Source: Arachis hypogaea
Taxonomy: Eukaryota; Streptophyta; Magnoliopsida; Fabales; Fabaceae
DNA length: 64,000 nucleotides
NCBI RefSeq assembly: GCF_003086295.3
Contig: NC_092051.1
Span: forward strand, 82,406,445-82,470,444
Direction of reading: 5' to 3'
The translations under genes were made by a program, and so were the position numbers. The notes below the pieces were generated by a model, which saw only the letters and a program-made list of their open reading frames with translations, ran no database searches and was not told the DNA's origin. Positions 1-64,000 of the stretch are shown here, piece by piece. Within the stretch, counting starts at the first letter, position 1; each line of letters opens with the position of its first letter.

Positions 1-250
1 TCCTCTCTGGTCTTTTGAAACATAAACATTCTCTCTTCATTTGATTAAAAGGGAACAAGCATACAAGTAAGTTAAGGAGGATGCAGTGACATAGAGACTA
101 GTGCACAAAGACTTTCTTCAATACCAAAAACTTAAAAGACATAATTGAAAAAGGTTTAAACATAACATGGAAGCAAGTTCTATTTCATACAAGATCTTCC
201 TTATTTAAAGTATAGAGAAAGGTGGAATAAAGAAGGAACTCCACCACCTT

Positions 251-1792
251 TTACTGTTGTGGATGTCCATGCTCTTTTCCTTGCTTGTCCTCCTTGTTTC
301 CTCTTGCACTTCCTCGCATCCGTGCCAATCTTGCTTGCTTCCAATCCTCAAGTGCCTTCCTTACTAACTCATGACTCTCTTCCACCCTTTGTCTTTCCTC
401 TCGTGCTAATTCATCCTTCATTTCTTCATACCTGGCTATTCCTGGATGCAATATTGGCAGCTGTCCCACTAAGTAGCCGAGCCTGGCTTGAGTGTTCATG
501 TGATGTCCTGTTTCGCTCATGTAAACTCCTTCTTCGAATGCCCTTTGCTCGTCCAATAGTTTTGCCTGTTCTATTTGTCTTCGATGCATCTCATGTATGT
601 GTGCCCCTTGATGTGCTTGGATGTTGATTAGCCTCTAGATGGATTCTTGTTGCTCGTTTTGCCTTCGTTCCATCCTGTTGAATGTTTCTCCCCATTGTTG
701 TCCTTGACTTAGTTGTTGTTCCATCATTTGCCTTTGCCACTCACCTTGCTGAGTCATCCATCTTGAGAGTGTTTCCTCTTGCTGCCCCATCATCTGTAGT
801 TGAAGCTCTTTTTGTGCCCCCTGGCTTTCCAAATATTGTCTAGACAAGCCATCAATGGCCTCCTGCAATTGGTGCATGTCCAAGGTCTGTTGTGCTTGAC
901 CATCTAAGACTTGTCCTTCCACTACTTGAGGGGCTGTCCTCTTCCTTTGCTTCCGCTGAGGCAAAGGAGATGCAGCAGCATTCATCCTTCATACAGTTAT
1001 TGGGATGCCTTCCTTTATCCACATGGGGTTCTCGTCTTCAAAAACCACCCCAGCTTTCTTGCATATTCAATAAATAGTGCTGGGATAACCTAACGTTTCT
1101 CTTGAGTCACTTTTCTCTGCCATCTTTCTAATACCTTCAGCTATGAGTTCATGAACCTTGATTTCTCCTCCCTTCAGTATACAGTGCACCATTGTGGCTC
1201 TCTTGACATTCACCTCCGAGTTGTTTGTAGCTGGGAGAATAGACCTTCTCACTAGCTCAAACCACCCCTTGGCTTCAGGGGTGAGATCTGTTCTCTTGAT
1301 GAACTTTGGTTTATTTCCCGCACCCCTTTCCCAGTCAGCTTCTGGTACACAAATATCTTGCAGAATCTGGTCATAATTGGGGTTGTCCAATCTTGAGTGA
1401 TAGCTTTCTTCTTCAAACTGTATAGACCGTAGCTTCAATGCCCTCATGACACTCATGGGGCCAAAGTCCACCATCTTTCCTCTCACAAAGCTTGTGTAAG
1501 ACTCATCCTTCTTATCATATCGAACCGCATTTGCATAAAATTCTCTTATGAGGTTTGCATTCACCTTAATGATCGGGTCAGTGAGGAGCTCCCATCTTCT
1601 CCTTTCTATCTTCTCTGTAATTTCGGGGCACTCAGTCTTTTTAACTTGAAATCCCAGCTCATAAATGATTTCCTTATCAACCATCCACCCGTATTGCAAT
1701 GCATGATGCAAGCTTCTAAATCTCTTTTCATCGTATGGGTGTTCTTCCATGGGTTCCTTTCCCTTCCTTCTTTTAGAACCCGAAGACGCCAT
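251..1792 (-). pseudogene. Third ORF of element A (putative plant transposon protein domain), three in-frame stops
   Basis: One frame of about 514 codons runs from the ATG at 1792 to 251, with nonsense codons near 1067-1069, 989-991 and 635-637 and no frameshift. The first 241 residues start with a basic stretch (GSKRRKGKEP) and contain REFYANA and SFVRGKMVDF, typical of the domain Pfam calls a putative plant transposon protein (PF20167, from memory). The next part (985-635) is Gln/Met-rich and probably coiled coil; the last (589-251) is charged and helical. The ORF sits where an env-like gene would be. Homologues here are 36246-36497, 44353-45493 and, more distantly, 61559-62898. Function is unknown. 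Each stop could come from one C-to-T change in CGA or CAG. Confidence 0.75.
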
Positions 1793-2602
1793 GAATGATA
1801 GTTAATATGTGAAGGTGGCAAAGTTGTGGAGATTTTTGGTTGTTTAAGGTTTTATTGCAATGAAGAGAGTGAGGTGAGAAAAAGGTCTTTTTTAATGAGG
1901 TAGGGAGTGTCTTGTACCAAAATGGAGAGTGGTGAAGATTGGGTAATGACAATGAAGGTGGGCACGGAACAAGGGTCAGTTATATAGAGATGTTGTGAGA
2001 GAATGGATGGTGTGGATTGTTTGAGTGGTTACTTGATGGACGGTAGGGATGATGCATGGATAAAAGACAAGGATCATCACTTTATGAATGAGATTGCTCG
2101 GTCTTTTAGGGGTTCCATTTTTCCAATGTTGCATGGCAACATTTTCCAATGTATTCCCTTTTTAGAAAAAGTGTGTAGCCCTTCCTTTTGTGGTGTCCGA
2201 TCCTTCTTTGTTTAGTTGTCCAATCCATCCCTTTTTATGCTTCTTTTCTTTTCCTATAAAGATTTAAAATAAGGAAATTAATATCATAAAAATCAAACTC
2301 TACGGCTAGAATAATAAAGAGAAGAAAAAGAGTTTGTTTATTTATGAATTTCAACTAACTAACTACTTGTGTATCCTTATGCATTTTGGTGGCACCATGG
2401 GGTGACACCAAACTTAGTTTGAAGCAATGTGATGAAAAGTTTTGTTCAAAGCTCCCAAGACTAGCATGCATCTTGGTTTGCTTTGAACACCAAACTTGTT
2501 CTTCACTATATACTGCATGATAAAAATTTCACCAAGTGTTTGTCAAGTTTGGGTTGAAATTCATAAACATTGATTTATTCATTATTTTAAAAACAAATAA
2601 AA
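1793..2602 (-). other. Non-coding spacer of element A between protease and third ORF
   Basis: No credible ORF. Read on the minus strand it holds two copies of AAGTTTGGTGT (2487-2497 and 2405-2415); the second is followed by CACCCCATGGTGCCACCAA and can fold back on itself. A low-complexity AT-rich stretch lies at about 2250-2345. Confidence 0.6.
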
Positions 2603-2650
2603 CATGGGTTGCCTCCCATGAAGCGCTTCTTTATCGTCACTAGCTTGACG
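2603..2650 (-). other. Conserved three-part stem-loop cluster, copy in element A
   Basis: On the minus strand, in order: CGTCA-AGCTAG-TGACG (2650-2635), the palindrome AAGCGCTT (2628-2621), and CATGGG-AGGCAA-CCCATG (2620-2603). The first stem overlaps the stop codon of the gag-protease frame (TAG at 2642-2640). Matching clusters lie at 35370-35415, 43395-43442 and 54489-54536. Paired positions here are changed on both sides relative to those copies (C-G for T-A, A-T for T-A, C-G for G-C), which supports an RNA fold. Role unknown. Confidence 0.7.
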
Positions 2651-5498
2651 TTTTTCCCTCATCAGGGTGGTTAGTAGTGCTTAAAGTCCTCCCCTCTTGC
2701 TGTGGACTTATATCATTGATTGGATCAATGATCTCCACATGTTCCACGGAAAGAACTCTGTTGATAGTGAAGACCTTGGGTAACTGAGATGGTACAGTAG
2801 GGAGATTAGGGGGAATATCTGGGAAGTAAGCTAAGACAACTCTATCCCCTGGAGAGAAGTCTTCCGTAGGGATCTTCTTGTTCCTCCACTTCCTTGGTAC
2901 CTTCTTCTTTGTTTCTTTTGAGGTTGCCATCCCCTTGGTGACCTCTTTTTCTAAAGGGGTTGTGATGCTTTCTTTACCTGCCTCTAAAGGTTCAGGTTCC
3001 TCCAATTTTTCCTTGAGCTGTGGCAATTACTGTTTTTCGTGTTTATCAATTAAGGGGATCTCAGAACGAACTGGCTGTGCTTCAATGCTTGTCTCCTCCT
3101 TCAGTGTCTCATTATCATTTGTGCTTAGTTCCTTGTCCTCTTGATCTATTTCTTGTGAGAGTTTGAAAACATTGAAGCTGAGTCGTTCATCATGGATTCT
3201 CAATATTAGCTCCCCTTTCTCTACATCGATAAGTGCTCTGGCCGTAGCTAGGAATGGTCTTCCCAATATGATTGGATGAGTGTGACTTTCTTCCATGTCC
3301 AGGATGACAAAGTCTATTGGGAGAAAGTATTTCCCATCCTTTAGCAACACATTTTCCACCACTCCTATTGCTTGCTTTTGAGTTTTGTCAGCCAGTCTGA
3401 TGATTACATCTGTGGGCATTATCTCATTGATCTGCAGCCTCTTCACCAGGGATAATGGCAGTAAGTTGATGCTGGCCCCCAAATCACATAGTGCTCTATC
3501 GAACATAGTTTCACCTATGGCACAAGGGATGTGAAAACTCCCTGGGTCTCTTCTTTTTGTAGGCAACTCAGGTTGAATAAGGGCACTACATTCCTTGTTC
3601 ATCACTATAGTCTGGCCTCCTTTGAGTGAGCTTTTCCTGGGAAAAAGTTCCTTCATATACTTGATGAATGCAGGCATTTGTTGAATTGCCTTGATAAATG
3701 GTATATTTACATGCAGAGATGCAAACAAGTCTAGGAACCTTGAGTATATTCTCTTTCCCACAGCACCATTGAGCAGTTGAGGGAAGGGTGCATAGAGCTT
3801 CAGCAGCTCTTGTTGTGAGATTTCTAGTTCTTGGTGATCTCTATCCTCCTCCTTTGTTGAGTTGTCTTCAGGTTGTTCGAAAAGTATGCCTTGCTTGTCT
3901 TCAGTCTCTTGATCACTTGTAATGACCATTTTGCAATCTTCCCATCTTACTTTCTTTGCTTCTCCTTTGGGGTTTTTCTCCGTGTCACTTGCGAAGCTAT
4001 AAGTAGGTTTGGGAATCTTCTCAGCTAAATATCCCACCTGGAATTTCAGCTTCCTAATGGTCTCTCCCTGGTTCTTAATATTGGCTCGCACCTCCTCTTT
4101 GAACACCTTATTTTCTTAAATCTCTTGGCATATTCCTTCAAGTAAGGCTTCAATCTTAGAGAGCTTGTCATCAATTGATGGGTGATTCGGAGCAGATGTG
4201 CTGTTTTGGTTTTGATAAGCATGTGGAGAAGTGTTGTTGTGGGGGTGTTGAGATGTCCTCTGTGTGAATTGCGGGTGAGCTGCATTGTTGTTGGAGTTGT
4301 AACGTCTCTGGTCTTGGTTTTGATCTTGCTCACTTCCCCACCCAAAGTTTGGGTGGTTTCTCCATCCAGGGTTGTAGGTCTTGGAGTATGGATCATAGTT
4401 TTTCCTTGGTGAATTCCCAATGTAGTTGGCTTGCTCCTGACTACCCTCTGCTTCTTCATTCACTCCTTCTTGGGTTGTTGATGAAGTTGAGATTGCTGCT
4501 ACTTGGTTCATCTCCATCTACTTGGTGAGGTCAGCCAGCTGCTGGGTAATGAGCTTGTTTTGGGCCAACAGAGCATCTACATTGTTTAGCTCCAGTACTC
4601 CTCTTGTGTTCCCTCTTTCGGAAGCATAGAAGTAGTCGTTCTCTGCTACTGTTTCAATAACATCTATGGCTTCCTCAATAGTCTTCTTCTTGTTCAAAGA
4701 TCCTCCGGATGAATGGTCTATGGCCTTCTTTGACTCATAAGAGAGCCCTTCGTAGAAAATGTGCAGCTGCACCCATTCATTGAACATCTCTGGTGGGCAC
4801 CTCCTTGTTAGGTCTTTAAACCTCTCCCATGCTTTATATAGAGTCTCACCATCTTGTTGCCTGAAAGTTTGGACCTCAGCTCTCAACCTATTGATTCGTT
4901 GAGGAGGATAAAATCTTGCTAAGAATTTGTTTACCACGTCTTCCCAAGTTGTCAAGCTTTCCCTTGGGAAAGATTCCAGCCACTTGGCTACCTTGTCCCT
5001 GAGTGAGAATGGAAATAAGAGCAGTCTATAGGCATCAGGATGAACACCATTAGACTTCAATGGGTCACATATTCTCAGGAAGGTAGTCAAATGTTGATTA
5101 AGATCTTCTTGAACACCTCCTCCAAACGAACAGTTGTTCTGAACAAGGGTGATGAGCTGTGGTTTAAGTTCAAAGTTGTTGGCATGGATTGTTGGCTTTT
5201 GGATGCTACTTCCACAATTGCCTGGGTTTGGATTGATGTAAGAGCCCAAAACTCTTCTATCCTCCCTAGCATGATTTGCTCCACCTCCTCTCCCATGGTT
5301 GTGATCCTCTTCTTCATGATGGTTTTCCATGTTATCTTCCATGTTTGGTTCAAAGAATTCCTCTTCTTCCTCAGCACCAACCACTTTCTTTCCTCTTGCC
5401 TCCCTCCTTAATCTAAGGAAGGTCCTCTCAGGTTTAGAATCGAAGGAAGTTGAAGCCCCGCTTCTTCTCCCTGTCATACAACCATCAAGTGCAAGCAA
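2640..5498 (-). pseudogene. gag-pro: gag-protease frame of element A, three in-frame stops
   Basis: A single frame of about 953 codons from 5498 to 2640 is broken only by nonsense codons at 4518-4520 (TAG), 4116-4118 (TAA) and 3027-3029 (TAA). The first 326 residues include a retrotransposon Gag capsid-type domain (about residues 145-285, with LLLFPFSLRDKVAKWLESFP and LARFYPPQ). The following 133 residues are Asn/Gln/Tyr-rich, with no CCHC knuckle seen. From 4106 there is a coiled coil (FKEEVRANIKNQGETIRKL), then a retropepsin-like aspartic protease with active site CDLGASINLLPLS and flap-side motif ILGRPFLATARALIDVEKGE. No RT follows. CAG-to-TAG and CAA-to-TAA transitions would explain every break. 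Confidence 0.85.
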
Positions 5499-5745
5499 GA
5501 AAAGATAGGTGCAGAGAGCATTTTTGTCAGAATTACTGTTAGTTGTGGGTGATGCAATATATCAAACAGTTAGTGGGTTAGCAAACAGAATTAAAAATAA
5601 CAAAGAAAAACAAAAGAGTAGAGGGGGAAGGGAAGAAGTTTAGCTAAAACAGAAAGTAAATCACTCAAACAGAAAATGAAATTCACAAAATAAAAATGCT
5701 CAATCTAGTGATCTTCCAATTTAATCATTGTTGATGCACAATCAA

Positions 5746-5763
5746 TCCCTGGCAACGGCGCCA
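5746..5763 (-). other. Primer binding site of element A (tRNA-Asp)
   Basis: The minus strand reads TGGCGCCGTTGCCAGGGA, complementary to the 3' end of plant tRNA-Asp with one mismatch. It lies six bases inside the LTR end at 5770, as expected for a 5' LTR to the right of a minus-strand element. Confidence 0.85.
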
Positions 5764-6666
5764 TAAACTTGATGCACGGAAAACTTGTCTCTCAACAAAT
5801 CTCCCTTCGGCAAGTGTACCGAATTGTCGTCAAGTAAAACTCACAATAGAGTGAGGTCGAATCCCACAGAGATTAACGGATTAAGCAATCAATGGTTAAT
5901 TGATTATCCTAGTTAGACGAATCATAATGGAGTGATAAGTAACAAGGAAATGTAAATTGACAGAAAAGTAAAGAAAGCAATAAAGTGCAGAAAAGTAAAA
6001 TGACAAGAAAAGTAAATGTAAGAACTAAAAATAAAATGAACATTGGGATCAAGAGATATTGCAATCCTCCGGATCAAGTTCATTCTCATCTCTTCCTCAA
6101 TCAATGCATTCATTGATCTCCTTGGCAATCTTAATTGATCAAATTCCAATTTCTTGGAATTCAATCTCTCAAATCTTGATCAATAGCCAATTCCTTGGTC
6201 AATTGCTCATGAGAAGAGATGAAGTATGGTCACTGATTATACCACATGCATTTCCCAAATCAAGTGTTGGAAGGATTATAGTCACATATCCATCCACACC
6301 CAATTTGGTCCAGCATGAGAAAGCATTTCTAGCATGATCTCTTCATTCCTCTTTCAAGGTTCAGAAGAGATCCAAGTATGAATAGTTTCTTTTCCAAGAT
6401 AACTACCCAATTGGATGAAGATCGAAAGCTCTCTAGTAAAATCAAGAGGAAAGAAAGAAGGAGAAGAATAAGAACTACACTTAATCCATTGAATCACAAT
6501 AGAGCTCTCTAACCCAATGAAAGGGGTTTAGTTGTTCATAGCTCTAAAAAATGAAAACAAAGATGGAGAATACATCATAGAACTAGAAATTGCAGAGAAA
6601 GTAAAATACAGAGAGTAGTTCTCTTTTTCCAATCTCCAGAACTCCTTCAACAATTCAAAGCTACTC

Positions 6667-6675
6667 CTATATATA
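6667..6675 (-). promoter_or_regulatory. Candidate TATA box in the LTR of element A
   Basis: The minus strand reads TATATATAG within GTAGTATATATAGGAG. Its place in the LTR, upstream of the region leading to the PBS, fits a Pol II promoter. Motif match only. Confidence 0.45.
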
Positions 6676-6799
6676 CTACTTCTCTCAGCTTCTAGTTGGC
6701 TCTTCAAGTCTTGGGCCTTTGGATCTTGAGTTTGAAGCAGTTTTCTTCTTCATTTGGGCTTGGCTTTACTTGCAGAGAGAAAATGTGAAGTGGGTAGAG

Positions 6800-7690
6800 A
6801 CTTTAGCTCAGGACGTTAGGGGTGTTAACGTTTAGTGAAAATATAAGTTCGAGAACGTTAGTAACAATCAACTTTCTCACTAACGTTACTAAGTAAAAGC
6901 CACGTTAACTTCAACGTTAGTGGCATAAACGTTGCCACTAACGTTGCCTCTAAGTCCTTCGCACACGTTATTGAGACTTAACATTCCCAATAACTTTGAA
7001 AAGCCCCCTTTGTTCCCACGTTAGAGCCCACGTTAACTTAGTTAACGTGGCTCTTTAACGTGGGCTTGCCATCCTTCGAGAACGTTAGTGACACTCAACA
7101 TTGTCACTAACGTTCCAAGGTGCCCCTATGCCTCACGTTAGAGTCCACGTTAACTAGGTTAACGTGGCTTCTAACGTGGCCATGCTTAGCCATCCCCAAC
7201 GTTAGTGACAATGTTGAGTGTCACTAACGTTGGCCATTCTTTCACTCATCAACGTTAGCTTCCACATTAACTAAGTTAACGTGGAAGTTAACATGGCTCC
7301 TTGGGGGGTTGTGTGGTTACTTACAACGTTACTAACAATGTTGGGTGTCACTAACGTTGTCGACCATGCTTGCTTCTTACGTTAGCTCCCACGTTAACCA
7401 AGTTAACGTGGGAGTTAACGTGGTATGTTTCTCCTTAGGCCAACGTTAGTGACAATGTTGAATGTCACTAACGTTGGCGTTTCTCCCCCTTTCTAACGTT
7501 AGAGGCCACGTTAACTAAGTTAACGTGGACTCTAACATGGCCACTTATGAGCATTTGCCAACGTTAGTGACAATGTTAAGTGTCACTAACGTTGGCTCAA
7601 CTTCCCCTCTCCACGTTAGAGTTCACGTTAACTTAGTTAACGTGACTCTTAACGTGGTCAATGATGGCTTTGAGAGCGTTATTGGCAATC
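6800..7690. repeat. Palindrome array in the LTR of element A (AACGTTAGTGACA / CCACGTTAAC type)
   Basis: Two kinds of dyad alternate about seven times. One is CCAACGTTAGTGACA with its complement after an 8-nt loop (for example 7196-7233, a 15-bp stem). The other is CCACGTTAAC-TAG-GTTAACGTGG (for example 7145-7167, a 10-bp stem), followed by a further half site such as TCTAACGTGG. Loops and spacers vary more than arms. The stretch does not code. Confidence 0.8.
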
Positions 7691-8586
7691 ACTTTTCTCA
7701 TTAACTTTGCAAGTTACTGATGGTGTTTTTGCGGAAAACGAATTTTCCAAACACACAAAACTAACCGGCAAGTGTACCGGGTCGCATCAAGTAATAAAAC
7801 TCACGTGAGTGAGGTCGATCCCACAGGGATTGATGGATCAAGCAAATTTAGTGGGTGATTAGTTTAGTCAAGCTAACATTGATGTGAATTGGGTGAAACT
7901 TAAAGCAACAGAATGTAAACTTGCAGAAATTATAAAGTGCAGAAAGTAAAATTGCAAGTAACTTAAAGAACAAGAAAGTAAAATAGCTGAAACTTAAATT
8001 GCAAGAAAAGTAAAGGGGCTGGGGTGCTGGAAATTAAATAGAGCAATATATCAGAATTCAAAACTCTTGCAGCAAGCTTAAATTTCAGGAAAGTAAATTG
8101 GGAGCAATGTAAACAGAGAAGCAAAATTGCAGTGAATTAGAACTTAGAGCAATTGCAGAGAAATTTAAAATTGTGCAGGAAATGTAAATGAGATTTGCAG
8201 CAGGCTTAATGTAAATTGAATTGAGGAACCGAACAGAAAATGAAATGCAGCTCAATTGCAAAATCTAAATGAGAGGTTGAAGATCTCAGGAAATCAATGA
8301 GACTAGAAAACAAGTCTAGATCTCAATTCCTTCCTTGATCCGCTAGCAAACAAGATGCAGGAAAATTTAAGATGAAAGCGATGAAACAAACTTTGATTCA
8401 AATCACAATTCACTTGAAAGTTTGCAGAAGAAGAAAACAGAGAGCATTCTCAAGGTGAGATTGAAACAGAATTTCTTCAATTCTCAACCCAAGATTTAAA
8501 ACAAAAGGAAAAACTAAAGAGAGAGAGTTCTGTATTCCTAATGCTCCCTAGTGGAGCTCGCCCCTCCAATAAAATGAAACAGATGC

Positions 8587-8595
8587 CTATTTATA
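8587..8595 (-). promoter_or_regulatory. Candidate TATA box in solo LTR 7718-10052
   Basis: The minus strand reads TATAAATAG inside the palindrome TGCCTATTTATAGGCA, a canonical plant TATA box in the same orientation as the LTR. Confidence 0.5.
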
Positions 8596-9489
8596 GGCAT
8601 TTTTAAAAAATGAAAATGAAATTCAAAACAAATTATAATTAAAATGAAATTTCTATTCTAACTATCTCTTGTGCCTTTGAGTGGTGTCAATTGGGCCCTT
8701 GCTCTTGATGGAATTGGGTTGAAGATAGCCTCTGTTGATTGCTTTTGGAGTTGGAGAGAAACCCATTTATGAACCGAGCTATGAACCAGAAAAGCTTGAG
8801 TAAAAGTTTGAGGTCAAACTTTTACTCAAACTTTTCATATCAGCTAACATTCCTTGCTGCCATCCACGTTTGAGCCAAAGTTTGAGGTCAAACTTTGAGC
8901 CAAACGTGGATCCCTTTTGTATGCTTCTTGGGGGCTATTTTGTCCTCTTGTCACGTTACAAATTTTATGCCCAATATAGACTATTATATATGGTTGGAAA
9001 GCTCTGAATGTCAGCTTTCTAACCCACTTAAAATCACCTCAATTGGACATCTACAACTCAAGTTATGCTCCTTTGAAGAGGACAAGGTCGCTGGCTTTGG
9101 TGTGCAGCGTTTGAGGCGACGTTTGCCTCAAACGTGGTCGAAAACGCCAGATTTTGGAGACTCAAACACATTGTCCACCCCATACTATTATACATTGTTG
9201 GAAAGCTCTGAATGTCTACTTTTCAATGCCGTTGGAAGCACATCATTTGGAGTTCCACAGCTCGAGTTATACTCCGTCGAAGGTGCAGAGGTCAGTTGGC
9301 CTCACTGCAGGTTGCCACCATATTCGTTTATGCTCATTGTGGGGCAGTTTTCTCCCTCAATTTTAATATCCACCATGCAATGCCATATATGCTTGGAAAG
9401 CTCTCGATTCCTACTTTCCATTGCTTTTTGAATCACCTCATTTGGAGCTCTGTAGCTCAAGTTATTCTTGTTGGAAGTATACCCCTTGT

Positions 9490-9750
9490 ATGCCTTGTGG
9501 CGCCAACGTTTGCCAAAAAGCTTGAGGTCAAACGTTGGCGCCAGCTTTTGCTCCCTCCAGGGTGTGTTTGTTGTGGCGCCAACGTTTGAGCAAAAGTTTG
9601 ACCTCAAATGTTGGCGCAAGCTTTTTCCTCCAGGGTATTGATTTTGAGATGCCAACGTTTGCCAAAAAGTTTGAGGCAAACGTTGGCTCAAGCTTTTCTC
9701 CCAAAAGTTTGAGCTAAAGTTTGAGGCAAACTTTTGCTCAAGCTTTTTGT
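9490..9750. repeat. Palindrome array in solo LTR (CGCCAACGTTTG type)
   Basis: At 9501-9540 the arm CGCCAACGTTTG and its exact complement CAAACGTTGGCG form a 12-bp stem around 16 bases. Three more related dyads follow to about 9750 (AACGTTTGAGCAAAAGTTTGACC and similar). Weaker relatives lie at 8800-8910 and 9105-9150. Confidence 0.7.
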
Positions 9751-10326
9751 TCTCTCTTGCTCCTAGCCATTCCTTCTTCCTTCAACCTTCTTCAAAACTC
9801 TTTTCACCTATCATCAATCAACCAAACACATCAAAGCTATGCTCAAAATCATGAGTTTGTTATTCTTTCATAATATATGACAATTATAGTATAAAATCTC
9901 ATGAAATTGCATTAATTCATCCATGGTTGATTGAATCGAAGGAAACATGGAAAACTACCCAATTGGCTTGCTTATGGCTTAAGAAAGTGCATAAAACCTA
10001 TTGAAAACAAAGGAAAAAGCATAGAAAAATATGACATGGTGACATGTCATCAGTTACCTCCCATTCCTTGCTTCCTTTGGTCCTGAAATCAAGCAATAGA
10101 GCGCATCAAAGTTCTAGTCCAAGTCATGGGCAATGCAACATACAATTTTGTCACTAAACTTATGCAAAATCCTCATGAAATAATGTAAAATGCACAATGT
10201 ATGCTTGAATCAAGGTGTAAGTGAATATCTACCCAAAACTAGCTTATTTCCTAAGGAAATGCATGAAACTAACCTAAAAACAGTAAAGAAAAGGTCAGTG
10301 AAACTGGCCAAGATGCCCTGGCATCA

Positions 10327-10886
10327 AACATTCATTCCACAATAATTTTTATTTTTAGATCTGAATTTATTCTTCCTCTAGGTTTCTCTCTACACATTCA
10401 TAGTTCTTAGGATTTTGCTTTTATTGCTTTTTGGATTGGGATATTGAGAAGAGTTATTACCTCCGTCAAGATTTCATCATTCTAGTTTGTTTCCTTACTT
10501 GTTACTTACTCTTTCATATCCTTAATTTATTCAGAGTTACTATTGGATTATTTTTAGAATTTATTAATACAAGAACTATTTTTATTTTTTTTATTGATCC
10601 TTTTGATTATTATTTATCATGTCTTTCTTTATTTCCCTTTCTTATTCCGTGAATTTTACGTTCATAATGAGCGAGTAGTTCCATAACTTGATTGGGAGTT
10701 GGTTGAAAGGAGAACATTGAGTTGGAATGCTCAAGAGTAAAATTATAATTGGGTTTAGCGTTAGGTCGCCCTCTAATCACTGACACTAGTCCTTCCCAAG
10801 GTAGAGGATTAGAACTTGTGAATTGAAACTGACTTCCAACTTGCTTGACTTTCCTTTATCTGGTAAAGGATAACTGAGCAGACAAC
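10327..10886 (+). repeat. LTR remnant D, left piece
   Basis: No gene. This AT-rich stretch continues at 29967 once element B and its TSD ACAAC are removed. It includes CTAGTCCTTCCCAAGGTAGA, similar to CTCTAGCCTTTCCCAAGGAA in the LTRs of B and H, so D is a distant LTR relative of B. Its upstream part was cut off by the insertion of A. Confidence 0.65.
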
Positions 10887-12303
10887 TGATAAACCACTAT
10901 TTTATGGTTTATCTTGTGCTCAATTGAGTGGATTTTATCAATCTTTCATACACTTATTCATATGATTTGCATGAGTTTACGTTTTCCTTCCTAATTTTGT
11001 GCTATGATTGAAAATATATTTTCTGGGCCTTTAAATTGCTAATATTAATCCTCTCTTATTACCATTAGATGCCTTGATATGTGTGTTAAGTGATTCCACA
11101 GTTTATAGGACAGGAATGGCTTAGAGGATGGAAAGGAAGCATGCAAAAATGGAAGGAATACAAGAAGTTGAAGAAACTGCAAAGCTGTCAACCTGACTCT
11201 CTCGCACTAAAACAATCATAACTTGAGCTACAGAGGTCCAAACGATGCAGTTCTAGTTGCGTTCGAAAGCTAACGTCCCAGGCTTCGATTTGATATATAA
11301 TATGTCATAGTTGCCCTGACGCTAAGTGACGCAAATGCGTGTTCCACGCGGATGCGTCGCAATGACAAAAATCAGCGTGGCAGATTTCTTCTCCAGCGAT
11401 TTCTGGGCTGTTTTCGACCCAGTTTTCGGCCTAGAAAACACAGATTAGAGGCTCTAAAGTGGGGGAATGCATCCATTTATCATAATCAGCTCATAACACA
11501 CAATTTTAGGATTTAGATGTAGTTTTTAGAGAGAGAGGTTCTATCTCTCTTAGGATTTAGGATTAGGATTCCTCTTAAAGGATTTAGGATTTCAACTTCT
11601 TCTCAGGTTCAATGTTCCTTTTTTTTATTTTATCAGTTTAGTTTATGAACTCTTATTGTTTAGATTGATTTTCTTTACTTAATGCAATTTGAGATATTTC
11701 AGATTTATGATTGCTCTCTTTTATTTATGATATAAATAATTTGGATTTTTTCCTTTTGGCTTTGGTTGAGTCAATGGAGACACTTGAGTTATCAAACTCA
11801 TTGTTGACTGAAAATTAGAATTCTTCAAGAATTAATTCGAGTTCCAATAACTCTAGCCTTTCCCAAGGAAAGACTAGGACCTGAGGAATCAAAATTAATT
11901 CATCCACTTAACTTACCTTCATAGTTAGAGGTTAACAAAGTGGGAAAAAAATCTAATTCTCATCACAATTGATAAGGATAACTAGGATAGGACTTCTAAT
12001 TTTCATACCTTGCCAAGAGTTTTATTAATTATTAATTTATTTTTTTTGTCAATTAAATTACTTGTTCAACCCTTTTGAAAACTCCAAAATATACCTTTGC
12101 ATAACCAATAATAAGAACACTTCCCTGCAATTCCTTGAGAGGACGACCCGAGGTTTAAATACTTCGGTTATCAATTTTATCAGGGGTTTGTTACTTGTGA
12201 CAACCAAAACATTTGTAAGAAAGGACTTTTGTTGGTTTAGAAGCTATACCTACAACGAGGATTTATCTGCAAATTTCTAGACCACGTAAAAGTTCTCTCT
12301 TCA
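10887..12303 (+). repeat. 5' LTR of element B
   Basis: Starts TGATAAACCACT and ends CTCTCTTCA. It is about 55 bp longer than the 3' copy because it keeps a segment with GACGC / ATGCGT / CACGCGGATGCGTCGC dyads near 11320-11375. The TATA box present in the 3' LTR (TATAAAG at 29111) reads TCTAAAG here, so this promoter copy is probably weakened. Confidence 0.9.
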
Positions 12304-12306
12304 AAA

Positions 12307-12324
12307 TGGCACCGTTGCCGGGGA
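12307..12324 (+). other. Primer binding site of element B (tRNA-Asp)
   Basis: TGGCACCGTTGCCGGGGA follows the LTR end after three bases; one mismatch from the complement of the tRNA-Asp 3' end. Confidence 0.85.
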
Positions 12325-12898
12325 ATTGCAAACGTGTGCCTTATTATTGGTTATTGTAAATATTTGCTTTTTACTTGTTTATTTGTTTTTTTTTTACTTT
12401 TTCATAAATTAAGAGGTTACTGGTTTTTATTTAGTTATTAAAAAATTTTTTTTTTCAAAAATTTGTTCTTCGTGTTCATCTTGACCTTCAAGTTGTTCTT
12501 AGTTGTTTTCTTCGTTTTGATCTAAAAATTTTAAGTTTGGTGTCATTTTATTATTTTTCTCTTTCCTCATTAAATTCAAAAATTCAAAAATTTAAAACTC
12601 AAATTTCATATTTCAAATTTCAATTTTCAAAATTCAAATTTAAAAAAATTTTAAATTCAAATTTCAAAATTTAAAATTCAAAATTCAAATCTTTTTCAAA
12701 AAAATCATATCTTTTTCAAAATCTTATCTTATCTTATTTCAAAAATCAAATTTCAAAATTCAAATTTAAAAAATTTAAAAATCAAAATTTCAAATTTCAA
12801 ATTTCAAAATTTAATTTTCAAATTCATAAATTTAAATTTCAATAACCTTTTTATTTAAAATTTGTTTTTATTTTTGTTTTTAATTTTTATTTACTATT
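12325..12898 (+). other. AT-rich leader of element B
   Basis: No gene. From about 12575 to 12880 it is low-complexity sequence built from AAATTCAAATTTCAAAA-type runs. It includes AAGTTTGGTGT at 12533-12543. The FIDEL-like element has a comparable leader at 39176-41044. Confidence 0.7.
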
Positions 12899-13549
12899 AT
12901 GAGTTCTCACCCCTCTCGCTTTGAGTTTGGTTCTAATGCTGTTGCAAGGAATGGAAATTATAACAGGAACATGCATCAAAGTCAAAACAATCAGAGATGG
13001 AAGGAGCCACGAGGATCTGATCAACCCTTTAGGCAACAACACTCTCCAAGATACCATAGACCACGACCATTCCACAATGCATGTCAAAACAACAGTTATG
13101 GTGGACCCTTCCGTGACAGCCAACACCCACCTAACTGCTATAGTCAAGAGCCATTCCGAGGTGCATACCAAGACGATAGATATGGTGGACCCCCATCATA
13201 TACCTATGACCCACCTCCTCAACATCATTTTGGACCAGCATACTCACAAGTCCCTTACCACCAAACACCCTCATATGATCCTAACCCTCATCCACCATAC
13301 CAACCACCTTATGAACCATGTGAACCATATATAGAACCACCCAAATTCCAACCAAATTACTCCCAAGAACCACCACCTCCATTTGCACCATATCCATATC
13401 CATCAATCCAAGAGCCTTATGGTCCTACTTATGATACCCAAGCGGAACAAAAATCAACGGATCGTCTCAAGGAAATGGTGGATCAATTTCATGCAACCCT
13501 TCATCAATTGGAGCAAATGATACATCAATTAGCTTCTCGACGTTCGGAC
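12899..13549 (+). CDS. Element B Gag-like protein, N-terminal exon-like half (interrupted by C)
   Basis: 217 codons from the ATG at 12899 to the insertion point of C. The product is Asn/Gln/His-rich, then Pro/Tyr-rich with repeats such as PPYEPCEPYIEPP, then a short predicted coiled coil (DRLKEMVDQFHATLHQLEQMIHQL). The frame resumes exactly at 24864 after removal of C and one TSD copy. There is no capsid domain or CCHC motif. Composition and coil position resemble the tail of Athila-type Gag, as in element G. RNA binding or condensate formation is possible but unproven. Confidence 0.7.
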
Positions 13550-16500
13550 TGTAACACCCTACCATACAGAGTCTTATGCTTAAGTCATAATTCAGAGATG
13601 GCAAGGTATTACGACCTCTAAAACCAAAATTTAGTACGTTTAGTAGTATGAATAATTGATTATAACTAGGAGCCTTTATAGAAAAAGGGGTAAACAAAAA
13701 CCGTAACTCGAAAGCGCAACACTCCGATCGATAACGTAACGAACAGGGATAAGCTAACGCGAGATCATATATATACAAAGGAGTGTCAAAAACAGGAATA
13801 TCAAGACTCAAAATCCGGTCGCGAAGATAACTGGCCTGAGCATAGCAATATATACATATGATAAAATAAGGGAAACCCCAAAGGGACACAAATACAGAAA
13901 ACCTATTCTCCAAAAATCACCTCTAGAAGGAGTCATCACAGTTTGTATTATTTAATGGAGATAAAAGTATCTAAACAAGATATATAAACCAAAACAGAGC
14001 CCCGAGAACAAAGATCTTCGCTAATCCAGAAGTCTCCACCATGCCTCAACGAGAAGCCTCGCGTCCTGCATCTGAAAACCACAAAATCCGCATGGGTGAG
14101 AACCAGAGGTCCTCAGCATGGTAACAGCTTCCACATATATAATACATAATAATAGAGGAAAGCCGAAGGCAATCCTAGAACTTCCTTAAGATAAAATCAA
14201 AGCTTATAAACAAGCTAAACCATAAGTGGCAACTGTCTAAAGATTCTTCAGTCTAACTAATACTTTCCTTTCCAATTCCTTCAGACCTCCCAACCACCAG
14301 CAGGAGTATAATATAGCAAACACAGTTATATCAGACAAGAGATTTACAAATAGGAACAGATAAGGCATTTAGACAATTAGCAAGTAATATGCAGTCAAAT
14401 AGGCAATCTCAAACAATTCATGTAGTATGCTTATGATGCATGCCTGTCCCTAGTGGCTGATGATATCATCTGTCGGTTATAGAGCCAACCCGACAAGTCC
14501 TGGTAGCTAACCATTGGACTGTCCCTCTGTCGTGCATCCCCAACTCGAGTTATACTCATCATAAACTTGATCATAATCATGATCCATATCCATCACCCTT
14601 ACTGGTGAATATTTATCCATCACCATCACTGGTGAATATTTATGGGGGCGAGCTCATCCGGGCCTTTCACAGTGCCCGGCCACACTTACGACATTGGGTT
14701 AACAGAGCTTCGAGTCTCAACCCGGAGCACATGGTGGCTAGCCATTGCTACTACCCAGGGAAACCCTCATCTCCAATGGTGGAAGTGCAAACATTCACAA
14801 TTCATTCAATAGCATATATGCATTTATACTTAGCCATAATCATGGCTCCGCCGTAACACGGCAATAATCTAGCCATCCGGCTCACGGTTAAATCCATAAC
14901 CGGCCAATTCATTAACAATTACGGACCCTCGGCCCATGGCATAACAAGCACTTCCACCGCCATTCTCCGCATCTCACATAATCATCTTTGATCCTCAATG
15001 ATCATTCATTTTTCCCTTGCTTCACTCGCAAGTTACCACATTCACTAGCTCCTTATCTCATAGCTAGGCATATCATAATGATTCAAGACATAAGTGGTGA
15101 GATCAGAGGCTTAGAAGTATGAAATTTGGCTTTTAAAACTCAAAAATCAACTTTGGGATGAAAACAGGTCCACGCGTACGCGCACTCCACGCGCACGCGT
15201 GGATGATGCTTTCTCGAAGAACGGCGCATACGCGCCAAGTGCGCCTATGCGCGAGGGGTCATTCTGCTAAAAATTTTCTAAGTTAAAAGCTGCAGAATTC
15301 ACAGATTCAACCCCCAATCTTCCGACGGTCATAACTCTCTCATTTTAAATCATTTTTCACCCGTTCTTCGAACGGCATGGACATCCCGGATCCAATTTCA
15401 TTTCTAAACAGATTTGGCACAAATCAAAGATCCGTAGTCCAAGTTATGTCCCGTCAAAGTATGCCCAAAAACCATATTTTTATTCAAAACCACAAAGTGC
15501 CATTTTCAAAACAAGCCACTTTCAACTCTTTTCAAAATCAATTAAAACATGCCAATTTCATCCCTTTTCTTTGAAATCAATCAAAGTGTACCAAATTCAA
15601 CAACAAGCCATCCTCAACTCACGCATTGACATTTTACCAAAATTCTCAAAACTACCTCCAACCATTTTAACACTTCTCAATCAAAAGGCCAAAGGATAAA
15701 CACAATATTATGTCATACATCCTTCTCATCCCAATTTCTAACAATATCAATTTCCAATCAACCATCATTATACATAATCATCATACTCACCAACAATATG
15801 GCACCACCCATCAATTCAACCTCAATCATTCATCAAGCATATATCACAACATGCATTTTCTCACATATCACACAATCAAGGCATCAATATTCATAATCAC
15901 ACATATGATCACATCATATATCTCAACCATTCCACAACATCATCAATTCAATGCCTATCTTAGGGCCTCTAGCCTAAGTATTTCCTACCACATTACATAT
16001 TAGATACGGGAAACCGAAACCATACCTTAGCCGATTTCCCAAGCTCAACTGGAGCACTTCCAAACCACTTGTCCACAAGCTCTCAAGGTATCAACACCTC
16101 CAAGAACAGATTTTATCACACAAAACCCTCTTCCAAGCTTTCCAAAATCACCAATCAAGCTCCAATATTCACATATACACAACCTAAGCCACAATCATCA
16201 TACCCATACACAACATCTCAATACCCAAACATCATAGAACAACAAATCACACTAGGGTTGAGAATCTTACCACACCCAAGATCCAAGGAGACAAGATTAA
16301 CCTTCTCCTTCAAGAGAGTTGGGTCCTATAACATCAAAGAACCCAAAATCTTAACATTTTTGCTCATGAAACTCGAAATCAAGGGCTGGAATTTCGAACA
16401 GTAAAACGTGGCTTACCTCAAGATTGATTGTATGGGTTTTGTAGAGCTGTCCGCGGTGAACGCGTGGCCGCAAACGGAGCGGCAATCGGAGCTCTAGATC

Positions 16501-16841
16501 AAAAGTTATGGTGGTTTGAAGATCAAGTGAGAGAAGGAAGTTGAGAGAGTGTTCTTCCCCCTTCCATCTCAATTTTCAGCGTGTTTTGGTGTTGTGTGAG
16601 GAGAGAGAGTGCTGAAAACTAGGGTTTTGGTTTAGTTATGTTGGGCCAAGGGCCCACTTTGGGTCCGGTTGGACTGGTTTGGCCCGTTCGGTCCAATCTT
16701 GGTCCGATTTCTATAAAATTAGTACCGAAATTCTCGTCTCAATTTCCTCTATCATATTAAGCCATAAAAATAATATTTTTGACTTTCTAGAATAAATTAT
16801 CATTTATGGGTTAATTAGGCGTTAATTAACCGGGTCTTACA
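13550..16841 (-). repeat. 3' LTR of element C (left copy)
   Basis: 3292 bp, TGTAACACCC...GTCTTACA. It contains the palindromic CCACGCGCACGCGTGG at 15187-15202 and a tandem pair TCACCCTTACTGGTGAATATTTA / TCACCATCACTGGTGAATATTTA-type near 14594-14643. Open frames inside it recur in the other LTR and show no protein family. Confidence 0.93.
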
Positions 16842-16883
16842 TTCTACCCACCTAATTGGGAATTTTGCCCACAAAATTCAAAT

Positions 16884-18098
16884 TCAATTACCTGAGAATA
16901 AATGCGGATAATCCGTTCGCATCTCCGACTCAAGTTCCCAAGTGTGTTCCTCATCACCGCCTCGATTCCAAGCTACTTTGACTAATGAAACCTCTTTTCC
17001 ACGCAACCGTTTGATACTAGTATCATCAATTCTGACTGGAGCCACTGGAAGCGTCAAATCTTCTCTTAACTGAACCGATTCAGGTTCTAACACATGGCTA
17101 GCATCAGGAGTGTACTTCCGAAGCTGCGACACGTGAAATACGTCGTGCAGGTTCGAAAGATGAGGTGGTAGAGCCATCCGATACGCCACCGGCCCAATCC
17201 TCTCTAGGATCTGAAATGGACCAATGTATCGAGGATTCAACTTCTTTGCTTTAATCGCTCTACCTACTCCTGTGGTCGGAGTAACCTTAAGGAAAACATG
17301 ATCTCTTTCTTCAAATTCCAAGGGCTTCCGCCTCTGATCGGCGTAACTCTTTTGGCGACTCTGCGCCGTAAGCATCCTATCTCGGATTTTCTTGACTTGT
17401 TCAGTGGTCTCAGCTATCATTTCCGGCCCCAACAAGCCTTTCTCTCCAGCTTCATACCAACATAGTGGAGATTGACATTTTCTCCCATACAAAGCCTCAT
17501 ACGGAGCCATTCCGATGCTCACATGGTAACTATTATTGTATGCAAACTCTACTAACGGCATATACCGATCCCAACTCGCCGGTTGGTCCAAAACACAAGC
17601 TCTCAACATATCCTCTAGTGTTTGGATCGTCCTCTCGGATTGACCATCTGTTTGAGGATGGTACGCTGTACTCAAGCTTAATCGAGTTCCAAAAGCTTTC
17701 TGAAATGCACCCCAGAACCTCGAAGTGAAACAAGGATCTCTATCAGAGATTATAGTAGCAGGTACACCATGGAGTCTCACAATCTCCTTTATGTATAACC
17801 GAGCTAGCTCCTCAAGGGTGTAAGTCATCCGAACGGGTAAAAAGTGAGCTGACTTCGTCAGTCGGTCCACGATCACCCAGATAGCATCAAAACCAGTCCT
17901 AGTCCTTGGCAATCCCGACACAAAGTCCATTGCAATACTTTTCCACTTCCATTGCGGAACCTCTAAGGATTGCAACATCCCGGAAGGTCTTTGATGTTCA
18001 ATCTTTACCTTTTGACAAGTTAAGCACTTTGAAACATATTCCGCCACATCATTCTTCATACCCAGCCACCATAACATCCCCTTTAAATCATGGTACAT
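16884..18098 (-). pseudogene. Integrase with chromodomain-like C-terminus, element C
   Basis: 404 residues, the last part of the pol frame. The zinc-binding CLTC pair is at residues 25-28; its His partners lie upstream across a stop near 18148. The DDE triad is visible as MDFVSG (D58), IISDRD (D119) and DGQSER (E155). Then come the GPFQILERIG module and, from about residue 345, DEEHTWELESEMRTDYPHLF, which resembles the chromodomain end of Tekay integrases that guides insertion to heterochromatin. The reading frame here is open; inactivation lies upstream. Confidence 0.9.
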
Positions 18099-18236
18099 CT
18101 TAGTACTTCCCGGGTGAATGGAGAATCCACTTTTGTGTGCCTCCTTTAAGATATCTTACCTCAAAGTGCCAACATCCGGCACAATGATCCTACCCTTGAA
18201 TCTCCATAACCCGTCTTTTTCTTCCGACACTCTCCA

Positions 18237-18869
18237 CTATTTTCCTTGCTCGATAGCCGGTAACACCTTCCATAACGCTTCATCGTTTTCATGAGCCTTT
18301 AGGAGTTTGGACTTAAAGTCACTTGAGATTTCTAATCGGCTCAAACACAAGGTTCCAGATACTTCTCGAACACCAATTTTTAGACTCTCGAATCCCTTGA
18401 GCAACTTTTCCTCTTGAAGCATCATCCAAGCCGTATATAATGACTTCCGACTTAACGCATCCGCCATTACATTTGCCTTTCCTGGATGGTAATTCAACTC
18501 AAAGTCGTAGTCCTTTAATAATTCCATCCACCTCCTTTGCCTCATATTAAGCTCTTTCTGATCAAAGAGGTATTTCCAGCTCTTGTGATCGGAGAAGACT
18601 TGGAAATTAACCCCATAGAGATAATGCCTCCACACCTTCAAGGCAAACACGACCGCAGCGAGTTCCAGATCGTGCGTAGGGTAACTAACTTCATGAGGTC
18701 TTAACTGTCGTGAGGCATACGCCACCACATTATGATGCTGCATCAGCACGCACCCTAGGCCCTTTAACGACGCATCACAGTACACCTCAAAAGGCTCGTT
18801 CGGCTCATGTAACACTAACACAGGTGCAGTGGTCAACTTTTCTTCAATGTCTGAAAGCTCTCCTCGCAC
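18237..18869 (-). pseudogene. RNase H region of element C
   Basis: Contains [48 protein letters not shown] and [27 protein letters not shown], the RNase H-like domain after RT in Ty3-gypsy pol. It is out of frame with the RT segment to its right (frameshift near 18850) and ends at a TAG (18237-18239) where related proteins continue. Another TAA lies near 18148 before the integrase frame. Confidence 0.88.
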
Positions 18870-19267
18870 TCAGGAGTCCAAACAAACGGAGTGTCTTTGC
18901 GAGTTAACTTTGTCAACGGTAAAGCTAATTGCGAAAAGCCTTTGATGAACCTTCGGTAATAGCCAGCTAAACCCAGAAAACTCCTTATCTCAGTTACTGT
19001 GGTTGGTTGCTTCCAACCCATCACAGCTTCTACCTTAGTTGGATCTACGGCTATTCCCTTCTTACTCACCACGTGACCCAAAAACTTCACCTCATCCTTC
19101 CAAAACTCACACTTAGACAGTTTCACATAGAGTTTCTTCTCCTTTAAAATCTGCAACACGGTCCTCAAGTGTTCTGCATGCTCTTCTTCAATCTTGGAGT
19201 AAATCAGTATGTCGTCAATGAAGACAACAACGAATTTATCCAGAAACGGACGGAATACTCTATTCAT
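18833..19267 (-). pseudogene. Reverse transcriptase, C-terminal half, element C
   Basis: 144 residues with the catalytic [10 protein letters not shown] (YxDD-type, residues 16-25), followed by the thumb region [21 protein letters not shown] and [12 protein letters not shown]. It shares a frame with the segment to its right, split by TAA at 19268-19270 just after FMD, where related elements have a Leu codon. Its own end comes from the frameshift near 18850. Confidence 0.9.
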
Positions 19268-21142
19268 TTAATCCATGAATACTACAGGAGCGTTCGTCAA
19301 TCCAAAGGACATTACAGCGTACTCGTAATGACCATAACGAGTCCTGAAAGCGGTCTTAGGGATATCCTCACCCCTCACCCTTATCTGGTGATAACCGGAT
19401 CGCAAATCGATCTTAGAGAAAACCCCAGCTCCTTGTAACTGATCCATGAGATCATCAATCCTCGGCAATGGGTACTTATTCTTTATTGTAACCTTGTTCA
19501 GCTGCCTGTAATCCACACAGAGCCGCATACTTCCATCTTTCTTCTTCACCAGTAACACTGGAGCACCCCACGGGGAAACACTTGGTCGAATAAAGTTCTT
19601 ACCCAACAATTCCTCTAACTGAGACTTTAGCTCGGCCATCTCTAATGGTGACATTCTATAAGGAGCACTTGAGATTGGTCCCACCCCAAGCACCAACTCA
19701 ATAGCAAATTCGACCTCTCGGTTAGGTGGAAATTCCTCAATATCATCGGAAAACACTTCTGGAAACTCACACACTACCGGAATCTGATCCAACCTTTGAT
19801 CATCACCCGAAACACCCGCGGTTAACAACAGGATACCCTGACATTCGATTCCAGAACAGTTCACCATCATCGAATTCAAGTAATAATTATTCACCACAAC
19901 CGGCCCTTCTGTATCCTCCGGCATAAAGTACACCGACTTGGTAGAACAATCAAGCAGGACATGGTTTTCGGATAACCAGTCCAATCCCAAGATAAGATCA
20001 AGACCGATCATCGGTAAGCAGATTAAATTATGGACAAAATCACGCTGCTTGAACCTAAACGAAACTTTCGGGCATCCTAGCCTAGTTACCATGGCTTCAT
20101 GGGTAGCATTATACACTTTTAAGTCATAACCTAAGGTTACGATCTTCAATCCTAATTCATGGGCTTTCTCAAATGCAATAAATGAATGCGATGCTCCCGA
20201 ATCAAATAAAGCATTTAAAGTTTGACCAGCCATTTCACAGTTACCTCGAATGAGTGTCTCGGATCCCTCTGCACCCACAGCTGAGGTGGTGAACACCCGA
20301 CCAGTCTGTTGTGCTTTCCCAGCACCTTGCTTTTGCTTCTCCAGACAACTTGCGGCTTTATGCCCCGCCTTTCCACAATTGTAGCACAAACCCCATCCGG
20401 CCTTGCATGGTACTCCCGGATGGTGACTCCCACACCTAGTACAAGCTTGATCATTCTGAGGCTGCTTCCCAAACCTTTTTCCTTGGGAGTAGTTATTGTT
20501 GGGCCTCCTAAAAGAACCTCCCCTCTTGAAGGGTGGACCTCTAGGTGCAAAGCTCTTCCCTCGGTTTTGTGGAAATGATTCCTTGTGATTTCCTTTCTCA
20601 GTGGCTGCCCTCTTCACACACTCTTCAGCAACCCTACAGTTGTTCACCAATTCGGAGAAAGTCCTAATCTCCATTGGCCCCACCGAACCGAAAATATCAC
20701 TCCGGAGTCCTCCTTCGTACTTAACACACTTCCATTCCTCATATTCCACCGGAGTCCCTTGACACATACGAGAGAATCTGAACAACTCCTCAAACTTGTC
20801 AGTATACTCAGATACGGACATAGTACCCTGCTTCAGCTGCAACAATTCAAGCTCCTTGGCCGTCCTAGCAGAAGTCGGAAAGTACTTCTTATAGAACTCC
20901 TCTTGGAAGACATCCCAGGTGATATAGTCATCACCCTGCTGCAGGAGGCGTCGGATACCCTGCCACCAATGCGACGCTTCACCAGTGAGCAAATAGGTAG
21001 CGAACTCAACACGCTGTCCTTTAGGCACCACCTGCGCTTGTAGTGCTCGCTCCATAGCCTGAAACCACGTATCAGCTTCAGTCGGGCTAGTAGTTCCCTT
21101 GAACTTCGGTGGATTAACCTTCAAAAAGTTCGCCAGTGTCAT
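19268..21142 (-). pseudogene. gag - protease - RT N-terminal half, element C
   Basis: 624 residues. Gag capsid-type domain about residues 15-190 ([23 protein letters not shown]); CCHC knuckle [14 protein letters not shown] at 253-266; protease active site [10 protein letters not shown] at about 312-321 with LILGLDWL near 383-390; RT fingers and palm from about 488 ([42 protein letters not shown]). The frame ends at TAA (19268-19270) inside RT. The true gag start lies upstream at 21337 beyond a TAA at 21146-21148. Confidence 0.92.
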
Positions 21143-21148
21143 CGGGCC

Positions 21149-21337
21149 TTAAACTCCACCTCCGTTATTACCATGGTTATTCATCTGTTGACCAAGAGCC
21201 TCAGCAGTGGCTTGCATAGCAGCAGCCATATTATTCAACACAGTCATAAAGTTCACCGGGTCATTCGGGTTAGTCTCCGGCGCACGAGCATTAGTACGAC
21301 CTCTCCCACGACCTCTACCGCGTACACGAGGCGCCAT
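21149..21337 (-). pseudogene. Gag N-terminus of element C
   Basis: About 62 residues beginning MAPRVRGRGRGRGRTNARAP, the Arg/Gly-rich start common in Tekay Gag, then a helical NFMTVLNNMAAAMQATAEAL. A TAA (21146-21148) separates it from the rest of gag in the same frame; CAA-to-TAA is the simplest cause. I chose the Met at 21337 over the one at 21361 for its family-like start. Confidence 0.8.
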
Positions 21338-21540
21338 CTGGTCCCTATACACACCAAACAATCGATATTAAGTTGATCAGTCTCAATATCGGAAGTGTAG
21401 TGCTTCAAAGTCCCAAATACATGCTCATGAACGTTTATGCCAATTATATCAAGCAGATATACTAGTAGCACATAACACACACACACAGAGAATGCACAGA
21501 AGCATAGTCAGTCCATTCCTCAGGCTCTACAGGAACGAAC

Positions 21541-21553
21541 TGCTCTGATACCA
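21541..21553 (-). other. Primer binding site of element C (tRNA-iMet)
   Basis: The minus strand reads TGGTATCAGAGCA, the standard match to the 3' end of initiator tRNA-Met, three bases from the LTR boundary at 21557. Confidence 0.92.
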
Positions 21554-21556
21554 TAA

Positions 21557-24500
21557 TGTAACACCCTACCATACAGAGTCTTATGCTTAAGTCATAATTC
21601 AGAGATGACAAGGTATTACGACCTCTAAAACCAAAATTTAGTACGTTTAGTAGTATGAATAATTGATTATAACTAGGAGCCTTTATAGAAAAAGGGGTAA
21701 ACAAAAACCGTAACTCGAAAGCGCAACACTCCGATCGATAACGTAACGAACAGGGATAAGCTAACGCGAGATCATATATATACAAAGGAGTGTCAAAAAC
21801 AGGAATATCAAGACTCAAAATCCGGCCGCGAAGATAACTGGCCTGAGCATAGCAATATATACATATGATAAAATAAGGGAAACCCCAAAGGAAACCCAAA
21901 GGGACACAAATACAGAAAACCTATTCTCCAAAAATCACCTCTAGAAGGAGTCATCACAGTTTGTATTATTTAATGGAGATAAAAGTATCTAAACAAGATA
22001 TATAAACCAAAACAGAGCCCCGAGAACAAAGATCTTCGCTAATCCAGAAGTCTCCAGCATGCCTCAACGAGAAGCCTCGCGTCCTGCATCTGAAAACCAC
22101 AAAATCCGCATGGGTGAGAACCAGAGGTCCTCAGCATGGTAACAGCTTCCACATATATAATACATAATAATAGAGGAAAGCCGAAGGCAATCCTAGAACT
22201 TCCTCCAGATAAAATCAAAGCTTATAAACAAGCTAAACCATAAGTGGCAACTGTCTAAAGATTCTTCAGTCTAACTAATACTTTCCTTTCCAATTCCTTC
22301 AGACCTCCCAACCACCAGCAGGAGTATAATATAGCAAACACAGTTATATCAGACAAGAGATTTACAAATAGGAACAGATAAGGCATTTAGACAATTAGCA
22401 AGTAATATGCAGTCAAATAGGCAATCTCAAACAATTCATGTAGTATGCTTATGATGCATGCCTGTCCCTAGTGGCTGATGATATCATCTGTCGGTTATAG
22501 AGCCAACCCGACAAGTCCTGGTAGCTAACCATTGGACTGTCCCTCTGTCGTGCATCCCCAACTCGAGTTATACTCATCATAAACTTGATCATAATCATGA
22601 TCCATATCCATCACCCTTACTGGTGAATATTTATCCATCACCATCACTGGTGAATATTTATGGGGGCGAGCTCATCCGGGCCTTTCACAGTGCCCGGCCA
22701 CACTTACGACATTGGGTTAACAGAGCTTCGAGTCTCAACCCGGAGCACATGGTGGCTAGCCATTGCTACTACCCAGGGAAACCCTCATCTCCAATGGTGG
22801 AAGTGCAAACATTCACAATTCATTCAATAGCATATATGCATTTATACTTAGCCATAATCATGGCTCCGCCGTAACACGGCAATAATCTAGCCATCCGGCT
22901 CACGGTTAAATCCATAACCGGCCAATTCATTAACAATTACGGACCCTCGGCCCATGGCATAACAAGCACTTCCACCGCCATTCTCCGCATCTCACATAAT
23001 CATCTTTGATCCTCAATGATCATTCATTTTTCCCTTGCTTCACTCGCAAGTTACCACATTCACTAGCTCCTTATCTCATAGCTAGGCATATCATAATGAT
23101 TCAAGACATAAGTGGTGAGATCAGAGGCTTAGAAGTATGAAATTTGGCTTTTAAAACTCAAAAATCAACTTTGGAATGAAAACAGGTCCACGCGTACGCG
23201 CACTCCACGCGCACGCGTGGATGATGCTTTCTCGAAGAACGGCGCATACGCGCCAAGTGCGCCTATGCGCGAGGGGTCATTCTGCTAAAAATTTTCTAAG
23301 TTAAAAGCTGCAGAATTCACAGATTCAACCCCCAATCTTCCGACGGTCATAACTCTCTCATTTTAAATCATTTTTCACCCGTTCTTCGAACGGCATGGAC
23401 ATCCCGGATCCAATTTCATTTCTAAACAGATTTGGCATAAATCAAAGATCCGTAGTCCAAGTTATGTCCCGTCAAAGTATGCCCAAAAACCATATTTTTA
23501 TTCAAAACCACAAAGTGCCATTTTCAAAACAAGCCACTTTCAACTCTTTTCAAAATCAATTAAAACATGCCAATTTCATCCCTTTTCTTTGAAATCAATC
23601 AAAGTGTACCAAATTCAACAACAAGCCATCCTCAACTCACGCATTGACATTTTACCAAAATTCTCAAAACTACCTCCAACCATTTTAACACTTCTCAATC
23701 AAAAGGCCAAAGGATAAACACAATATTATGTCATACATCCTTCTCATCCCAATTTCTAACAATATCAATTTCCAATCAACCATCATTATACATAATCATC
23801 ATACTCACCAACAATATGGCACCACCCATCAATTCAACCTCAATCATTCATCAAGCATATATCACAACATGCATTTTCTCACATATCACACAATCAAGGC
23901 ATCAATATTCATAATCACACATATGATCACATCATATATCTCAACCATTCCACAACATCATCAATTCAATGCCTATCTTAGGGCCTCTAGCCTAAGTATT
24001 TCCTACCACATTACATATTAGATACGGGAAACCGAAACCATACCTTAGCCGATTTCCCAAGCTCAACCGGAGCACTTCCAAACCACTTGTCCACAAGCTC
24101 TCAAGGTATCAACACCTCCAAGAACAGATTTTATCACACAAAACCCTCTTCCAAGCTTTCCAAAATCACCAATCAAGCTCCAATATTCACATATACACAA
24201 CCTAAGCCACAATCATCATACCCATACACAACATCTCAATACCTAAACATCATAGAATAACAAATCACACTAGGGCTGAGAATCTTACCACACCCAAGAT
24301 CCAAAGAGACAAGATTAACCTTCTTCTTCAAGAGAGTTGGGTCCTATAACATCAAAGAACCCAAAATCGTAACATTTTTGCTCATGAAACTCGAAATCAA
24401 GGGCTGGAATTTCGAACAGTAAAACGTGGCTTACCTCAAGATTGATTGTATGGGTTTTGTAGAGCTCTCCGCGGTGAACGCGTGGCCACAAACGGAGCGG

Positions 24501-24858
24501 CAATCGGAGCTCTAGATCAAAAGTTATGGTGGTTTGAAGATCAAGTGAGAGAAGGAAGTTGAGAGAGTGTTCTTCCCCCTTCCATCTCAATTTTCAGCGT
24601 GTTTTGGTGTTGTGTGAGGAGAGAGAGTGCTGAAAACTAGGGTTTTGGTTTAGTTATGTTGGGCCAAGGGCCCACTTTGGGTCCGGTTGGACTGGTTTGG
24701 CCCGTTCGGTCCAATCTTGGTCCGATTTCTATAAAATTAGTACCGAAATTCTCGTCTCAATTTCCTCTATCATATTAAGCCATAAAAAAATATTTTTGAC
24801 TTTCTAGAATAAATTCTCATTTATGGGTTAATTAGCCGTTAATTAACCGGGTCTTACA
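21557..24858 (-). repeat. 5' LTR of element C (right copy)
   Basis: 3302 bp, nearly identical to 13550-16841. The main length difference is an 11-bp direct duplication (GGAAACCCAAA) near 21888. Other differences are scattered substitutions, mostly transitions. Confidence 0.93.
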
Positions 24859-24863
24859 CGGAC

Positions 24864-25721
24864 ACTCAAGGAATCCCCATGGCTTCATGTGGACAATCTA
24901 ATGAAGAACGTAGCATGAAGGAGACATTAGAAACTCCGGTAGACAGTAAGGAGCATGAATTTGTACTGGAACAAGTGGAGGAAGCCGAAATTATTGAAGA
25001 AGAAGAAGTGGTTGAAGACTTGGGAGATGCTGAACCTCCATGGGAAAGTCAAGACATAGAACCTCCTTCCAAGACGGTTGCATTTGATGTTGAGGAGGGT
25101 GTACAACCTCCAAGGCATATCGTAGTTGAAGACATGGAAGAGGTTGGTCAAGAGATGGAGATTACAGAAGAAGAAGCACAGCCTCCCATGCCCTTGGTGA
25201 GCAATGAAGAAGAGATTGAATTGGAAGAAACTTACAAGGAGGTGGAAGTTGACAAGGAAGAACTCAAGGGACTGGAGCTGGAAATCACCTTGCCAATGCT
25301 ATTGGAGACCTCTCCCCCAAAGCCATCACCATCCATTCCTTCATTCAAGTGGGTAAATCTTTCATCTCTAAGTTTAATTAGCTCACTTGAATATGCTTTA
25401 CTTGAAACAGATGATCAGCTTAGAGCTCTTTGTGGCATTAAGCATAAAAGGAAGATGGTTAGTAGTTGGAGTTGTCATGCAAGGTTCAACATGGTTGTGT
25501 GCTCAAAGTTTAAATGCAAGGGTTGGTGTAAAGCTCAACTGAATGGGTCTAGAAAGTCGTTTGGACGCTTTACTGAGAATTCTAAAGCTGAACCACCCGG
25601 ATGGAATCATGATAATCAACTTGAAGACGGGTGTAGAAACAAGATTTGGGATCCCGGAGGATATTGGAATCACAAACATTGGTGGAGATTCCTGGATGAG
25701 TTCAAGCATAAGCCACCATAA
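24864..25721 (+). CDS. Element B Gag-like protein, C-terminal half
   Basis: Continues the frame of 12899-13549 after C and the duplicated CGGAC are removed, giving an uninterrupted ORF of about 502 codons before the insertion. This half is strongly acidic (EEAEIIEEEEVVEDLGDAE; repeated V/I-E-E-x-Q-P-P units), followed by a Cys- and Trp-bearing basic tail (SWSCHARFNMVVCSKFKCKGW; GGYWNHKHWWRFLDEF). No known catalytic motif was seen. A start at 24879 (MASCGQ) could give a separate product, but the in-frame join indicates one protein. Function unknown. Confidence 0.72.
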   Translation, partial: TQGIPMASCGQSNEERSMKETLETPVDSKEHEFVLEQVEEAEIIEEEEVVEDLGDAEPPWESQDIEPPSKTVAFDVEEGVQPPRHIVVEDMEEVGQEMEITEEEAQPPMPLVSNEEEIELEETYKEVEVDKEELKGLELEITLPMLLETSPPKPSPSIPSFKWVNLSSLSLISSLEYALLETDDQLRALCGIKHKRKMVSSWSCHARFNMVVCSKFKCKGWCKAQLNGSRKSFGRFTENSKAEPPGWNHDNQLEDGCRNKIWDPGGYWNHKHWWRFLDEFKHKPP

Positions 25722-25738
25722 CAGGAAGCTCATCAAAT

Positions 25739-25788
25739 GTCCAACTTAAGGACTTCAACTAAAAGTGCTAGGTGGGAGACAAACCACC
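25739..25788 (+). other. Diverged stem-loop cluster of element B after its ORF
   Basis: GTCC-AACTTAA-GGAC (25739-25753) and GGTGG-GAGACAAA-CCACC (25771-25788) start 18 bases after the ORF stop at 25719-25721. Order, spacing and loop style match the clusters in A, E, FIDEL-like and G, although the arms differ. I take it as a distant version. Confidence 0.5.
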
Positions 25789-26988
25789 ATGGTATGATCG
25801 TCCCTTTTTCAGTTTTAATTCTAGTCTGTTTTGTTTGTTTTTGAGTTTTGATTGGACCTGGAATCATGCATAACGTTCATATTAGCATTGCATTCTGCAT
25901 ACTGCATTATTAAAAAAAAAAAGAGAAAATCACGCACGCGACACGGCAGCGTCGCTGACGCGTCCGCATCACCAGTGCGTTTTGAAGAAAAGAGAATTGG
26001 ACAGAGAGTCACGCGAGAGCGTGGCTGGAGGCGTGCCTTTTGCAAAAAATTGATCCACGCGACCGCGTCGATGACGGGTCCGCGTCATGTGGGAAAAATG
26101 CCTCCCACGCGTCCGCATCACCCACGCGAACGTGTGGCCCTGTGAAATCGACGTAAACGGGTGTATGGCAGAGAGTTGTGATGGAGTGGGGCTGGAACCA
26201 TGCTAGAAGCCCAAGCCCTACCACGCGAACGCGTGCCCCACGCGAACGCGTGCCCCACGCGTTCACGTCATTTTTAAAAGAAAGGCCATTCACGCGATCG
26301 CGTCAACCACGCGACCGCGTCACCCAAAAATTTGGCAAAAAGAGTTTCGAACAGAGAGTTACGCGAACGCGAGGCTGCACTCGCGCCAATCGCACAAATC
26401 AGGCCACGCGATCGCGTGACCCACGCGTCCGCGTCGCCTGCGCCACACAACTTATCCAGATCAGCGCCAATTAACTTGTCTTTTCTTTTTTCTTCTTTCT
26501 TTCTTACTTTATTTCTTTCACTTCTCATTCTTTTTCACCTTCATTCTATTTTACTTAATTTACTTGTATATTTCATTCATTGTATTTTAAATTTGTGCAT
26601 ATTTTTATTTTTCTTTTCTAAATTTATTATTTTACCATTGGTGTTAAATATTCTTATTCAACAGTTGCATCCTTTCTTGAATTATTTTGGTGCTTAGTGA
26701 CTTGTTTTACACTGTGGGATGATATTAATTATCTGCCAATGCCAATCTTTTATGATACTTGCACTTCATTTGCATTGACATGAACTTATATTGATATTTT
26801 TATTACCCACACTCCTCCCCTTTGTTGCAAATTTTGCACCACTGGTATGCCATGTGCTTCTATTGTTTTCTCACGTACATGTTGAAGCTTACATGTAAAT
26901 GAGCTCCTTATTATCTGGCATTAACACCCATATTTTATTTATTTTCTATCTTTTTTTTGGGTTACTTTTCTTTCCTTTTTCTTTCAGG
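25789..26988 (+). other. 3' spacer of element B with CG-rich palindrome array
   Basis: No gene. From about 25930 to 26450 some fifteen short dyads of the form CACGCGNNCGCGTG recur, such as CCACGCGAACGCGTG (26220-26234), in otherwise AT-rich DNA. They are separated by repeated CAGAGAGT / TTTTGCAAAAA stretches. The rest is T-rich. Confidence 0.65.
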
Positions 26989-27060
26989 ATGGCCACCAGG
27001 AAGAGAACCGGAAGACGTTTACATAGGAGAGACAAACAAGTTCCTACGCACATTCCTTGA
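26989..27060 (+). CDS. Small Arg-rich ORF with splice-acceptor-like leader, element B
   Basis: 23 codons encoding MATRKRTGRRLHRRDKQVPT plus three more residues. A pyrimidine tract ending TTTCTTTCAG lies directly before GATGGCC, so the ATG follows a consensus-like 3' splice site. Position corresponds to the start of the third ORF in the other elements. It could be a remnant, a spliced peptide or chance. Confidence 0.3.
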   Translation: MATRKRTGRRLHRRDKQVPTHIP

Positions 27061-27109
27061 TGAGAAAAGCGTCAGTTGAAGCAACCCATACACTTGCACA
27101 TCTTAGCAT

Positions 27110-27150
27110 GCACCGAGGACGGTGCAATATTTAAGTGTGGGGAGGTCGAT
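27110..27150 (+). other. Internal hairpin plus PPT-like copy, element B
   Basis: GCACCG-AGGA-CGGTGC (27110-27125) is followed by TTTAAGTGTGGGGAGGT then CGATA. The true 3' PPT reads TTTAAGTGTGGGGAGGT then TGATA (28583-28604). The internal copy therefore repeats both the PPT and the first LTR bases with one change, about 1.45 kb upstream. Confidence 0.6.
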
Positions 27151-28561
27151 ACCGATCTCCATGGGTTAGTTACTCTTCTATCTCAACACCAATATTTTAT
27201 TTTTTTTTGTTTGTTCATTGTTGCATTTGTATATTTGATTGCATATTTGTTTGATTTTGTGCATTTAGTTACTACTTGGTTGAAGTAATATTTTTTTTTT
27301 CAAGAAATTTTTATAGTATTTCACTAATTTAAATTGAAAAATTTGTGTTAAACTTGTTTGAAAGTTGTATTTGGAACATGATTTTTTTTTAGCCAAAGAA
27401 CACACAACCTGTGAGATTTTGAGCTTATTTATATGGTTACATTATTTAACCATAAATATTTTATTCTTGTATGTTTTCTTCTCTATAATTGCAATCTTTA
27501 CTTTGTTCCACTCTATATGTCCATTATTTAGTGTATTTACATGCTTGCATATGATTGAGGCCATTATTTGTTATTAGCTCACTTATCCCAAATAAGCCCA
27601 CCTTTTACATCACCCTTGTTAGCCACTTTGAGCCTTTTATCCCCATTTATTCTGTTTTATAACTACATTACTAGCCTTAAGCAGAAAAATAAAATAAAAA
27701 TCCCAAGTTGAATCCTTGGTTAAGCTTAAGATAGATATTGTGTATAATTTAAGTGTGGAGAATTTTACGGGAACATAGGATGATAGAAAAAAAGCAAGAA
27801 ATTAAATTGAATGAGTTATTTGAAAATTTGGGAAGCATGCTCATGTGAAATCAAAATAATTAAATTACCATGTGCATTAAAATATATATATTAAGTAATT
27901 AAATAAGGAGATACAAAAAAAGAGAGAGAGAGAGAAAAAGAAAAATAATATTACCCCAAATGCAAAATAAAAATAATCAATGCACATGGGACAAAATTCA
28001 AAAATAAGTTTGATACATGAGCATGTAATATAAAAGTGGGAAAAATTTGGGTAGCTAGGTAAAGCATTTTTAAATTATATAAAGTGTGTATATGTTAGGT
28101 GAGATCTTAGACTAATCAAGGATTCACTTTGTTAGCTCACTTAGCCTTATATATATATATTACCTCAGCCCCATTACAACCCTGAAAAGACCTCATGATG
28201 TTTGCATTGGTATACTAAATAATTGTTGATTGATTAGATGAAGAACAAAGTTTAGAAAGCATGATTAGAGAAGAGTAGAGTGAATTACCCTATACACTTG
28301 AGTGATTAGAGTGCATATACACTACCAGTGAGGGTTCAATGCTTAATTCTATGTTCCTGCTTTCATGAGCTATCTTCTTACAAGTTTACCTGTCTTTTAT
28401 TATATAATTTGAATTAGTGAAATCTGATTTATGTATGTTCTTGGAGGATTTATTTACTTTTAACCAAGTAGGAAAAAGCATTCTGCATTTAGTTGCATTC
28501 ATAGGTTGCATCTCATATATCATACCATTCCTCTTCACTCCCTTATAGCTTCTCTTGAGCT
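27151..28561 (+). other. AT-rich 3' region of element B
   Basis: No gene. Includes T-runs, an AG microsatellite near 27920-27935, a TA run near 28150-28160 and otherwise unstructured sequence up to the 3' hairpin. Confidence 0.6.
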
Positions 28562-28599
28562 TAGCATGAGAACATGCTATTGTTTAAGTGTGGGGAGGT
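28562..28599 (+). other. 3' hairpin and polypurine tract of element B
   Basis: TAGCATG-AGAA-CATGCTA (28562-28579) precedes TTGTTTAAGTGTGGGGAGGT, which abuts the LTR start at 28600. GTGGGGAGG is the likely RNase H-resistant plus-strand primer. F has the same stem with loop ACGA. Confidence 0.75.
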
Positions 28600-29961
28600 T
28601 GATAAACCACTATTTTATGGTTCATCTTGTGCTCAATTGAGTGGATTTTATCAATCTTTCATACACTTATTCATATGATTTGCATGAGTTTATGTTTTCC
28701 TTCCTAATTTTGTGCTATGATTGAAAACATGTTTCCTGGGCCTTTAAATTGCTAATATTAATCCTCTCTTATTACCATTAGATGCCTTGATATGTGTGTT
28801 AAGTGATTTCAGAGTTTATAGGACAGGAATGGCTTAGAGGATGGAAAGGAAGCATGCAAAAATGGAAGGAATACAAGAAGTTGAAGGAACTGCAAAGTTG
28901 TCAGCCTGACCCTCTCGCACTAAAACAGTCATAACTTGAGCTACAGAGGTCCAAACGATGCAGTTTCAGTTGCGTTGGAAAGCTAACGTCCGAGGCTTCA
29001 ATTTGATATATAATATGCTATGACGAAAATCAGCGTGGCAGATTTCTTCTCCAGCAATTTCTGGGCTGTTTTCGACCCAGTTTTCGGCCCAGAAAACACA
29101 GATTAGAGGCTATAAAGTGGGGGAATGCATCTATTCATCATAATCAGCTCATAACACACAATTTTAGGATTTAGATGTAGTTTTTAGAGAGAGAGGTTCT
29201 CTCCTCTCTCTTAGAATTTAGGATTAGGATTCCTCTTAAAGGATTTAGGATTTCAACTTCTTCTCAGGTTCAATGTTCCTTTTTTTTTTATCAATTTAGT
29301 TTATGAACTCTTATTGTTTAGATTGATTTTCTTTACTTAATGCAATTTGAGGTATTTCAGACTTATGATTGCTCTCTTTTATTTATGATATAAATAATTT
29401 GGATTTTTCCCTTTTGGCTTTGGTTGAGTCATTGGAGACACTTGAGTTATCAAACTCATTGTTGACTGAAAATTGGAATTCTTCAAGAATTAATTCGAGT
29501 TCCAATAACTCTAGCCTTTCCCAAGGAAAGACTAGGACCTGAGGAATCAAAATTAATTCATCCACTTAACTTACCTTCATAGTTAGAGGTTAACAAAGTG
29601 GGAGAAAAATACAATTCTCATCACAATTGATAAGGATAACTAGGATAGGACTTCTAATTTTCATACCTTGCCAAGAGTTTTATTAATTATTAATTTATTT
29701 TCCTTGTCAATTAAATTACTTGTTCAACCCTTTTGAAAACCCCAAAATATACCTTTGCATAACCAATAATAAGAACACTTCCCTGCAATTTTTTGAGAAG
29801 ATGACCCGAGGTTTAAATACTTCGGTTATCAATTTTATCAGGGGTTTGTTACTTGTGACAACCAAAACGTTTGTAAAAAAGGACTTTTGTTGGTTTAGAA
29901 GCTATACCTGCAACGAGGATTTATCTGCGAATTTCTAGACCACGCAAAAGTTCTCTCTTCA
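28600..29961 (+). repeat. 3' LTR of element B
   Basis: 1362 bp, TGATAAACCACT...CTCTCTTCA, followed by TSD ACAAC. TATAAAG at 29111-29117 is a plausible TATA box. It lacks the roughly 55-bp GC-rich dyad segment of the 5' LTR. Confidence 0.9.
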
Positions 29962-30297
29962 ACAACCTTCAATTATCAATTGATCTTGGGAGAAATCCAA
30001 CAAGGATAGGATTTCCGACTAATCTACTCCCGGTCAAGGTTTTTATTTAAATCACATAAATTCTCTGATTTAGTTTCCTATCTATCAACTCAACCACTTT
30101 TGGAAAATATCTGATTAATAAAATAGCACATCTTTCTGCAACTCGTTGGGAGACGACCTGGGATTCATACTCCCAGTATTTTAATTCTAATTTTATGACA
30201 ACCCTTCTAAATTGATAAGCGGATTTTTGTTAGTTAAGAACTGTACTTGCAATGCATCTCTTATAATAATTTCTTAACTCGCCAATTTCCGCCGCGT
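29962..30297 (+). repeat. LTR remnant D, right piece
   Basis: Continues 10327-10886 beyond element B and ends CCGCCGCGTCA. Integrase coding sequence of E begins right after, so D was inserted in E's pol gene; its TSD would be CACAG (30298-30302), with the partner outside the window. CTGCAACTCGTTGGGAGACGACC matches the corresponding part of the B and H LTRs. Confidence 0.65.
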
Positions 30298-30302
30298 CAC
30301 AC

Positions 30303-30978
30303 AGCAAAGAATATTGGAGATTGAGTTGTTTGATGTCTGGGGGATAGACTTCATGGTACCTTTTCCACCCCCACTCTCAAACACGTACATCCTGGTCGCA
30401 GTACACTACATGTCTAAATGGGTGGAGGCAATAGCATCACCCACCAATGACACCTGAGTTGTGCTGAATTTTCTACAAAAATATATGTTTAGTAGGTTCA
30501 TTGTCCCAAGGACCCTGATTAGCGATGGAGGTAACCACTTCTGCAATAAATTGCTAGACTTGATTCTGCAATGATATAGCATCCGTCACAAGGTGGCAAC
30601 TCCCTATCATCCACAAACTAGTGGACAAGTGGAGGTTTCAAACAGGAAACTCAAGAGGATCCTAGAGAAGACCGTGAACACCTCCAGAAGAGACTGGGCC
30701 AAAAAGCTGGATGATGCTCTCTAGGCATACAGGATAGCTTTCAAGACACCTATTGGAATGTCACATTATCAATTGGTCTACGGCAACGCTTGTCATTTTC
30801 CAGTGGAGTTGGAACACAAGGAATACTGGGCTACAAGGTTCCTAAACTTTGATGCCAAGGCTGCAGGCGAGAAGAGATTGCTGTAACTAAATGCACTGGA
30901 TGAGTTTTGGTATACTGCCTATGAGAATGCCAAAGTATACAGGGAAAGGGCAAAGCACTGGCATGACAGAAAGATAGC
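30303..30978 (+). pseudogene. Integrase core of element E, with stops
   Basis: Translation gives [11 protein letters not shown] (first Asp), [20 protein letters not shown] (second Asp) and [21 protein letters not shown] (Glu), the DDE integrase core of Athila/Tat-type elements. Stops lie after SPTNDT, after LDLILQ, after LDDAL and after EKRLL. The reading frame continues at 35119 across the inserted solo LTR. All four breaks fit single C-to-T or G-to-A changes. Confidence 0.85.
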
Positions 30979-32759
30979 TGATGAGCGGATATTTTATATG
31001 CTTTTTGGCATTATTTCCTTAGTGTTTTTAGTACATTTGATTAAGTTTTATTATGTTTTACTAGGTTTTAGTACAAAAATATCTTTTTGGATGCTACTTT
31101 GAGTTTTTGTGGTTTTCCTTTGAATTTAGGTGATTTTTGGGTGAATCTAGAAAGTTTTGGAAAAGTCTAATTCAGAGGCAAAGAAAGGACTGCAGATGCT
31201 GTCAACTCCTGACCTTCGTGCATTCAAACAAGTATTTCTGGGGCTACAGCGGTCCAATTGACACGCTCTCAACGATGTTGAAAAGCTAACTTTCAGGGAT
31301 TTCCAGTAATATATAATAGTCTATAGTTGTCTTTGGAAATAAATGCCCAAAACGGGCGTTGAACGCCCAAATTATCCCCTGCCCGGCGTTCAACGCCCCA
31401 AAAGGAGTCCAAGCACATGAATTCACCCCAAGCTCATCCCAAACACTCACCAAGTGGACGCAGAAGTAGATTTTAACACCTTTTAGCTTAGTTTATCACA
31501 TTTTTGTAATTTTTAATTAATAGTAACATCTTTTAGGTCTAGTATTTGATAATAAATAAGAAACTTCCTTCCTTCTGAGTATCATGCCTCCCAAGAGAGG
31601 AGAAGCATAGACACATTACTACTATTATTTTCTGTAAGCTATGAGCAACTAAACCTCCTAAGTTAGGGTTAGGAGCTCGCTGACTCTCATGGATTAATAA
31701 TATTACAGTTTCTATTTCAATATGTCTGATTCTATTCTCTTATGTGTTCTCGTTCTTCAATCTATATGAATTGGGGGTGAACCGTGACATTCATCCTTGT
31801 TCTACATGGGTTCCGTGCGAGTCCTGACCCGGATAGCATTGAACTAAAGTTAGAGAATGCATTGCGGATTCCAAGAGAGTGCCTGGGCAACTTTGGATAT
31901 GTGAAATGAAATCCCGTTGACCGTGGGTTACTGAGGTCTCTGTGGTGCTAAGGCTAGAGTAGAAAAAAGTAGCATTCTCTAATTCGGAAGATCTGACCAT
32001 GTCTGTAGTGTTTTGAGTAGGATCGCGAAGGGGAATGGATTGCTTAGAGCTTCATCTTCGTCTACAATGAGAAGCCATGAGTCAACATGATGAGAGGATA
32101 AGAGTTACTCGAATATGGTGGGCTGCTGTGGTTTAGAAGAGATTAACTTGATGAGAGGACATGAGTTAATCACTTACAGTTGCCATTGAATGAATCATTC
32201 GTTATTGATGTAGACAGTAAGAAAAGTTAATCCAGAAAGATAAAGCATCTCCGAAGCCTTAACTGAATCCTTGTCACTATTTTCACATCAATCTGGCATT
32301 TCGTTCTTTATTATTTCATTTATGCGTTCAATTACACAACTATCTTTTCTAATCACCTAACTAATATTTACAAGATGGCCATTGCTTGCTCAATCCAACA
32401 ATCTGTGGGATTCGACCCTCACTCACTGATGCATTCGCATATTTACCATTTTAACTAGTTAGTTTAGTTAGTTTTAGCTTAGTTTCATTCACTCTCTTTG
32501 AAATAAATGGGCAATTTTGTGAGTTTTTTCCTCCATGCATCCATGAACCAAGAACTAAGTGAAATTTGGCATAATTCATGCAAATGACTCAAGGAGTTTA
32601 TATATAAGTTGATGTGGATGATTCCCTTGAAAATTATTGCATAAGATGGCAAAACTTTGAGAAAAATTCTTTGGTTTATGGTAGGTGATGGAGCAAGGAG
32701 GAACAAGCACGTTGGTGACTTGGAAACCAAGTTGGCAATGCCAAAATGTGTGCGCAGCA

Positions 32760-33400
32760 AGGAGGAAGAAGGGGCGTTGTTGGCTGCGTGTTCAGCAACA
32801 ACTCCAGCAACAACGCCCAACAAATCAAGCTGCCAGGGAGAAGAAGGCTTGGGCGTTGTTCCTGGCGTGTTTTGCCAATAACTTGGGCAACAACGCCAGG
32901 AAGCCACCAAAGAAGAGGCTTGGGCATTGTTCCTGGCGTGCTTTGCCAATAACTTGGGCAACAACGCTAGGAAGCCACCAAAGAAGAGGCTTGGGCGTTG
33001 TTCCTAGCGTGTTTTGCCAATAACTTGGGCAACAACGCCAGGAAGCCACCAAGGAAGAAGGATGCACGTTGTTCCTGGCGTGTTTTACCGATAACTTGGG
33101 CAAAAACGCCAGAAAGTCACCAAAGAAGAAGGACGCACATTGTTGCTGGCGTGTTTTGCCAACAACTTGGGCAACAACGCCAGAAAGCCACCAGAGAAGA
33201 AGGATGGGCGTTGTTGCTGGCGTGTTTTGCCAATAACTTGAGCAACAACGCCAGAAAGCCACCAGAAAAGAAGGATGGGCATTGTTGCTAGCGTGTTTTG
33301 CCAACAACTTGAGCAACAACGCCAGGAAGCTACCAGAGAAGAAGGATGGGCGTTGTTGCCGGCGTGTTTTGCCAACAACTTGGGCAACAACGCCAGGCAG
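32760..33400 (+). repeat. Tandem repeat, about 71-bp unit, nine copies
   Basis: Unit: GGGCGTTGTTCCTGGCGTGT, then TTTGCCAATAACTTGGGCAA, then CAACGCC and a CCAGGAAGCCACCA linker. Starts recur about every 71 bases. GGCGTTGTT and AACAACGCC in each unit are reverse complements, so each copy can fold. Units differ by a few substitutions, suggesting copy-number change inside an LTR. Open frames across it are a by-product of periodicity. Confidence 0.8.
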
Positions 33401-33848
33401 CCTGACCTTGCCCTCTTCAATGGAACATAACTTGAGCTACAGAGATCCAACTGAGGTGCTTCCAGTTGCGTTGGAAAGTAGACATCAAGATCTTTCCAAC
33501 CGTATATCATAGTCTATAGTGGAGCAAAAAAATTGAAGCTCAAATCAGAGGCAACGTTGGGCATCAAAACTGAGTTCAAAAAGGCAGAAAGGGCCAAGTG
33601 TTTGGCAACAACTTGGGCTGGCAACGCCCAAGCACCAAGTTCCTAGCCCAGGAAATTCTTGGGCACGTTGCCAATGTGCATAAAGCTGGTGTGTTTTCCA
33701 GTAACGCCAGACCATTGGGCCAGAAGTGAGAAGAATGAGCTATATTTCCTCTTTTTGTCAACACTACCTCCATTGAGCCAATTTTCAACAAGGATAAAGC
33801 CCACATTGCTAACCCAATTGAAGATCTCCAAATGAGTTTTAGGAGTAG

Positions 33849-33857
33849 TATAAATAG
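33849..33857 (+). promoter_or_regulatory. Candidate TATA box in solo LTR 32427-35039
   Basis: TATAAATAG in the orientation of the LTR, about 450 bases after the tandem array. Confidence 0.5.
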
Positions 33858-35118
33858 AGAAGGAGTTTGTACTTTAAAGGGACTTTTACTTTTTAGACAC
33901 TTTTACTATTACACTAGCATTTTTACTACATCTCACCCGTCTTCTATTTTGTTTTTTTGCAACTTTGAATTTCAGTTTTAAAGGAATTCTTCTTCTTCTT
34001 CTTCTTCATTCTTCTATACACTTATTTTAATTTTCATCTTTGCATTTATTGTTGAGTTTAGAGCTATGATTCACTAAACCCCACCTTCATTAGGGGGAGG
34101 AGCTCTGTTTATTTGAATGGGTTGATAATTCTTCTTTTCCTTCTCAATTCAAGTGGTTCATCCAAGAGGAAACTCTTGTTCATCAAAGATTCAACTACAT
34201 TTGAGAGAAGGGTTGAATCTACATGAATTATATGGTGAACATGAGAAAGGAGCCATGTAACTCAGTTTAGAGTCATCCTTTTATGATTTCTTCTACCAAT
34301 ACACTTTGGGTTGGTATGTGAGATGTAACCTCCCTTAGTTGAGATTCTGGAAGTTGTGTGGCCTTGGATTAGAAATTGAACTTCACCTCTTCTCATGACC
34401 AATTAGATCATGAGAGTGGCAATTGATTGTGTTGAAGAGAAATTGAATTGCCAAGAGATTGGGATCTAATTATTCACAATCCGCCATGGATCTATACCCA
34501 TGATTGAGAAGGAATTGAGTAACATCAATTCATGACAATTTACATCTCTGATCCCTAATGATCTCTCCATCATTAATTCTCATCTCTTTTGTTCTTTAGT
34601 TCTTTGAATACTCACTACCCAATTCCCTTCTATATTCTTGCAATTTATCATTCTTACCATTTACATTCTGTTTCTCTATTTCTTGCTATTTACTCTTCTG
34701 CTCTTTAAAATTCTGCAATCTTTACTTTCTTGCAATTTATCTTTAATGTCATTTAAGTTTCTTGAAATTTAAGTTTCCGTCATTTACTTTTAGTCATTTA
34801 ATTTGCTTCCCTTACTTTAGTTCTTTAAATTTCTTGTCATTTAATTCCTTGCAATCTCTTTAAAGTGTTCAAATCTCAGGAATCAAAACAATGTTTGCTT
34901 GACTAAATTTACTATTTAACTAAAGTTGCTTAATCTACCAATCTCTGTGGGATCGACCTCACTCTTAGTGAGTTTTATTACTTGATACGACCCGGTATAC
35001 TTGCCGGTTATGCGTTAATATTAAAATTTTCGCTTATCACTCACCTGAGGTATTACTTGGACAACCCGGTGCACTTGTCGGTTCAGTTGTGCGGAGTTCA
35101 ATTTCGCGCACCAATAGC

Positions 35119-35357
35119 CTCCAGAGTTTTTGAACCTGGCCAGAAAATTTTACTTTTCATTTCCAGGCTCAAGCTCTTCCCTGATAAGCTCAAGTCACAA
35201 TGGACAGGACCATTTGTGGTCACAAGAGTGTCACCTTATGGTCATGTGGAACATCAAAGCAGATACTCCGACAAAAAATTCACAGTCAATGGCCAAAGAG
35301 TGAAGTACTGCCTAGGAGATGAAATTGAGCAAGGGATCTCCACCCTCCTACTGACAT
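35119..35357 (+). pseudogene. Integrase C-terminal end of element E
   Basis: Resumes the frame interrupted at 30978: SRVFEPGQKILLFISRLKLF, then PDKLKSQWTGPFVVTRVSPYGHVE. The GPF module is the usual SH3-like C-terminal part of Ty3-gypsy integrase. No chromodomain follows. The end of the frame runs into the stem-loop cluster at 35370. Confidence 0.85.
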
Positions 35358-35369
35358 GACATCAGTAAA

Positions 35370-35415
35370 TGTCAGGCTAATGACAATAAAGAAACGCTTG
35401 GTGGGAGGCAACCCA
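35370..35415 (+). other. Conserved stem-loop cluster, copy in element E
   Basis: TGTCA-GGCTAA-TGACA (35370-35385), AAACGCTT (35392-35399, imperfect palindrome) and TGGG-AGGCAA-CCCA (35402-35415). It lies at the end of the integrase frame, whereas the A, FIDEL-like and G copies follow protease or Gag: the location is at the end of the upstream ORF whichever gene that is. Confidence 0.7.
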
Positions 35416-36181
35416 GCCATATATTTCTTTACTATGATTTCTACTCCCTTCCTTTTTACTTTAGTTATTCGAGTTCGATTTCATATGATGATATTTTCTA
35501 TTTTAGTTCATAGTCTTTCTCGTTTTACTAACATTTGTGATCATGCGCAGTACTTAGAATTGAAACAGGGACGCAAGGCAGGAAAATAGAACACCTCGAA
35601 GGATGCCCCTTGCTAGCGTTGAACGCCAGAACTGGCCTTCAGCGCCAAAAAGAGGGTGGAGACTAGGACGTTTAACGTCCCAAGGGAGTCAGTCAAGGCA
35701 ATTTTTGTGTCCCCTATGGGCATTCAACGCCGGTAGTGGGCGTTGAATGCCAGCACTTAAAAAAAATGTTTTTGATCCCCCCTCTGGCTTTCAACGCCAG
35801 GTTTGGGCGTTGAATGCCCAAAGGGGGGAGGAAAGGGATTTGAATTTTCAAAAAGGGGAGATAGACTTGACTTTTCAAACCAAATCTTTTCCAATATTAT
35901 CTTTTAAATCCATATCTTTCCAATTCATATCTTTTTCAAACTAAATCTATTTTTTTAAAATTAAATTTCTTCAATTCAAATCTTTTCAAACCAAATCTTT
36001 TCAAATCATATATTTTCAAACTATATCTTTTTTAAACAATATCTTTCCACCTCGTAACCGAGTTCCCACCCACCCACAACTATAAATCCACTATCACCCC
36101 TACCTCCTTTCTCACGCCCTTCCCCACTCCTCTATCATCCCCGCACGCTGCTTCCTCTCCCTCTGTTTTCTTCTCTCTTTG
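35416..36181 (+). other. Spacer of element E with GGCGTT dyads and CT-rich tract
   Basis: No gene. GCGTTGAACGCCAG-type dyads lie at about 35616-35815 and CAAATCTTTTC-type low complexity at about 35880-36050. The same order (dyads, T/C-rich tract, hairpin, third ORF) is seen in the FIDEL-like element at 43443-44352. Confidence 0.65.
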
Positions 36182-36214
36182 CTTGGGGACGAGAAAAATT
36201 TTTAAGTTTGGTGT
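36182..36214 (+). other. Internal hairpin plus AAGTTTGGTGT, element E
   Basis: CTTG-GGGA-CGAG (36182-36193, one G-U pair) followed by TTTTTAAGTTTGGTGTTG, just upstream of the third ORF. Equivalent to 44280-44314 in the FIDEL-like element. Confidence 0.5.
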
Positions 36215-36245
36215 TGAGGATTCTCTGCTCTTTCATTTTTTTTTC

Positions 36246-36497
36246 ATGGCACCAAAGGATGGGGGATCTATCTCAAGAAAGAGGAAAGAAAGAGCTCCCG
36301 CAGTAGTACCTTATGAGCTCCACCGATTTTATTCCAAGCTTCATGAGGAACATTACTACAATCTAGTAAGCAAGAAGACAATAATCCTAAAAGTCAAGGT
36401 CGAACTGAAGGCTGATGAATACCCAGAAATTCAAGAACAAATTCAAATGAGGGGTTGGGAAATTCTAACCAACCCTGTAACAGAGGTGGAGCTCTAA
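36246..36497 (+). pseudogene. Third-ORF fragment of element E
   Basis: Starts MAPKDGGSISRKRKERAP and continues HEEHYYNLVSKKTIILKVKV and EQIQMRGWEILTNPVTEVEL, closely matching the N-terminus of the third ORF at 44353. It ends at a stop after 83 residues. Degraded homology continues to about 36880 in shifting frames (ARGWLDFIGRSIIPTSNRSE near 36712-36780). Same putative plant transposon protein domain. Confidence 0.75.
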
Positions 36498-37423
36498 AAG
36501 TCTGAGAATTTTAGGCAAATTTATGGATGATGGACAAACAAAAGAAAGAGCAACCTGACTTCAATTTATGGCACACTATGCTCTGAGGAAAGACCCTATA
36601 GTTTAAAATGGAAAAAGTCAGGGAAATCTTCAAGTTACCCCCATTAAAGGATGATCCTAACTCCTTTAAAAAGGTCAACCACTCCAACTAAGAAGGATGG
36701 ATCTCAAGCCAATTGCTAGAGGGTGGCTAGATTTCATTGGACGTTCTATCATCCCCACTAGCAACCGCTCTGAGGTCACTGTGAGGTGAGCTGTGATGAT
36801 CCACTGCATTATGCTTGGCAATAAAGGGGAAGTTCATCAATAAAGTGGAAGTTCACGAAAAGGGTCTAAGGCTTTGAGCATCAACGGTTAGAAGGATCAA
36901 AATTTGGCCTAAAAAGCTCAAAAGAGTTGCTATCTCTAACTATATGCTTGTGGTGTGAAGGTGTCAAGAAAATCTTGAGATTGAACATTTAAAGTTGTGA
37001 TCCAATGCTATAAAGAGTACACTTAAGGCTCTGAGCACCACTATCTGGAAATTTAAGCAAAACTAAATTCGAATCCAAAGGGTTTCCCCAGTTAAGTGCT
37101 TGTGGTATTTATGTATCAGGTGGTAATACTTGAAAACATAACAAACTTAGAGTCACGGCTAGGCTCAAAGGTGAAAAATACCAAAAGAAAACAAAATTTG
37201 TGTTCAAGAATCAAGAAAAACTTAAAAGAGGGGAATCAATAATATCATCCGGATTCTAGTTCTAAGGGATGCCAATATTTCTGAGCTTCAAAGGAAAGTG
37301 AGATGCCAAAGCTATTCAGAAATAAAGTGTTAGTAGCCCCATTCAGTAATTAGACTTGAGCTTCATTGACAACTCTAAAACCTGATATATTTTTCTCTTC
37401 CATTTAGTCCTATCTTGGTTTTT
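36498..37423 (+). other. 3' region of element E
   Basis: Decayed end of the third ORF to about 36880, then non-coding sequence. AAGGCTTTGAGCATCA, CTTGTGGTGTGAAGGTGTCAAG and ATGTATCAGGTGGTAATACT recur nearly unchanged in the FIDEL-like element (about 46060-46335), so the stretch is conserved between families although it does not code. Confidence 0.6.
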
Positions 37424-37439
37424 GTTGCTTGAGGACAAG
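37424..37439 (+). other. 3' hairpin of element E, split by the FIDEL-like insertion
   Basis: GTTGCTTG-AGGA-CAAG (37424-37439) continues as CAAC at 48324-48327, then AATTTAAGTTTGGTGTTG up to the LTR at 48346. Removing the insertion gives a stem of 8 bp with loop AGGA, so the FIDEL-like element landed in the stem. Confidence 0.75.
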
Positions 37440-39148
37440 TGATGAGCAGATAATTTATACGCTTTTTGGCATTGTTTTTAGTATGTTTTTAGTAGAATCT
37501 AGTTACTTTTAGGGATATTTTCATTAGTTTTTATGTTAAATTCACATTTCTGGACTTTACTATGAGTTTGTGTATTTTTCTGTGATTTCAGGTATTTTCT
37601 GGCTGAAATTGAGGGACTTGAGCAAAAATCAGATTCAGAGGTTGAAGAAGGACTGCTGATGCTGTTGGATTCTAACCTCCCTGCACTCAAAGTGGATTTT
37701 CTGGAGCTACAGAACTCAAAATGGCGTGCTTCTAATTGCGTTGGAAAGTAGACATCCAGGGATTTCCAGCAATGTATAATAGTCCATAGTTTGAACGAGT
37801 TTAGATGACGTAAAAGGGCGTTGAACGCCAGTTCTACGCTGCTGTCTGGAGTTAAACGCCAGAAACAAGTCACAAACCAGAGTTGAACGCCAGAAATACG
37901 TTACAACCTGGCGTTCAACTCCAGAAAGAGCCTCTGCACGTGTAACACTCAAGCTCAGCCCAAGCACACACCAAGTGGGCCCCGGAAGTGGATTTATGCA
38001 TCATTTACTTACTTCTGTAAACCCTAGTAGCTAGTTTATTATAAATAGGACTTTTTACTATTGTATTAGACATCTTTGGATCATCCTGGATTGTATTTTG
38101 ATCCTGTGATCTCGTTTTGGGGGCTGGCCATTCGGCCATGCCTGGACCTTTCACTTATGTATTTTCAACGGTAGAGTTTCTACACTCCATAGATTAAGGT
38201 GTGGAGCTCTGCTGTTCCTCAAAGATTAATGCAAAGTACTACTATTTTTCTATTCAATTCAACTTATTCCGCTTCTAAGATATTCATTCGCACTTCAACC
38301 TGAATGTGATGAATGTGACAATCATCATCATTCCCCCACGAAAGCGTGCCTAACAACCACTTCCGTTCAACCTTAGATTGAATGAGTATCTCTTGGATCT
38401 CATAATCAGAATCTTCGTGGTATAAGCTAGATTGATGGCGGCATTCATGAGAGTCCAAAAAGTCTAAACCTTGTCTGTGGTATTCCGAGTAGGACTCTGG
38501 GATTGAATGACTGTGACGAACTTCAAACTCGCGAGTGCTGGGCGTAGTGACAGACGCAAAAGGAGGGTGAATCCTATTCCAGTATGATCGAGAACCTCAG
38601 ATGATTAGCCGTGCTGTGACAGAGCATTTGGACCATTTTCACAAGAGGATAGGATGCAGCCATTGGCAAGGGTGACGCCTCCAGACGATTAGCCATGCAG
38701 TGACAGCACATCGGACCATTTTCCAGAGAGGATCAAAAGTAGCCATTGACAATGGTGATGTCCTTACATAAAGCCAGCCATAGAAAGGAGTAAGACTGAT
38801 TGGATGAAGACATCAGGAAAGCAGAGGTTTAGAGGGACGAAAGCATCTCCATGCATTTATCTGAAATTCTCACCAAGGATTTACATAAGTATTTCTATCC
38901 CTATTTTATTATTAATATTCGAAAACTCCATAACCATTCTATATCCGCCTGACTGAGATTTACAAGGTGACCATAGCTTGCTTCATACCAACAATCTCCG
39001 TGGGATCGACCCTTACTCGTGTAAAATTTATTACTTGGACGACCTAGTGCACTTGCTGGTTAGATGTGCGAAGTTGTGATAAAAAGTTGAGATTACAATT
39101 GAGCGTACCATGTTGATGGCGCCATTGATGATCACAATTTCGTGCACC
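37440..39148 (+). repeat. 5' LTR of the FIDEL-like element
   Basis: 1709 bp, TGATGAGCAGATAA...GTGCACCA. GGCGTTGAACGCC at 37817-37829 heads a cluster of partial dyads (AGTTAAACGCCAG, AGTTGAACGCCAG, GGCGTTCAACTCC) to about 37925. TATAAATAG lies at 38040-38048. A 32-bp segment near 38537-38569 is absent from the 3' copy. Confidence 0.92.
38040..38048 (+). promoter_or_regulatory. TATA box in 5' LTR of the FIDEL-like element
   Basis: TATAAATAG, preserved in the 3' LTR at 47241-47249. Likely marks the U3/R promoter. Confidence 0.6.
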
Positions 39149-39154
39149 AAGTTT

Positions 39155-39172
39155 TTGGCGCCGTTATCGGGG
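39155..39172 (+). other. Primer binding site of the FIDEL-like element (tRNA-Asp)
   Basis: TGGCGCCGTTATCGGGGA, two mismatches from the complement of the tRNA-Asp 3' end, six bases after the LTR. Confidence 0.85.
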
Positions 39173-41044
39173 ATTGTTCGAGTTTGGATAACTGACGGTT
39201 CATCTTGTTGCTTGGATTGGATAATTTTCTTCTTATTTTCAAAAAGTTTTCAAAAAAAGAAAAAAAATTTCAAAAATCTTTCAAAAATTTCTCCTTTGTT
39301 TTCGAAAAAATTTTAAAATAAAAATGTTTTCAAAAATATATTTTTCTTCAGAATTTTTAAGAATGAATTCTAGTGTTTCATGAAGCATGTTGAAGCCTGG
39401 CTGGCTGTAAAGCCATGTCTAATTCTTCTCGATAGGGAATGTCAGGCGTGTCATGTCTGAGTTACATACTAAAGCTTGGCTGGCTATTAAGCCATGTCTG
39501 ACCCTTTGATTGGAGCTTTAGACTAAAGAGCATAAAATTCGTGGAATTCATATTAAAAATTTTGGAATCCTTATTTTTCTTTTTCAAAATGATTTTCGAA
39601 AAAATTAAAAGAAAATACAAAAAAAAATCATAAAATCAAAAAAATCAAAAATATTTTGTGTTTCTTATTTAAGTCTTGAGTCAAATTTCAAGTTTGGTGT
39701 CAATTGCATTTTTTCTAAAAATTCTTTGCATTTTTCGAAAAAATCATACATTCATGGTGTTCTTCATGATCTTCAAGTTGTTCTTGGTAAGTCTTCTTGT
39801 TTGATCTTGATGTTTTCTTATTTTGTGTCTTTTCTTATTTTTCATATGCATTCTTGAAATCTTAGTGTCTAAGCATTAAAGATTTCTAAGTTTGGTGTCT
39901 TGCATGTTTTCTTTGCATTAAAAATTTTTCAAAAATATGTTCTTGATGTTCATCATGATCTTCATAGTGTTCTTGGTGTTCATCTTGACATTCATAGTGT
40001 TCTTGCATGCATTCCTTGTTTTGATCCAAAAAGAAAAGAGAAAAACATGAAAATGATGTTTTAAATTTTTCCCTCTCATCATTAAAAATTCAAAAATCAA
40101 AAAAATATCTTTCCCTTTTTCACTCATAAATTTCAAAAATTTGAGTTGACTTTTTCAAAACTTTTTAAAATCTAGTTTTTTCTTATGAGTCAAATCAAAT
40201 TTTCAATTTAAAAATCTTATCTTTTTCAAAATCTTTTTCAAAAATCAAATCTTTTTCATTTTTTTCTTAGTTATTTTCAAAAATTTTAAAAATATTTTTC
40301 AAAAATCTTTTTCTTATCTTTATCTCCTAATTTTCGAAAATAACACCATCAATTAATGTTTTGATTCAAAAATTTCAAGTTTGTTACTTGCCTGTTAAGA
40401 AAGATTCAAACTTTGAGTTCTAGAATCATATCTTGTGATTTCTTGTGAATCAAGTCATTAATTGTGATTTTAAAAATCAAATCTTTTTCAAAACTGATTT
40501 CAATCATATCTTTTCAAAAATATCTCCTTATCTTATCCTTTTTCAAAAATTTGATTTTAAAATATCTTTTCTAACTTCTTATCTTCTTATCTTTTCAAAA
40601 ATTGATTTTCAAAATTTGTTTCAACTAACTAACTAACTTTTTGTTTGTTTCTTATCTTTTTCAAAACTACCTAACTAACTCTCTCTCTCTAATTTACGAA
40701 AATATCCTCCCTCTTTTCCAAAATTTCTTTTTAATTAACTAATTATTTTAACTTTTGATTTTAAAATTTCAAAAATTACTAACCTTTTTCAAAAACTATT
40801 TTCGAAAACCACTAACTCTTTTTCAAAAATTATTTTCGAAAATTCACTTCCCCCTCTCATCTTCTTCTATTTGTTTATTTATTTACTAACATCTCTTCCT
40901 CACTCACCAAAAATCTGAACCCCCTCTCTCTCTCTCTGAGTTCAGATTTTCTCTTCTTCTTTTCTTCTATTCACACAGGGACCTCTATACTGTGGTAAAA
41001 AGGATCCCTATTATTATTATTATTTTTCTGGCCATCTTTTTCAT
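39173..41044 (+). other. Leader of the FIDEL-like element with twin hairpins
   Basis: No gene in 1.9 kb. TGGCT-GTAA-AGCCA (39402-39415) and TGGCT-ATTA-AGCCA (39481-39494) sit in repeated contexts (AAGC[CT]TGGCTGGCT...AAGCCATGTCT). AAGTTTGGTGT occurs at 39690-39700 and 39888-39898. From about 40080 to 40870 it is TTTTTCAAAAAT-type low-complexity sequence, then CT-rich. Confidence 0.65.
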
Positions 41045-42258
41045 ATGAGTAGGAGCAAGGACAAGAACATTCTTATTGAAGCAGATCCAGAACCTGAAAG
41101 GACTCTAAAAGAAAACTAAGAGAAGCTAAATTACAACAATCCAGAGATAACCTTACAGAAATTTTTGAACAGGAAGAGGAGATGGCAGCCGAAAATAATA
41201 ATAATGCAAGGAGAATGCTTGGTGACTTTACTGCACCTAATTCCAATTTACATGAAAGAAGCATCTCCATTCCTGCCATTGGAGCAAACAATTTTGAGCT
41301 GAAACCTCAATTAGTTTCTCTGATGTAGCAGAACTGCAAGTTTCATGGACTTCCATCTGAAGATCTTTTTCAGTTCTTAACTGAATTCTTGTAGATATGT
41401 GATACTGTTAAGACTAATGGAGTAGATCATGAAGTCTACAGGCTCATGCTTTTCCCTTTTGCTGTAAGAGACAGAGCTAGAGTATGGTTGGACTCTCAAC
41501 CTAAGGATAGCCTGAACTCTTGGGATAAGCTGGTCAAGGCTTTCTTAGCCAAGTTCCTTCCTCCTCAAAAGCTGAGTAAGCTTAGAGTGGATGTTCAGAC
41601 CTTTAGACAGAAAGAAGGTGAATCCCTCTATGAAGCTTGGGAGAGATACAAAGGACTGACCAAAAAGTGTCCTTCTGACATGCTTTCAGAATGGACCATC
41701 CTGGATATATTCTATGATGGTCTGTCTGAACTAGCTAAGATGCCATTGGATACTTCTGCAGGTGGATCCATTCACCTAAAGAAAATGCCTGCAGAAGCTC
41801 AAGAACTCATTGACATGGTTGCTAATAACCAGTTCATGTACACTTCTGAGAGGAATCCTGTGAGTAATGGGACGCTTATGAAGAAGGGAGTTCTTGAAAT
41901 TGATACTCTGAATGCCATATTGGCTCAGAACAAAATATTGACTCAGCAAGTCAATATGATTTCTCAGAGTCTGAATGGAATGCAAGCTGCATCCAACAGT
42001 ACTCAAGAGGCATCTTCTGAAGAAGAAGCTTATGATCCTGAAAACCCTGCAATAGCAGAGGTAAATTATATGGGTGAACCTTATGGAAACACCTATAACC
42101 CATCATGGAGAAATCATCCAAATTTCTCATGGAAGGATCAAAAGCCTCAACAAGGCTTTAATAATGGTGGAAGAAATAGGTTTAACAATAGTAAACCTTT
42201 ACCATCATCCACTCAGCAACAGACAGAGAACTCTGAACAAAATACCTCTAATTTTTAG
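41045..42258 (+). pseudogene. gag: gag of the FIDEL-like element, frameshift and stops
   Basis: Starts MSRSKDKNILIEADPEPERT at 41045, then shifts frame near 41115. In the main frame, TAG codons at 41326-41328 and 41392-41394 interrupt it, and an open stretch runs from 41446 to 42258. The capsid-type domain is clear: MLFPFAVRDRARVWLDSQP, FLAKFLPPQKLSKLR, TFRQKEGESLYEAWERYK, followed by NHPNFSWKDQ and an Asn/Gln-rich tail without CCHC. Closely related in style to gag of A at 4518-5498. Confidence 0.85.
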
Positions 42259-42290
42259 CAAACTTAGTCTCTGATCTATCTAAGGCCACT

Positions 42291-43376
42291 GTGAGTTTCA
42301 TGAATAAAACAAGGTCATCCATTAGAAATTTGGAGGCACAAGTGGGCCAGCTGAGTAAAAGGATCACTGAAATCCCTCCTAGTACTCTCCCAAGCAATAC
42401 AGAAGAAAATCCAAAAGGAGAGTGCAAGGCCATTGAATTAATCACCATGGCCGAACCTGTGAAGGAAGGAGAGGACGTGAATCCCAAGGAGGAAGACCTC
42501 CTGGGACGTCCAGTGATCAATAAGGAGCTTCCCTTTGAGGAACCAAAGGAATCTGAGACTCATCTAGAGACCATAGAGATTCCATTAAACCTCCTTATGC
42601 CATTCATGAGCTCTGATGAGTATTCCTCTTCTGAAGAGAATGAGGATATTACTGAAGAGTAAGCTGCCAAGTTTCTTGGTGCAATCATGAAGCTGAATGC
42701 GAAATTATTTGGTATTGAAACTTGGGAAGATGAACCTCCCTTGTTCACCAATGAACTAAGTGATCTGGATCAACTGAGATTACCTCAGAAGAAACAGGAC
42801 CCTGGAAAGTTCTTAATACCTTGTACCATAGGCACCATGACCTTTGAGAAGGCTCTGTGTGACCTTGGTTCAGGAATAAACCTCATGCCCCTCTCTGTAA
42901 TAGAGAAACTGGGAATCTATGGGGTGCAAACCACTAAAATCTCATTAGAGATGGTAGACAATTCAAGAAAACAGGCTTATGGACAAGTAGAGGACGTGTT
43001 AGTAAAGGTTGAAGGCCTTTACATCCCTGCTGATTTCATAGTCCTAGATACTGGGAAGGATGAGGATGAATTCATCATCCTTGGAAGACCCTTCGTAGCC
43101 ACAGCAAGAGCTGTGATTGATGTGGACAGAGGAGAATTGATCCTTCAATTAAATGAGGACAACCTTGTGTTTAAAACTCAAGGATCTCTCTCTGTACCCA
43201 TGGAGAGGAAGCACAGTAAGCTTCTCTCATTGCAGAGTCAACCAGAGCCCCCACAGTCAAACTTTAAGTTTGGTGTTGGGAGGCCACAACCAAACTCTAA
43301 GTTTGGTGTTGAACTCCCATATACAAACTCTAAGTTTGGTGTTGGGAAGTCTCAACAATGCTCTGAACATCTGTGA
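42291..43376 (+). pseudogene. Protease region of the FIDEL-like element
   Basis: One frame from 42291 with a TAA at 42660-42662. The first part holds the Gag-tail coiled coil (RSSIRNLEAQVGQLSKRITE); the second (from 42687) an aspartic protease with ALCDLGSGINLMPLS and IILGRPFVATARAVIDVDRGE. DLGSG replaces the DLGAS seen in A. The end carries three repeats of NSKFGVG-type residues, which come from three in-frame copies of AAGTTTGGTGT (43266, 43299, 43332). It stops at TGA 43374-43376, just before the stem-loop cluster. Confidence 0.85.
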
Positions 43377-43394
43377 GGCTCCATGAGAGCCCAC

Positions 43395-43442
43395 TGTCAA
43401 GCTATTGACAATTAAAGAAGCGCTTGTTGGGAGGCAACCCAA
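43395..43442 (+). other. Conserved stem-loop cluster, copy in the FIDEL-like element
   Basis: TGTCA-AGCTAT-TGACA (43395-43410), AAGCGCTT (43418-43425), and TTGGG-AGGCAA-CCCAA (43427-43442) with a possible sixth G-U pair outside. Closest to the copies in G and E. Confidence 0.75.
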
Positions 43443-44279
43443 TTTTTATTTATCTAATTTCTATTTTTCTTGTTCTTTCATGTTTTATTAGGTTCATGAT
43501 CATGTGGAGTCACAAAATAAATATAAAAATTGAAAACGGAATCAAAAACAGCAGAAGAAAAATCACACCCTGGAGGAGGATCTCACTGGCGTTCAAACGC
43601 CAGTAAGAAGCAGCTGGCTGGCGTTCAACGCTAGAACAGAGCATGGTTCTGGCGCTGAACGCCCAAAATGGGCAGCATCTGGGTGTTTGAACGCCAGAAT
43701 TGCACCCTGGAGAAGAGCTGGCGCTGAACGCCCAGAACAAGCATGGTTCTGGCGTTCAACGCCAGAAATGGGCAAAAATGGGCGTTCAACACCCAGAACA
43801 AGCACCAATCTGGCGCTGAATGCCCAGAGTTGTGTGCAAGGGCATTTTTCATGCCCAATTTGGTGCAAGGTTGTAAATCCTTGAACACCTCAGGATCTGT
43901 GGACCCCACAGGATCCCTACCTACCTCCACTCACTTCTTCTCACCCCTCTTTCACACAATCCTATAAACACTCTTCCCTAAAACTCTTTACCAATCACCT
44001 CAATCTCTCTTCCCTATCACCACTTCACCACTCACATCCATCCACTCTTCCCCATAAACCTACCTCATAAACTCCACCTACCTTCAAATTCAAAATCAAT
44101 TTCCCACCCAAAACCCACCCTTATGGCCGAACCTTACCCCCCCTCCCTTCCCTATATATCGTCCTCCATTCTTCCTCATTTTCACACAACACAACCCTCT
44201 CTTCTCTTCTTGGCCGAATACACCACCCCCCTCCTCTCCTCCATATTTTCTTCTTCTTCTTCATCTATTCTTTCTTCTC
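43443..44279 (+). other. Spacer of the FIDEL-like element with GGCGTT palindrome array
   Basis: No gene. Between about 43585 and 43835 there are eight or more half or full dyads around GGCGTTCAACGCCAG (for example 43751-43763), alternating GGCGTTCAAC and GGCGCTGAACGCCCA forms. A C/T-rich stretch (43920-44278) follows and ends at the internal hairpin. Confidence 0.7.
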
Positions 44280-44314
44280 TTGCTCGAGGGCGAGCAACAT
44301 TCTAAGTTTGGTGT
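44280..44314 (+). other. Internal hairpin plus AAGTTTGGTGT, FIDEL-like element
   Basis: TTGCTCG-AGGG-CGAGCAA (44280-44297) then CATTCTAAGTTTGGTGTGG, 39 bases before the third-ORF ATG. Same design as the 3' hairpin at 46603-46622, with C-G in place of a T-A pair. Confidence 0.65.
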
Positions 44315-44352
44315 GGTAAAAGCATAAGCTTTTTGTTTTTCCATTACCATTG

Positions 44353-45493
44353 ATGGCACCTAAGACCGGAGAATCCTCTAGAAAAGGGAAAGGGAAGACA
44401 AAAGCTTCCACCTCCGAGTCATGGGAGATGGAAAAATTCATCTCCAAAGCTCATCAAGACCACTTCTATGATGTTGTGGCCAAGAAGAAGGTGATCCCTG
44501 AGGTCCCTTTCAAGCTCAAGAAGAATGAGTATCCGGAGATCCGACATGAAATCCAAAAAAGAGGTTGGGAAGTTCTAACAAAACCCATCCAACAAGTCGG
44601 CATCCTAATGGTTCAAGAGTTCTATGCCAATGCATGGATCACTAGGAACCATGATCAAAGTAAGAACCCGAACCCAAAGAATTATCTCACCGTGGTTCGG
44701 GGGAAATACTTAGATTTTAGTCCGAAAAATGTGAGGTTGGCGTTTAACTTGCCTATGATGCAAGGAGATGCACGCCCCTACACTAGAAGGGTCAACTTTA
44801 ATCAAAAGTTGGACCAAGTCCTCATGGACATATGTGTGGAAGGAGCTCAATGGAAGATTGACTCCAAAGGCAAGCCGGTTCAACTAAGAAGACTGGACCT
44901 CAAGCCTGTAGCTAGAGGATGGTTAGAGTTCATACAATGCTCCATCATCCCCACTAGCAACCGATCCGAAGTTACTGTGGATCGGGCTTCATAGCATCAT
45001 GATTGGAGAGGAAGTAGAAGTTCATGAAGTCATCTCCCTTGAACTCTACAAAATAGCCGAAAAGTCCTCCCCCATGGCAAGGCTAGCTTTTCTTCATCTT
45101 ATTTGCCATCTCTGTTACTCATCTGGGGCTTTCATAGAAGGAGACATTCCCATTGAGGAAGAGAAGCCCATCACTAAGAAAAGGATGGAGCAAGCAAGAG
45201 AGCCCATTCATGGAGCTCAAGAGGCGCATGAAGCTCATCACCATGAGATCCCGGAGATGCCTCCAATGCATTTCCCTCCACAAAACTATTGGGAGCAAAT
45301 CAACACCTCCCTAGGAGAATTAAGTTCCAACATGGGACAACTAAGGGTGGAACATCAAGAGCACTCCATCATCCTTCATGAAATTAGAGAAGATCAAAAA
45401 GCAATGAGGGAGGAGCAACAAAGACAAGGAAGAGACATAGAAGAGCTCAAGGACATCATTGGTTCCTCAAGAAGGAAACGCCACCATCACTAA
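44353..45493 (+). pseudogene. Third ORF of the FIDEL-like element (putative plant transposon protein domain), frameshifted
   Basis: ATG at 44353 (MAPKTGESSRKGKGKTKAST). About 214 codons run to TAG 44992-44994; the frame resumes shifted at 44999 and runs to 45493. Conserved features: EYPEIRHEIQKRGWEVLTKP, LMVQEFYANAW, VVRGKYLDFSP, RLDLKPVARGWLEFIQCSI, PTSNRSEVTVDRA, then EEVEVHEVISLELYKIAEKS. The C-terminal part is Glu/Gln-rich and probably coiled coil, ending RRKRHHH. The ORF occupies the env position but has no signal peptide or transmembrane segment. Basic N-terminus and coil suggest nucleic-acid or protein binding; function is unknown. Confidence 0.82.
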
Positions 45494-46602
45494 GGTGGAC
45501 TCATTCCTTGTTCTTACACTCTCTGTTTTTTGTTTTCTATGTTAAGTACTTATCTATGTTTGTGTCTTATTACATGATCATTAGTAGTTAGTAACTATGT
45601 CTTAAAGTTATGAATGTCCTATGAATCCATCACCTCTCTTAAATGAAAACTGTTTTAATTCAAAAGAACAAGAAGTACATAAGTTTCGAACTTATCCTTG
45701 AACTTAGTTTAATTATATTGATGTGGTGACAATGCTTCTTGTTTTCTGAATGTATGCTTGAACAGTGCATATGTCTTTTGAAGTTATTGTTTAAGAATGT
45801 TAAATATGTTGGCTCTTGAAAGAATGATGACAAGGAGACATGTTATTTGATAATCTGAAAAATCATGCAAATGATTCTTGAAGCAAGAAAAAGTAGCAAA
45901 GAACAAAGCTTGCAGAAAAAAAAATAGGCGAAAGAAAAAAAAATAGAAAGAAAAAGAAAAAGCAAGCAGAAAAAGCCAAAAGCTCTTAAAACCAAGAGGC
46001 AAGAGCAAAAAGCCAATAACCCTTAAAACCAAAAGGCAAGGACAAATAAAAAGGATCCCAAGGCTTTGAGCATCAGTGGATAGGAGGGCCTAAAGGAATA
46101 AAATCCTGGTCTAAGCGGCTAAACCAAGTTGTCCCTAACCATGTGCTTGTGGCGTAAAGGTGTCAAGTGAAAACTTGAGACTGAGCGGTTAAAGTCAAGG
46201 TCCAAAGCAAAAAAAGAGTGTGCTTAAGAACCCTGGACACCTCTAATTGGGGACTTTAACAAAGCTGAGTCATAATCTGAAAAGGTTCACCCAATCATGT
46301 GTCTGTGGCATTTATGTATCCGGTGGTAATACTGGAAAACAAAGTGCTTAGGGCCACGGCCAAGACTCATAAAATAGCTGTGTTCAAGAATCATCATACT
46401 GAACTAGGAGAATCAATAACACTATCTGAACTCTGAGTTCCTATAGAAGCCAATCATTCTGAACTTCAATGGATAAAGTGAGATGCCAAAACTATTCAAG
46501 AGGCAAAAAGCTACAAGTCCCGCTCATCTGATTAGAGCTATGTTTCATTGATAGTTTGGAATTTATAGTATATTCTTTTATTTTTATCCTATTTGATTTT
46601 CA
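45494..46602 (+). other. 3' region of the FIDEL-like element
   Basis: No gene. An A/G-rich tract at 45885-46030 contains repeated AAAACCAA(A/G)AGGCAAG units. From 46060, sequence matches the 3' region of E (36870-37140). Confidence 0.6.
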
Positions 46603-46640
46603 GTTGCTTGGGGACAAGCAACAATTTAAGTTTGGTGTTG
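46603..46640 (+). other. 3' hairpin and polypurine-type tract, FIDEL-like element
   Basis: GTTGCTTG-GGGA-CAAGCAAC (46603-46622, perfect 8-bp stem) then AATTTAAGTTTGGTGTTG abutting the LTR. This tract is G/T-rich, unlike the purine-only PPT of B, so the exact primer is uncertain. Confidence 0.75.
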
Positions 46641-48318
46641 TGATGAGCGGATAATTTATACGCTTTTTGGCATTGTTTTTAGTTTGTTTTTAGTAGAATC
46701 TAGTTACTTTTAGGGATGTTTTCATTAGTTTTTATGTTAAATTCACATTTCTGGACTTTACTATGAGTTTGTGTATTTTTCTGTGATTTCAGGTATTTTC
46801 TGGCTGAAATTGAGAGACTTGAGCAAAAATCAGATTCAGAGGTTGAAGAAGGACTGCTGATGCTGTTGGATTCTGACCTCCCTGCACTCAAAGTGGATTT
46901 TCTGGCGCTACAGAACTCAAAATGGCGCGCTTCCAATTGCGTTGGAAATTAGACATCCAGGGCTTTCCAGCAATGTATAATAGTCCATAGTTTGAACGAG
47001 TTTAGACGACGTAAAAGGGCGTTGAACGCCAGTTCTACGCTGCTGTCTGGAGTTAAACGCCAGAAACAAGTCACAAACCAGAGTTGAACGCCAGAAATAC
47101 GTTACAACCTGGCGTTCAACTCCAGAAAGAGCCTCTGCACGTGTAACACTCAAGCTCAGCCCAAGCACACACCAAGTGGGCCCCGGAAGTGGATTTATGC
47201 ATCATTTACTTACTTCTGTAAACCCTAGTAGCTAGTTTATTATAAATAGGACTTTTTACTATTGTATTAGACATCTTTGGATCATCCTGGATTGTATTTT
47301 GATCCTGTGATCTCGTTTTGGGGGCTGGCCATTCGGCCATGCCTGGACCTTTCACTTATGTATTTTCAACGGTAGAGTTTCTACACTCCATAGATTAAGG
47401 TGTGGAGCTCTGCTGTTCCTCAAAGATTAATGCAAAGTACTACTGTTTTTCTATTCAATTCAACTTATTCTGCTTCTAAGATATTCATTCGCACTTCAAC
47501 CTGAATGTGATGAACATGACAATCATCATCATTCCCCCACGAACGCGTGCCTGACAACCACTTCCGTTCAACCTTAGATTGAATGAGTATCTCTTGGATC
47601 TCTTAATCAGAATCTTCGTGGTATAAGCTAGATTGATGGCGGCATTAATGAGAGTCCAGAAAGTCTAAACCTTGTCTGTGGTATTCCGAGTAGGACTCTG
47701 GGATTGAATGACTGTGACGAACTTCAAACTCGCGAGTGAATCCTATTCCAGTATGATCGAGAACATCAGATGATTAGCCGTGCTGTGACAGAGCATTTGG
47801 ACCATTTTCACAAGAGGATAGGATGCAGTCATTAGCAAGGGTGACGCCTCCAGACGATTAGCCATGCAGTGACAGCGCACCGGACCATTTTCCAGAGAGG
47901 ATCAAAAGTAGCCATTGACAACGGTGATGTCCTTACATAAAGCCAGCCATAGAAAGGAGTAAGACTGATTGGATGAAGACAGCAGGAAAGCAGAGGTTTA
48001 GAGGGACAAAAGCATCTCCATGAATTTATCTAAAATTCTCACCAAGGATTTACATAAGTATTTCTATCCCTATTTTATTATTAATATTCGAAAACTCTAT
48101 AACCATTCTATATCCGCCTGACTGAGATTTACAAGGTGACCATAGCTTGCTTCATACCAACAATCTCCGTGGGATCGACCCTTACTCGCGTAAGGTTTAT
48201 TACTTGGACGACCCAGTGCACTTGCTGGTTAGCTGTGCGAAGTTGTGATAAAAAGTTGAGATTACAATTGAGCGTACCATGTTGATGGCGCCATTGATGA
48301 TCACAATTTTGTGCACCA
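46641..48318 (+). repeat. 3' LTR of the FIDEL-like element
   Basis: 1678 bp, TGATGAGCGGATAA...GTGCACCA, followed by TSD ACAAG. TATA box at 47241-47249; palindrome GGCGTTGAACGCC at 47018-47030. Confidence 0.92.
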
Positions 48319-48345
48319 ACAAGCAACAATTTAAGTTTGGTGTTG

Positions 48346-49666
48346 TGATGTATGAGCATCTTATACCCTTTTTCATAGCATTTTCTAGTATTTTTTAGTA
48401 AGATTTCATTAAGTTTTGATTTGTTTTAGTGCCAAATTCATCTTTGGATGCTACTTTTAGTTTCTGTATTCTTTTTATGATTTTAGGTGAATTTTTGACG
48501 AATTTGGCAGAATCTTGTTCAGAGACGAAGAAAGGATAGCAGATGCTATCAATCCTGACCTCCGTACATTCCAACGAGCATATCTTGATAGTCTATACTT
48601 CTCTTCCAGAATCACTGCCAAAACTGGCGTTAAACGTCCACACCTGGTGTTTAATGTCCACACATGGCGTTTAATGCCCAAAGAGGAGCAAGCCCAGCGT
48701 TGAACGTCCAAAATTGGCGTTCAATTCCAGCCAGGGAGCAAGGACAGCAAGCATTACCCCCTATGGGTGTTCAACGCCCAAAACCTAAGTTGAACGCCAG
48801 GCATCAACCGAAGCACATAACCAAGTGGGCCCCAAAGTGGATTTTAGCACTCCTTAGCTTATTTTATCTTATCCTTGTAACTTTTAAATTAAAATTAACA
48901 ACTTTTAGGATTAGTATTTACTATTTAAAGAGGAGATCATTTAGGTTTACAAACACATTACTTTGGATCTACTTTCCTATTTTTTCTGTAAGTCATGAGC
49001 AACTAAACCTCCTGGTTAAGGTTAGGAGCTCTATTTATTTCTATGGATTAACATCATTACTTTTCTATTTTAATATAGGTTTAATTTAGTTCTAAGGTGT
49101 GTTTTCGTTCTTCATCTAAATGGAACTGGGTATGTCCCTTTTCTACATGAGTTCCTGTGATCCTCTGACCAAAGTCACTTGAGCTACAGCTTGAAAACAC
49201 TCCTCCTGAACTGTAATCTATCTGGGCTAATTAGATATGTAACATATAATCCGATTAGCTTTGGCTAAATTGAGGTTTCTGTGGCGCTAAACTAGTTTTC
49301 TGAACTTCACCCTCTGATCCAAAAGATCTGATTTTCTCTGTGAAGTTTTTAGTAGGATTGGAGGAGATTAAATTGCTAGGGAAATAGGGTTTAATCACTT
49401 ACAGTTTGTCATAGAATGAATCATTCATTATTAAAGTAGTTAGTAAGAAATATTAATCCGAAAGATAAACATCTCCGAGACCTTTAACTATTTTCCTTTA
49501 TATTGATCTTACATCAACCTTTTCTTGCTTCACTGATTTATGCGTTTACATCAACAACAACCACTTTTTACTATTTGCCTAACTAAGTCTACAGGATAAT
49601 CCGATGCACTTGGAAGATCCGATGCACTTGCTAGTGAAGTTGTGCGAGTTCTAATTTTGTACACCA
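48346..49666 (+). repeat. 3' LTR of element E
   Basis: 1321 bp, from TGATGTATGAGCATCTTATA after TTAAGTTTGGTGTTG to TTGTACACCA. GGCGTTNAACG-type dyads at about 48625-48800. Similar to the solo LTR at 30979 in several stretches (CTGTAAGTCATGAGCAACTAAACC). Confidence 0.75.
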
Positions 49667-50019
49667 GTATACATATCTGGTGAGGGGTTCAATTGCTCAA
49701 TTCCATATTTTCACCTATGATCATTGCTTATCTTGCAAGTTTGCAAATCCTTTTGTAGAGCTCAATTCAATTGTGAATTTGATTTGGTTATGATTACTTG
49801 AGCCCTTGATCGTTATATATGTATTCTTAGAAATTGATTTGTTTTTTACTAGGTAGATACGTATAGACAAGTAGATAGATAGCTAGAATAGTTACATGCA
49901 TTTAGATAGATTGCATATAGGTAGTTTACTTTGAATAAATATGGGGAGGTTGATAAACCCCTTTCTTGTCTTTCTTGAGTTTAGCATGACGACATGCTAT
50001 TGTTTAAGTATGGGGAGGT
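49667..50019 (+). mobile_element. Element F: 3' end of interior, outermost layer
   Basis: Non-coding. TATGGGGAGGTTGATAAACCCC at about 49939-49961 copies the PPT and LTR start about 80 bases before the real boundary. TAGCATG-ACGA-CATGCTA (49982-49999) and TTGTTTAAGTATGGGGAGGT precede the LTR at 50020. F is a relative of B. Confidence 0.7.
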
Positions 50020-50530
50020 TGATAAACCCCAATTTTAAGGTTTATCTTGTGTTAAAATGAGTAGATTCTATTAACTTATTTCACATTTATTCAATTAAAC
50101 AGCATGGTTTTGTGAATTTCTCCTAATTTGCACTTAAGATTCAAAACATGCTTTTTAGGCCCTTAATTTGCTAAATTTAATTCACTTTAATTCCACTCGA
50201 TGCCTTGATGGGTTTGTTTATTGATTTCAGGTTTAGGAGGTATGAATTGGACCAGAGAAGTGAAGGAAAAGTATATAAAGTGGAGAATTCATGAAGAAAT
50301 GAAGTTTTGGAAATCCACCAATTGCGCGTACGCGTGACCTGAAATTTCACCAAGTGGCGCAGACGCATAACCTTGCACGTACGCATGACACGAAGCATGC
50401 GACTCACTTAAAGAAAACGTAGCTGGCAATTTCTGGACCTCTTCAAGCCCAAATCCAACTCATTTCTGAAGTATTTTAGGCCAAATTCAAAAACGAATAA
50501 AAGAGGGAGCAATTAATATAGCTTAGGAAC
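50020..50530 (+). repeat. 3' LTR of element F, first piece
   Basis: Starts TGATAAACCCCAATTTTAAGG and is cut by G at 50531. It contains GCGCGTACGCGTGACC and CGTACGCATGAC dyads near 50324-50395. Continues at 58318-58348 and 59782. Confidence 0.7.
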
Positions 50531-52921
50531 TGATGCGCATAAACTTGTTATGCTACGATTTAGGAAATTGCACGATCGGCAAAATTCCTTCCGGCAAGTG
50601 CACCGGTTATCGTCAAGTAAAAACTCACAATAGAGTGAGGTCGAATCCCACAAGGATTGGTTGAGTGAGCAATTCGGATTAGAAGTATGTTCTAGTTGAG
50701 CGGAATCAAGATTTAGATGAGAATTGCGGAATGTAAAATTGCATGAATTAAAGAGCGAGAAGCTAAATTGCTGAAATTAAAAGGGATGGGGGTGATTGCA
50801 TGAATTTAATTGCAGAATGTAAAGAGAAAGTGGTAAATCAGAAATGGGGAGTTCATTGGGTGTTAGGAGATATTGAGATCTCCGAATCAAAACAACTTTT
50901 ATCCCTTCCTCAACCAATGCATTCATTGAATTTTGCTTGGCAATCTTATATGATTGGATCCCAATCCCTTGGCTCACCAATTCTCCCTAAAAACAAACAA
51001 ATTCCCAATCCCTTGGTTTAAATGTTCATAAGAAGAGATGATGCTCGATCACTGATTATACCACACAGTTTCATGAACCACAATTTGGTAGGATTACATG
51101 TCACAATATCCATCCAAACCCCAATCCAATTCACTGTGAGAAAGCTTCTCTAGCATGAATCCTCCATTCCTTTCCCAAGGTTTCGAAGGATTCCAATTAT
51201 GGGTAGTTTCTTTCCCAAGACAACTACCCAATGGAATTAGATCGAGAAGCTTTCTAACAAAATTCAAGAGAAAAGATTGAAGAAGAAGATAAAACTATTA
51301 TTGATTCATTGAATTACAATAGAGCTCCCTAACCCAATGAAAGGGGTTTAGTGAGTCATAGCTCTGAATTCAATTACAAAACTAAAAGAAAATGATTCAA
51401 AGTTCTCCGTGTGTCTAAACTTCCCCCTCAGGGGCTGGATTCCCCCTCAATCCCCCGTCTCTCAAATGCAGAAACTAAGGCCTTTAAATAGGCTCCCTAA
51501 ATTACAAAATGAAAATGAAATTCAAAGCAAATTACAATCAAATGAAAATAAACTATTCTAGATGATTCTTGTGGCCTTGATTTGGTGTTGTTGATGGGCC
51601 TTGCTTGCTTGAAGGGTAGAGTGACATAATTGATCCAAAAAGGATAATGATCCATTAAACTACACTCAAACGTTGCACCCCCCTTTCTTGAGTCGTCACT
51701 TTGTTCTCTTGTCAACCTTGCCAATTTGATGCCAAATATAGACTATTATACCTCGTTGGAAAGCTATGGATGTCAGCTTTCTAACGCAACTGGAAGCACC
51801 TCAATTGGATCTCTATAGCTCAAGTTATGCTTGATTGAAGGTGACAAGGTTGCTGGTTGGTTTGACAGCGTTTAAGCCAACGTTTAAGTCACTTAAACGT
51901 GCTCGAAAATGCCAATTTTGGGAGCTCAGTTGCATTGTCCACCCCATACTTCTATACATCGTTGGAAAGCTCTGGATGTCTACTTTCCAATGCAACTGGA
52001 AGCGCATCATTTGGAGTTCTACAACTCGAGTTATACTCCATGGAAGGTGAAGAGGTCAGCTGGCCTGATTGCATGTTGGTACTATGCTCTTCTATGCACA
52101 TTACGGGGCTGTTTTCTCCCTCAATTTTTAGTATCCACCATGCATGCCATATATGCTTGGAAAGCTCTAGATGTCTTCTTTCCAATGCATTTTGAATCAC
52201 CTCATTTGGAGTTTTGTAGCTCAAGTTATTTATGTTTGAAGAAGGCATGGTCAAGCTGTTCCATATAACACGTTTAAGCTCCAGTTTAAGCTTAAACTGG
52301 AGCTTAAACGCTGGCACTCCCTGGAGGCACAAGCTCGAGCACGTTTAAGCTTCAGTTTAAGGTCAAACTGAAGCTTAAACGTGGAAATGAGAAAGCAACC
52401 CTGGAGGAGAAAAAATAGTCGAACACGTTTAAGCTCCAGTTTAAGGTTAAACTGGAGCTTAAACGTGGAAATGCTCCCTGGTGCATTTCTAATTCTGGCG
52501 TTTAACTTCCAGTTTAAGGTTAAACTGGAGGTTAAACGCCACTTTCAGCATTTCCTTAGCTCTCATGGTTTTGGCGTTTAAGCTCCAGTTTAAGCTTAAA
52601 CTGGAACTTAAACTCCACATGTGATATTCAAGCTTCCTTTATTGATTTTGTTGCTTCCTTGCCTAGCCTCTTCTTCCCTGAAATCATCCAAACAACTGCA
52701 TCAAAGTCTTGCAAAATTTCATGAGAAATCTTTCATTCATAGCATTCAAGGAATATAACTAAAAACTCATGGAATTTGCATCAAAATCTTCATGTTTGAA
52801 TGATTTAAGACAAGCATGACTATTTGGCCCAAATGATTACTTAAGGCTCAAGAAAATGCATAAAACAACTAAAAATAACAGAAAAATGCTAGTGAAACTA
52901 GCCTAAGATGCCTTGGCATCA
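50531..52921 (-). repeat. 3' LTR of element G
   Basis: 2391 bp, TGATGCGCATAAAC...CCTTGGCATCA. Holds the palindrome array 52265-52620 and a minus-strand TATTTAAAGG near 51481. Related by its ends to the LTR of A. Confidence 0.93.
52265..52620. repeat. Array of five long palindromes in LTR of G
   Basis: 52271-52310 is a perfect 40-bp palindrome with half site CGTTTAAGCTCCAGTTTAAG. Four more follow at 52340-52383, 52425-52468, about 52498-52543 and 52574-52617, with short loops (AAGGTC, AAGGTTA) and arms changed in parallel (CTCC/GGAG to TTC/GAA; CGTTTAA to GGCGTTTAA). Duplicated at 57660-58010. Confidence 0.85.
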
Positions 52922-54488
52922 CAACACCAAACTTAATACTTGCTTGTCCCTAAGCAAGTCCTGAGTTACTTGAGAAGAAAGTATGAAACAGAAAGCAATT
53001 ACATTGGCTATATTAGTAAGCACTTGAAGTTCATTAGAAGGGTTTTATGCAGAAAGTTGCAGCATCACTTTTTCATTCTTATCAAGTAAGATTATCACTT
53101 TTTCATTGCATCCATCAAACACTGCTATGGCCCCTTGTTATTCTTATGTCCTTGGCACTTTTCTCTTCTTTGTTTTTCTTTTCCTTAGAGCTCCTTTGCT
53201 CCTTGTTTGCTCAGTGTCATGTGTTGCACAAGCCTTTGGCATTTTCTTTTTCTTATCAGTGCACTACACATATCCACTACAGGCATTTTAGTTCACATTT
53301 CTTCTTGAGACATTGGTGCCCAGCACCTCTTTGTGTGACTAAATGTTTTGTATTTAGGTTGCTCTTGATAATGGACTTTTGGTTGATAATCCCGGGTTAG
53401 TTAACCCAAGTTACCAAGTGTTGAAACACTCCTCAGAACCTATTCATCCAAGCATATCCTTAATACATAAACACTACAGGCATTTGTCTCAGAAGTTCAA
53501 ACCATTGGTGCCTAGCTTATTTTCTCAATTTTTTTTTTGCTTTTTTTTTTTTGGTTGCCCTTTTTCAGTGGCTTTTTCTTCTTCTTTTTCTTTCTTTTTC
53601 ATGGCCAAAGACATTTATTCATCAAGATCCATAGACAGTTTTCAAATTCTACACAAAAAATGATAATTCTACACTCAATTTCTAGTGATCTGACTAAACA
53701 ATCAAGCATGCATACCACCACTTAATTCTACTTGATTTGTCACTAATTGAGCCAAGTTACTTTTGTTCAAACTTTTCTTTTATTTTTGGAAACAGAACAA
53801 GCATGGCAAGCATACATTTAAGCAAGTGAAGTTTATCCAGACACTTAGACTATCACTTATTTGGAAATTAAACAAACAGACAAACAAAAACTGCAATGAC
53901 TCAAACTTAAAGCAGGGGTGCATGCAAACTTCCAATATCAGCAATTCAAAGTACAAGCAATTAAGTGACAATACAACCTTTTAGCATCTTCTTTGTTGTT
54001 CATCATCCTTCCTAGCCTCGGTGTTCTCTTTGATGATGATGTATATTCCTTCCATGAGATTGATTGTCTTCCTGCAAAGCTATTAGAAGTTGCTTGTTCC
54101 CCAAGCACTTTGAGAATTGGTTAGCATGCATGTATGTTTGTAGGCCTCTGAACTTAGATTGGTGTGTGAACACCAAACTTAGTTCCTTGCCATATGCAGC
54201 AATTTGGATCATATGCAGAAAACCTCATGTGCTTTTATTAAGAAAATAACTATGAACTAGAAATTAAACTATTGTTTAAGTAGTTTCCCTGATTGGTTGG
54301 AGCTAGTGACTAGTCATGCTGAGGTAGAAATGTGCTTTTAATGAAGTTTTTGGTAGAACACCAAACTTAGAATCTCACATTCACCCTTGAATTGTTTTGG
54401 TGTGCAACACCAAACTTAGCTCCTTGCAATACAGATAAATCTACTTAACTCTTTTATTGAAATAACTACAAAAGAAAAACTACCTTTG
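52922..54488 (-). other. 3' non-coding region of element G
   Basis: No gene. It starts (minus-strand 3' end) with CAACACCAAACTTAATA and the hairpin ACTTGCTT-GTCCCT-AAGCAAGT (52938-52959). Copies of AAGTTTGGTGT (minus strand) lie at 52924-52934, 54170-54180, 54358-54368 and 54407-54417. Two are inside hairpins: TTTGGTGT-GCA-ACACCAAA (54396-54414) and TTGGTGT-GTGA-ACACCAA (54159-54176). A T-rich low-complexity tract lies at 53527-53610. Confidence 0.65.
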
Positions 54489-54536
54489 GTTGGGTTGCCT
54501 CCCAACAAACGCTCGTTTACTGTCATTAGCTTGACA
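54489..54536 (-). other. Conserved stem-loop cluster, copy in element G
   Basis: Minus strand: TGTCA-AGCTAA-TGACA (54536-54521), overlapping the ORF stop (TAA 54528-54526); AACG-AG-CGTT (54517-54508); GTTGGG-AGGCAA-CCCAAC (54506-54489). The middle dyad has different arms from AAGCGCTT but is still self-complementary. Confidence 0.75.
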
Positions 54537-55716
54537 TGCTGTTCCTGACTTTCTTCCTCTTCCTCCAGTTTGTTAAGAGGAATGACTTCAAGTGGATAAA
54601 GGAGCTAGTTAGTGCCCCTTGTTGTGAATGCCTCTTTCCAGCAAGCTTTCCCTTGTGATTGGCTTGAGTGAACTTGCTTGTTGGCTCAGGAGTTGGATTG
54701 TTCTTCGACCTTCTCTTCTTCATGGATATGGTCCTTTGTTTCTCAGTCACAATCCTCATTTTGGTGCTTGTCTCTACTGCCTTCACATCCTTGATCTCAG
54801 AACTTGGTTGTTGTTGGACAGTTGGAGTATCCTGTTCATCAAAAGCTTCCTGAATTTGTGGTTCAATGAACCCTTCCTCTTTGCAACTCTCTGTTTCATT
54901 GGAGTGTGATCTCCCTTGATTGACTTTCTCCCTTTCTTGTTCTTCTGATTCCTCCCTTGGGTTTGCCATGGTATCACTAGAAGAATTGTGGGTAGGGATT
55001 TGCTTTGATAGATATCCAATTTGTGCTTCTAGCTTTTGAATGGCAGCACCTTGATTTTGTAAGTTGGATATCACTTCTTCCTTAAAGCTTTTCAAATCAG
55101 CCACATCTCTGCCCATAGTTGCAAGCATTCCTTCTATCCTGGTTAACTGATCATGAAGTGATTGGTTCGGATTGGGTTGATGAGGTTGATTATCTTGGCT
55201 GTGATATGGTGGCTGGGAGTATGTGTTTTGTGTGGGCTGATAGAGTCTTTGGTTGGAGTGTTGATAGTGGTATGACTCTTGTGTGTAGTGGAATGAGTCT
55301 TGTGGATAGTGAAATGAATTGTATGAATTTGAGAAGGAATTTTGTGCTGAGAAATGCTCAAGTGATGAAGAATTTGGATATGTAAAACTAGGAGGTGAGG
55401 TTGGATAATTCAGAGGTGATGGCTCTTGATGAATGGGGTGTGAATAAGTGAAATCTCTTTGGTTTTGATCTTCCCAGCCACAACTTGAGTAGTGATCAAA
55501 TTCACCAAAACATGGACCATTTTGTGGCTCTGGGAAGTACCCCGTTTCCTGTTCCTGATACTCCCACCCACCATGAGCATAATAACATGAATCATTCTGT
55601 GGTGGTGGAGAGTTTCTCATGAATTTTGATTGACCAAAAGATGATGGATACTCCTTTCTTTTTTGCAATGTGCTCAGTCTCAAACAATACTCATCCAAAG
55701 ATAGTGGAAATTCCAT
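54526..55716 (-). CDS. Gag-tail-like protein of element G (intact, no capsid domain)
   Basis: 396 residues, ATG at 55716, no interruptions. About residues 1-185 are rich in Tyr, Ser, Pro, Gln and His (FHYPQDSFHYTQESYHYQHS). Residues about 190-250 form a predicted coiled coil (LHDQLTRIEGMLATMGRDVA; FKEEVISNLQNQGAAIQKLE) ending GYLSKQIP. The coil matches gag of A (FKEEVRANIKNQGETIRKLK ... GYLAEKIP) and, less closely, the FIDEL-like gag. The rest is charged and basic (MKKRRSKNN). Thus it resembles the C-terminal half of Athila-like Gag without capsid, protease or CCHC. It might join particles of a helper or interfere with them; this is inference. Confidence 0.78.
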   Translation of the reverse strand: MEFPLSLDEYCLRLSTLQKRKEYPSSFGQSKFMRNSPPPQNDSCYYAHGGWEYQEQETGYFPEPQNGPCFGEFDHYSSCGWEDQNQRDFTYSHPIHQEPSPLNYPTSPPSFTYPNSSSLEHFSAQNSFSNSYNSFHYPQDSFHYTQESYHYQHSNQRLYQPTQNTYSQPPYHSQDNQPHQPNPNQSLHDQLTRIEGMLATMGRDVADLKSFKEEVISNLQNQGAAIQKLEAQIGYLSKQIPTHNSSSDTMANPREESEEQEREKVNQGRSHSNETESCKEEGFIEPQIQEAFDEQDTPTVQQQPSSEIKDVKAVETSTKMRIVTEKQRTISMKKRRSKNNPTPEPTSKFTQANHKGKLAGKRHSQQGALTSSFIHLKSFLLTNWRKRKKVRNSMSS

Positions 55717-55897
55717 AGTGAGGCAATATCACAAACAGCTAGTGGTTAGTATGCTAACAAGTGAATAAGCAAAGAAAACAAATTAAAATTTGCAGAAATT
55801 AGCAGTAATAAACTGAAACAAAAACTATTAACAAAAGAAAAGAAAAATTGCTCAATCTAGTTAACTTCCAATTAGAGAATTGTCAATCGAAAACCAA

Positions 55898-55915
55898 TCC
55901 CCGGCAACGGCGCCA
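55898..55915 (-). other. Primer binding site of element G (tRNA-Asp)
   Basis: The minus strand reads TGGCGCCGTTGCCGGGGA, a perfect complement of the tRNA-Asp 3' end, six bases from the LTR at 55922. Upstream leader (55717-55897) holds nothing else recognised. Confidence 0.9.
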
Positions 55916-55921
55916 TAAACT

Positions 55922-58312
55922 TGATGCGCATAAACTTGTTATGCTACGATTTAGGAAATTGCACGATTGGCAAAATTCCTTCCGGCAAGTGCACCGGTTA
56001 TCGTCAAGTAAAAACTCACAATAGAGTGAGGTCGAATCCCACAAGGATTGGTTGAGTGAGCAATTCGGATTAGAAGTATGTTCTAGTTGAGCGGAATCAA
56101 GATTTAGATGAGAATTGCGGAATGTAAAATTGCATGAATTAAAGAGCGAGAAGCTAAATTGCTGAAATTAAAAGGGATGGGGGTGATTGCATGAATTTAA
56201 TTGCAGAATGTAAAGAGAAAGTGGTAAATCAGAAATGGGGAGTTCATTGGGTGTTAGGAGATATTGAGATCTCCGAATCAAAACAACTTTTATCCCTTCC
56301 TCAACCAATGCATTCATTGAATTTTGCTTGGCAATCTTATATGATTGGATCCCAATCCCTTGGCTCACCAATTCTCCCTAAAAACAAACAAATTCCCAAT
56401 CCCTTGGTTTAAATGTTCATAAGAAGAGATGATGCTCGATCACTGATTATACCACACAGTTTCATGAACCACAATTTGGTAGGATTACATGTCACAATAT
56501 CCATCCAAACCCCAATCCAATTCACTGTGAGAAAGCTTCTCTAGCATGAATCCTCCATTCCTTTCCCAAGGTTCCGAAGGATTCCAATTATGGGTAGTTT
56601 CTTTCCCAAGACAACTACCCAATGGAATTAGATCGAGAAGCTTTCTAACAAAATTCAAGAGAAAAGATTGAAGAAGAAGATAAAACTATTATTGATTCAT
56701 TGAATTACAATAGAGCTCCCTAACCCAATGAAAGGGGTTTAGTGAGTCATAGCTCTGAATTCAATTACAAAACTAAAAGAAAATGATCCAAAGTTCTCCG
56801 TGTGTCTAAACTTCCCCCTCAGGGGCTGGATTCCCCCTCAATCCCCCGTCTCTCAAATGCAGAAACTAAGGCCTTTAAATAGGCTCCCTAAATTACAAAA
56901 TGAAAATGAAATTCAAAGCAAATTACAATCAAATGAAAATAAACTATTCTAGATGATTCTTGTGGCCTTGATTTGGTGTTGTTGATGGGCCTTGCTTGCT
57001 TGAAGGGTAGAGTGACATAATTGATCCAAAAAGGATAATGATCCATTAAACTACACTCAAACGTTGCACCCCCCTTTCTTGAGTCGTCACTTTGTTCTCT
57101 TGTCAACCTTGCCAATTTGATGCCAAATATAGACTATTATATCTCGTTGGAAAGCTATGGATGTCAGCTTTCTAACGCAACTGGAAGCACCTCAATTGGA
57201 TCTCTATAGCTCAAGTTATGCTTGATTGAAGGTGACAAGGTTGCTGGTTGGTTTGACAGCGTTTAAGCCAACGTTTAAGTCACTTAAACGTGCTCGAAAA
57301 TGCCAATTTTGGGAGCTCAGTTGCATTGTCCACCCCATACTTCTATACATCGTTGGAAAGCTCTAGATGTCTACTTTCCAATGCAACTGGAAGCGCATCA
57401 TTTGGAGTTCTACAACTCGAGTTATACTCCATGGAAGGTGAAGAGGTCAGCTGGCCTGATTGCATGTTGGTACTATGCTCTTCTATGCACATTACGGGGC
57501 TGTTTTCTCCCTCAATTTTTAGTATCCACCATGCATGCCATATATGCTTGGAAAGCTCTAGATGTCTTCTTTCCAATGCATTTTGAATCACCTCATTTGG
57601 AGTTTTGTAGCTCAAGTTATTTATGTTTGAAGAAGGCATGGTCAAGCTGTTCCATATAACACGTTTAAGCTCCAGTTTAAGCTTAAACTGGAGCTTAAAC
57701 GCTGGCACTCCCTGGAGGCACAAGCTCGAGCACGTTTAAGCTTCAGTTTAAGGTCAAACTGAAGCTTAAACGTGGAAATGAGAAAGCAACCCTGGAGGAG
57801 AAAAAATAGTCGAACACGTTTAAGCTCCAGTTTAAGGTTAAACTGGAGCTTAAACGTGGAAATGCTCCCTGGTGCATTTCTAATTCTGGCGTTTAACTTC
57901 CAGTTTAAGGTTAAACTGGAGGTTAAATGCCACTTTCAGCATTTCCTTAGCTCTCATGGTTTTGGCGTTTAAGCTCCAGTTTAAGCTTAAACTGGAACTT
58001 AAACTCCACATGTGATATTCAAGCTTCCTTTATTGATTTTGTTGCTTCCTTGCCTAGCCTCTTCTTCCCTGAAATCATCCAAACAACTGCATCAAAGTCT
58101 TGCAAAATTTCATGAGAAATCTTTCATTCATAGCATTCAAGGAATATAACTAAAAACTCATGGAATTTGCATCAAAATCTTCATGTTTGAATGATTTAAG
58201 ACAAGCATGACTATTTGGCCCAAATGATTACTTAAGGCTCAAGAAAATGCATAAAACAACTAAAAATAACAGAAAAATGCTAGTGAAACTAGCCTAAGAT
58301 GCCTTGGCATCA
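55922..58312 (-). repeat. 5' LTR of element G
   Basis: 2391 bp, same length as the left copy. Palindrome array at 57660-58010, including the perfect 40-bp palindrome at about 57662-57701. Confidence 0.93.
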
Positions 58313-58348
58313 GGAACCATGCTTTAGGTCATTTTCTAGAGAGAAAAG

Positions 58349-59776
58349 TGATAAACCTCTATTTCATGGTTTATCTTGTGCTCATTTGAGTAGTTTTTAT
58401 CAACTCTTTACCCACTTATTCATACTATTTGCATGGTTTTACATTTGCCTTCCTAATTATGTGCTTTGATTGAAAACATGCTTCTTTGGACTTATAATTT
58501 CTAATATTAATCCTCTCTTATCACCATTAGATGCCTTGATATGTGTGTTAAGTGATTTCAGAGATTACAGGGCAGGAATGACTCAGAGGATGGAAAGGAA
58601 GCATGCAAAAGTGGAAGGAATACAAGAAGCTGGAGAAATTGCTAAGTTGTCCAACCTGACCTATTCGCACTCAAACGACTATAACTTTAGCTACAGAAGT
58701 TCAAACGACGCGGTTCCAGTTGCGTTGGAAAGCTAATGTCCGGAGCTTCGATTTGATATATAATATGCTAAAGTTTCTCTGACGCTAGGTGACGCGACCG
58801 CGTGCTCCATGCGGCCGCATCGTAGTGACAAAAATCAGCGTGTTTGAATTCGCAACCAGCAAATTCTGGGCTGTTTTTGACCCAGTTTGCGGCCCAAAAA
58901 ATACAGATTAGAGGCTATAAAGTGGGAGAATGCATCCATTCATGAGGAAGCTCTCATATTCACAATTTTAGAAGTAGATGTAGTTTTTAGAGAGAGAGGT
59001 TCTCTCCTCTCTCTTAGGATTAGGATTTAGGATTTCTCTTAGTTTTAGGAGTGGCTCTCAATCCCAGGTTCTTTATTTTTATTTATTTTCCCAATTTAAT
59101 TTATGAACTCTTCCATGTTACATATAATTTTCTTAATTAATGTTATTTGAGGTATTTCAGATTTAAGATTGCTTTGCTCTGTTTATGATTGATTTCTTTT
59201 ATTTATATAAATAATTTAGATTTTTCCCTTTTGGCTTTGGTTGATTAATTGGTGACTCTTGAGTTATCAAACTCATTGTTGATTGAAAATTGGAATTCTT
59301 CAAGAATTAATTCGAGTTCCAATAACTCTAGCCTTTCCCAAGGAAAGACTAAGACTCGAGGAATCGAAATTAATTCATCCACTTAACTTACTTTCATACT
59401 TAGAGGTTAACAAAGTGGGAGAAAAATCCAATTCTCATCACAATTGATAAGGATAACTAGGATAGGACTTCCAGTTCTTCATACCTTGCCAAGAGTTTAT
59501 TTTTATTATTATTTTATCTTTCTTGTCATTCAACTAACTTTTTACTTTAATCTAAAACCCCAAAACACACTTTTTCATAACCAATAATAAGAACACCTCC
59601 CTGCAATTCCTTGAGAAGACGACCCGAGGTTTAAATACTCGGTTATCAATTTCAAAGGGGTTTGTTACTTGTGACAACTAAAATATTTGTACGAAGGGAT
59701 TTCTGTTGGTTTAGAGACTATATCTACAACGCGACTATTTTTATAAAATTCTTTACTGGCAAAAATCCTAACGTCA
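58349..59776 (+). mobile_element. Element H: solo LTR of the B family, TSD AAAAG
   Basis: 1428 bp, TGATAAACCTCT...CTAACGTCA, flanked by AAAAG (58344-58348 and 59777-59781). About as long as the B LTRs and similar along most of its length, including TATAAAG at about 58916-58922 and the dyads GACGCGACCGCGTG / GCGGCCGC near 58788-58820. Confidence 0.9.
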
Positions 59777-59781
59777 AAAAG

Positions 59782-60440
59782 CTCCCTCTTCTCTCTAAAA
59801 TTAGGGTAGATTTTGTTCTAATTCTCTTAGATTTTGGTTTTAATTCTTGCTTTGATCTAATTTCATTTACTTTTTCTTATTTAACTGCCTTAATTTTTTT
59901 AGTTCTTCTTGTTAATTTCTCTTTTATACCATTTTTTAGTTTATGAACACTCTTGTTAATTTTGATTCCTTTGATGTAATTTGATGTTTCTATATTTATT
60001 GTTGCTTAATTGAGTTCTTATTATTTTCTTGCATTTGGTAGCTTTAGATTTTATTATTATTGCAATTTAATATGCTTTCCTTTTTATGCACACCAAGTGT
60101 TTGATAAAATGCTTGAATTAGTTTTAGAGTACATTTTGAGCATTCTTGGCTTGGAAAGAGAAGCTTGGTAATCTTGAGTCATTAATATCCAACTTATGTT
60201 GGTGATCTAGAGTTGTTAGTTAATCTTGTTTCCATTAATGCTACTTATGGATTGGGATTAACTAGGCCTATTTGACTTTCTCTCAATATGGGGATAACAT
60301 AATAGGCTTAACTCTTGGTAATTATTTTGTTATGAATAATGACTAGGATAGAACACCTTGATTCTTAATCCTTGCCATGAATGTCTCTTTAGTATTTGTT
60401 ATCTTTAGTTATTTTCTTTATTTTATTGTCATTTAGATCA
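59782..60440 (+). repeat. LTR of element F, continuation
   Basis: No gene. AT-rich sequence joining back to 58318-58343 (the piece between G and H) and 50020-50530. It is interrupted at 60441 by J. AGAGTTGTTAGTTAATCTTG and GACTAGGATAGAACACC are typical of the distal LTR part in the B-like group. Confidence 0.55.
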
Positions 60441-60937
60441 TGTGCAGAACAAGTAAATAGTAGGGAAGAAGAGAAATAGGCCAGCATGTATCCTGGTTCG
60501 GATTCTCTGTGCTATGAATCCTACGTCCAGTCTCCACAACAAACCATGGTGGAATTTTCACTATAATTCACAGATTACATTCACCAATACTATTGAATTA
60601 CTCTCTAATTCAACTAGTATCTACCCTAAGCTTTCTTCACCAAAGCTTAGCTTCCCATAGTGATATCCCAACTAGGAAGGGGAATCTAACAGATTCAGAC
60701 TTCACCCAGTGCTAACCCAACTAGGCAAGGGGAACTAATCCTAGTTCAAAAACCAAATTACATCAGAATTAAGTAGCTCTTTTGCATCATTCTTGCCTTT
60801 TCTCTCTTGGCTGGTGCAGCATGAACATGAATAATTAGGCCTGCAACAATTAAAACACCCATTAAACAGCATTGGGCTTTCAACCCAAAGAAATGTTTGT
60901 CATCATTTGTAAACCCAAAATCAACTTAGGCTTAACA
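60441..60937 (-). repeat. 3' LTR of element J
   Basis: About 497 bp; plus strand TGTGCAGAACAAG...GGCTTAACA. The left end is inferred from the TG and the break with F sequence, so it is less certain than the right end, which is fixed by the PPT. Confidence 0.65.
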
Positions 60938-60938
60938 A

Positions 60939-60954
60939 TCTCCCCCTTGATGAT
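60939..60954 (-). other. Polypurine tract of element J
   Basis: The minus strand reads ATCATCAAGGGGGAGA, the typical copia PPT, one base from the LTR start. The following 60956-61558 is 3' untranslated sequence with no ORF recognised. Confidence 0.85.
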
Positions 60955-61558
60955 AAACATGATAAAATAGGGTGATTGAAATTAAAAATTAGGTTAAATG
61001 AGTTGAGAACACTTCCCTTTGATGACATTTGGATTGTGAGTTGCTCCCCCTCAATGCTAGCATTACTCCCCCTTAATCATGGCTTACTCTGTGAATAGAA
61101 ATTACACAAAGGCGCCCAAAACACAAATACACTATAACATGGAGAGAGTGACTACCAGTATTTCAGCTTAAAAAAACATCACTAAACAAGTGTCACAATA
61201 GTCACATAGTCATCATCATTCTTAATTAGTTATGTCTACGCCAATCCTATCATTCATTTTCTTTTCTCCCCCTTTTGTCATCAAGGAGGGAAAGAAACAC
61301 CTGCACAAAATTTGTTAGTGGCATAGTAGTTAAAGTCTTTATATTCATCCAAAAAAAATAAACAAATTCAAAAAGAAATTGAGTCATAAGCACAGATGAG
61401 TTAAAAAAGGCCTAGGCATCAGAGTTGGATTCATCAGCGGTTTCATCGTGATCCCCCTCATTGTCAGTAGTTATGAGTCCAACCTCTATATCCTCCACAA
61501 AGTCCCGCAGAATCCTAATTCTCCCTTTGGTCTTCCTGAGAGCATTTTCCTCCATAAC

Positions 61559-62898
61559 TTAGTTCCTTTTGCGCTCGGCACCATGAGTGAGAAGAAGGTC
61601 TGTCATATTGATGAACTCCTCAAGCACATTCTTCAGAATGCATATCATAACCTTGATTGTGGTGTAGGTTGAAGGGAAAATCAGAGGATCCTCATCAACA
61701 GAGGAAACATCAGTGTTGTAATCAGTCTGGCAACGTCTGGGTGCTGTTTTCTTTACTGCACCACTCCCTTTTATGTATGAGTTACAATCTTTTGAAATTT
61801 CGGCCCCCAAAATCAACATTGTAATATTAAAAAATTTTTGTAAGAAGCATGGCATAAGGTAAATCATTATTGGTACTGACACAAGCATGCATATGTCTTA
61901 CAATCAAGTAAGCAAAAGAAATAGGAGTTTTAGAGAGAAGAGCAAATAAAACCAGTGTGTCACAAAATGAAACACGTTAAAGAGAGCCGCACTGAGGCAA
62001 AATGATGTGATTAACAATCCTGTGCAACTAGGCACGGATTGGACCAAGAGCCTTGTGAGTAGGAGCAGTACCTTCTAAGAGATGGATATTGATGCACACA
62101 GTACTCAGAGCTTCAAAATAAGACACATTCATGGTATCGTCCCACTTACCCGATGTATAGACATCACCCCCCCACCCCCCGTCCTAATAATCTAGGGCTT
62201 TGCTTATGTAGTATTTGTCGAGGATGATCACCTTACCTTTGACAAAAGAAGCGATTCTCCCTTCTTTGTAGGACAGATTGCTATAGAACTGTTTCACCAG
62301 ATTAGGATAAATTTTCTCCTTAATGGACAGAATGGGAATCCATCCTTGACATGGAAATAGAGGTGTAAAGTTCAAACATTTCCTACAGAGTTTGTCTAGA
62401 TTGACAAGCTTTGGGGGACAGAGAGTGCGCTTATAGATGTCTTTGCAGAAAAATAGGTAGTTCATGAGAGATTGAAAACGACGACGATCAAAAGACTCGG
62501 GGAAACTCAGCATAGAAGGACTGGTAACCAATGGGATTGGATAGTTTAGGTTCAGAGACTGAACGAAGAGGAAAATTAATGACTGTACTGCGGGTATGTC
62601 GAGTCTGAGAAGCAGGAATCTCTTCATCTTCATCATGAAGAGGTTGTTTTCCTTTAGAAGAGCTAGGTTTACCTGAGCTTGGTTGAGAGACATTTGGAGC
62701 AGTAGGGTTAGGGCGAGGAGCAGTACCAAGGCAGCGAGCAGTGATCTTAGTGCGAGCTATGTCAGGAGAAGGGTTTGGTGGAGATGGAGGAGAAGAGTGA
62801 GTAGGATATTGGGAAGGTGAGGAGTGCGTATGATCAGCATGGTTAGTATGGGTGCCACTGTAAGAGCCTCTGCGGATAGCTCTTTTCTTGCGAGCCAT
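61559..62898 (-). pseudogene. Env-position ORF of element J (putative plant transposon protein domain), frameshifted
   Basis: ATG at 62898: MARKKRAIRRGSYSGTH, a basic, Ser/Pro-rich N-terminus to about 62490, where the frame shifts by an indel. It then reads FDRRRFQSLMNYLFFCKDIY, YPNLVKQFYSNLSYKEGRIA, SFVKGKVIILDKYYISKALD to a stop at 62184. A C-terminal piece appears at 61888-61559. The LVKQFYSNL...SFVKGK core resembles LIREFYANA...SFVRGK of the third ORF in A. SIRE-type elements are described as having an env-like ORF here; no clear signal peptide or membrane anchor is visible. Confidence 0.65.
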
Positions 62899-63431
62899 TT
62901 ATAGAACACTGGTTTGCAGAAAATTAAGAAGTTGAGAGAGTAGTGTGAAAAGATGCATGTAGTGGGAAGTTATTATATGCTTGGAGGAGTGTAAAGGTTG
63001 CATCTTGAAAACAGATAAAAATGAAAACTTTAACATGTTTTATAAAATCATTGAAAGTTACAGCTGTAACCTTCGTACGTTAAAAGAAGGAGAGAGAAAA
63101 AACCAAAAAAAAATTAAATGATGCCTAAAGAAAATAGAAAAAGCAAGCGAAAGAAAAAAATTTTAAAACCCATGAAAAATTGAAGGAGCCCAATTAAAGT
63201 GAAATGCAGTTGTCAAAATATCGAGAAAGCAATAATGAAATGGGCCCAATGGTTTCAGTAAAGAAAGCCCATATTTCATCAACTGCTCCAGCACGTGAGG
63301 TCCATCATTCATTGTGGTTAGGTATGAATCCAGTCAGCTTCATAGTGAATTAATAAAGTTTACTCATCATCTGCAAAAAAATTTCATCGCGATTTATGAG
63401 ACAAAACACAAAAATCTCAACATCAGAATCG
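62899..63431 (-). other. Spacer of element J between RNase H and the third ORF
   Basis: No gene. An A-rich tract with AAAGAAAA runs lies at about 63085-63180. Confidence 0.5.
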
Positions 63432-64000
63432 TTAAGAGAACAAAGATGAAGCAAGAATGCCCAGTTCAGTCCTTAGTTTGCAGAACCTCTCTTCTATCAA
63501 GGGTTTGGTGAAACTATCAGCCAACTGACTTTTAGAATTAACAAACTGAATATCTAAGTTTCCATTTTGCACATGTTCTCTTATAGAATAAAATCGAACT
63601 TCAATGTGTTTTGTTCTTGAGTGCAAAACAGGGTTTTTGGAAATATTTATAGCACTCATGTTGTCACAAAACAATGAAATATTAGAAACATTCAGCTTAT
63701 AGTCAGCTAATTGAGTTTTCAGCCATAATAATTGAGAACAACAAGAGGAGGCTGCAATATACTCAGCTTCGACTGTTGAAAGTGCCAATGTAGCCTGCTT
63801 CTTGCTTGACCATACAATGAGTGATTTCCCAAGAAAGCAACACATGCCACTAGTTCTTCTTCTATCAATTCTGTCCCCAGTAAAATCTACATCACAGAAA
63901 CTCACTACTTGAAATGAATCAGTCTTAGGAAACCATAAACCATAATCAGTGGTACCAAGCACATATCGGATGATCCTCTTGACAGCTGAGAGATGGGATT
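63432..64000 (-). CDS. Copia RNase H, C-terminal end of pol (partial)
   Basis: The open frame continues past the right edge. Motifs: VVSFCDVDFTGDRIDRRRTS, GMCCFLGKSLIVWSSKKQAT, LSTVEAEYIAASSCCSQLLW, NISLFCDNMSAINISKNPVL, SRTKHIEVRFYSIREHVQNG and FVNSKSQLADSFTKPL, the RNase H domain at the end of Ty1-copia polyprotein, with the first Asp and Glu of the active site (FCDVD, VEAEY) in place. It ends GILASSLFS-stop. No break is seen in the visible part; LADSFTKPL where LADIFTKPL is usual is minor. Confidence 0.9.
   Translation of the reverse strand, partial: SHLSAVKRIIRYVLGTTDYGLWFPKTDSFQVVSFCDVDFTGDRIDRRRTSGMCCFLGKSLIVWSSKKQATLALSTVEAEYIAASSCCSQLLWLKTQLADYKLNVSNISLFCDNMSAINISKNPVLHSRTKHIEVRFYSIREHVQNGNLDIQFVNSKSQLADSFTKPLIEERFCKLRTELGILASSLFS

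Follow-up and report, generated by a model that had tools for sequence, protein, structure and literature searches.

A two-hairpin RNA motif near the stop codons of Athila-like retrotransposons as a candidate insulator against RNA decay

Turnip crinkle virus carries a readthrough structure directly downstream of a stop codon and a 51-nt unstructured region, each of which is described as giving resistance to nonsense-mediated decay (NMD) in a plant (PMC6277124). In Rous sarcoma virus (RSV), a stability element is described directly behind the gag stop codon (PMC5580461). The full-length RNAs of Athila-type retrotransposons, elements reported to make up about one third of one species' genome (PMC10881000), have long 3'UTRs that should draw NMD. 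Here we describe a motif found beside the upstream stop codon of such elements in the window (the whole 64-kb stretch of DNA analyzed) and elsewhere. It is best described as two hairpins connected by a GCGCTT-bearing linker, SL1 and SL3, the second of which has the loop AGGCAA. The matching changes in its stems and the copies in another plant-like DNA suggest an undescribed control element.

Motif copies in the window and beyond

An earlier note on this DNA had proposed three hairpins in fixed order, and SL1 and SL3 are present as described in all four of its principal elements. On the minus strand the motif occupies 2603-2650 in element A (SL1 2650-2635, linker 2634-2621, SL3 2620-2603; 80 bits) and 54489-54536 in element G (SL1 54536-54521, linker 54520-54507, SL3 54506-54489 with stem GTTGGG/CCCAAC; 66.5 bits). 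On the plus strand it occupies 35370-35417 in element E (SL1 35370-35385, linker 35386-35399, SL3 35400-35417; 67.4 bits), where the sequence of SL3 is GGTGGG/CCCAGC with a single mismatch, and 43395-43443 in the FIDEL-like element F (SL1 43395-43410, linker 43411-43425, SL3 43426-43443; 77.2 bits), where SL3 is GTTGGG/CCCAAT and the linker is longer by one T. These covariance-model scores are those of training-set members. The compensations claimed for A are real: C-G replaces U-A at the foot of SL1, and CATGGG/CCCATG replaces GTTGGG/CCCAAC in SL3. Exact matches to TGGGAGGCAACCCA number four in the window, all at the A, E, F and G sites; with up to three mismatches there are 12, against 4.17 expected from 100 shuffles (maximum 9). 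The supposed diverged counterpart in element B (25739-25788, plus strand; SL1 GTCC/GGAC, SL3 GGTGG/CCACC) is a true relative, as the covariance model, from whose training B was kept out, finds it at 25729-25790 with 20.8 bits and E 3.5e-6; the next match in the window reaches only E 0.068.

The third proposed hairpin, SL2, is unsupported. AAGCGCTT is a palindrome lacking room for a loop, covariation is absent in both registers counted, and the change claimed as compensatory in G is uncompensated in place (GCGTTT), as is that in E (ACGCTT). GCGCTT is conserved as sequence, partly since the search patterns contained it. Two other folds were rejected: a pseudoknot between AGC in the SL1 loop and GCT in the linker, which is 98.3% paired and uninformative because both sides are nearly fixed, and the RNAalifold fold of the 80-copy alignment A2 (linker GCTT with loop AGGC, plus SL1 loop with linker), which is conserved with zero two-sided change. 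The self-complementarity of AAGCGCTT and of AGCT could instead point to a signal for packaging, dimerisation or reverse transcription that Gag or RT would recognise and that non-autonomous elements would keep for mobilisation in trans. The motif does persist despite very different coding content, and PPT-like AAGTTTGGTGT copies lie near it and at the 3' LTR in F and G. As a dimer site, however, the palindrome was rejected, being broken without compensation in E, G and two further copies (L209 and L210), and the position directly behind the last stop codon is an unusual place for a packaging signal. We consider such a signal unlikely.

At the genome scale, where the scope is that of pattern counts, a pattern with both SL3 arms left free has 48,368 matches in the window's own 2.56-Gb genome and none in the control; the B class has 15,319, again with none in the control. 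Three copies lie on plant-like contigs in the assembly of a leaf-nodule symbiont, and their SL1 shows further compensation. On viral contigs the motif was not found in the upstream bases checked, among the matches listed. Two hits from the prokaryote scan (L122 and L123) were rejected as chance matches, as were the hits in G029 (22.8 bits) and G035 (21.3 bits) because their loci are G+C-rich (0.62).

The copies read individually derive for the most part from contig C1, together with C2 (few copies), the window and a single plant-like assembly. Out of 105 hits collected, 81 are distinct, and A2 holds 80 of them (B excluded). Duplicates were dropped (L156-L158, equal to L126, L134 and L135; L187 and L188, equal to L127 and L128; L221, equal to L162; L225, equal to L147), and L226 yielded no alignment row. 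L159 was dropped as a chance match without SL1, but is still counted in the downstream base-composition figures. Alignment A3 undercounts B because B is misregistered there by one column in SL1. A first loose clustering, which merged 54 of 58 copies, was not used; the one adopted may count as singletons some decayed copies that belong to larger families.

Compensatory changes in SL1 and SL3

Conservation of structure was evaluated against shuffles, slid registers and family-level permutations. Across the 80 distinct copies and 11 pairs, 92.0% of cells are paired against 82.4% in shuffles, and both bases of the pair have changed in 92 cells, against 30.8 in shuffles (0 of 500 as high) and 2-18 in slid registers. 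Based on 22 diverse copies, two-sided cells number 34 against 13.6 (0 of 500 as high) and 0-8 in slid registers, and two-sided change affects 6 of the 11 pairs. When each of the 9-10 flank-defined families was represented by a single copy, no more than 1 of 2000 permutations did as well. When the 3' arm of SL3 was left free, a C at the third base of the 5' arm faced G in 23 of 27 copies, and CATGGG was opposed by CCCATG in 17 of 17 under a pattern that fixed none of the outer three bases in the 3' arm. Two of the five whole-structure measures are unremarkable: the number of pairs with two-sided change was equalled in 62 of 500 shuffles for the 80 copies (19 of 500 for the 22), and the number of pair types in 397 of 500 (421 of 500). 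Folding of single sequences is unexceptional (z -0.24 to -1.88 in six copies), and the GGTCCAGCTAAAGAC class has an SL1 of just 3 bp.

The two-sided changes in SL1 and SL3 exceed both shuffled and slid controls, and we conclude that the structure of these hairpins is almost certainly conserved at the RNA level. For SL1 and SL3, these changes also uphold the earlier proposal of RNA-level selection at one position in autonomous and non-autonomous elements. The ratio of G-U to A-C was considered as a strand test and rejected, G-U not being preferred beyond the outermost SL3 pair (52 to 34 overall, 15 to 33 without that pair). As the excess arises solely from this pair, the call of the sense strand rests on ORF orientation.

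We also weighed whether the pattern could arise from protein-end conservation, recent recombination or chance, with no RNA structure at all. The upstream frame of A and G does end in SL1 (SS*), and copies of the GTCGGG class, together with the flank that follows them, are found behind three different upstream modules, so modules have been exchanged. However, in A, E, F and G the upstream frame stops before reaching SL3, frame-changing linker indels occur in F and in the copies on plant-like contigs, the two-sided changes hold at one copy per family and across lineages, and the pattern controls returned zero. Because the stems differ between families whose flanks are unrelated and yet stay paired, recent recombination, which the earlier note had named as a possible refutation, is not the whole explanation, even with some module exchange visible. 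An origin without RNA structure is thus extremely improbable.

Stop codons, downstream sequence and possible function

The hosts are classed as Athila-type Ty3/gypsy elements, a name that rests on structure, the form of the PBS and the downstream ORF. A TGGCGCCGTT-type sequence, a candidate PBS, lies a few bases past the LTR in A, G and F; for Diaspora/Calypso, a PBS about 5 bp past the LTR and complementary to tRNA-Asp has been described (PMC1142308). In one element, L227, the domain order (gag, protease, RVT_1, RT_RNaseH, H2C2, rve) matches the Athila layout; an additional RNase H was not found there at E up to 0.01. The coding content of the hosts varies from gag with a protease-like ORF, through a 400-aa ORF, to complete gag-pol. 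A gag/pol-type match or one to the 400-aa ORF of G lies upstream at 56 of 60 loci (54 of 57 with repeats set aside), and the copies are therefore not randomly placed, a possibility that the earlier note had raised against itself.

In 46 of 60 rows (44 of 58 once repeats are removed), and across different proteins, 9-18 nt separate the end of the upstream ORF from SL1, which places the motif in these rows immediately behind a gag/pol stop codon, as for an RSE-like insulator. Among protease-type rows, 19 of 25 have the stop 18 nt ahead of SL1; the spacing is 9-10 nt in 12 of 16 A-type rows, 10-11 nt in 15 of 16 integrase-type rows and 11 nt in L227. The remaining rows have stops at -137 to -19, -8, -1, +11 or +139; besides the three with the stop within SL1 (see below), these are 11 rows at -137 to -19, -8, -1 or +139. 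In E, the TGA of an integrase-C-terminal-like frame (35357-35359, plus strand) is 10 nt ahead of SL1. In F, the TGA at 43374-43376 (plus strand) is 18 nt ahead (the automatic distance reads -19, the linker being taken without the extra T) and closes ORF 42663-43376, which is protease-like with a Pfam E of 0.00083, under the family cut-off. The stop falls within SL1 in three of the 60 rows, those of A, G and L180, and there the terminating ribosome would therefore open SL1. In A this is the TAG at 2640-2642 (minus strand), located by three-frame translation, and in G the TAA of the 400-aa ORF at 54526-54528 (minus strand); both are in the SL1 loop with an in-frame TGA next.

Behind SL3 follow about 100 nt of weakly structured sequence, U-rich over the first 50-75 nt (59% T in the first 25 nt) and then A-rich. 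Windows of 50 nt within the first 100 nt fold at a median of -2.2 to -3.75 kcal/mol. The 50 nt ahead of the motif reach -11.1, and windows at 156-306 nt reach -13.6 to -16.7; low structure recurs elsewhere, with values of -7.85 at 406 nt and -0.6 at 506 nt. The stretch often terminates in an AG resembling a 3' splice site. It comprises a U-rich tract and AG in E (35418-35464, plus strand), U-rich tracts ending TTTTATTAG|GTTCATG in F (43444-43491, plus strand) and TTTTGTAG in G (54466-54488, minus strand), and an A+T-rich stretch ending ATCATGCAG in A (2513-2602, minus strand).

Our preferred explanation, to which we assign a probability of roughly 0.4, is by analogy: the motif may be a cis-acting hairpin RNA that shields the stop codon of a long-3'UTR Athila-type RNA from decay. 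The full-length RNA would serve as gag-pol mRNA with a kilobase-scale 3'UTR, the hairpins would fix the shape of the space beside the terminating ribosome, and the weakly structured stretch would stay open for a protecting protein. The outcome would be escape from NMD or a related termination-coupled decay. Retention of the motif in G, where sense ORFs 3' of it reach at most 70 aa, counts in favor of this explanation.

An ORF matching PF20167 follows the motif in F (44320-44994, plus strand; E 1.2e-22) and A (1067-1801, minus strand; E 8.5e-39). This match, or one to the ORF that follows in F, occurs within the downstream 1.5 kb at 31 of 60 loci. A signal for translating this next ORF, by internal entry or termination-reinitiation, would suit a motif located between two ORFs, and its UGGGA may resemble the 18S-complementary motif of caliciviruses. 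However, in the 29 loci carrying PF20167 the match begins 758-1274 nt past GCGCTT, the GTCGGG class has no UGGGA, and G has no notable downstream ORF. A role in translation is accordingly quite improbable.

The downstream ORF also bears on a splice-acceptor module, a possible though tentative alternative in which hairpins at the 3' end of an intron control the acceptor for a subgenomic, env-like PF20167 RNA; present in unspliced RNA alone, they could in addition flag that RNA for export or packaging. We grade it a close rival of decay protection. The pyrimidine tract and AG resemble an acceptor at the level of sequence, and both the U-rich to A-rich composition and the 31 loci with a downstream match agree with it. 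Based on an approximate 3' splice-site matrix and on copies that are related, the best 3' splice-site score within 150 nt past SL3 has a median of 8.8 (58 copies), compared with 3.7 for control windows lying farther downstream and 6.3 when the stretch is shuffled, and 64% of the copies exceed the 90th percentile of controls. Example ends are TTTTACAG|G (L147), TTTCTTTCAG|A (L209), TTTCTTTCTTAG|C (L231) and CTTCTGTTTAG|T (L232), and acceptors were predicted earlier for BAGY2 and Athila env (PMC2829016). A splice-like AG after SL3 is a feature that decay protection would not require.

Against splicing, the motif is retained in G despite its lack of a downstream ORF of note. With an approximate donor matrix, the short A and G leaders contain no donor that reaches 5.5, and the best nearby donors (5.82 and 7.9) sit in gag-side sequence. 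F has a candidate donor, TTG|GTAAGT at 39787, with a score of 8.44, but the sole match to the one exact junction pattern searched for it is a deletion copy that is not spliced. The spacing between SL3 and the best AG varies widely (23-108 nt, quartiles 44 and 91.75), whereas that to the stop codon is tight. A broader proposal is that of an undescribed RNA family, old enough to be common to a legume and another eudicot lineage and numbering tens of thousands of copies in one crop genome. In it, a compact stop-codon insulator (two hairpins and an open U-rich stretch) would shield the genomic RNA of plant retrovirus-like elements from host decay and would also form the intronic part of a regulated splice acceptor. 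This proposal strikes us as somewhat doubtful.

Comparison with described systems

The earlier note knew of no published description, and we found none in the open-access literature searched. In Rfam release 15 the motif is unmatched at gathering score in the window, where the sole match is snoR71 at 41578-41685, off the motif, and there are zero matches for L209, L231, L232, L124 and L147. The Athila siRNA854 site (PMC3276544) was considered and, as described, is unrelated by sequence. The motif opens the question of RNA survival, or of subgenomic RNA production, to reporter testing. It would help to annotate decayed elements without coding sequence, and would join the few plant structured RNAs with clear covariation.

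A plant survey also used covariation to find cis-acting RNA structures, and is described as yielding 16 candidates with modest covariation (PMC12218528); 'transpos', 'gypsy' and AGGCAA are all absent from its main text. Sireviruses resemble our elements as plant LTR retrotransposons with conserved, structured non-coding motifs, including a PPT inverted repeat, but are set apart by their description as Ty1/copia elements with motifs at the PPT/3'LTR junction or in the LTRs (PMC2829016). The linker of Athila4 and Calypso (Wright and Voytas 2002, cited in PMC2829016) occupies the same place, from pol to the env-like ORF, and PPT-like copies occur near the motif here too; the accounts, as cited there, give an extra PPT and predicted env acceptors and do not mention hairpins. 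The RSV stability element is 400 nt long and belongs to an animal retrovirus, whereas here about 50 nt (two covarying hairpins and a linker) and an open stretch are described from sequence. The likeness to Turnip crinkle virus is one of architecture: a structure directly downstream of the stop codon plus an unstructured stretch, with each of the two described as NMD-protective in a plant, although in that positive-strand RNA virus the two elements lie behind different stop codons (PMC6277124).

Copies of the motif and the elements that carry them

The window (82406445-82470444, G000:C16, of the 2.557-Gb assembly) consists of plant DNA densely packed with LTR retrotransposons. The motif comprises two hairpins (SL1, and SL3 with the loop AGGCAA) joined by a linker containing GCGCTT. 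An earlier note had placed it, as three dyads, in four of these elements, and its positions were confirmed: 2650-2603 in A (minus strand), 35370-35417 in E, 43395-43443 in the FIDEL-like element F and 54536-54489 in G (minus strand). Self-comparison of the window gave LTR pairs for F (37439-39150 and 46640-48319) and for G (50528-52921 and 55918-58312, 99.7% alike), and a separate element (13550-24858, LTRs 99.1% alike) inserted beside B, the element with a diverged counterpart of the motif. The LTR at 37439-39150 is apparently common to E and F, and the region 36858-48319 seems to be arranged LTR-internal-LTR-internal-LTR.

Based on Pfam, A and F share the order gag ORF, aspartyl-protease-like ORF, motif and PF20167 ORF, the protease-like ORF of F scoring below the cut-off. 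In G, the motif follows a 400-aa ORF with no Pfam match, and no sense ORF longer than 70 aa lies 3' of it. A-type and G400 serve here as working names for the reading frames that terminate at the motif in A and in G, respectively. Opposite the gag ORF of F there is an Rfam snoR71 match (41578-41685, minus strand; 48.2 bits, gathering threshold 40).

With up to 3 mismatches, TGGGAGGCAACCCA has 12 matches in the window against 4.17 expected, and the maximum among 100 shuffles was 9. Across the whole genome, TAAANNNGCGCTTNNNNNNAGGCAA has 48,368 matches (reversed control, 0) and the B class pattern AGTGCTNNGTGGGAGRCAA has 15,319 (control, 0). The motif covariance model, R1, matches 6/6 B-class copies picked for variety among the first 100 matches listed (25.8-41.2 bits). 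The copies read were among the first matches listed on two contigs, C1 and C2, and are not a random genome sample. Searches against Rfam gave no match at the motif, either in the window or in the loci tested, and GGGAGGCAACCCA and GCGCTTGTTGGGAGG have 0 occurrences in the open literature. No description of the motif was found in the accessible portions of the open literature on Athila, Calypso, env-like ORFs, splice acceptors, covariation and FIDEL, nor in the available sections of PMC1142308, PMC2410132, PMC11963269, PMC7264820, PMC2829016, PMC3276544, PMC10881000, PMC6317226 and PMC12218528. A mention may exist in Vicient 2001 or in Wright and Voytas 2002.

Compensatory changes in SL1 and SL3

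In a first set of 30 loci, retrieved with TAAANNNGCGCTTNNNNNNAGGCAA and both SL3 arms unconstrained, GTTGGG stands opposite CCCAAT in 14/16, CATGGG opposite CCCATG in 2/2, GTCGGG opposite CCCGAT in 3/3, ATTGGG opposite CCCAAT in 3/3, GCTGGG opposite CCCAGT or CCCAGC in 4/5, and ATTAGG opposite CCCAAT once. A second set required a non-T third base in the SL3 stem (30 loci, of which 3 were already in the first set and 1 was a chance match). This base is C in 27 loci, with G opposite in 23 of them; in the 2 loci where it is G it faces an uncompensated A. When the inner GGG/CCC of SL3 was held fixed in a third search, CATGGG was opposite CCCATG in 17/17 and TTTGGG opposite CCCAAT in 3/3, the latter with a T-T mismatch as the outermost pair. 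All pairs form in the SL3 of one locus, L213 (TATGGG/CCCATA). Two others, L207 and L209, have CTTGGG/CCCAAC with a C-C mismatch at the outer pair, and an additional C-G pair lengthens the SL1 of L207.

We compared an alignment of 80 distinct copies (880 cells, each one base pair in one copy) with 500 shuffles. Paired cells amount to 92.0% against 82.4 in shuffles, cells with both bases changed to 92 against 30.8, and the covariation score is 0.304 against 0.142; no shuffle was as high in any of the three, and slid registers gave only 2-18 such two-sided cells. Two other measures are unexceptional: 6 pairs show two-sided change (62/500 shuffles as high), and there are 15 further pair types (397/500). 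Because kinship among copies inflates two-sided counts, we took a single copy from each family, defined by clustering of 150-nt flanks. With 10 downstream-flank clusters 1/2000 permutations was as good in both draws, and with 9 upstream-flank clusters 0/2000. In a hand-picked alignment of 22 diverse copies, two-sided cells number 34 against 13.6 in shuffles (0/500 as high) and pairs with two-sided change 6 (19/500), with the number of pair types reached by 421/500.

A scan of prokaryote genomes found the motif on a contig (L124) of the Candidatus Burkholderia humilis assembly. We read this contig as plant DNA because it also bears a tnp2 transposase and a Ty3-type gag; its source is presumably the host plant Psychotria (Rubiaceae). 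The motif-bearing contigs of this assembly look chimeric with bacterial sequence. Searching 58 genomes of the bacterium's genus, this assembly included, R1 found three good copies, all in it (53 bits for L124, 49.2 and 37.6), and two weak matches in other genomes. L231 has SL1 GTCG/CGAC and SL3 CTTGGG/CTCAAG, L232 has SL1 CATCG/CGATG, and the SL3 of L124 and of L232 carry one mismatch each. At the inner SL1 pair, most peanut-type copies have A-U, whereas L231 and L232 have G-C and B-class copies C-G. ORFs directly upstream of L124 and L231 match no Pfam families.

Position between the stop codon and an open stretch

An upstream coding match of gag/pol type or G400 type was found at 56/60 loci (54/57 without repeated places). 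Stop distances were tabulated in 60 rows, 56 loci and the 4 window sites (58 without repeats), and the stop lies 9-18 nt upstream of SL1 in 46/60 (44/58 without repeats). By type, an in-frame stop ends 18 nt upstream in 19/25 protease-type rows, the gap is 10 nt in 11/16 A-type rows and 9 nt in one, and it is 10-11 nt in 15/16 integrase-type rows; the 3 G400-type rows have stop positions -8, +11 and +11. In F the gap is 18 nt and the linker has one extra base. The locus L227 encodes a gag ORF and a single ORF covering protease, RT, RNase H and integrase, and its stop lies 11 nt upstream of SL1; one stop codon alone parts its gag and pol ORFs, which share a frame (L227:2729-7420). FIDEL-family copies have a possible extra, family-specific hairpin, GGCTC-CATGA-GAGCC, between the stop codon and SL1. 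Three loci of the GTCGGG class (L126, L134, L168) combine the same variant and a similar downstream flank with three upstream modules (A-type, integrase type and G400), which suggests that modules are exchanged at the motif.

After SL3, T content is 59% in the first 25 nt, then 55% and 40% in the following two bins, beyond which A climbs to 47%. The median folding energy of 50-nt windows is -11.1 kcal/mol immediately 5' of the motif, -2.2, -3.75 and -2.2 kcal/mol within the first 100 nt after it, and -13.6 to -16.7 kcal/mol at 156-306 nt; weak folding recurs further on (-7.85 at 406 nt, -0.6 kcal/mol at 506 nt). GATCATG occurs within 150 nt after SL3 in 42/59 copies (shuffle mean 0.46). It forms a second conserved block 39-121 nt after SL3, for example in L134, F and E, and AG often follows.

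Repeats of AAGTTTGGTGT lie at window positions 43266, 43299, 43332, 44304 and 46628 and, on the minus strand, at 2415, 2497, 52934, 54180, 54368 and 54417. One copy adjoins the 3' LTR, at the PPT position, in F and in G, and the others surround the motif; these extra copies resemble the extra PPT reported for Athila4/Calypso linkers. At about 43600-43850, and likewise in the downstream flanks of L129 and L140, the interval from the motif to the PF20167 ORF is rich in inverted repeats of the CTGGCGTT..AACGCCAG type.

A candidate stop-codon insulator

We propose that the motif may act as a stop-codon insulator, an RNA element shielding the stop codon of a long-3'UTR RNA from decay, placed behind whichever ORF is last. 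It would consist of a structured part and then an open stretch behind the stop codon. This proposal fits the site after the last ORF, the retention of the motif without pol or a downstream ORF, and the open stretch. The best 3' splice-site score after SL3 is also elevated, although the scoring matrix is approximate and the copies are related to one another; the AG in question is found 23-108 nt beyond SL3. A splice acceptor using the AG that ends the open stretch would fit as well, and earlier work, as reported in PMC2829016, predicted acceptors for the env of BAGY2 and Athila. The motif is tightly coupled to the stop codon but loosely to the AG, so we consider the insulator slightly more likely, and the two functions could coexist. 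For the insulator, Turnip crinkle virus is reported to provide a plant precedent for both parts, structured and open (PMC6277124), and Rous sarcoma virus one for the position (PMC5580461).
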